This document shows, piece by piece, positions 1 to 30,037 of a stretch of DNA of 30,037 nucleotides. The stretch's first letter is position 1. Every line of letters begins with the position of its first letter. The stretch covers positions 1 to 30,037 of the forward strand of contig JAGACY010000086.1 in the NCBI GenBank assembly GCA_017613855.1, in the 5' to 3' direction. The notes under the pieces are model-generated. The model was not told the DNA's origin and searched no databases. It saw nothing but the letters and a program-made list of their open reading frames with translations. The translations under genes and the position numbers were made by a program. This DNA comes from Pseudomonadota bacterium. GTDB lineage: Bacteria; Myxococcota; Bradymonadia; UBA4248.

Positions 1-34
1 CAATTATCAATTATCAATTATCAATTATCAATTA
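1..34. repeat. Heptamer tandem repeat (CAATTAT)n
   Basis: Nearly five perfect copies of the 7-bp unit CAATTAT open the window, so the array may extend past the left edge. It lies downstream of the minus-strand lipoprotein gene. It is one of many period-7 arrays in the gaps of this window; each locus has its own unit sequence. Confidence 0.9.
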
Positions 35-41
35 GTTTACG

Positions 42-74
42 AAGCTAAGGGCAACATCTTATTCCCCTTAGCTT
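42..74 (-). terminator. Hairpin after the first giant lipoprotein gene, possible terminator
   Basis: A perfect 10-bp inverted repeat (AAGCTAAGGG at 42-51, CCCTTAGCTT at 65-74) with a 13-nt loop lies 28 bp beyond the stop codon of the minus-strand gene. No T-run follows the stem on the minus strand, so it is not a textbook intrinsic terminator. It may be a Rho-assisted 3' end or an mRNA-stabilising structure. Confidence 0.5.
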
Positions 75-83
75 TGCATTTTC

Positions 84-107
84 ATTATTAATTATGCATT
101 ATTAATT
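84..107. repeat. Short heptamer array (ATTATTA/ATTATGC)
   Basis: Three and a half 7-bp units (ATTATTA, ATTATGC, ATTATTA, ATT) run into the stop codon of the adjacent minus-strand gene. This is a degenerate member of the period-7 repeats seen throughout the gaps. Confidence 0.6.
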
Positions 108-3062
108 CACATCCTCAGGGCATCCCTCAATTTTGACAGCCGCAAGCGTATTGTCATTCTCGATGCATTCGACGAATTCGCCCAGTAATTTTTCTTCTGT
201 AGGTTCATCGACAACAAAGAAGATGTCCGCAGGAAGCTGTATCACGGACGGTGTCGAGTCTCCTTCAATGACACCAGTCATATCCCAGTCAAGTTTTGCC
301 ATCCCGGAACCACCAGGCAGCAGCATCGTCGGCACGGTTGCTGTTCCTAAAAATGCTTTTTTATTGGTCCCATTGACATTGTCAGCGTAAAAGTTCACAG
401 GAACCCCTGCTTTGACCCCCAGAGATCCCTGATTGTCGATTTGAGCTATCAATGTCAATACTTTCGGCTCAAGAGAGCATTTGTCCTGATTCGAAGTGAG
501 TGCCGATGCCACGAGGTTCGGGGCATTAAACAATCCACCGGGCTGGACATTCTGACGATAATTGTTGAGTTTGGGATGCAGCCAGTTGATTTCTTCTGAC
601 TGAGGTACAGAACCATCCTCATTGATATTGGTGACATGATAATGGTGCTGGTTCCAGATGCGGCGCGTACGTACCCACTGACCGCCTGGATCTTCAAAAG
701 CACGAACCCCCATGGTCACATTTTTCTGAAGATCCGATGCAATGACAATTTCTGTACTGCCATCATTATCGACATCCACGATAATCGGATATTCAAGCCC
801 AGTCGCACTATAGTTGGGTACTTCAAAGAGATGGACAGGATCCGGATAACCATCGCCATCGCTGTCTACCCCCGATCCCATCCCGGTATAGATATGGAGC
901 TTGGTTTCGTCACCATAAATGACTTCAGCCTTGCCATCACCTTCGAAGTCGAAAACGCTCGATCCCGTTCCGGCACTGGAATAATCCTGAGTTTTGCTGT
1001 CTGCCCACAGGACCTTACCGCCATTTGGAGTACCGTCGTTGCTGTATACAATGTAATAATAGCGTGCAGCTACGCCAACATCAGGAATTGTATCGCCGTT
1101 GAAATCAGCAACAACCGGGGTGCCGCCGCCGGAATTGCACATGTGCTTTGCATTGGGACTGTCGGGACACTGTGCGGATATATACTGAGGCCGATTCTTA
1201 TCGATGGGAATTGGAGCTGTCCAACGTTTCTCCACGCTCCACTTGAAGGTACCGTCGCCGTTATCTTTCTTGAAGACTTTCCAGAACTCGAAAGCCCCAT
1301 CCCCAAGTTTGTTGATGGCAAGGGCAATTTCCGGAACGAGCTCACCTGTTTCTAAAGCATTCTCCGAGTCGGGCATCAAATCGGCAATGGCTGCATGACC
1401 ACCGCTCATGCCATTTACAAGAATATTACAGTGATCATCGTAAATAGCCGACGAAGAAACAAGCTCCATGACGCCGTCGTGATCGAGATCAGCCGCATGA
1501 ACGACACCAATCCCCTTATTCTCACATCCCTGACGCCACGCCAGCGATTTCGTACCATCGGCACCAGTAACCACACTTGCTACACCATAATTGGTAATAA
1601 TTTCCGGCGTACCATCGGCATCCAAATCAGCAAGGGACTGACAATTCAACTTCTGACCATTGCCGATTTTAATAGAATACTTTGTTTTAAGAGAATAGCC
1701 GGTACCTGAATTGGTATCTGGCATGACGGTCAGTACTTCAAGATACTCTCCTTCTTCACCCGTCGAATAATCCGTACTGTAATAGACACGATGCAAATCG
1801 GTGCCTGCCACAATATCGGGATAGCCATCATTATCAACATCACCAATGGCCGCATCTATCGGGTAGGTCCAGTATCTTGGTGCAGATGATGCAATTTCAT
1901 GAGCATCATCGCCGCTGATGATACGAAGAACGCTCGGTGCCTGAGTGTCGGGGCCGACACTGGTCGAATAAGCAACAAACACAACATCGGGAACGTCATT
2001 TTCATCGACTTTGCCGTCACCGTTGTCATCGGTCAGATTGGCTGCCATCGGCATGACAATGACACGAATATAATCGGGATCTGTCGAAGGCGCACCACCG
2101 GGAAGATCCACCGGCCAATGCCACTGCTGCAATGCCTTGAAAGTATCAAATTTAGGAAAGACCTGACAAGTCGAGGGAACATTGTCTGTATTGACACATG
2201 TCATCGTGGATTCTTCACAGAATTCATCAAATGTACACATGTTCGAACTTGTACATTCTTTGCCCTTTTTCAGACAAGTCTGATAGAGGCACAGTTCATC
2301 TGCCGGACAACACAAATCATGCTTTTCACCGCAGCGCGTACCGGCACATGCGTCTTTGCATTTGTTGTCAAAGGTATCGCATTCCATGCCTTCATCACAG
2401 CAATCATCACCGCAAATAATACCACTCTTGCATACCTCTATGCATTGACCGGTCGCAGTGTCACATTCCTCTTTTTTATTATCACAGCAGACTGCCAATC
2501 CTTCGTGCTCAGGATCAGGACATTCCGTCTGATTAGATTCACACACGACAATTTCCTGGCAGCCATAATAGCCACAGAGCTCATTCTCTGCACAACAACT
2601 TCCCGAGCATGGCTCACGACCATCTTCACATAGATCCACACATATCGTGTTGAGCGAGTCGCACACCTGACCATCCTGACAGCATTGGTTTCCACAAGGA
2701 TTCGTGCATGTAATGCACTCCCCTGCCTCACAATAATCCGGAGCCAGACAGCTTTCATCGCAGGTATCTGTCGGATCAGGTGGATCGGGCTGTTCAGGGG
2801 CTTTGCAAACACCATCTTCACAGTAGTTAGGAGCCTTGCAGGTCGATTCGCAGGTTTTATCCTTATCCTCCGGCTTTTGCACATCAGAATCTTCCGGATC
2901 GACACAAACCCCATCCTGACAAACCTGCTCTCCCGTACAATTGCATGTATCGGGGACAACCACGCTTTCACCGGATCTGCTATTGCTGTCATTCGTACAG
3001 CCATAGGCAGCGCAAATCAGCCCACAAAATGCCAAAATGGTTAAGGCCTTCTCTGTTTTCAT
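102..3062 (-). CDS. Giant Cys-rich FG-GAP/VCBS lipoprotein, paralogue 3 of 3
   Basis: This is a predicted surface lipoprotein of 986 residues; its function is unknown. The start ATG at 3062 is chosen because GAGG lies 6 nt upstream and a lipoprotein signal follows at once, with the lipidated Cys at residue 22 (AYGC). Residues 38-300 are Cys-rich, with repeated C-G-x-x-C-C-x-x-G-x-x-C patterns that should form many disulfides. Residues 340-820 hold several DxDxDG loops (DVDNDG, DLDADG, DLDHDG, DFNGD, DFEGDG), as in FG-GAP/VCBS beta-propellers, plus a calcium-loop-like DDNGDGKVDENDV. A conserved block WVRTRRIWNQHHYHVTN then leads to a C-terminal beta-sandwich resembling CARDB (DNQGSLGVKAGVPVNFY, FVVDEP, ENDNTLA). 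It is the last gene of a three-paralogue set, 41 bp after its neighbour. Domain names are inferred from motifs; adhesion or ligand binding is a guess. Confidence 0.9.
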   Translation of the reverse strand: MKTEKALTILAFCGLICAAYGCTNDSNSRSGESVVVPDTCNCTGEQVCQDGVCVDPEDSDVQKPEDKDKTCESTCKAPNYCEDGVCKAPEQPDPPDPTDTCDESCLAPDYCEAGECITCTNPCGNQCCQDGQVCDSLNTICVDLCEDGREPCSGSCCAENELCGYYGCQEIVVCESNQTECPDPEHEGLAVCCDNKKEECDTATGQCIEVCKSGIICGDDCCDEGMECDTFDNKCKDACAGTRCGEKHDLCCPADELCLYQTCLKKGKECTSSNMCTFDEFCEESTMTCVNTDNVPSTCQVFPKFDTFKALQQWHWPVDLPGGAPSTDPDYIRVIVMPMAANLTDDNGDGKVDENDVPDVVFVAYSTSVGPDTQAPSVLRIISGDDAHEIASSAPRYWTYPIDAAIGDVDNDGYPDIVAGTDLHRVYYSTDYSTGEEGEYLEVLTVMPDTNSGTGYSLKTKYSIKIGNGQKLNCQSLADLDADGTPEIITNYGVASVVTGADGTKSLAWRQGCENKGIGVVHAADLDHDGVMELVSSSAIYDDHCNILVNGMSGGHAAIADLMPDSENALETGELVPEIALAINKLGDGAFEFWKVFKKDNGDGTFKWSVEKRWTAPIPIDKNRPQYISAQCPDSPNAKHMCNSGGGTPVVADFNGDTIPDVGVAARYYYIVYSNDGTPNGGKVLWADSKTQDYSSAGTGSSVFDFEGDGKAEVIYGDETKLHIYTGMGSGVDSDGDGYPDPVHLFEVPNYSATGLEYPIIVDVDNDGSTEIVIASDLQKNVTMGVRAFEDPGGQWVRTRRIWNQHHYHVTNINEDGSVPQSEEINWLHPKLNNYRQNVQPGGLFNAPNLVASALTSNQDKCSLEPKVLTLIAQIDNQGSLGVKAGVPVNFYADNVNGTNKKAFLGTATVPTMLLPGGSGMAKLDWDMTGVIEGDSTPSVIQLPADIFFVVDEPTEEKLLGEFVECIENDNTLAAVKIEGCPEDVN

Positions 3063-3103
3063 ATCAAACCTCACGATCAGAAATTATGCGCAATATAAAG
3101 CTG

Positions 3104-5971
3104 TTAATTGATTTTTTCCGGGCAGCCATCCACCTTCGTCTCTGCAAGCGTATTGTCATTTTCGATGCATTCGACGAATTCGCCCATCAATTTTTCGGCA
3201 GTAGGTTCATCGACGACGAAATAAATATCAGCAGGAACCTTAATCTCTGTAGGTGTCGATTCTCCTTCGATGATGCCGGTCTGATCCCATTCGAGCATGA
3301 CCGAACCAGAAGCACCAGGCAGAAGCATTGAAGAAAGTGCCTTTTGCCCTAAAAATGCTTTTTTGCCTGTTCCATTGGCATTGGCGGCATAAAAATTAAC
3401 CTTCAGACCAGCCTTTACCCCGAGAGATCCTTTATTTTCAACGATAGCAGTCAAAATAAACAGTTTGTCAGGATCACATTTGGAATCATCCGTAGCAAGT
3501 CCGGATGCCACGAGATTGGGGGCATTGAACAGACCACCGGGCTGAACATTTTGACGATAATTGTTAAGTTTTGAATGTTCCCAGTTGACCTCTTCATGCG
3601 CAGGAACAGAACCATCCTCATTGATATTGGTCACATGATAATGGTGTTCGTTCCAAATGCGGCGTGTACGTACCCACTGGCCGCCCGGATCTTCGAAAGC
3701 ACGAACGCCGGTGACCTCACCCCAGGCATAGTTATTGGCAACGGCAACAATTTCGGTGCTGCCATCATTATCGACGTCGACGATGAGCGGATACTCCCAA
3801 AGGGTACCACTTGGATTGGGAATATCGTATAAAATCTCGGGATCGTTATGTCCATCTCCGTCAGCATCAGATTTCGACCCTGGCCCAGAGTAGACGCGCA
3901 GATTGAGTTCATCGCAATAGACGACTTCAGCCACACCGTCGCCCTCGAAATCGAAAACGCTCGACCCTGTGACGGCACTCGAATAGTCGCGCGTCTGTGA
4001 ATGTGCCCAGAGTACACGCCCACCAGTCGGCGTACCGTCGTTGCTGTAAACAATATAATACCACTTGGCAGCTACACCGACATCGGGGATCTTGTCGCCG
4101 TTAAAATCGGCAATAACGAGCGGACCACCACCCGAATGACAGTACTTATGTCCAGGATTGGCATCGCAATCGACACCATAATCTTTCTTAATGCGAGCCT
4201 TATTGATGGGAATGGGACCAGTCCAAACATGTTTTTGACTCCAGGCCCCGTCTTTTTTAAATACTTTATAAAACTGGAATGCACCTTGACCTTGCCCACC
4301 CACGACGCGTGCAAGCTCAGGCTTGAGTTCACCAGTTGCTGCAGCATCTTCAGAATCAGGCATCAAATCAGCGACCGCAACAAATCCACCGTGCGATGCA
4401 GCATCCAAAACATTGCAATTATGATCCCAAATCTGTGACTGGATAATCTCCATATTGCCATCGCCGTCGAGATCGGCAATGGTGGCTCGATCCATTGCCT
4501 TTTGGCAGCCCTCTTTCCAGACGAACTTGCCTCCAACCACGTTAAGTACACCAAGATTGGTCACAACATCGACAACACCATCATTCTCGAGATTGGCAAT
4601 AGAGGCAAACAGCCTTTGGACACCACTTTTACCATGGGCAATGCTGTATTTGACTTTCCATGCATATCCTGTTGAAGAATCTTTATCCTTGACGATCGAG
4701 AGTGCATGAATTTCGCTCGCCGTGGCTGCAATCAACTCGACTGCACCATCACCATCAATATCAGCTGCCCCAAAGTCATCTGAACCATGATAGATGGCTG
4801 CCGTTGCTGCTATCTCATGTCCATCATCACCACTAATCGCCCGAATGATACCAGGATTGTTGTAGGCACTTCCTTTAAAGGTTGTAAAAAGAACATCCGG
4901 GACATCGTTCTCATCCACCTTCCCATCATTATTATCATCCGTCATATTAATAACAACGGGGGTCATCATGACCTGATTATAGTCCGGAGAAAATGCTGTC
5001 TTCCCGCCAGGCAGTGTAGCGGGCCAGTGCCATTGCAAGTGAGCATCAAATTTATCAAATTTGGGTTTAACCTGACAAGTTGAAGGGACATTGTCCGTGT
5101 TGACACAGGTCATCGTGGATTCTTCACAGAATTCATCGAATGTACACATGTTTGAACTCTGACAGTCTTTCCCCTTTTTCAGGCAGGTCTGATAGAGACA
5201 TAGCTCATCCGTACCGCAACAGACATCATGCTTCTCGCCACACCGCGTTCCTGGGCAGGGTGGTTTGCATTTATTGTCGGAAGTATCGCACTCGAGCCCC
5301 TCATCACAGCAAACACCACCGCAAATGATGTTGCTCTTGCAAACCTCTACACACTGTCCGCTCTCAGTGTCACAGGCTTCGGTTTCATCGTTGCAGCAAA
5401 CAATCTGAGTCGGATACTCTGGTGGAAAACATGCCGTCTGATTCGACTCGCAAACGACTTGTTCCTGACAACCAAAATCCCCGCAGATTTGGTTTTCTTC
5501 ACAACAAACACCGGAACATGGTTCACGCCCATCTTCACACATATCCATACAAATTGAATTGAGCAGATCACACACCTGCCCATCAAGACAGCACTGATCA
5601 CCACAGGGGCTAATGCATGTCTGACAGACTCCATCTTCACAATAATCCGGTGCTATACAGCTCTCGTCGCACGAATCTGAGGGCCCAGGCGGTTCAGGCT
5701 GATCCGGCGTTTTGCAAACACCGTCTTCACAGTAGTTAGGAGCCTTGCAGGTAGATTCACAGGTTTTATCCTGATCCTCCGGCTTTTGACCTTGAGGATC
5801 AACAGGATCAACACAAGTGCCATCCTGACAAATCTGATCACCCGTACAGTTGCACGCCCCTGGTTCAACCTCACTTTTCCCTGCACTGATATTGCTGTCA
5901 TCGCTGCAGCCCCAGCCACCACAGGCAAATAAGCAAAAAGTCAAAATGGTGAGTAATTTCTCTCGTTTCAT
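3104..5971 (-). CDS. Giant Cys-rich FG-GAP/VCBS lipoprotein, paralogue 2 of 3
   Basis: This 955-residue predicted lipoprotein has the same architecture as both neighbours. A longer in-frame reading begins at 6178, but it would overlap the upstream gene. The ATG at 5971 has a strong GGGAGG upstream and begins the signal peptide MKREKLLTILTFCLFACGGWGC (Cys22). The order is a Cys-rich N-terminal third, an FG-GAP-like region with Asp-rich loops (DDNNDGKVDENDV, DIDGDG, DLDGDG, DFNGD, DFEGDG, DVDNDG), the WVRTRRIWNEHHYHVTN block, and a CARDB-like C-terminus (ENKGSLGVKAGLKVNFY, ENDNTLA). The gap of 43 bp to the upstream paralogue suggests cotranscription. It differs from the others mainly in the propeller loops, while the Cys-rich part and C-terminus are well conserved. 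The ligand is unknown. Confidence 0.9.
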   Translation of the reverse strand: MKREKLLTILTFCLFACGGWGCSDDSNISAGKSEVEPGACNCTGDQICQDGTCVDPVDPQGQKPEDQDKTCESTCKAPNYCEDGVCKTPDQPEPPGPSDSCDESCIAPDYCEDGVCQTCISPCGDQCCLDGQVCDLLNSICMDMCEDGREPCSGVCCEENQICGDFGCQEQVVCESNQTACFPPEYPTQIVCCNDETEACDTESGQCVEVCKSNIICGGVCCDEGLECDTSDNKCKPPCPGTRCGEKHDVCCGTDELCLYQTCLKKGKDCQSSNMCTFDEFCEESTMTCVNTDNVPSTCQVKPKFDKFDAHLQWHWPATLPGGKTAFSPDYNQVMMTPVVINMTDDNNDGKVDENDVPDVLFTTFKGSAYNNPGIIRAISGDDGHEIAATAAIYHGSDDFGAADIDGDGAVELIAATASEIHALSIVKDKDSSTGYAWKVKYSIAHGKSGVQRLFASIANLENDGVVDVVTNLGVLNVVGGKFVWKEGCQKAMDRATIADLDGDGNMEIIQSQIWDHNCNVLDAASHGGFVAVADLMPDSEDAAATGELKPELARVVGGQGQGAFQFYKVFKKDGAWSQKHVWTGPIPINKARIKKDYGVDCDANPGHKYCHSGGGPLVIADFNGDKIPDVGVAAKWYYIVYSNDGTPTGGRVLWAHSQTRDYSSAVTGSSVFDFEGDGVAEVVYCDELNLRVYSGPGSKSDADGDGHNDPEILYDIPNPSGTLWEYPLIVDVDNDGSTEIVAVANNYAWGEVTGVRAFEDPGGQWVRTRRIWNEHHYHVTNINEDGSVPAHEEVNWEHSKLNNYRQNVQPGGLFNAPNLVASGLATDDSKCDPDKLFILTAIVENKGSLGVKAGLKVNFYAANANGTGKKAFLGQKALSSMLLPGASGSVMLEWDQTGIIEGESTPTEIKVPADIYFVVDEPTAEKLMGEFVECIENDNTLAETKVDGCPEKIN

Positions 5972-6014
5972 ATTCCAGTCCCTCCCAATATATATATATG
6001 ATTTTACAAACCTG

Positions 6015-9000
6015 TTAATTAATGTCTTCAGGACAGCCATCCACCTTTGCATCAGCAAGTGTATTGTCATTCTCAATGCACTCGATAAATTCACCCAGCA
6101 GTTTTTCAGCGGTTGGTTCATCGACGACAAAGTATATATCTGCAGGAACCTGTATTTTCGAAGGTGTTGACTCACCATCGATGATACCGGTCATATCCCA
6201 GTCCAGTTTTGCCGAACCAGAACCTCCGGGCAGGAGCATGGTAGGCACAGTCGCCGTGCCCAGAAATGCCTTTTTGCCTGTACCATTGGCGTTGGCTGCA
6301 TAGAAATTAACCGACACCCCCGCCTTTACCCCAAGAGACCCCTGATTTTCGACCATGGCAACAAGTGTAAGCAATTTCGGTTTGAGCGAGCATTTTGACT
6401 GATCCGAGGAAAGCGCGGATGCCACGAGATTCGGTGCATTAAACAAGCCCCCCGGCTGAACATTCTGGCGGAAATTATTGAGATTCTTGACCTTCCAGTT
6501 TTGTTTTTCGTGTTTGGGAACTGTCCCGTCTTCATTGATATTGGTCACATGATAATCATACTGGTTCCAGATACGGCGTGTACGAACCCAGTGTCCGTCC
6601 GGATCGGAAAAGACACGAACCCCCTTGATGGAACCATTTGATACCACGAGAATATCACTCTGGTTATCATTATCGACATCAACCACTATCGGATACTCAA
6701 TAATCGTTCCGCTGCTCTGAGGAATAGGCGGTATCAGATGAACTGCAGAACAGTAGCCGTGGCTGTCAATTTCACCACTGCCTGAGCCTTTGTAAATATG
6801 GACTTTGGTTTCATCGGCATATAATACTTCTGCCACGCCATCGCCTTCGAAATCGAATATACTTGACCCCGTAGCAGCGCTGCTCGCATCCTGGGTATTA
6901 AAATCAGCCCACAAAACCTCGCCATTCGCTTTGTATACCACGTAGTTCCATTTGGTTGCCTGAGCAAGATCCGGATGATGATCACCATCAAAATCTGCGA
7001 CAATCAGAGGCCCTCCGCCAGTCATACACGTATATCTGCGATACCATTCGCGGTACTCGGGCTCATTGGAATTGCCAGGATATTTCCAGGTCTTATTATA
7101 AATCCGGTCGCATTTAAACGGCGTACCATCCTCATATTTCATCCAGTCCTGGGTAAAATGAGATTCTGCATAGGCAAAATCCTGCGGCATGTCCGTTATC
7201 CATAACGGTTCCCTATAGAATTTGCCATCCCGTTTATACACTTTGAATGCATGTACTTTGCCAATGGCCGGACTGGGATCATCTGACGAACCGGTGCCCG
7301 GAACACTGCCTGACGTGTAGCTGATTTGCTCCACATCCAGACGGCCATCCGCATGATCATCCGACGAATCCAAATCCGCAAGAACAGTACCGACTCCCGC
7401 AATGGTTTCATTGCTGACGACCTCGCAATTCTTATCATAAATGGCCGAGCCCACGACCTCCATTTCGCCGTCACCATCAAGATCGGCAACCGTATAGCCA
7501 TCATGTCCGTCCCCAAATCCCTTCTTGCAGCGCCATTGATAGGTGCCAATGCCCGACGCATCTTCTGTATATTCGATGATACCGGCACTCGTAATAATCT
7601 GGGGAAATTCTCCGCCGTCCATATTGGCAATGCGCGTAAATGTACTGCTGCCGCTTACCCTGCCGACTTCCTTAAAGACATATCCCGTACCATCTTCATT
7701 GGGCACGAGATTCAGAATCAGGGTATAGGCATTGCCGTCAATCGTAGCATGAACCACAATTTCCGGATATTCATCATGGTTAATCTTGGCAATACCAGGA
7801 TTCGTCCGCTGATAGTTAATCACCGTTTCGGGATAGGTCGCGACCTCAGACCCATCCTTGCCGTTCAGTATTCTCAAAGCCTGTACACCACCCCATGAAG
7901 ATGCATACGAGGTAAAGATGACTTCCGGAATATCATTCTCATCAATTTTGCCATCGCCATCGTCATCGGTCAGGTTGATTACACTGGGATTGGACATCAC
8001 CTGAACCCATTCGGGGAACAGCGTCGGCGCGTGGTTGGGCAGTGATTCGGGCCAGTGCCATTTGACAATCGGCTCAAATTCACCGGCTACAGGCAAGACC
8101 GTGCAGGATACGGGATTATAGGATTCATTGACACAGGTATTGGTCGTCGTTTCACAATACTCATCAAAATCGCAGTCATCCCCTTTTGTACAATCGGCAC
8201 CGCGGGGAAGGCACTGCTGATAAAGGCATATCTCGGCCGTTCCATCACAGCAGATGTCATGCTTCTCGCCACAGCGCGTACCGGCACATACGGGTTTGCA
8301 TTTGTTATCAAAGGTATCGCATTCCATCCCCTCATCACAGCAAACATCCCCGCACATGATATTGCTTCGGCAAATTTCAACGCACTGCCCGGTTTCCGTA
8401 TCACAGGCCTCCGCTTCGTTATTACAGCAAACCATCTGGCTCGTGTACTCCGGATGGTAACATTCCGTCTGGGCCGAAGTGCAAATCACCTTTTCATGGC
8501 AGCCGAATTCACCGCAAACCTCATTGTCTGCGCAGCAGCTTCCAAGGCACGGTTCCCGACCGTCTTCACACCGATCTACACATATCTGATTGAGTTCATC
8601 GCACACCTGCTCATCCGAGCAGCATAACGCCCCGCATGGCCGGATGCATGTCTGGCAGGTGCCTTCTGAACAATAGTCCGGTGCGATGCAGGTATCCGGA
8701 CAGGTATCGCCCGGATCATCCGATGAACAGCCATTCGGATCCGTACATTCAGGGTCAGGCTTTTCACAGCCATTCGGATCTGTGCATTCGGGGTCGGGCT
8801 TTTCGCAGCCATTCGGATCCGTGCATTCGGGGTCAGGCTTTTCGCAGCCATTCGGATCCGTGCATTCCCCCTGATCAGAGGTTCCCGGATCGACACAGAC
8901 ACCATTTTGACAAATCTGATTCCCGGTACAGTTGCAGGCATCGGAATTGCCCTTTCCCGAATCACTGTCGTTACTGCAGCCGTATGCACCACAGACGATC

Positions 9001-9041
9001 CAACTGCAAACCAAAACCATGAATAACTTTTCTTTTTTCAT
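6015..9041 (-). CDS. Giant Cys-rich FG-GAP/VCBS lipoprotein, paralogue 1 of 3, with Pro/Cys repeat insert
   Basis: This first gene of the probable operon encodes 1008 residues. The ATG at 9041 starts a lipoprotein signal (MKKEKLFMVLVCSWIVCGAYGC, Cys22) with GAGG about 11 nt upstream; a longer reading to 9170 would run into palindromic intergenic DNA and is rejected. After Cys22 there is an insert absent from the paralogues: four units of a 13-residue repeat, ECTDPNGCEKPDP, ending in a partial copy. The granulin-like Cys-rich region, FG-GAP-like loops, the WVRTRRIWNQYDYHVTN block and a CARDB-like C-terminal domain follow. The propeller region is the most divergent of the three and has an extra Trp/Tyr-rich stretch (RIYNKTWKYPG). 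It probably forms a disulfide-stiffened stalk plus propeller at the cell surface; the role is inferred. Confidence 0.9.
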   Translation of the reverse strand: MKKEKLFMVLVCSWIVCGAYGCSNDSDSGKGNSDACNCTGNQICQNGVCVDPGTSDQGECTDPNGCEKPDPECTDPNGCEKPDPECTDPNGCEKPDPECTDPNGCSSDDPGDTCPDTCIAPDYCSEGTCQTCIRPCGALCCSDEQVCDELNQICVDRCEDGREPCLGSCCADNEVCGEFGCHEKVICTSAQTECYHPEYTSQMVCCNNEAEACDTETGQCVEICRSNIMCGDVCCDEGMECDTFDNKCKPVCAGTRCGEKHDICCDGTAEICLYQQCLPRGADCTKGDDCDFDEYCETTTNTCVNESYNPVSCTVLPVAGEFEPIVKWHWPESLPNHAPTLFPEWVQVMSNPSVINLTDDDGDGKIDENDIPEVIFTSYASSWGGVQALRILNGKDGSEVATYPETVINYQRTNPGIAKINHDEYPEIVVHATIDGNAYTLILNLVPNEDGTGYVFKEVGRVSGSSTFTRIANMDGGEFPQIITSAGIIEYTEDASGIGTYQWRCKKGFGDGHDGYTVADLDGDGEMEVVGSAIYDKNCEVVSNETIAGVGTVLADLDSSDDHADGRLDVEQISYTSGSVPGTGSSDDPSPAIGKVHAFKVYKRDGKFYREPLWITDMPQDFAYAESHFTQDWMKYEDGTPFKCDRIYNKTWKYPGNSNEPEYREWYRRYTCMTGGGPLIVADFDGDHHPDLAQATKWNYVVYKANGEVLWADFNTQDASSAATGSSIFDFEGDGVAEVLYADETKVHIYKGSGSGEIDSHGYCSAVHLIPPIPQSSGTIIEYPIVVDVDNDNQSDILVVSNGSIKGVRVFSDPDGHWVRTRRIWNQYDYHVTNINEDGTVPKHEKQNWKVKNLNNFRQNVQPGGLFNAPNLVASALSSDQSKCSLKPKLLTLVAMVENQGSLGVKAGVSVNFYAANANGTGKKAFLGTATVPTMLLPGGSGSAKLDWDMTGIIDGESTPSKIQVPADIYFVVDEPTAEKLLGEFIECIENDNTLADAKVDGCPEDIN
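8728..8867 (-). repeat. 39-bp coding tandem repeat (13-residue ECTDPNGCEKPDP)
   Basis: Units lie at 8728-8766, 8767-8805 and 8806-8844, with a partial unit at 8845-8867. They differ at only a few positions, so the expansion is recent or homogenised. The unit is a multiple of three and lies in frame in the lipoprotein, giving two Cys per unit. It can change copy number without breaking the gene. Confidence 0.95.
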
Positions 9042-9117
9042 CTCTGTCTGTTCCTCAAAAAATCGCCTGTGATCATCAACAATCTGGAACTCCCGGGGCA
9101 TGCGTGTCCGGGGCGTT

Positions 9118-9196
9118 GCGGGGCCGGAAAGAGGCCCCGCATCGGGGGTAGGCGCGTATTTGCAAAGCAAATAGCGCCGAAGGGGGCTCGGCCCCC
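9118..9196. repeat. Cluster of three GC-rich hairpins upstream of the lipoprotein operon
   Basis: Three adjacent palindromes are visible: GCGGGGCC/GGCCCCGC (9118-9125/9133-9140), GGCGC with TATTTGC/GCAAATA and GCGCC (9151-9178), and GGGGGC/GCCCCC (9182-9196). The middle one belongs to the TAT...ATAC family, read on the minus strand. On the minus strand they lie 77-155 bp before the operon's first start codon, so they could form in its 5' leader. Confidence 0.8.
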
Positions 9197-9209
9197 TGCC
9201 AAAAAAAAT

Positions 9210-9388
9210 AGGCTCTGTTTAACGAGCGTGGAGATTTTGTTCACAAAAGATTGCAATTCTGGCTTGGAGCTTAGAGCTTGGAGCTTAGAGAAAGGATTAT
9301 CCACTCAAAGCTCAAAGCTCAAAGCTCTAAGCAATGAAATGCCAAAACCTAAAGAATATGGCATATCCACGGTGGTAAAACATAGCCT
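9210..9388. mobile_element. MITE-like element, copy 1 (imperfect terminal inverted repeats)
   Basis: The left end (9210-9232, AGGCTCTGTTTAACG...) matches the reverse complement of the right end (9366-9388, ...AAAACATAGCCT) at 19 of 23 positions. Inside lie heptamer-like AGCTTAG/AGCTTGG units facing CTCAAAG units, which extend the palindrome. A related copy is at 12535-12690. There is no ORF of its own and no clear target duplication. It could be a non-autonomous transposon or a structured repeat. Confidence 0.7.
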
Positions 9389-9400
9389 AATGATTAATGC

Positions 9401-9486
9401 AATCAAAGGGCATGTCTAAAGAATTGAGGGTGCATCAGACGATGGGAAAGATGCAAATTTATTGATCTTTAGACATTCCTTTGATT
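9401..9486. repeat. Long inverted repeat with nested hairpin between serC and the lipoprotein operon
   Basis: The arms at 9401-9422 and 9466-9486 share AATCAAAGG and ATGTCTAAAGA and are complementary apart from one mismatch and one extra base. A second stem TGCATC/GATGCA (9431-9436/9450-9455) is nested inside. It starts about 25 bp after the serC stop, so it may end serC transcription, though no T-run follows. Confidence 0.75.
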
Positions 9487-9510
9487 TTGCCATTGCGAAT
9501 TGCGCATTGA

Positions 9511-10608
9511 TTAAGCGTTTTCTTTTGCGAATTTATCCATGAAGGCGATGAGGGCTTTGACGCCGTCGATCGACATGGCATTGTAAATAGAGGCGCGCAT
9601 ACCGCCGACGAGACGGTGACCGGCGAGGTTGACCAGACCGGCAGCAGCTGCTTCGGCAACGAATTTCTTGTTGATGGCGGCGGCTTTGTCGGGATCGGTT
9701 TCTTTGGTCAGGAAGGGGATGTTCATCAGCGAACGGCTGCCCTTGTCGACGGTGGCATGATAGTAGTCGGAATTGTCGAGGTAATTGTAGAGCAGTTCGG
9801 CTTTTTCGGTATTGCGTTTGAGCATGCCTTCGGCACCGCCGTTGGCTTTGACCCAGTCGAGGACGAGGCCCATGACATAGATGGAATAGCAGGGAGGCGT
9901 ATTGAACATCGAGCCATTCTTGGAATGGGTGTCATAACGGAGCATCGTAGGAACAGTGCTGGGGAGGTCTTCGCGGATGAGGTCTTCGCGGATGATGACG
10001 AGGGTCACACCGGCAGGTGCGAGGTTTTTCTGGGCACCGGCATAGAGCAGGCCGAATTTGGTGACATCGAGCGGTTCACTGAGGACGCACGAAGAAATGT
10101 CGGCGATCAGAGGCACATCGCCGGTATCGGGAATGTAACCCCATTTGGTTCCGAAAATCGTGTTGTTCAGCGTGATATGAACATAGTCATAATCGCCCTT
10201 GATTTCGTGAATTTCGGGAATGTAGCAGCAGCCGCGATCGCGCGACGAAGCCACGACTTCGACATTATCCATAAAGCGGCGAGCTTCTTCGATGGCTTTT
10301 TTGGACCATACGCCCGTGTCAACATAAGCAACTTTGCCGGTTTTTTTCAGGTTGAGCGGAATCATTGCAAACTGGAGGCTTGCACCGCCCTGAAGGAACA
10401 GGACTTTGTAATTGTCGGGAACGTGCATGAGTTCGCGGACTTTGGCTTCAACACCTTCGATAATGGGTTTGTATGCATTCGAACGATGGCTCATTTCCAT
10501 GACGGACTGGCCGGTGCCATTGCAATCGAGCATTTCTTTGGCACAGATTTCGAGCACGGATTCGGGTAAAGTTGAAGGACCAGCTGAGAAATTGTAAACG
10601 CGACTCAT
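9511..10608 (-). CDS. serC: Phosphoserine aminotransferase
   Basis: SerC is a cytoplasmic PLP enzyme that transaminates 3-phosphohydroxypyruvate with glutamate to give phosphoserine in serine biosynthesis; the family also serves the pyridoxal phosphate pathway. The 365-residue length is typical. Family features include the N-terminal YNFSAGPSTLPESVL, the FLQGGAS phosphate-binding loop (71-77), ADISSC, and the PLP lysine in YAGAQKNLAPAG (Lys194). The start at 10608 has AAGGAG 7 nt upstream. It is a single gene: upstream is a divergent gap, and downstream a palindromic gap separates it from the lipoprotein operon. No serA or serB lies nearby. A gene-length antisense reading on the plus strand is a shadow. 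The call is firm. Confidence 0.97.
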   Translation of the reverse strand: MSRVYNFSAGPSTLPESVLEICAKEMLDCNGTGQSVMEMSHRSNAYKPIIEGVEAKVRELMHVPDNYKVLFLQGGASLQFAMIPLNLKKTGKVAYVDTGVWSKKAIEEARRFMDNVEVVASSRDRGCCYIPEIHEIKGDYDYVHITLNNTIFGTKWGYIPDTGDVPLIADISSCVLSEPLDVTKFGLLYAGAQKNLAPAGVTLVIIREDLIREDLPSTVPTMLRYDTHSKNGSMFNTPPCYSIYVMGLVLDWVKANGGAEGMLKRNTEKAELLYNYLDNSDYYHATVDKGSRSLMNIPFLTKETDPDKAAAINKKFVAEAAAAGLVNLAGHRLVGGMRASIYNAMSIDGVKALIAFMDKFAKENA

Positions 10609-10725
10609 GATTCACTCCTTACATGAGCAAAAAAAATGGACATTCCAAAACCACTTCAGAATGCCTGTTCCTATTCAAAATGTGCAATGCGCCGTGCGCA
10701 ATTGCCTAATTACAAATCGGTACAT

Positions 10726-10754
10726 AGTAAACTCAAGATGCGAAATAAAGTCAA
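10726..10754 (-). promoter_or_regulatory. Candidate sigma-70-like promoter for serC
   Basis: On the minus strand TTGACT (10749-10754) is followed after 17 nt by TTTACT (10726-10731), about 118 bp before the serC start. The -35 is good and the -10 fair (4 of 6). This is inference from the consensus only. Confidence 0.35.
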
Positions 10755-10841
10755 GCATCATTTGTGCTAAAAACCGCACCATTCCTAGGGTTTGTGTAAT
10801 CCTGTGTGGTTGTGTGTGTGACGTTGTGGGTTTATTTTGGC

Positions 10842-10930
10842 GCGCCTATGCCTGTTGGGGCGACCATCCTGGTCTGCCCCAACAGCATACGGCGCTGCCG
10901 CCGGCCTATGCGCGTGCGCATACGGCCGGC
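10842..10930. repeat. Two TAT...ATAC hairpins in tandem
   Basis: The first (10842-10895) has outer stem GCGCC/GGCGC, then TAT and ATA, one unpaired C, and a long inner stem TGTTGGGGC/GCCCCAACA that encloses GACCA/TGGTC. The second (10900-10930) has stem GCCGGCC/GGCCGGC, TAT/ATA, inner GCGC/GCGC, a 2-nt loop and the same unpaired C at 10923. The stems are unrelated in sequence. Both lie in the divergent gap between serC and the plus-strand lipoprotein. Confidence 0.85.
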
Positions 10931-11016
10931 TTTACCATAAGAGCTGCGGGGTATGCTGCGCGCATCTTCCGTTCAACAAAGCCCCCAAAAAAATTCGAAA
11001 AAAAATTGCACCTTTA

Positions 11017-11045
11017 TTGACTCTAGCAAACCCACTTGCTATGTC
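11017..11045 (+). promoter_or_regulatory. Candidate promoter for the duplicated-domain lipoprotein
   Basis: TTGACT (11017-11022), a 17-nt spacer and TATGTC (11040-11045) preceded by TGC as in an extended -10. It lies about 78 bp before the chosen ATG. A short inverted repeat GGTAC/GTACC (11061-11065/11082-11086) sits in the leader and might be an operator. Confidence 0.45.
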
Positions 11046-11122
11046 TGGCTCACACCCTGGGGTACTATGTAGTTTTAAGAAGTACCTACACATATTTTAC
11101 TTTTTTGAGAGAAGGTCTTGTT

Positions 11123-11968
11123 ATGAGAACGGTTACTCTTTTTTCGCTATTATTGTCTTTTGGCCTCATGATGGGGTGTTCTGACTCGGATTCCGATTCT
11201 AAAGCTTCCGGTTCTGATTCATCGGGTAAGACGTCTGATTTGGCTGGTACAAAGTGCGATGAGAAAGGTGCAATTAAGTGCAAGTCGCCCGATACACCGA
11301 GTCTGGCATATAAGTGTTCCAACGGAAAATGGATTGAGGTCGATTACTCGCAAGTCGCAGATAAAGAGGCAGATGTCTGTGTCGTAATAGATGGAAAGGA
11401 TCAAATAGAGTCTGTCTGTCCTTCGGACTCGGAGGGGAGTCATGCGACACTTCTACCCCACTTCGATCCAGTATGTGCCGTTGCCGAATGCGTGAAGGAT
11501 TCCCGCGGTGTTCTGTATACAAAAGAATACTCACTCGTTTGTGAGAATGGTGGCGAAGTGTCCGGGAATACTTGTGTTTGTGAACCAGGATCGGATTCCG
11601 GTTCTGATTTGGCTGGTACAAAGTGCGATGAGAAAGGTGCAATTAAGTGCAAGTCGCCCGATACACCGAGTCTGGCATATGAGTGTTCCGACGGAAAATG
11701 GATTGAGGTCGATTACTCGCAAGTCGTAGATAAAGAGGCCGATGTCTGTGTCGTAATAGATGGAAAGGATCAAATAGAGCCTGTCTGTCCTTCAGACTCG
11801 GAGGGGAGTCATGCGACGCTTCTCTCCTATATCGCTCCGGTATGTGCCGTTGCCGAATGTGCGAAGGATTCCCGTGGTGTTCTGTATACAAAAGAATACT
11901 CGTTTTCTTGTGAGAAAGGCGGCAAAGTCTCCGGGAACACCTGTGACTGCGAAGCTGGAGATGAATAA
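11123..11968 (+). CDS. Lipoprotein made of two near-identical 123-residue units
   Basis: This 281-residue predicted lipoprotein has unknown function. The ATG at 11123 is preferred to the upstream in-frame start at 11036: GAAGG lies 8 nt upstream and a signal peptide with lipobox LMMGC follows. After a short Ser/Asp linker come two copies of one unit beginning SDLAGTKCDEKGAIKC, with about ten Cys each, that are almost identical at both protein and DNA level. That is the mark of a recent in-frame tandem duplication. It is one of only two plus-strand genes here and faces a small membrane-protein gene across a hairpin. I do not recognise the domain; its Cys spacing resembles the short stalk repeats of the SGNH lipoproteins at 21139-25854 only loosely. 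Confidence 0.9.
   Translation: MRTVTLFSLLLSFGLMMGCSDSDSDSKASGSDSSGKTSDLAGTKCDEKGAIKCKSPDTPSLAYKCSNGKWIEVDYSQVADKEADVCVVIDGKDQIESVCPSDSEGSHATLLPHFDPVCAVAECVKDSRGVLYTKEYSLVCENGGEVSGNTCVCEPGSDSGSDLAGTKCDEKGAIKCKSPDTPSLAYECSDGKWIEVDYSQVVDKEADVCVVIDGKDQIEPVCPSDSEGSHATLLSYIAPVCAVAECAKDSRGVLYTKEYSFSCEKGGKVSGNTCDCEAGDE
11237..11965 (+). repeat. 369-bp in-frame tandem duplication
   Basis: Unit 1 starts at 11237 and unit 2 at 11606 (period 369 bp, 123 codons). Long stretches are identical, including silent positions. Differences cluster in a few codons (for example PHFDPV versus SYIAPV). The array can expand or collapse by recombination without a frameshift. Confidence 0.95.
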
Positions 11969-12006
11969 CGAACTGTATTGGCGATCATCGCCAAAAGCAT
12001 AGAAAA

Positions 12007-12028
12007 GAGACGTTCTGCGGAACGTCTC
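12007..12028 (-). terminator. Intrinsic-type terminator between convergent genes
   Basis: A perfect 9-bp stem GAGACGTTC/GAACGTCTC with a 4-nt loop. Read on the minus strand it is followed by TTTTCT, so it best serves the gene at 12036-12509, whose stop is 7 bp away. It may also stop the convergent lipoprotein gene. Confidence 0.75.
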
Positions 12029-12035
12029 CAAAAGC

Positions 12036-12509
12036 TTAAAACGTCATGTTGAAAACGGCTCCATTGAATGTGGGTGCCACACTGAATGCATAATCCTTCG
12101 TTTTCCATTCATGCAGGAAATAGCCGCCAATACCGAGGCAAATAGCCCCCACGCCTAATGCGACTGCTCCCGCAATACCGAGGGTCATGCGTTTATCATC
12201 ATCTTTATCCATGGTTAATGCGGCAATGCCCATGGCGCTCCCCCCCGCGACGAGCACGCCGCCGGTAACCATCGAGGCAATATACCTGTACCGCAGTGAA
12301 TAATCGTTTTCATAGTAGTAGGAGTTTCCGTCATAATAATACGGGGTTTGATTGTTTTCTGGCGGGTCATCATGGACGATGTTTTGTGTGGAGGGGGATA
12401 CACTGTCGTTATCGTCAGCAAATGCTGCATTGGGAAAAGTTACACTGCCCAGTGCAAAAAATACCACACCACATATAAGCAGCGTCAGAATCATGTTGAG
12501 CTTTTTCAT
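12036..12509 (-). CDS. Small secreted or membrane protein with a Tyr-rich segment, unknown function
   Basis: This 157-residue protein is not recognised. It starts at 12509 with AGGAG 8 nt upstream. Residues 1-31 look like a signal peptide (MKKLNMILTLLICGVVFFALG...AAFA). A polar region with Asn/Pro and a Tyr-rich patch (YYYDGNSYYYEND) follows. Two glycine/alanine-rich hydrophobic helices come next (about 80-98 and 108-130) around a charged loop DKDDDKR, and the C-terminus is short and ends in aromatic Phe. The final Phe and beta-like ending could suggest an outer-membrane context, but the two helices fit the inner membrane better. It is a single gene, convergent with the duplicated lipoprotein gene and ended by the hairpin at 12007-12028. 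Confidence 0.85.
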   Translation of the reverse strand: MKKLNMILTLLICGVVFFALGSVTFPNAAFADDNDSVSPSTQNIVHDDPPENNQTPYYYDGNSYYYENDYSLRYRYIASMVTGGVLVAGGSAMGIAALTMDKDDDKRMTLGIAGAVALGVGAICLGIGGYFLHEWKTKDYAFSVAPTFNGAVFNMTF

Positions 12510-12534
12510 CGTTGAATCTCCTGTTCACAAGAAA

Positions 12535-12690
12535 AGGCTATGTTTGACGCGTGTGGAAATATCGCTCGCAATCTTTTGCAATTCAGACTTAGAGTTTGAG
12601 GCTTAAAGAGGGAGTTAACTACTCAAAGCTCAAAGCGATGAAATGACATGACATCGGAACAATGCACATCCACGCCGGTTAAACAGCTCC
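12535..12690. mobile_element. MITE-like element, copy 2
   Basis: The left end (12535-12557, AGGCTATGTTTGACGCG...) matches copy 1 (9210-9232) at 19 of 23 positions. The right end (12669-12690) is its imperfect inverse complement. Shared interior landmarks include TTGCAATTC, ACTCAAAGCTCAAAGC and GATGAAATG. It lies just upstream of the small membrane-protein gene. The rest of this 339-bp gap (12691-12848) shows nothing I recognise. Confidence 0.65.
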
Positions 12691-12848
12691 AAATAGATGC
12701 TTTGGTTTGAGCGTTTTACTGCTTTATGAACTCGATACCTCAAATGGGGTTTGTGATTCAATGGCTAGTGTTCAAACCTTAGAGGGAGATGTTCTGCACA
12801 ATTTGTGCCAAAAAAACACAGCAGTTATAAAACACATGGATTGTATGA

Positions 12849-13952
12849 TTATTTCCAGTCGGCATCTGCCTTTTTTCCCGATTCATCCATTTTATCGAGG
12901 ATATATTCGGCCATGCCGACATCTTCACGCTCGGTATTGAGGATACGCTTTGGGAGAGATTGGATGTCGATCATGCGCGTAAAATCGGGGGCTACAAGGG
13001 CTGTGATCTGCGCCGGGCCGTTGGGGGGCAAGACAATCTGCACGTAGCCGCCGACGGGCGGCGCACCTAAGAGACTGCGCGGGCCCGACCCAAGCGCAGG
13101 TGCAGCAATCGTGCGCAATTCGCCGATATGTCCCGAATAAAAGATATGATGATGTCCCGAAATATAAATCGTATTCGGCGTTTTTTGCAGCATATCAAGA
13201 AGACGCTGGCTGCCTGCGACCTCCCAGAACTGGGCATAATTGATGGGGGCAAGCGGCAGGTGACCTAAAACCAAAGTAGCTCGTGGGTTTTCGGGCGAAT
13301 TCAGAACCGATTCGAGCCAGTCGATTTGGGGATCATCTTTTGTCAACGAGCGTGTAATATCGAGCGCAATCACGCGGACATTGCGAATGTTGACGCCATA
13401 ATAAAACGGGAAATGACTGCCTTCGATGAGAGGCGCTTTGGGATGGCGATTCTCGAAAGCACGGGCATAAGCGATGCGTTCTACTTCATGCGACGGATAG
13501 ATCGAGGCATCGTGATTGCCGGGTGCAAAGATGAATTCGAGATTGTTGTCAAAGAAGACGTCATCTACCTCGTAATGAAAGCCTTTCCACATGCGGTCGT
13601 AGTCGAGCCCCTGCTTTTGACCGGCGACCAAATCCCCGGGACTGACGACAAAATCGTAGCCTTTGGTAATGATATCCTGCACGGCGGCTTTGACTGACGG
13701 CGAATACCCCACGGTGCCGTAACTCCCGTTGATATCCGAAATCACGGCGATTTTAAGAGTATCGGGGGCCTCAGGCAGTTGGGGAGCCGATGGGTAAAGC
13801 GATGGCTGCGGCTGTTCAACAGCCGGAATTTCCTGTGTCTGCGGTGCTTGGGGGGCAGGTTCAGGAGTGGCCTGAGGAGGCTCCTTGGATTGGCAAGCCG
13901 CAAGGGTGAGACAGGATGCGATGATGAGAGTGGGGAGCTTTGGGGTATGCAT
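12849..13952 (-). CDS. Calcineurin-like metallophosphoesterase lipoprotein
   Basis: This 367-residue protein is predicted to be a lipid-anchored, dimetal phosphoesterase in the periplasm or at the surface. The start ATG at 13952 overlaps the upstream stop codon (TAATG), which indicates translational coupling. The lipobox LAAC gives Cys20. A Pro/Gln/Glu-rich linker (21-64) leads to the catalytic domain, whose metal motifs are all present: ISDINGS (Asp73, with Asn75 in place of the common His), PGD (Asp107), GNHD (145-148), GH (His231) and GHHH (266-269). The Asn75 variant may mark a subfamily. The substrate is unknown; phosphodiesters, nucleotides or phosphoproteins are all possible. It is coupled to the TPR gene, so the two products may act together. 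Confidence 0.92.
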   Translation of the reverse strand: MHTPKLPTLIIASCLTLAACQSKEPPQATPEPAPQAPQTQEIPAVEQPQPSLYPSAPQLPEAPDTLKIAVISDINGSYGTVGYSPSVKAAVQDIITKGYDFVVSPGDLVAGQKQGLDYDRMWKGFHYEVDDVFFDNNLEFIFAPGNHDASIYPSHEVERIAYARAFENRHPKAPLIEGSHFPFYYGVNIRNVRVIALDITRSLTKDDPQIDWLESVLNSPENPRATLVLGHLPLAPINYAQFWEVAGSQRLLDMLQKTPNTIYISGHHHIFYSGHIGELRTIAAPALGSGPRSLLGAPPVGGYVQIVLPPNGPAQITALVAPDFTRMIDIQSLPKRILNTEREDVGMAEYILDKMDESGKKADADWK

Positions 13953-15256
13953 TAATTGTTCAAGGCCTTGCGCAGTTTCGTGCGCCACATGCCGGCGTGT
14001 TCGGGTTTTTCTTTGGCTTCGTAGTAGTCGACCATGGATTTGAGGATTTCTGGCTGCTCGCCGACGAGTTCCATGGCGCGCACGAGGTGCTGTTTGGCCG
14101 TTGAATGGCCTTTTTCGGGCTGGTAAAGACGTGCAGCAGCTTTGTGAAGTGCGCCTAAAACCAAAGGATTCCAGTGTTCCTGCTCGGCAATCAGGATGAT
14201 ATCCTCCATCGTCTTGGTGCCTTCATAGCGGCGTTGTTTTGACACATAGAGGTGTTCCAATTCATCGATGACTTCAGGGGTACGTGTCGATGGATCGTTC
14301 AAAATGGCTTTGGTATAGGCGTTGAGTGCTTCTGTAAGTGCACCTTCCTGAATGAGTTTTCGTGCATAAGCGAGGTGATATCCGGGAAAACTCAGGGCTC
14401 CTGCGGATGCTTTGGCCCATTGTGCGGCAGTCCCCAGGGGCATGCCATCGCTGCCGAGATGAGACATGACCCATGTCGATTTGGAGATTTCTTTATTTTG
14501 ACTGAGCGTTTGCAGGCATGTTTGGGCTTGTCTGTTGTGTTTGCGCCACAGGATTTCGCAGCGTGCACTTTCGAGAATGGGATCTTCAAATGTCAAATAT
14601 TGGAGCGCCAATGCACTCGGGCTTAATCTTAGGCCGCCGCGGGCACGGTAGAGATTGGCCATGACGAAATCGACGGCTGAAGCGCGTCCGGTTTGGGCAT
14701 TTGGTTCGAGCAGGGCTGCGGCTTCTTCTGCTTTGCCCATTTGCGCATAGATCATGGCCTGTAAATAGAGTGGTTCTTTATAGTCGGGATGAGCACTTGT
14801 GATGGTTCTCGATAGGCTCAATGCTCGCTCGAAATGCCCCATTTCGGCTTCGGCCAGGGCTTCGTCCATGATGGTCTGAATGCCGGCGGAGGCCGCTTTG
14901 GAATTAAATTTAAACAGGGATTCTGAATAATTCCCATCGGGTTCGACGATGCCTGTTGCTTGTGCATTATCCATAATGCGTGCAGCCATCAGGTAGCCGA
15001 TATTTGTCGGGATTTTTTCGTTGAGTGCATGCAGTCCGCCCCAGTTGGCGATGCGCTCCGATTGCGAAAGGATGGATCTGAGCAAACGCGTGCGAAGTGG
15101 ATGTCCTTCGGGCAGTTCAAATGAGCGATAGAATGCGACGGCACGATCGGGATGCTGTTCGTGCAATTCCGCCTGAATGATAGCTTCGATGCGGTAATAA
15201 TCACCGCGCATAAGCGGCTGGGCATTTTCGAGCATGGCAATGTCCTGGACATCCAT
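13952..15256 (-). CDS. TPR-rich protein, C-terminal part separated by a frameshift
   Basis: This reading carries helical TPR-like repeats (for example EALAEAEMGHFERALSLSRTI, PLYLQAMIYAQMGKAEEAAALL, ARKLIQEGALTEALNAYTKAIL) to its end. The ATG at 15256 (MDVQDIAMLENAQPL) has AAGG only 4 nt upstream; a TTG at 15301 would add 15 residues that look out of frame. The preceding gene reads coherently in another frame right up to this point. I therefore infer that the two are halves of one gene of about 995 codons, broken at the A4 run at 15256-15259. If the break is real, this half may be reinitiated as a soluble TPR protein. Its stop overlaps the start of the phosphoesterase gene. Confidence 0.8.
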   Translation of the reverse strand: MDVQDIAMLENAQPLMRGDYYRIEAIIQAELHEQHPDRAVAFYRSFELPEGHPLRTRLLRSILSQSERIANWGGLHALNEKIPTNIGYLMAARIMDNAQATGIVEPDGNYSESLFKFNSKAASAGIQTIMDEALAEAEMGHFERALSLSRTITSAHPDYKEPLYLQAMIYAQMGKAEEAAALLEPNAQTGRASAVDFVMANLYRARGGLRLSPSALALQYLTFEDPILESARCEILWRKHNRQAQTCLQTLSQNKEISKSTWVMSHLGSDGMPLGTAAQWAKASAGALSFPGYHLAYARKLIQEGALTEALNAYTKAILNDPSTRTPEVIDELEHLYVSKQRRYEGTKTMEDIILIAEQEHWNPLVLGALHKAAARLYQPEKGHSTAKQHLVRAMELVGEQPEILKSMVDYYEAKEKPEHAGMWRTKLRKALNN

Positions 15257-16941
15257 TTTGCCTTGTGTGCGGATGGTATGAAGACATTGGCGATGACACA
15301 ATACTCCGCGTATGGGGATTTTAAGCGTTTAGGGGTAAGTGTATTGTCCAGAGGCTTTTCGGAACGGGTCAGCGTTTCGTAAGCACAAGCTGCGAGTTTG
15401 GGGGCCGTTTCGAATGATTCGAAATGCTGTTTGTATCGCTGCTGAATATCGGCCTGATCATTGTCGAGTGCCAGCAAACCAAGCTCTGTCAGTGCAAAGG
15501 GGGCCAATGGCGTTCGCAAAAGCATTTCATATTTGGAGCTTGCATTGCGGATGTCCATGGCGGCTGCGTCGAGCTGCGCCTCACTCCATAGCTTAAAATA
15601 AGGGTGCTCGCGCCATACCGATGGTTCTACACTGTCAAAATGCAATTTAGCTCTTGCCTGATGTCCCCGATGTATTTCCTGCGTGATATAGGCAGCATGG
15701 GTAGAGCTGAACTGACTCAGAAAAGATTCCGAATCGGGATCGAGCAGTTGTGTGGGTTCGGCTTCGTAATAGAGGCTTTTCCAGACATCGAGGAATTGCT
15801 GATAGGCATTGAGCCATGCTTCATCGACGAATTTTTTGGAAGCATTGAGCGTTTCTTCGGAAATGGGCGTTCCCTGGTCTGCTGCACTGATCCAGGATTC
15901 AGAAACTCCTTGAATTGCGCGTTTTTGGAGTACAGGTTCTGCTGTTTGCCAGGTGACAAAGGCAATCATTGCCAAAAGACATGCAAAGATGCATGTGACG
16001 ATGGCCTGAGGTGTAAATTTGAATCGCAGTGGGTGCCGGACGGAATAGGGCTCTACACTAGGGGTGTCACTCAGTGCAAAGGTCGTTTCGGCAACTTGTT
16101 CCATGGGCGTTTGTTTCGGCCCGAGTTGCCGCATGGCCTCGGTTTTGGCCATTTCGCGCCATTCAGACTGTTCCTGTGCAAACGATTTGAATTTGGTCAG
16201 TGATGCATCGAATAAGGCTGCTTTCGGGGGTTCACGCACACTGTTGTCAAAGTCGAGAATAACGCGATCTGCCGCAGTATCGGCATAGTCTTTTGCCTGA
16301 GTTTGTGCGTGGTGCGTTCGTATGCGGTCGAACCGGCGTATCCCTTCGGAGGGGCAGGTGTCCGTATTGCGCGAGGTAAATTCGTGGCGTTCGTAGGCCA
16401 AATGGCCAATTTCAGCCTGGATCGAAGGTATCCAGACTTCGCTCGGTAAATCTACCGGTGCCGAATCCTGGGGCTGAGCCTGGTCACAGATTTGGATTTG
16501 TTTTTCTGGTTTCGGAGCAGCTCTGAAAAAACCGGATTCAGCAGCAGTTCCCGAGTATTCGGTCGCAGCAGCCTGAGGCATTTCCTGGTAATTCAGCGGT
16601 TGCAAATACGATTCGGAGGCATTGAATGTTTTCATGCATTCAATGCAATAGGCTTCGAAACTGGCTTCCAGGTGGCGTGCAAATTCGGTTTTCCCATGTG
16701 CCGCCAATGCTTTGTAGAGCTTGGCACTAAACGAGGGATAGCGCGTCGCGAGTCGATGGATCTCCTCTTCATAGCCGGGCACGAGAATCTCGGCCAGGAA
16801 ATCGATCGCTTCCGGTTGCGTTTCCAGAAACTGCGGGTTGTTTCTCAGCGTATTGATAATGGTGATAACCGCACGGCACACATCTCCCTGTGCCGCATTT
16901 CGGTGGGCCATTCTCAAATACAGTGCGGTTTTCTCTGCCAT
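14989..16941 (-). CDS. TPR-type membrane protein, N-terminal part of a frameshifted gene
   Basis: The open frame is 650 residues, but coding-like sequence ends near residue 561 (about 15259) and the last 90 or so residues look out of frame. Residues 1-110 are helical and TPR-like (MAEKTALYLRMAHRNAAQGDV). Residues 110-310 are polar and low in order, and 311-332 form one clear transmembrane helix (PQAIVTCIFACLLAMIAFVTW). Helical repeats follow (RHPYF..., APFALTELGLLALDNDQADI). This gives a single-pass protein with a cytoplasmic N-terminal domain and a TPR domain that may be periplasmic. The start at 16941 has only a weak GGATG upstream. Continuing in the other frame gives a protein of about 995 residues ending at 13952. 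The function is unknown; a scaffold role with the coupled phosphoesterase is possible. Confidence 0.8.
   Translation of the reverse strand: MAEKTALYLRMAHRNAAQGDVCRAVITIINTLRNNPQFLETQPEAIDFLAEILVPGYEEEIHRLATRYPSFSAKLYKALAAHGKTEFARHLEASFEAYCIECMKTFNASESYLQPLNYQEMPQAAATEYSGTAAESGFFRAAPKPEKQIQICDQAQPQDSAPVDLPSEVWIPSIQAEIGHLAYERHEFTSRNTDTCPSEGIRRFDRIRTHHAQTQAKDYADTAADRVILDFDNSVREPPKAALFDASLTKFKSFAQEQSEWREMAKTEAMRQLGPKQTPMEQVAETTFALSDTPSVEPYSVRHPLRFKFTPQAIVTCIFACLLAMIAFVTWQTAEPVLQKRAIQGVSESWISAADQGTPISEETLNASKKFVDEAWLNAYQQFLDVWKSLYYEAEPTQLLDPDSESFLSQFSSTHAAYITQEIHRGHQARAKLHFDSVEPSVWREHPYFKLWSEAQLDAAAMDIRNASSKYEMLLRTPLAPFALTELGLLALDNDQADIQQRYKQHFESFETAPKLAACAYETLTRSEKPLDNTLTPKRLKSPYAEYCVIANVFIPSAHKAKWMSRTLPCSKMPSRLCAVIITASKLSFRRNCTNSIPIVPSHSIAHLNCPKDIHFARVCSDPSFRNRSASPTGADCMHSTKKSRQISAT
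15256..15259 (-). other. Probable frameshift site (A4 run) in the TPR gene
   Basis: On the minus strand the frame reads ...PSAHKAK up to AAAA and then turns into nonsense-like sequence (WMSRTLPCSK...), while the neighbouring frame continues sensibly as MDVQDIAMLEN. One extra A would restore a single ORF. An alternative site is the TTAAAATCCCC stretch (15314-15323). No canonical slippery heptamer is present at the favoured site. Confidence 0.65.
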
Positions 16942-17029
16942 CGCTCATCCATGCGTTAACAAACCATCCTTGGTAAGGCACTGCCAGAGAGATGTGTATC
17001 ACATTATGGCTGGAATATCAAAAAACCGA

Positions 17030-17497
17030 CTATTCCATGTGATTGACGACTTTTTTGGATTTGTCGATCCAATCGCGGACGACTGTCAAATCGGGCTGAA
17101 CGCCGGTGATATTGTGTTCGCGGTTGACGCGCAGCAGAACATCGAGCAGTTCCGTCGGGACAGCTTCTGTCAATGCTTTCAGGCTCGTAATTCCGGCGAG
17201 CTGCAGCAGCGTCGCAGCTTTGGGACCAACACCGACGATTTGCATCAATTCGAGCGTTTTAGCGAGTTTTTCGACATCAGCTTCGGGCATGCCGTACTTT
17301 TGGGCAAATGCAGTACGGTCGGCCTTTTTCATGAGCATGGCGAACAATTCTTCGGTATTGTTGACTTTATCTGCAACGAGTTTTTGTGACACTTCGGCAG
17401 GCACAATTTCGATATCGAGGATATCATAATGGCTTGCAAAAGCTGTCGGAACGAACATGAAAACAAATGCAATGGTCAGTAATAGTTTCAGTTTCAT
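17030..17497 (-). CDS. Secreted DUF4332-like helix-hairpin-helix protein
   Basis: The protein has 155 residues. The ATG at 17497 is chosen over a 264-residue upstream extension because GGAG lies 8 nt upstream and a signal peptide follows (MKLKLLLTIAFVFMFVPTAFA, cleaved before SHYD). The extension would also run through the hairpin cluster. The mature part holds IVGVGPKAATLLQLAGITSLKALTEAVPTELLDVL, a helix-hairpin-helix-type GVGPKxAxLL motif as in DUF4332 and related HhH proteins. Such motifs bind DNA in cytoplasmic proteins, so a secreted version is curious; here it may simply be a structural fold. A 300-bp gap full of hairpins separates it from the upstream C39 gene. The TPR gene begins 88 bp downstream. 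Confidence 0.88.
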   Translation of the reverse strand: MKLKLLLTIAFVFMFVPTAFASHYDILDIEIVPAEVSQKLVADKVNNTEELFAMLMKKADRTAFAQKYGMPEADVEKLAKTLELMQIVGVGPKAATLLQLAGITSLKALTEAVPTELLDVLLRVNREHNITGVQPDLTVVRDWIDKSKKVVNHME

Positions 17498-17597
17498 TGG
17501 CAATTCTCCATTGGGGTAAAAGCTATGAAAACCAGCTGCGCCTATTGTATGACGATTTATGAGGATTTCGTCAACTATTTGCGTATTGATGATGTTT

Positions 17598-17661
17598 CCC
17601 GGGCTATCGGGCTTTGCCCGATACGCCCGGGTGGCATGGCTATGCAGGCATACGCCATGCC
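17598..17661. repeat. Pair of TAT...ATAC hairpins
   Basis: Hairpin one (17598-17631): stem CCCGGGC/GCCCGGG, TAT/ATA, inner stem CGGGC/GCCCG, loop TTT, unpaired C at 17624. Hairpin two (17633-17661): stem GGCATGGC/GCCATGCC, TAT/ATA, inner GC/GC, loop AG, unpaired C at 17653. The stems are different and perfectly paired, and the core is the same. Confidence 0.9.
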
Positions 17662-17666
17662 ATTTT

Positions 17667-17694
17667 AATGCGGAATTCGGAATGCGGAATGCGG
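17667..17694. repeat. Heptamer array (AATGCGG/AATTCGG), four units
   Basis: Units AATGCGG, AATTCGG, AATGCGG and AATGCGG lie in exact 7-bp phase between the two hairpin pairs. The mixed AATTCGG unit links this array to the AATTCGG arrays at 25871 and 29686. Confidence 0.85.
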
Positions 17695-17713
17695 CGACAT
17701 TTCTACAAAAAAA

Positions 17714-17788
17714 GCGGCTGCGTATCGCGGCGTAAGCCGGGATAGCAGCCGCCCGCAGTCGTATGCCGCGAAGCGGCATAGACGGCGG
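17714..17788. repeat. Second pair of TAT...ATAC hairpins, opposite orientation
   Basis: Read on the minus strand. Hairpin one (17714-17752) has stem GCGGCTGC/GCAGCCGC and inner CCCGGC facing GCCGCG, with one mismatch. Hairpin two (17753-17788) has stem CCGCCGTC/GACTGCGG, with one mismatch, and inner GCCGC/GCGGC with loop TTC. Both keep TAT, ATA and the single unpaired C. They lie 10 bp past the stop of the C39-like gene, where they could act as a 3' structure. Confidence 0.85.
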
Positions 17789-17798
17789 ATTAAAACGA

Positions 17799-19097
17799 CT
17801 AACCGCCATGAATGAGCCAGGCATCGCCTTTGTCTTTTCCGCACTGATGGAATTCGGCGGCAGTCATGTCGAGTTTTTGGCCGCTATGGCCGTTCGAGGA
17901 CCAACCACCGCTATAAGGATCGTTAACAATAACGCGCATTTCCCCATTGCTGGTTTTGTAAGCGCCGGTATTGCAGACGTAATGTCCACCCGACCCATAT
18001 CCAAACACGCCTGTATGATTCTTGGTGCTGATACGGTAGATGGGCATGCAAATCGCGTTGAGGCTGCTCGTCAGGGTATTGTAAAACTGTTCAGTCGAAT
18101 AACCTTTGACGTTGGTATATTTGAAGACATCCGAACCGATAAAATGGTTGAGTGCAACGGCGAGTTTCCATACGACGGTGCCATCGCTGGAATTGGTACC
18201 AGCCTGAGCGGCGACCTGTGCTTCGGTGATGTTGAGACCGCGTGCAGCGAGTGCCATGGCACCCGAAGCGGCACCGCAATTGTAATTGGTATTCTGGCCA
18301 TCGATGGGAACGTCATAAACGATGCCCTGTGCGCCTTCGGGAACTGTTCCTCCGCCTTCGACCTGAACGACTTTGTTGGTCCAGTTGGCGCAGCACCATC
18401 CTTCCTGTCCGTTGAAAATGACGCGATACCACCCGTCTCTTTCTTCGAGTACAGTCAGACGTGTTCCTGCGGGCATTGTGACGAGGACTGTTGAACCATC
18501 GGCAGGCGTCGTCCCGCTTCCTGGTTTGTCACGCAGGTTAAGGGCTTCTGTTGTGATGATATCAAACTGCTCGAACGCGGGCGTGGGCTCTGGTTCTGGC
18601 TCTGGCTCGGGTTCTGGCTCGGGGGTTACGACCGGTTCTTTCGGCTTATAAGTCGTGTACTTGGCATTGACCCAACCATACCCAGTGCCATAACCAATCC
18701 TAATCCACTCGCCATTTTCCTCATAAACACTGACGGTTTTCCCGTTGGTGAGGCCACCGATGCGTGGATTGTCGACACCTGGGCCGCTTCTGACATTGAG
18801 CGCACCACAGGTGACGGTTGCAGTTCCGATGGGATCGTCTTGTTTAACAATCGACCCGCCGGAGGGAGTTTTTCCCGTTGAGGTGCCTGGCTTTTTTGGC
18901 TTTATCGTGGCAGCTTTGGCTGCCGAAATGGCTTTCTGAGTGGCAGAGCCAATCATGGATGTAGCCGATTTCCCCACGCTCTTGTTGGTGTTGTTTTTCT
19001 CGAGCATGGCGTTGTTATTGAGCAGAGATGAAGGCTTGACTTTGAGCAAATCAGACAGCGATTTGACTGCGGACATCTGGTCTTTTGTAATAGCCAT
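17799..19097 (-). CDS. SH3b-SH3b-C39-like cysteine peptidase without signal peptide
   Basis: The protein has 432 residues. The start at 19097 has AAAGGAG 7 nt upstream. Residues 1-70 are polar, helical and Lys/Ala/Ser-rich, with no signal peptide. Two bacterial SH3 domains follow: about 93-150 (GALNVRSGPGVDN...GWVNAKY) and 183-243 (EALNLRDKPG...GWCCANW), split by a (PE)n linker at 157-172. Residues 258-432 resemble a C39-family papain-like peptidase: oxyanion Gln268, NYNCGAASGAMA with Cys274, GGHYVCN with His372, and VNDPYSG with Asp393. SH3b domains usually bind peptidoglycan, so a wall peptidase or amidase-type role is likely. How it leaves the cell is unclear: lysis, a non-Sec route, or an injected effector. 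The assignment is from motifs. Confidence 0.9.
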   Translation of the reverse strand: MAITKDQMSAVKSLSDLLKVKPSSLLNNNAMLEKNNTNKSVGKSATSMIGSATQKAISAAKAATIKPKKPGTSTGKTPSGGSIVKQDDPIGTATVTCGALNVRSGPGVDNPRIGGLTNGKTVSVYEENGEWIRIGYGTGYGWVNAKYTTYKPKEPVVTPEPEPEPEPEPEPTPAFEQFDIITTEALNLRDKPGSGTTPADGSTVLVTMPAGTRLTVLEERDGWYRVIFNGQEGWCCANWTNKVVQVEGGGTVPEGAQGIVYDVPIDGQNTNYNCGAASGAMALAARGLNITEAQVAAQAGTNSSDGTVVWKLAVALNHFIGSDVFKYTNVKGYSTEQFYNTLTSSLNAICMPIYRISTKNHTGVFGYGSGGHYVCNTGAYKTSNGEMRVIVNDPYSGGWSSNGHSGQKLDMTAAEFHQCGKDKGDAWLIHGG

Positions 19098-19468
19098 AAG
19101 TCTCTCCTTTGGTCATGCCATTGCGCACGAACCGGTATTGCCTCTATTTAACTACTGTGAATAACGTGAAGCACCATCAACCTTTATCTTTTGCGGCTTG
19201 ATGAAAATCAACTGCTTTGGGGGATGAACGCCATAACATTCTTCCATCATTCACTTGTCCTAAATAAATTATTGATATTAACAGGGCGTTTGTTTTTTTC
19301 AATTTATTTTGAAGAATTTATGTAAATTGACGTTGAGCTTACTCTCACTGCTTTAGCGTTGGCTTAACTTTAAAATACAAGGCTCTGTCTTGCCAATGTG
19401 CTGACATCCGCCTGGCGCCTGGGGCTTGGCGCAGGACTTCCAAAAGAAGCTGTGGCGTTGAATGCTCT
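19098..19468. other. 371-bp AT-rich gap between rlpA-like and C39-like genes
   Basis: The gap holds the promoter at 19275-19302 and about 170 nt of predicted leader for the C39-like gene. Near the rlpA-like stop there is an imperfect GC-rich stem (CCTGGCGCC/GGCGCAGG, 19411-19435) without a T-run. No small ORF or RNA gene was recognised. Confidence 0.6.
19275..19302 (-). promoter_or_regulatory. Sigma-70-type promoter for the C39-like peptidase gene
   Basis: On the minus strand TTGAAA (19297-19302), a 16-nt spacer and TAATAT (19275-19280) lie in AT-rich DNA about 178 bp before the start codon. This is the best consensus match in the window. It implies a leader of roughly 170 nt. Confidence 0.6.
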
Positions 19469-20020
19469 CTATTTCTTTCGCTTTCCATCCCCGATTCGGA
19501 TGATATCCACGTGGGATTTGACGACACCAGCACGTACCATATCGATGAGATAGGCTGCCCCATAGGATAAATCAATGACTCTGCCGGAAACGAATGGTCC
19601 CCGGTCATTGATGCGCACGACGACGCTTTTGCCGTTTTCATCATTGGTGACGAGTACGATGGAACCGAAGGGCAATTCCTTATGTGCTGCGGTCATGCCG
19701 TACATATCAAAGATTTCGCCGGATGCGGTTTTGTTGCCGTTGAGGCCGGGACCATACCAACTTGCTTTGCCGGAAAGGTCATATTTCCCGCTGTCGGCAT
19801 GTCTGGGAAAGCCTGCATTTTGCCATTCCTCAAAAGCCTGGTTGAGTTCCGGATCGCCATAAATCAGGGATGGATCTTTCTTTTGTGAGACTTCGGATGT
19901 GGATTTTGCGGTTCCTGCGGCTGTCTGCACCTCTCCCGGTTTGGATGTGGAGGCACAGGCGGACACCATAAGAAGTGTAAAAACAATGAATACGGCAATG
20001 AGTGAGCGTGAGAATGGCAT
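19469..20020 (-). CDS. rlpA: RlpA-like septal/lytic transglycosylase lipoprotein
   Basis: The 183-residue lipoprotein has lipobox VSAC (Cys22) followed by a Ser/Thr/Lys-rich linker and a double-psi beta-barrel of RlpA type (about 83-180): [29 protein letters not shown] (His113) and VRINDRGPF (Asp139). RlpA proteins cleave or bind denuded glycan strands at division sites; some homologues lack activity. The His and Asp seen here match the conserved pair. There is no C-terminal SPOR domain, so it is a short form. The start at 20020 has no Shine-Dalgarno: the usual position is taken up by AT-rich bases and a heptamer repeat array beginning 6 bp upstream. The YrdC-family gene is upstream in the same direction. 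Confidence 0.92.
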
Positions 20021-20025
20021 TATTT

Positions 20026-20053
20026 AATTCGTAATGCGGAATGCGGAATGCGT
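20026..20053. repeat. Heptamer array immediately upstream of the rlpA-like start
   Basis: Four units, AATTCGT, AATGCGG, AATGCGG and AATGCGT, sit 6-33 bp upstream of the minus-strand ATG, where a ribosome binding site is expected. Copy-number change would alter the leader length in steps of 7. Confidence 0.85.
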
Positions 20054-20068
20054 AATTGGGATGCAAAA

Positions 20069-20167
20069 TAAAGGGCGACTCTGATGTTCATTGTGCATGG
20101 TATACAAAATTAGCAGTGAGCAGTGAGCAGTGAGCAATTGATTTACAAAACTAAAGGGCGACTCTGA
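20069..20167. repeat. Direct repeat TAAAGGGCGACTCTGA flanking a (AGCAGTG)n array
   Basis: The 16-bp sequence occurs at 20069-20084 and again at 20152-20167. Between them lie three AGCAGTG units plus AGCAATT (20112-20139). These units are partly complementary to the TAACTGC array at 20213-20247, so the gap can fold into a long hairpin. Confidence 0.8.
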
Positions 20168-20212
20168 AGCTAAAATAATCACCATTCTTTAGGAACAACC
20201 TTGAGTACCCCC

Positions 20213-20247
20213 TAACTGCTAACTGCTAACTGCTAACTGCTAACTGC
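20213..20247. repeat. Heptamer array (TAACTGC)5
   Basis: Five exact 7-bp units end 2 bp from the stop codon of the YrdC-family gene. AACTGCT pairs with AGCAGTG of the array at 20112-20139. Confidence 0.95.
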
Positions 20248-20248
20248 T

Positions 20249-20893
20249 CTAAACGATCAATGCCGTTTCAATCTGATTTTGTGAGATGGCACCTTCACGT
20301 TTGATAATGGGTTCACCATCGACAAAATCGATGACGGTGGATGGGGTAGACTGAGGAATATCGCCGGCATTGACGAAGATGCTCACATGGGACATGAAAT
20401 TCTTTTGAATCATGGCGGGGCTGGAAGCACCGTTCTTCTTTTCGCGGTTGGCACTGGAGACGAGCAGGGGACGGTCGAGTTCCTTGAGCAGGCGCAGCAG
20501 CCAGGGCTCGGAGGGAACGCGGACACCGAGTTTCCCGCCGGCTTTGGTCAGGGGCTTTAAAATCGCCGCAGGGATGGTCTCTTCGTTGGGATCAAAGCGG
20601 ATGGTAAGCTCACCGGGCCACAACTTTTGTGCCAGAATCTTGGCTTTGGAGGGAATATTCGAGGCTACAGATTTAAGCGCGGAATAATTTGAAATAAAGA
20701 CGAGAGAAGGGGCTTTGGCTGTGCGATGTTTAGAGAATAACAGGGCGTTGACGGCTTTGGGATTGGTGAGATCGGCAATAATACGGTAACTCGTTTTACA
20801 TGGGATACATACAATGCCACCAGATTCGAGGGCGCTTTTAACGTTGATAAATTCGGATCCCCGCATCATGTCCTGCAATTCTATTGTGCGCAT
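20249..20893 (-). CDS. YrdC/Sua5/YciO-family protein, divergent
   Basis: The protein has 214 residues. The start at 20893 has AGGAG 5 nt upstream. It shows the YrdC-domain landmarks: the SKHRTAKAPS segment with the KxR pair (Lys55, Arg57), LWPGELTIRF (91-100), GVRVPSEP (123-130), SSANR (146-150) and the C-terminal STVIDFVDGEPIIKREGAI. TsaC/Sua5 enzymes make threonylcarbamoyl-AMP for the t6A tRNA modification. The usual N-terminal PTDTxYGL-type motif reads PCKTSYRI here, which departs at positions that normally line the threonine/ATP site. It could therefore be a YciO-like paralogue or a degenerate copy rather than the main t6A enzyme. The gene stands alone between a hairpin-rich leader and a heptamer-filled 3' gap. 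Confidence 0.88.
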   Translation of the reverse strand: MRTIELQDMMRGSEFINVKSALESGGIVCIPCKTSYRIIADLTNPKAVNALLFSKHRTAKAPSLVFISNYSALKSVASNIPSKAKILAQKLWPGELTIRFDPNEETIPAAILKPLTKAGGKLGVRVPSEPWLLRLLKELDRPLLVSSANREKKNGASSPAMIQKNFMSHVSIFVNAGDIPQSTPSTVIDFVDGEPIIKREGAISQNQIETALIV

Positions 20894-20921
20894 ATTTTCT
20901 CCTTAGTTTTTAGGATTCTCC

Positions 20922-20986
20922 GGGGGAGACCTTTTCTTTTGTACCTACTGAAAAGGTTTTCCCCGTACCCCTTTCCAAAAGAAAAG
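20922..20986 (-). promoter_or_regulatory. Two mutually exclusive stem-loops upstream of the YrdC-family gene
   Basis: A 15-bp stem with two G-U pairs forms between 20922-20936 and 20950-20964 around a 13-nt loop. An alternative 11-bp perfect stem pairs CTTTTCTTTTG (20931-20941) with CAAAAGAAAAG (20976-20986) and cannot form together with the first. The position is downstream of the SGNH gene and just ahead of the YrdC-family start, so it could be a 3' processing structure or an attenuator. No U-run follows. Confidence 0.5.
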
Positions 20987-21138
20987 CAATGATTGGAATG
21001 AGACATATCCCATGTCACACCCCATATCAATCAATGTAACGTCAATTGAATGAAATTTCATTACAAAAAAATGCCCAGTGGATTGCCAAAACAATCGCTG
21101 CATATTTCCTGGCGCAGGAATCACTTGTAATGATGTGT

Positions 21139-23196
21139 TTAATAGGCTTTCAATTCGACATCACAATTGGGATCATCGGCCTCGCATTCGACAATGCCCA
21201 TGAGATACTGTCCTGGCTCGGCTGCCCCTGATTTGCCATAGGAATCAACGACGATGTAGTATTCTCCGGCATTCAGATAGCCCTGCATAAAGATATCGGC
21301 ACGTCTAAAGCATTTGTCTGCGGTTATTCCGCCTTTGAGCACATGCAGATCCAGATCGGCATTCTCAGAACTCACGACAAAGATTTTTACACGCGTTTTT
21401 TGAGTGAGGTCGAGCCTGTAATAGTATTCCGGTCCGTATTCGGGGGAATCCTTGCAAGCGGTATAAACGTCTATGAGCGAATTGCTGCTTTTGGCAGTAT
21501 CGGCTAAGTGGGTGTAAGGCAGGCTCGTAATGAGGAATGGGTCGGTCGGATTGCCGGTCCCCTTGAACGGCTCTGCGACATCATCCGGTGCAGAACTATT
21601 GTTCACCACGATATCCCATGATGTCTGCAGCATTTGGATTGACCCCAGATTGCGGGCATTTGCGCCATTTTTAAGTCCCTCTGCTGTAAAGTTGCATGGG
21701 GATCCATTTACACTCTCGTGAACATTATCGTCCCGCAGTCCGTGGCTCGGCAGAGCCATAAAATTATTGTAGGTATCATACCATGGAAGCTGCCTCGATT
21801 CGGCGATGCCGCGGGATATGGCATCAAAAGCGGGAACTGCGAACTGGGGCTGGTCTGCCGCTTTGTCTGCGGGCTTGCGATAGTTCGGGGCAACCCCGGA
21901 AATCAGAGGGATAACACCGGCAGCCATCAATATATCGACAACCTTGCTGACATTTCTGAAATACGTTTGCATGGCTTTGGGGTAGCCTGTGCTGCTTGCG
22001 TAGTAATTGCCGCCGCTCCCCATGTCATTGGTGCCGAATCCAAAGAAGGCAAACCTGGGGTGAATGGCCTGAATTTCTTTTTCCAGACGATTTTCCTTTA
22101 GGACATAGCTCGTTGTTTGTGCACCGACTGCGGTATCAGAATCCCGATTGAAAGAATCGACATCGGCTTGAAAAGCATCAATGACGGCTTGTAATTCTGA
22201 GTATTTATCGAGTGTAACCTTTTGACTGGTCTTGTTGGAGAAACAAGTCATGAATCCATAGTTCCATCCGAGGTCTGTGATATTGGCATCGTAATGGGAA
22301 TCTCCAACCTTCATGAAGACATTTCCTTTTTGGGATGAATCTTTGGCAGCGATTGCCTTCATCTGTGCTGCAACGTATGGCGTAATCGGCGAATGGTAAT
22401 CCTTTATGATGTAGCGCGTCGGCTGGTTCAGATCCTGTTCGGCACATATTTTACCGGATTCGTCGCAGCCATAAGGACATGGTGCTGGGGTACTCCAGAC
22501 GTTGTTCATGCAATTTTTGACATTGCCATCTGTACAGATGGATTCACCATTTTGGCATTCTGCGGTGAGGCAGTCATTTTGTTCAGCATTGCAGCCATCG
22601 GGACATTCCTTGACGACAGACCATGCGTTGCCGGTACATTGTTTGAGTTGTTTTTCCGTGCAAAGCAACTGGCCTTCGGTGCAGTCCGTCGTGAGTTGAT
22701 TGCAATCTGTTCCATCATCATTGCATCCTTCCGGACACGTTATGGTCGGTAAAACCCAGGCACCGTCGGTGCAAGCAGTCTTTTGGTCCCCTTCGCATTT
22801 GTCGGAGCTGCATTCGGCACACGATTTCCCCGAAGGTGCGCAGCCGAATTCACAGGTTTGAGTCTCCCATGTGCCATTTGGGCACGTCTTCATCGTGCCA
22901 TTGGTGCACAGTTCCTCGCCCTGCTGACATTTGGAATCCAGTGGATCGGGTGTTCCACCGGGATCGGGCAGGCAGGTGATTTCCTGGGTGTCACAGCCGT
23001 ATGCGCATGCATCGGTGTTATTCCATTCTCCGGATTCGCATGTCTGCACAAAATTGTCTTTGCATCTGCGATAACCCTCGTGACAACCGGATGGCTTGGT
23101 GGGATCGGACGGTGTGCCTTGCTGTGGTGTGAGGACATCGTCAGAACACGCAGAGAAGCAGAGTATTGCAGAGACAAGGAGTGAGAATTTTTTCAT
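21139..23196 (-). CDS. Lipoprotein with five Cys-rich repeats, SGNH-like hydrolase and PPC-like domains
   Basis: The protein has 685 residues. The ATG at 23196 has AGGAG 7 nt upstream and gives a lipoprotein signal (FSAC, Cys17). Residues 38-251 hold five repeats of about 38-42 residues with the pattern C-x-G-x-x-x-C ... C-x-x-x-x-W ... CP-x-GC ... C. Residues 260-560 resemble an SGNH/GDSL hydrolase: KVGDSHYD (Ser300), FGFGTND (Asn390) and DDNVHES (Asp490, His493). These could supply the Ser-Asp-His triad and oxyanion residues of an esterase or a carbohydrate O-deacetylase. Residues 590-680 resemble a PPC domain (ADLDLHVLKGG, LNAGEYYIVVDSYG). It is probably a surface enzyme acting on polysaccharide or lipid esters. 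Its paralogue lies upstream, 126 bp away. Confidence 0.9.
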   Translation of the reverse strand: MKKFSLLVSAILCFSACSDDVLTPQQGTPSDPTKPSGCHEGYRRCKDNFVQTCESGEWNNTDACAYGCDTQEITCLPDPGGTPDPLDSKCQQGEELCTNGTMKTCPNGTWETQTCEFGCAPSGKSCAECSSDKCEGDQKTACTDGAWVLPTITCPEGCNDDGTDCNQLTTDCTEGQLLCTEKQLKQCTGNAWSVVKECPDGCNAEQNDCLTAECQNGESICTDGNVKNCMNNVWSTPAPCPYGCDESGKICAEQDLNQPTRYIIKDYHSPITPYVAAQMKAIAAKDSSQKGNVFMKVGDSHYDANITDLGWNYGFMTCFSNKTSQKVTLDKYSELQAVIDAFQADVDSFNRDSDTAVGAQTTSYVLKENRLEKEIQAIHPRFAFFGFGTNDMGSGGNYYASSTGYPKAMQTYFRNVSKVVDILMAAGVIPLISGVAPNYRKPADKAADQPQFAVPAFDAISRGIAESRQLPWYDTYNNFMALPSHGLRDDNVHESVNGSPCNFTAEGLKNGANARNLGSIQMLQTSWDIVVNNSSAPDDVAEPFKGTGNPTDPFLITSLPYTHLADTAKSSNSLIDVYTACKDSPEYGPEYYYRLDLTQKTRVKIFVVSSENADLDLHVLKGGITADKCFRRADIFMQGYLNAGEYYIVVDSYGKSGAAEPGQYLMGIVECEADDPNCDVELKAY

Positions 23197-23239
23197 GGGA
23201 GACTCCTGCAATCGTTTGAAGGGAGATACCTATTAAAAA

Positions 23240-23309
23240 CGCGCTGCGTATTGTGAAACAATAGCGGCGCGCATGGCGGGCGTATTTGGCCGCAGGCCAA
23301 AAAGCCCGC
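23240..23309. repeat. Pair of TAT...ATAC hairpins between the two SGNH genes
   Basis: Read on the minus strand. 23240-23271 has stem CGCGCCGC/GCAGCGCG (one mismatch), TAT/ATA and inner TGT/ACA. 23276-23309 has stem GCGGGC/GCCCGC and inner TTGGCC/GGCCAA, with TTT in place of TAT. Both keep the unpaired C after ATA. They fill most of the 126-bp gap between the paralogous genes. Confidence 0.85.
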
Positions 23310-23322
23310 AGCCTAAACAGGA

Positions 23323-25854
23323 TCAATAGGCCTTAATGGCTTCATCGCACCGCTTATCATCACTCAGGCATTCGACGATACCCATAAGATACTGTCCCGC
23401 TTTGTAGGTACTGGCTGTTCCACTCCAAGTATCCACAGAGATGTAATAAGTTCCTGCATTCAACGTTCCCATGAGCAGAATATCCGAGCGTGCAATACAT
23501 TTATCGCCGGCAATACTGTCTTTCAGGACATGAATGTCGACATCGACATCGGAGGCACTGACAGCAAATATTTTAAGCCTGGACTTCTGTTTGAGTTCAA
23601 GTTTGTAATAATACTCGGGGCCGGCTTCGCCTGTATTGTGGCAACTATAGGAGGTAATGGCCTTGTTGGAACTCTTGGACGTATCGGCAGAATGTGTGTA
23701 AGGCAGGCTTGTAATGACGAAGGGATCGGTGCTGGAACCGCTTCCTGTGAAGGGTTCCTCGATGGCATCGGGGGCATTCGCCCCTTTGACGACTGTCTGC
23801 CACGAATGGTAGAGTGCCTGAATGAGCCCAAGATTGCGGACATTTGCCCCATACTGGAGACCATCGGCTGCAAAGTTGCAAGGGGATCCGCTCGAACTTT
23901 CGTGCACACCGTCATCCGTTCTGACGCCATGGTTGGGTAGATTATAAAATGCATTGTACGTGTCGAACCATGGGAGTTGCCTGGCTTCGGCAATGCCTCT
24001 CGAAACGGCATCAAATGCCGTCACGATATAGCGCGGTTGGTCGCGCTGATCGATGGCTCCGCCCCCGATGAAGTTGATTTTCGACTGTGTGCTCATGTTG
24101 GGGGCGATACCCTGGATGAGTGGGATAATGCCGCCGGAAATCATCTGGTCGAGGGCCTTGTTCATCTGCCGGTAATAATCCTGCATGGCCCACGCATATC
24201 CCTGCGCTTTGGTCAGGGAACCATTATAGTAAAAAGAGACTTCATCATAGGTAAAACTGCCGTTGCCGAGATCGTTCGAACCATGGCCAAAGACGGCAAA
24301 CCGAGGATTCATGGCAGTGATTTCTGCAGTCAGATGCGTCGGATTGCCCATAAAGGAATAGTTCGTCGCTTTGCCGCCCACTGCGGCTTCGGAATCCCGG
24401 ATAAACGAATCCTTCGTCTTTTGAAATTCATCAATGGCTGCCTGCAATTCATTGCGCCCATCCAGCGTTACCGGCAAACTGGTCGTGGTTTTGGAAAAAC
24501 AACGCATAAAGCCATAGTTGAGTGTGCCTCCGTTGATGGCTGCATCGTAGTGTGAATCGCCCACCTTCATGATGACATCATTGTTTCTGGATGAATTCTT
24601 GGCAGCAATGGCCTTCATTTGGGCAACGACATAAGGTGTGATTGGCGAGTTGTGGGTACTCGATTTCATCAGATAGCGCGTGGGCTGGTTGTTGTTGATT
24701 TCGGTGCATTTCTTGGAGGCGGCATCACATCCGTCGGGACATTCCTGTTTTTTAGTCCATGCATTATTGCTGCAGATCTGGAGGGTATTTCCCGAACATT
24801 GGAGTGCATTCTCGTCGCAGACCTTGGCAATGCAGTCTTTCTTTTCCGGATCGCATCCGCTGGGACAGTCTTTGGATTTGGTCCATGCATTGCCCGTGCA
24901 GATCTGGAGCTCATTTCCCGAACATTGGAGCGCATTCTCGTCGCAGACTTTGGTCATGCAGTCATTCTGTTCGGCATTGCATCCATCGGGACAATCTTTC
25001 ACTTTGTTCCAGGTATTTCCGTTGCATATCTTAACCTGACTTTCGGTACAGACCGTCTGTTCTTCGGCACAGGTCGAACCAAGCGCACAATCGGTGCCTG
25101 TTTCATTGCATCCATTGGGACAGGTGTCGGTTGATGTGGCCCAGACCCCACCCACACAGGCTGTTTTTTGATCACCCTGACATTTGTCTGCGTTGCATTC
25201 TGCACAGGCGTTTCCTGACTGGGCACACCCGAGGGGGCAGTCTTCGGTAATCCATTCCTCTCCCTGGCAGTGTTTCAAAACATTGCCGAAACATTGGATG
25301 CTGCCGTCTTCGCACGCGGTTGCACAGCTTTTTTCATCCAAATTGCATCCATACTGGCAGGGTGAGGTCGTTTCCCAGGTATTGCTGCTGCAGGTCTTTA
25401 TGGCATTGTCATTACAAATGATATCGCCGTCGTTACAAGTCGGAGGCAGTGCACATGCCCTGCCGGACTCATCACAGCCAAATTCACAGTTTTTTTCCTG
25501 GTAATGTTCCTGAATACAAGTTTTTAAAACACCACCGCCGCACAAGGCTGTTCCCGAGGTGCATTCGGGAGCCGTGACAGGGGGATTTACGGGATCATCC
25601 TGGTTGGAATTGCATTGAAGTGTTGCGGAATTGCATCCATTTTCGCAGGTTTTGGACAGGACCCATGCGCGTGATTTGCATTTTTCCAGGTCATTGCCGT
25701 TGCACCTGAGATCGCCGTTCGTGCACAGAGAATCACCGGGCTCTGTCGTGGGAGGATTGGTATCTCCGGGCGTTTCATGATTTGTAATGACCGCACCTTC
25801 GGTACAGGCTGTGAGGGATAAAACCGCCATTAAAAAGATCGCGTAATTCTTCAT
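23323..25854 (-). CDS. Lipoprotein with eight Cys-rich repeats, SGNH-like hydrolase and PPC-like domains
   Basis: The protein has 843 residues and is a paralogue of the downstream gene. Adjacent ATGs lie at 25857 and 25854; 25854 is preferred because it puts GAGG 6 nt upstream, as in the paralogous leaders. Lipobox LTAC gives Cys17. Eight Cys-rich repeats span about 44-383, of which the last two are nearly identical (KVCDENALQCSGN). The SGNH-like part has KVGDSHYD (Ser434), FGHGSND and DDGVHES. The C-terminal PPC-like domain has VDVDIHVLKDS and LNAGTYYISVDTW. Compared with its neighbour it mainly adds three stalk repeats and a few insertions in the hydrolase. The two are likely cotranscribed unless the hairpin pair in the gap intervenes. 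The substrate is unknown. Confidence 0.9.
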   Translation of the reverse strand: MKNYAIFLMAVLSLTACTEGAVITNHETPGDTNPPTTEPGDSLCTNGDLRCNGNDLEKCKSRAWVLSKTCENGCNSATLQCNSNQDDPVNPPVTAPECTSGTALCGGGVLKTCIQEHYQEKNCEFGCDESGRACALPPTCNDGDIICNDNAIKTCSSNTWETTSPCQYGCNLDEKSCATACEDGSIQCFGNVLKHCQGEEWITEDCPLGCAQSGNACAECNADKCQGDQKTACVGGVWATSTDTCPNGCNETGTDCALGSTCAEEQTVCTESQVKICNGNTWNKVKDCPDGCNAEQNDCMTKVCDENALQCSGNELQICTGNAWTKSKDCPSGCDPEKKDCIAKVCDENALQCSGNTLQICSNNAWTKKQECPDGCDAASKKCTEINNNQPTRYLMKSSTHNSPITPYVVAQMKAIAAKNSSRNNDVIMKVGDSHYDAAINGGTLNYGFMRCFSKTTTSLPVTLDGRNELQAAIDEFQKTKDSFIRDSEAAVGGKATNYSFMGNPTHLTAEITAMNPRFAVFGHGSNDLGNGSFTYDEVSFYYNGSLTKAQGYAWAMQDYYRQMNKALDQMISGGIIPLIQGIAPNMSTQSKINFIGGGAIDQRDQPRYIVTAFDAVSRGIAEARQLPWFDTYNAFYNLPNHGVRTDDGVHESSSGSPCNFAADGLQYGANVRNLGLIQALYHSWQTVVKGANAPDAIEEPFTGSGSSTDPFVITSLPYTHSADTSKSSNKAITSYSCHNTGEAGPEYYYKLELKQKSRLKIFAVSASDVDVDIHVLKDSIAGDKCIARSDILLMGTLNAGTYYISVDTWSGTASTYKAGQYLMGIVECLSDDKRCDEAIKAY
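24794..25045 (-). repeat. 126-bp coding repeat (42-residue Cys-rich unit)
   Basis: Matching sequence starts at 24794 and 24920 (period 126 bp, 42 codons), each with one copy of the CDENALQCSGN segment. The older repeats further along the gene have the same Cys pattern but have diverged. This suggests continuing stepwise lengthening of the stalk. Confidence 0.85.
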
Positions 25855-25870
25855 CATGTACCTCACTTTT

Positions 25871-25919
<49 letters not shown>

Positions 25920-26069
25920 ATGCAAAACCAGGGGAAAAGCTCAGAATGAATGGAGGAGAATCCACAGGGGCACGCCAGTTCCATCATGTCGGATATCGGG
26001 GATTACAATATCCGCACAAATACTCGGCTACAGTCCCCAGACAATGCATCTGTCACGATGAATATGCAG

Positions 26070-26915
26070 CTACACCTTGGGAACGGAGCCATTCATTATT
26101 TTGATAAAATCGCGAAACCCAAGCGATTCCGCACGTACGGAGGGCGCATATCCCAATTGGGTCAGACACTCCGACCATGCTAGTTTATCGAATCCGTTGA
26201 AACCTGCAAGACTGTTGACGAGTGTTTTTCTTCGCAGTGCAAAGGCCGCATGGACGAGCTTTCGGAAGCATTCTTCTTCGGGTTTGGAAAGCTCCCGTTT
26301 TCGGGGAACAAACCGCAGTACGGTGCTTGTTACTTTTGGGGCGGGTTTGAAGGCTTCGGGCGGTACGTCCATGATGTGCTCTATTTCATGGTAGTACTGT
26401 GAAATTGCCGAAAGTGCGCTGTAATGTTTGGTTCCGGGCTGGGCTAGAAATCTGTTGGCTACTTCACGCTGGAACATGAGCACCATGCCGACGAGTGGCA
26501 GGTCTGCATCGATAAACCGGAAATAGATTTGTGATGCGACGTTGTACGGCAGATTGGAGACGAGTATCGGACGTGCCTGATCATCGGAACAAAAATCGGG
26601 GAGGGCGGTTTCGAGCGCATCTCCGTGAATGACATGAAAATCGGGGATATCCCCGAAAACCTGGGCAATATACTTGGCACAGTGGTCATCTTTTTCGATG
26701 ACTGTCAGGGGACGCCCGAGCTTGAGCAGTGCCAGCGTCAGTGCACCGGCACCCGGGCCGATCTCCAAAATATGAAAAGGCCTCAGGTTGTCTGCTTCGC
26801 GTGCGATTGTACGAGTGATATTCTCGTCAAGCAGGAAGTTTTGCCCGAGGCTTTTTTTGAGACGTCTCTGGAGCCCTTCGACGAGAGCTCCAGGTGTAAG
26901 ATCGACGAGTGACAT
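26070..26915 (-). CDS. rsmA: 16S rRNA (adenine(1518)/(1519)-N6)-dimethyltransferase
   Basis: RsmA (KsgA) dimethylates two adjacent adenines near the 3' end of 16S rRNA late in small-subunit assembly, using S-adenosylmethionine. At 281 residues it is of usual length. The family motifs are present: KKSLGQNFLLD (20-30), EIGPGAGALT (51-60, SAM motif I), VIEKD (72-76), GDAL (98-101), NLPYNVAS (121-128, catalytic motif IV) and FQREVA. The start lies 4 bp after the stop of the PEGA-domain gene and has no clear Shine-Dalgarno, so translational coupling is likely. That links a housekeeping enzyme to an envelope protein of unknown role. Confidence 0.97.
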   Translation of the reverse strand: MSLVDLTPGALVEGLQRRLKKSLGQNFLLDENITRTIAREADNLRPFHILEIGPGAGALTLALLKLGRPLTVIEKDDHCAKYIAQVFGDIPDFHVIHGDALETALPDFCSDDQARPILVSNLPYNVASQIYFRFIDADLPLVGMVLMFQREVANRFLAQPGTKHYSALSAISQYYHEIEHIMDVPPEAFKPAPKVTSTVLRFVPRKRELSKPEEECFRKLVHAAFALRRKTLVNSLAGFNGFDKLAWSECLTQLGYAPSVRAESLGFRDFIKIMNGSVPKV

Positions 26916-26919
26916 AAGA

Positions 26920-27891
26920 TTACTGTGCGCGGCGACGACGTGTAACTGCTAAACCGAGCGCAGACAATAAGGCAAAGATGCCTCCTGCCGTAGATGATGA
27001 GGTGCTGTTCGGGGCTGCGCTGCAGCTCGATTTTTGAGGCGTGGGAATGGTGTATTCCTCGCGGCCTTTCTGCGCGACGACAACGGTCACATCCTCACTG
27101 GCATCGGCACCGCCCAATCGGATCTTGTACGTATCCGCAGGAACTTCACCTTCCCATGGACAGACATATTCTTCGACTTTGCCATCCGAGTGCGTCAGGA
27201 TAAACTTGGACGATCCTTTGGGACATTTTACCCTTAAGAAACCTGCATATTCGATGGTCTGAAGGTCGGGAATGACGATCGTGGCCGTACTTTCAGCAGA
27301 TACATTCGCTGTCTCTTTGCGTGGCTGAAAACCATCTTTGACCGCTGTGATGGGGTAGCTGCCTGGCTGCACATTGCCATAAAATGGGCATTTGAAGTTT
27401 GTCATGCTGGTCAGACCGGTGATTGCCAACTCAACATCCTTCATTTTGCAGGTGATTTCCAGTTTGCCAAACTCTGAGCACTTGGCTTTAAGCGTCTTCA
27501 TGTTTTTCTTGAGCTCTTTATAAATGTCGGCATTCTCTTTTTGAATGTCTGCCGGACGATTCATAAGGATATCATAGTGATAACATGCATTGGCAATATC
27601 TTCGGTGAGCTGGTAAACCCTGCCTAAGGTGTATTCCGTGTACACATCCGATGTACACATTTTCATGGCCTTTTGGCACATCGACAGAGCCTCGGAGTAA
27701 TTTTTTTCACCTGCTGCGTCGGCACATTTACCTGATAAATCGTAAAAGGTCTGCATGTCCTTTTCTGAAAGCGTGCCGCAGTCAATTTCCGGGCGCTCTG
27801 CATACGCAGATATGGGCAGCAGTAAGGCAAAAAGCCCTGCAAGTCCAAAGGCATATCCGTAACTGACGATTTTATGCAAATGATGATTCAT
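26920..27891 (-). CDS. Secreted TPR/PEGA-domain protein with MYXO-CTERM-like tail
   Basis: The protein has 323 residues. The start at 27891 has GGAG 7 nt upstream. Residues 1-31 are a signal peptide (ending ISAYA). Residues 40-150 are helical and TPR-like (EKNYSEALSMCQKAMKMC). Two PEGA-like beta segments follow: GKLEITCKMKD...PGSYPITAVKDGF, and GFLRVKCPKGSSKFIL...PADTYKIRL. The last 36 residues have a Cys, a Ser-rich spacer, a hydrophobic stretch (GGIFALLSALGLAV) and TRRRRAQ. This is the plan of MYXO-CTERM sorting tails, which are thought to be processed for surface anchoring in myxobacteria. The Cys-x-Ala/Ser spacing is not the textbook form. The gene heads the rsmA transcript, with a 612-bp repeat-rich region upstream. 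Confidence 0.9.
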   Translation of the reverse strand: MNHHLHKIVSYGYAFGLAGLFALLLPISAYAERPEIDCGTLSEKDMQTFYDLSGKCADAAGEKNYSEALSMCQKAMKMCTSDVYTEYTLGRVYQLTEDIANACYHYDILMNRPADIQKENADIYKELKKNMKTLKAKCSEFGKLEITCKMKDVELAITGLTSMTNFKCPFYGNVQPGSYPITAVKDGFQPRKETANVSAESTATIVIPDLQTIEYAGFLRVKCPKGSSKFILTHSDGKVEEYVCPWEGEVPADTYKIRLGGADASEDVTVVVAQKGREEYTIPTPQKSSCSAAPNSTSSSTAGGIFALLSALGLAVTRRRRAQ

Positions 27892-28016
27892 GTTAATACT
27901 CCGAATGTGAACGAAACAATAGGCTTAATCCCCATCGTTATCTACTTGTATTGCGCAAAATATGGCTGATGTCAAGTTGGTGGGGTTTGTTTACTGTTTG
28001 GATGCGTTTTGGGATG

Positions 28017-28078
28017 GTGCGGCTATGTGAACATACGCCGCACATGGGCAGATCTATGGCTGCGCCATACGATCTGCC
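28017..28078. repeat. Pair of TAT...ATAC hairpins upstream of the PEGA gene
   Basis: 28017-28043: stem GTGCGGC/GCCGCAC, TAT/ATA, inner GT/AC, loop GA. 28047-28078: stem GGCAGATC/GATCTGCC, TAT/ATA, inner GGC/GCC, loop TGC. Unpaired C at 28036 and 28070. These are the cleanest members of the family: all stem pairs are Watson-Crick. Confidence 0.92.
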
Positions 28079-28126
28079 TTTTCTTTGGGCATTGTCCCAT
28101 ACCAGAGTTCATCCCATTTCCATCTG

Positions 28127-28379
28127 CGGGTGACGCTGCACGCACTCACGGCTCATCTCAGGAGTACCATTATGCATTATGCATTATGCATTCAGATCCG
28201 TGGGTGACGCTTCGCTCACCCCCGGTTATTGGCTACGAATGTACCGCCCCTCCGGGGCGTATGGATCATTATGCATTCATCATTATGCATTATGCATTAT
28301 CATTCCCCCGTGGGTGACGCTTCGCTCACCCCCGGTTATTGGCTACGAATGATACGCCCCTCCGGGGCGTAGGGATCAT
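28127..28379. repeat. GC-rich direct repeat, two full copies and a degenerate third
   Basis: Copies at 28198-28269 and 28308-28379 (period 110 bp) are identical over the first 46 bp and nearly so after. Each has a GGGTGA/TCACCC stem and a CGCCCC/GGGGCG stem with loop TCC. A decayed copy begins near 28127. Heptamer arrays of ATTATGC type (28169-28193, 28268-28305) fill the spaces, so the whole looks like a composite repeat in the divergent gap. Confidence 0.9.
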
Positions 28380-28426
28380 AATCCATTATTCATTCATCAT
28401 TATTAATTATCCATTATTAATTATTC
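28378..28426. repeat. Degenerate heptamer array, seven units
   Basis: Seven 7-bp units in exact phase: ATAATCC, ATTATTC, ATTCATC, ATTATTA, ATTATCC, ATTATTA, ATTATTC. The first positions are fixed and the last ones vary. It ends about 77 bp before the sigma-factor start and probably overlaps its promoter region; no promoter there is convincing. Confidence 0.85.
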
Positions 28427-28503
28427 ATTGAAAAAAATCGCTCTTCCCAAATTCCATTTTATGATTATGCTCTCTCTCTGCGTTTTGCGCATGGAGTTCA
28501 TAC

Positions 28504-29682
28504 ATGAAGAAAGCAAAAGAAATAGATAAAAATACGCCAGCACCACAGAACATGCCCATTGCTGAGGATGACCAGGAAGACATTCCGGAAGTTTTGGATG
28601 ATGACGCCATTCTGGACGATATCTCAGAGGCTGCGTTAAGTGGCGGGGATGAGTTTCCTGATATAGAAATCACCGATCCTGATTTGCTGCCGGATCCCAA
28701 TATTATTTTGTCACACGGTCAAAAGCAGGAAAAGCATTATGAGACATTGGATGTCGATGTCGATTCGGCGGATGGCATGCTTGCGCTTCGGGATGCCTTT
28801 AAACCCAGGCATTATGTGTCGGATACGACGACAGACCCTTTGACGCTGTATTTGTCCCATATTCGCAATCATCCCATTCTCGATGCCGAGAATCAGCAAA
28901 AACTTGCAGTCCGCTATAAACAAAACAATGACCTTGAAGCGGCTCAGCTGCTCGTTTTGACCAACCTCAGGCTCGTCGTCAAAATTGCCCGTGAGTACAA
29001 GCGGCGATGGGCCAATCTTCTCGAACTCATCCAGGAAGGCAATGTCGGTCTTTCGGAGGCAATTCAGCGTTACGATCCCTACCGGCATGTCAAATTTACT
29101 TCGTATGCCCAGTACTGGATTCGGGCCATGATCCTCAATTATCTGATGAATCATTTTCAGCCCATCCGCATTGGTTCGACGCGTTCTGGCCGAAAACTCT
29201 TCTACAATCTCAAGAAAGCCCGCGCCCAGCTGCAGCAGGAAGGTTATTCCAATCCGACGCCGGCACTGGTTGCCGAAAAACTCGGCGTTTCGGAACAGGA
29301 TGTCATCGATGTTTCGAGGCATCTCGATCAGCCGGCACTCAGCATCGATCAGACTGCACCCGGGTATGAAAATGTTACCATCGGCGAAATGCTCAAAGAT
29401 GGCAGCGCATCCCCCGAGCAAGCCGTTGCGCAGGAAGACTTTTATGCCAAAGTCCACGAGATTATGATGGAATTCTCGCAGACCATTACCGATCCCCGCG
29501 AACTTGCTTTATGGAACCGCCGTCTCATGGCTGACGATCCCATCACACTCGCCGAACTTGGGGCCGAATATCATATCAGCAAGGAACGCATCCGCCAAAT
29601 TGAAGCACGACTCAAGGATCGCTTTAAGGATTTCATCATGCAGCGCATCGACGGTGATATTTCGACCTTTATTGACGTTTAA
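28504..29682 (+). CDS. RpoH-type (sigma-32-like) RNA polymerase sigma factor
   Basis: The protein has 392 residues. The start at 28504 has GGAG 7 nt upstream. Residues 1-100 form a strongly acidic extension (EDDQEDIPEVLDDDAILDD) that common RpoH proteins lack. Region 1.2 lies at 111-138 (DPLTLYLSHIRNHPILD). Region 2 is at 150-220, with LRLVVKIAREYKRRWANLLELIQEGNVGL and the melting/-10 segment FTSYAQYWIRAMI. An RpoH-box-like RKLFYNLKK follows at 230-238. Region 4 ends in a helix-turn-helix, TLAELGAEYHISKERIRQIEARL (348-370). Group 2/RpoH-like factors are numerous in myxobacteria and steer stress or developmental genes. The acidic N-terminus may tune promoter or core binding, as region 1.1 does in primary sigma factors; this is inference. 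It is a single gene, divergent from the PEGA gene. Confidence 0.93.
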   Translation: MKKAKEIDKNTPAPQNMPIAEDDQEDIPEVLDDDAILDDISEAALSGGDEFPDIEITDPDLLPDPNIILSHGQKQEKHYETLDVDVDSADGMLALRDAFKPRHYVSDTTTDPLTLYLSHIRNHPILDAENQQKLAVRYKQNNDLEAAQLLVLTNLRLVVKIAREYKRRWANLLELIQEGNVGLSEAIQRYDPYRHVKFTSYAQYWIRAMILNYLMNHFQPIRIGSTRSGRKLFYNLKKARAQLQQEGYSNPTPALVAEKLGVSEQDVIDVSRHLDQPALSIDQTAPGYENVTIGEMLKDGSASPEQAVAQEDFYAKVHEIMMEFSQTITDPRELALWNRRLMADDPITLAELGAEYHISKERIRQIEARLKDRFKDFIMQRIDGDISTFIDV

Positions 29683-29685
29683 TTG

Positions 29686-29720
29686 AATTAGCAATTCGGA
29701 ATTCGGAATTCGTAATTATC
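29686..29720. repeat. Heptamer array (AATTAGC/AATTCGG), five units
   Basis: Units AATTAGC, AATTCGG, AATTCGG, AATTCGT and AATTATC start 4 bp after the sigma-factor stop codon. Confidence 0.85.
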
Positions 29721-29723
29721 TAG

Positions 29724-29752
29724 TCATTCTCAAGGATTATCCTAAAGAATGA
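29724..29752 (+). terminator. Stem-loop after the sigma-factor gene, possible terminator
   Basis: Stem TCATTCT/AGAATGA encloses AGGAT/ATCCT with a small 2x2 internal loop, 42 bp past the stop codon. It lacks a T-run, so a role as intrinsic terminator is doubtful. Confidence 0.4.
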
Positions 29753-29776
29753 CGCATTACATATTCATAAAAAAAA

Positions 29777-30037
29777 TCAACCCAAAGAACTTCAGCATCA
29801 TCCTTCGGATTGGAAATTCAATTCCGCATTCCGCATTCCGCATTCCGCATTAAAGAAATCCCCAACCCAAAGGACTATAGCAGCTCCCTTCGGTTTGGAA
29901 ATTCAATTCCGCATTCCGCATTCCGCATTAAAGAAATCCCCAACCCAAAGGACTATAGCAACTCCCTTCGGCTTGGAAATTCAATTCCGCATTCCGCATT
30001 CCGCATTAAAGAAATCCCCAAACCAAAGGACTTCAGC
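29777..30037. repeat. 78/85-bp tandem array containing inner CCGCATT heptamers, cut by window end
   Basis: A partial unit (29777-29811) precedes units at 29812-29896 (85 bp), 29897-29974 (78 bp) and 29975-30037 (incomplete). Unit 1 carries four CCGCATT heptamers and units 2 and 3 carry three, which accounts exactly for the 7-bp length difference. The rest of the unit (ATCCCCAACCCAAAGGACT...CCCTTCGGTTTGG) is conserved and forms an imperfect palindrome. It has no ORF and may continue to the right. Confidence 0.92.

Follow-up and report, generated by a model that had tools for sequence, protein, structure and literature searches.

REP families have so far been grouped by tag and by stem or loop sequence. 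The available text of PMC3733652 describes families that include sub-families with alternative complementary stem residues; most paired units are oppositely oriented in many of them, and G-T pairs are frequent. In the E. coli REP hairpin a mid-stem bulge contains a contacted C (C27), and the transposases of IS608 and ISDra2 read unpaired or loop bases (PMC8266576, available part). Integron attC hairpins are recognised through extrahelical bases and are unconserved in sequence (PMC2727003, available part).

In the window, the whole 30,037-nucleotide stretch analysed here, an earlier note had described eleven hairpins built around one core, and every one of them folds at the positions given in the table. 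Six lie on the + strand and five on the - strand. Read on their own strand, all parse as arm-C-TAT-inner-ATA-(unpaired C)-G-arm′. The fixed letters are as the note had them: C closes the 5′ arm and G opens the 3′ arm in 11/11, ATA followed by a single unpaired C is present in 11/11, and TAT in 10/11, with TTT in the single variant. Its account of the stems was right for most hairpins. Outer stems are fully paired in 9/11, with one mismatch each in h7 and h8, and the inner stem is short everywhere except in h2, to which the description does not apply because its inner part is 37 nt long and has two bulges of one base each.

Table: Core hairpins of the window. R1 is the covariance model described in the text; 'then' gives the bases that follow the hairpin.
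Hairpin	Role	Position	Strand	Remarks
h1	core hairpin	9151..9178	-	without core partner
h2	first of pair P1	10842..10895	+	37-nt inner part; R1 18.4 bits, outside training set
h3	second of pair P1	10900..10930	+	then TTTACC
h4	first of pair P2	17598..17631	+	
h5	second of pair P2	17633..17661	+	then ATTTTAAT
h6	second of pair P3 (own orientation)	17714..17752	-	then TTTTTTT; one inner mismatch
h7	first of pair P3	17753..17788	-	one outer mismatch
h8	second of pair P4	23240..23271	-	then TTTTTAAT; one outer mismatch (G-T, complementary strand)
h9	first of pair P4, TTT variant	23276..23309	-	R1 12.4 bits, outside training set
h10	first of pair P5	28017..28043	+	between divergent genes
h11	second of pair P5	28047..28078	+	then TTTTCTTT

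On the modelled strand the 158 predicted pairs are Watson-Crick without exception; the complementary strand has the same 158 plus one G-U and gives the better fold for h6 and h8, both of which carry a mismatch. GNA loops are specially stable, and 5/7 triloops of the complementary strand are GNA (post hoc binomial 2e-5), which hints that this strand folds as DNA. The hint was given no weight because it was spotted afterwards and fits poorly with the orientation of the T-tracts. Mini-hairpins are described as extraordinarily stable in the available text of PMC10527192, where GNA is not mentioned.

Hairpins of this kind are rare in randomised sequence. A strict CTAT..ATACG rule with a Watson-Crick outer stem of at least 5 pairs finds 8 of the 11, against means of 0.01 and 0.025 in Markov sequences of order 1 and 3 (200 simulations per order, maximum 1). 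A looser rule finds the same 8 in the window against a mean of 0.43 (30 simulations), and 20 matches in other bacteria (80 loci, 1.46 Mb in all), where AT-rich loci ranked topmost. When an inner pair was added to the strict rule, 92 loci chosen regardless of the motif (1.5 Mb, partly overlapping) gave none; 183 loci retrieved by pattern or model gave 28, at most one per locus among the matches listed. The covariance model R1 was trained on nine hairpins and scores those nine and h2 at 18–36 bits; h9 was unreported there, and with filters off its score lies near that of the top window match from outside the family (11.6 bits). Of the nine strong hairpins counted in a census of the window, eight are family members or their parts.

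Searches elsewhere gave few matches. Rfam gave no match at the hairpins with E up to 5, nor was a C-TAT/ATA-C-G core found described in the listed titles and abstract openings of open-access papers. In genome_contigs, R1 was applied to 63 of the 80 loci and matched once, at 15.1 bits. With E up to 0.05 it matched in 1/150, 0/398 and 0/148 genomes, zeros that are weak because few candidates were scored per genome (49, 18 and 49 listed) and there was no positive control; with E up to 1 it gave one match each in 3 of 11 further genomes, and with E up to 10 one place in each of four genomes searched again. The window comes from an uncultured bacterium, probably in Bradymonadia/Myxococcota, and relatives were sought through KsgA. 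A protein search yielded 46 proteins at 55–91% identity followed by a drop to 44% (best 120 of 8000), and a profile of 26 of these with the window KsgA found at least 80 loci in genome_contigs, the 80 examined being 35–42% identical. In the phylum of G001, 20/398 genomes passed E 1e-45, and this phylum appears to hold no close relative because the 20 KsgA matches listed are only 37–45% identical. Viral_contigs searched with the KsgA, sigma factor and FG-GAP proteins gave no relative; one repeat pattern had 0 matches there, and two hairpin patterns matched 88 and at least 120 stretches. BLAST of 27880-28510 against plasmids gave no match, and that of 17500-17800 matched a single phage stretch, 28 bases long, at a tandem repeat.

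Within the window the stems are unrelated, as claimed, and no second copy of any stem occurs among the 11 hairpins. The longest string common to two whole hairpins is 5–9 nt in all 55 comparisons; eleven of the twelve longest strings listed include ATACG core letters, and the remaining one, TATGCCTG, runs from TAT into the inner stem. The claim does not extend to the genome: eleven copies are equally compatible with many stem sub-families, and with so few the two cases are indistinguishable. Pairing is nevertheless kept around the fixed core. The covariation score is 0.80, where shuffles average 0.17 (0/500 as high), and among nine aligned hairpins 8 of the 12 pair positions vary, with both sides changed each time and no one-sided changes. 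The count of eight is itself unexceptional, being reached by 57/500 shuffles, and the core pairs are uninformative on pairing within the core because they are invariant in this alignment. Further intergenic repeats in the window likewise hold to one format (period 7 or a multiple of 7) and have unrelated units.

Ten of the 11 hairpins form five pairs with 0–4 nt between hairpins, and in 5/5 both members are on the same strand, which bears out the same-orientation pairing reported before. The remaining hairpin, h1, is flanked by GC-rich, coreless hairpins at 9118-9140 and 9181-9197. The intergenic location also stands, with no coding bases in 11/11 hairpins, in a window that is 13.5% intergenic by gene calls with inferred gene starts. 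Read on the strand of each pair, TTT lies close by, both upstream and downstream, in 5/5 pairs and AAA beside 0/5 (TTT backgrounds 0.079 and 0.166), in flank tests that were post hoc, picked after the flanks had been looked at. With TTT on either side, a pair therefore appears as an oriented unit. Beyond T-richness, no target-site duplication was evident at the units when inspected by eye. The placement of the pairs is independent of gene ends: two lie between divergent genes and one is antisense to both neighbours. By gene order, two pairs (P3 and P4) may lie at the 3′ ends of transcribed genes.

These features are best accommodated, with a probability of roughly 40%, by a lineage-specific, non-autonomous and strand-specific family of palindromic DNA, read through its bulged core by a protein of HuH/Y1 or integrase type. 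The family resembles bacterial palindromic repeats and is REP/IS200-like in logic, with the usual tag missing, and its free arms suggest a protein that reads hairpin shape more than sequence. The unit would consist of a T-tract, hairpin A, 0–4 nt, a co-oriented hairpin B and a second T-tract. The protein would read each folded strand via the C-G pair, TAT/ATA and the unpaired C adjoining the C-G pair, and the arms would merely have to pair. The likeliest reader may be a single-strand-DNA transposase or recombinase, either HuH/Y1 (RAYT, IS200/IS605) or of integron-integrase type; at replication it would spread the units or resolve them. Structured RNAs as a rule contain some G-U, so the Watson-Crick-only pairing on the modelled strand favours recognition as DNA. 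Against this reading, transposed copies would be expected to share stems and none do within the window, and the downstream T-tracts are also compatible with terminators. A linked HuH or RAYT gene, which the earlier note had proposed to look for, did not turn up in the 30-kb window among the 24 proteins scanned: the products of 17 predicted genes and of 7 further ORFs include no transposase or recombinase and no Y1_Tnp/HuH family member. If the reading is true, a kept bulged core with free arms would serve as a natural experiment in the reading of folded single-stranded DNA (or RNA) by proteins, and similarity-based repeat searches could miss entire families of this type. Such misses are illustrated here: at least 60 direct-repeat families were reported for the window, and none of the 20 largest is built from core hairpins.

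The downstream T-tracts, unmentioned in the earlier note, bring in the main rival, tandem intrinsic terminators, which we consider unlikely but the strongest of the alternatives. The second hairpin and its T-tract would stop transcription, the core would be an added signal for a protein or the polymerase, and the stems would be unconstrained, stability alone mattering. The stems are GC-rich, TTT lies within 5 nt past the second hairpin in 5/5 pairs (background 0.079), and P3 and P4 start 10 and 13 nt past stop codons on the sense strand (genes 17799-19097(-) and 23323-25866(-)). But P1, P2 and P5 (3/5) have no upstream gene on their own strand, the TTT upstream of 5/5 pairs is unnecessary for termination, and the first hairpins carry the same core with no T-tract directly following. 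The better folding of h6 and h8 on the complementary strand also argues against termination. The downstream T-tracts of P1 and P2 comprise only three or four T, and h1 has none directly following. An ordinary T-tailed hairpin between convergent gene ends, 12029-12006(-), is without the core, which also counts against reading the core hairpins as terminators.

It is also doubtful, though conceivable, that the family is defined by shape only, a structure-reading enzyme accepting any DNA hairpin with the core, new palindromes being formed or recruited around it at each site and the copies retaining no stem in common. If true, it would be the counterpart, in dispersed intergenic repeats, of attC-like sequence-independent recognition.

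Improbable, in our estimate, are RNA hairpins in mRNA leaders or trailers whose bulged C is the target of a protein or RNase. A site for an RNA-binding protein could take this form, with free stems around a small bulged core that is fixed, and the two-sided changes at 8/12 pairs fit; the G-U count (0/158 on the modelled strand, 1 on the complementary one), the inconstant orientation to neighbouring genes and the absence of an Rfam match do not. About as improbable is a separate origin of each palindrome in place: fold-back copying, or processing of a hairpin around a fixed cut site, would have given each copy a stem of its own from the outset. The unshared stems of the 11 copies, near-perfect Watson-Crick pairing free of one-sided changes in the nine aligned copies, and the fixed-format repeats with unrelated units elsewhere in the window would follow from it, but a genome with many sub-families would give an identical picture in 11 copies, and the asymmetric bulge is left unexplained.

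The missing tag, pointed out in the earlier note, bears on the last alternative: CTAC lies within 10 nt of the feet at 1/11 hairpins, and GTAG, CGTC and GACG at 0/11; one GTAG starts 8 nt downstream of h6. A described GTAG- or CGTC-type REP family is thus very improbable, since for all the REP-like size, intergenic position, close pairs and precedent for stem sub-families with alternative complementary residues, the tag is absent, and the opposite-orientation pairs typical of many families and the frequent G-T pairs, both described in the available text of PMC3733652, are not found here.

Compared with known systems, the second hairpins resemble intrinsic terminators in having a GC-rich stem followed by a T-tract (5/5 pairs), and differ from them in the fixed core, the second hairpin, the upstream TTT and the placement in divergent regions. 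Mitochondrial double-hairpin elements are likewise dispersed and made of two adjoining short hairpins. IS200/IS605 elements have two same-strand hairpins each, and the pairs share this trait (5/5) together with an unpaired stem base (C after ATA, 11/11). In a full IS200/IS605 element a transposase gene lies between the hairpins and the end sequences are fixed, whereas those of the window are 0–4 nt apart with differing stems. The attC core-site motif GTTRRRY/RYYYAAC is found at 0/11 hairpin feet, and the window hairpins further differ from integron attC in having a single unpaired base and in that no integrase or cassette array is seen. The same-orientation pairs, the lack of the GTAG tag and, within the window, of common stem positions, and the absence of RAYT from the proteins scanned set the hairpins apart from E. 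coli group 2 REP. The likenesses concern the fold: group 2 REP, recognised by TnpA-REP (RAYT), are hairpins of 29–37 nt with a mid-stem irregularity and a contacted C, often in composite units as the hairpins here are in pairs, and the Y1 transposases of IS608 and ISDra2 read an unpaired or mismatched stem base (PMC8266576, available part). In integron attC, as may be the case here, structure replaces sequence and extrahelical bases choose the strand (PMC2727003, available part).

All 11 hairpins reported in the earlier note are present and fold, and in a common-orientation parse each carries the fixed core: an arm ending in C, TAT, an inner part, ATA, an unpaired C and a partner arm beginning with G. 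TTT replaces TAT once, in 23276 (h9), as had been noted. The inner stem described as short is not always so, the inner part measuring 6-37 nt. Six hairpins lie on the plus strand and five on the minus; 17714, 17753 and 23240 have a single mismatch each, and 10842 (h2) has two inner bulges of one base each. Ten form same-orientation pairs, as claimed, five in all (P1-P5) and spaced 0-4 nt; the eleventh, 9151 (h1), sits between GC-rich hairpins that are perhaps its decayed or core-less partners. All 11 lie outside gene calls; intergenic sequence makes up 13.5% of the window. Strong hairpins in the window, counted in an independent census, numbered nine: eight of the 11 core hairpins, and one within a gene.

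Core hairpins and other features of the window. Gene settings of pairs are from our own ORF reading, with start codons inferred.
Feature	Positions	Setting or remark
Single, h1	9151-9178
P1 (h2+h3)	10842-10895, 10900-10930	between divergent serC and plus-strand gene
P2 (h4+h5)	17598-17631, 17633-17661	antisense to both neighbouring genes
P3 (h7+h6)	17753-17788, 17714-17752	begins 10 nt past sense-strand stop codon
P4 (h9+h8)	23276-23309, 23240-23271	begins 13 nt past sense-strand stop codon
P5 (h10+h11)	28017-28043, 28047-28078	between divergent genes, upstream of sigma factor
GC-rich hairpins, no core	9118-9140, 9181-9197	flank h1
T-tailed hairpin, no core	12006-12029	between convergent genes
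Period-7-type tandem repeats	1-34, 9262-9290, 9304-9332, 20112-20136, 20212-20248, 25871-25916, 28168-28192, 29821-29851
104-nt direct repeat	28198-28301, 28308-28411	88% identity; two GC-rich hairpins per copy
369-nt tandem duplication	11234-11945	1.9 copies, 91% matches; within gene starting near 11123
Cys-rich FG-GAP proteins	102-9041	three tandem paralogues, 64 and 54% identical to first
Weakly GDSL-like proteins	21139-25866	two, adjoining

Within the window the stems are unrelated yet paired, as first proposed. The longest string common to two hairpins measures 5-9 letters, and the longest of these strings lie over the core. For the 11 native hairpins 158 pairs are predicted, every one of them Watson-Crick when the modelled strand is read; the complement adds one G-U. 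When nine hairpins were aligned, with apical parts edited in four, eight of 12 pair positions varied, each on both sides and none on one side only; the four core pairs were invariant and so uninformative on pairing within the core. The covariation score was 0.801, whereas shuffles averaged 0.170 and none of 500 scored as high; 97.2% of cells were paired (96.3% without the h6 edit) against 65.2%. The number of pair types was equalled in 3 of 500 shuffles, and the count of pairs changed on both sides in 57 of 500. Recognition of shape only would be expected to give eleven different stems, and so would a large family that has numerous kinds of stem. Read on the complementary strand, five of seven apical triloops are GNA, a post hoc observation.

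Eight of the 11 hairpins satisfied a strict rule requiring CTAT, a gap of 4-46, ATACG and at least 5 Watson-Crick pairs in the outer stem, against Markov means of 0.01 (order 1) and 0.025 (order 3) and a maximum of 1 in 200 simulations each. A looser first rule gave 8 matches against a simulated mean of 0.43 (30 simulations), and 20 in 80 loci from other bacteria (1.46 Mb), AT-rich loci being densest. Strict matches with at least one inner pair numbered 0 in 92 loci chosen regardless of motif (1.5 Mb, partly overlapping), and 28 in 183 further loci, of which 179 were preselected by hairpin pattern and four by the covariance model built from the core hairpins. With this model 10 of the 11 hairpins, nine of them training members, outranked everything in 63 of 80 loci from the genome_contigs collection. 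Outside the training set, 10842 (h2) scored 18.4 bits and 23276 (h9) only 12.4 bits (E 0.46). Genome scans with the model, in which few candidates were scored and no positive control was run, gave matches in 1 of 150, 0 of 398 and 0 of 148 genomes. We infer that the family is lineage-specific.

In flank tests chosen after the flanks had been inspected, all five pairs had TTT on their own strand within 5 nt downstream (background 0.079 at free intergenic positions) and within 9 nt upstream (0.166); AAA at the same positions occurred in 0 of 5 pairs on either side. Such T-tracts make transcription termination a serious alternative. The plain T-tailed hairpin between convergent genes lacks the core, which suggests that termination in the source genome does not require it. 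We favour recognition of the core hairpins as DNA, because the arms are exactly Watson-Crick, placement is not tied to gene ends, and the paired hairpins make up a directional unit bordered by TTT on either side.

Between the genes, many tandem repeats share a period of 7 or one of its multiples (14, 21) but have unrelated units, and longer arrays (78, 110) also occur; neighbouring repeats can fold together (9262 with 9304, 20112 with 20212). An exact-match search of the viral_contigs collection with 22 bases from the first hairpin of the 104-nt repeat found nothing. Window genes further include a metallophosphatase, TPR, DUF4332, SH3/C39, RlpA, Sua5, KsgA (named from homologues) and an RpoH-like sigma factor, whose few named relatives are from Proteobacteria bacterium (MAG), Bradymonadia, Myxococcota, Deltaproteobacteria and Bradymonadaceae. 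Among 24 scanned proteins (17 predicted genes and seven other ORFs), none matched a transposase or recombinase family.

The REP tag is absent, as the earlier note held: neither GTAG nor CGTC stands at the foot of any core hairpin, though GTAG starts 8 nt past h6 and CTAC touches h1. Stem variety alone does not separate the core hairpins from REP, since described REP families have sub-families with alternative complementary stems (PMC3733652). The closest biochemistry is that of E. coli TnpA-REP, which contacts an unpaired mid-stem C, and of the IS608 and ISDra2 transposases, which read unpaired bases (PMC8266576). The closest logic is that of attC, in which structure replaces sequence (PMC2727003).
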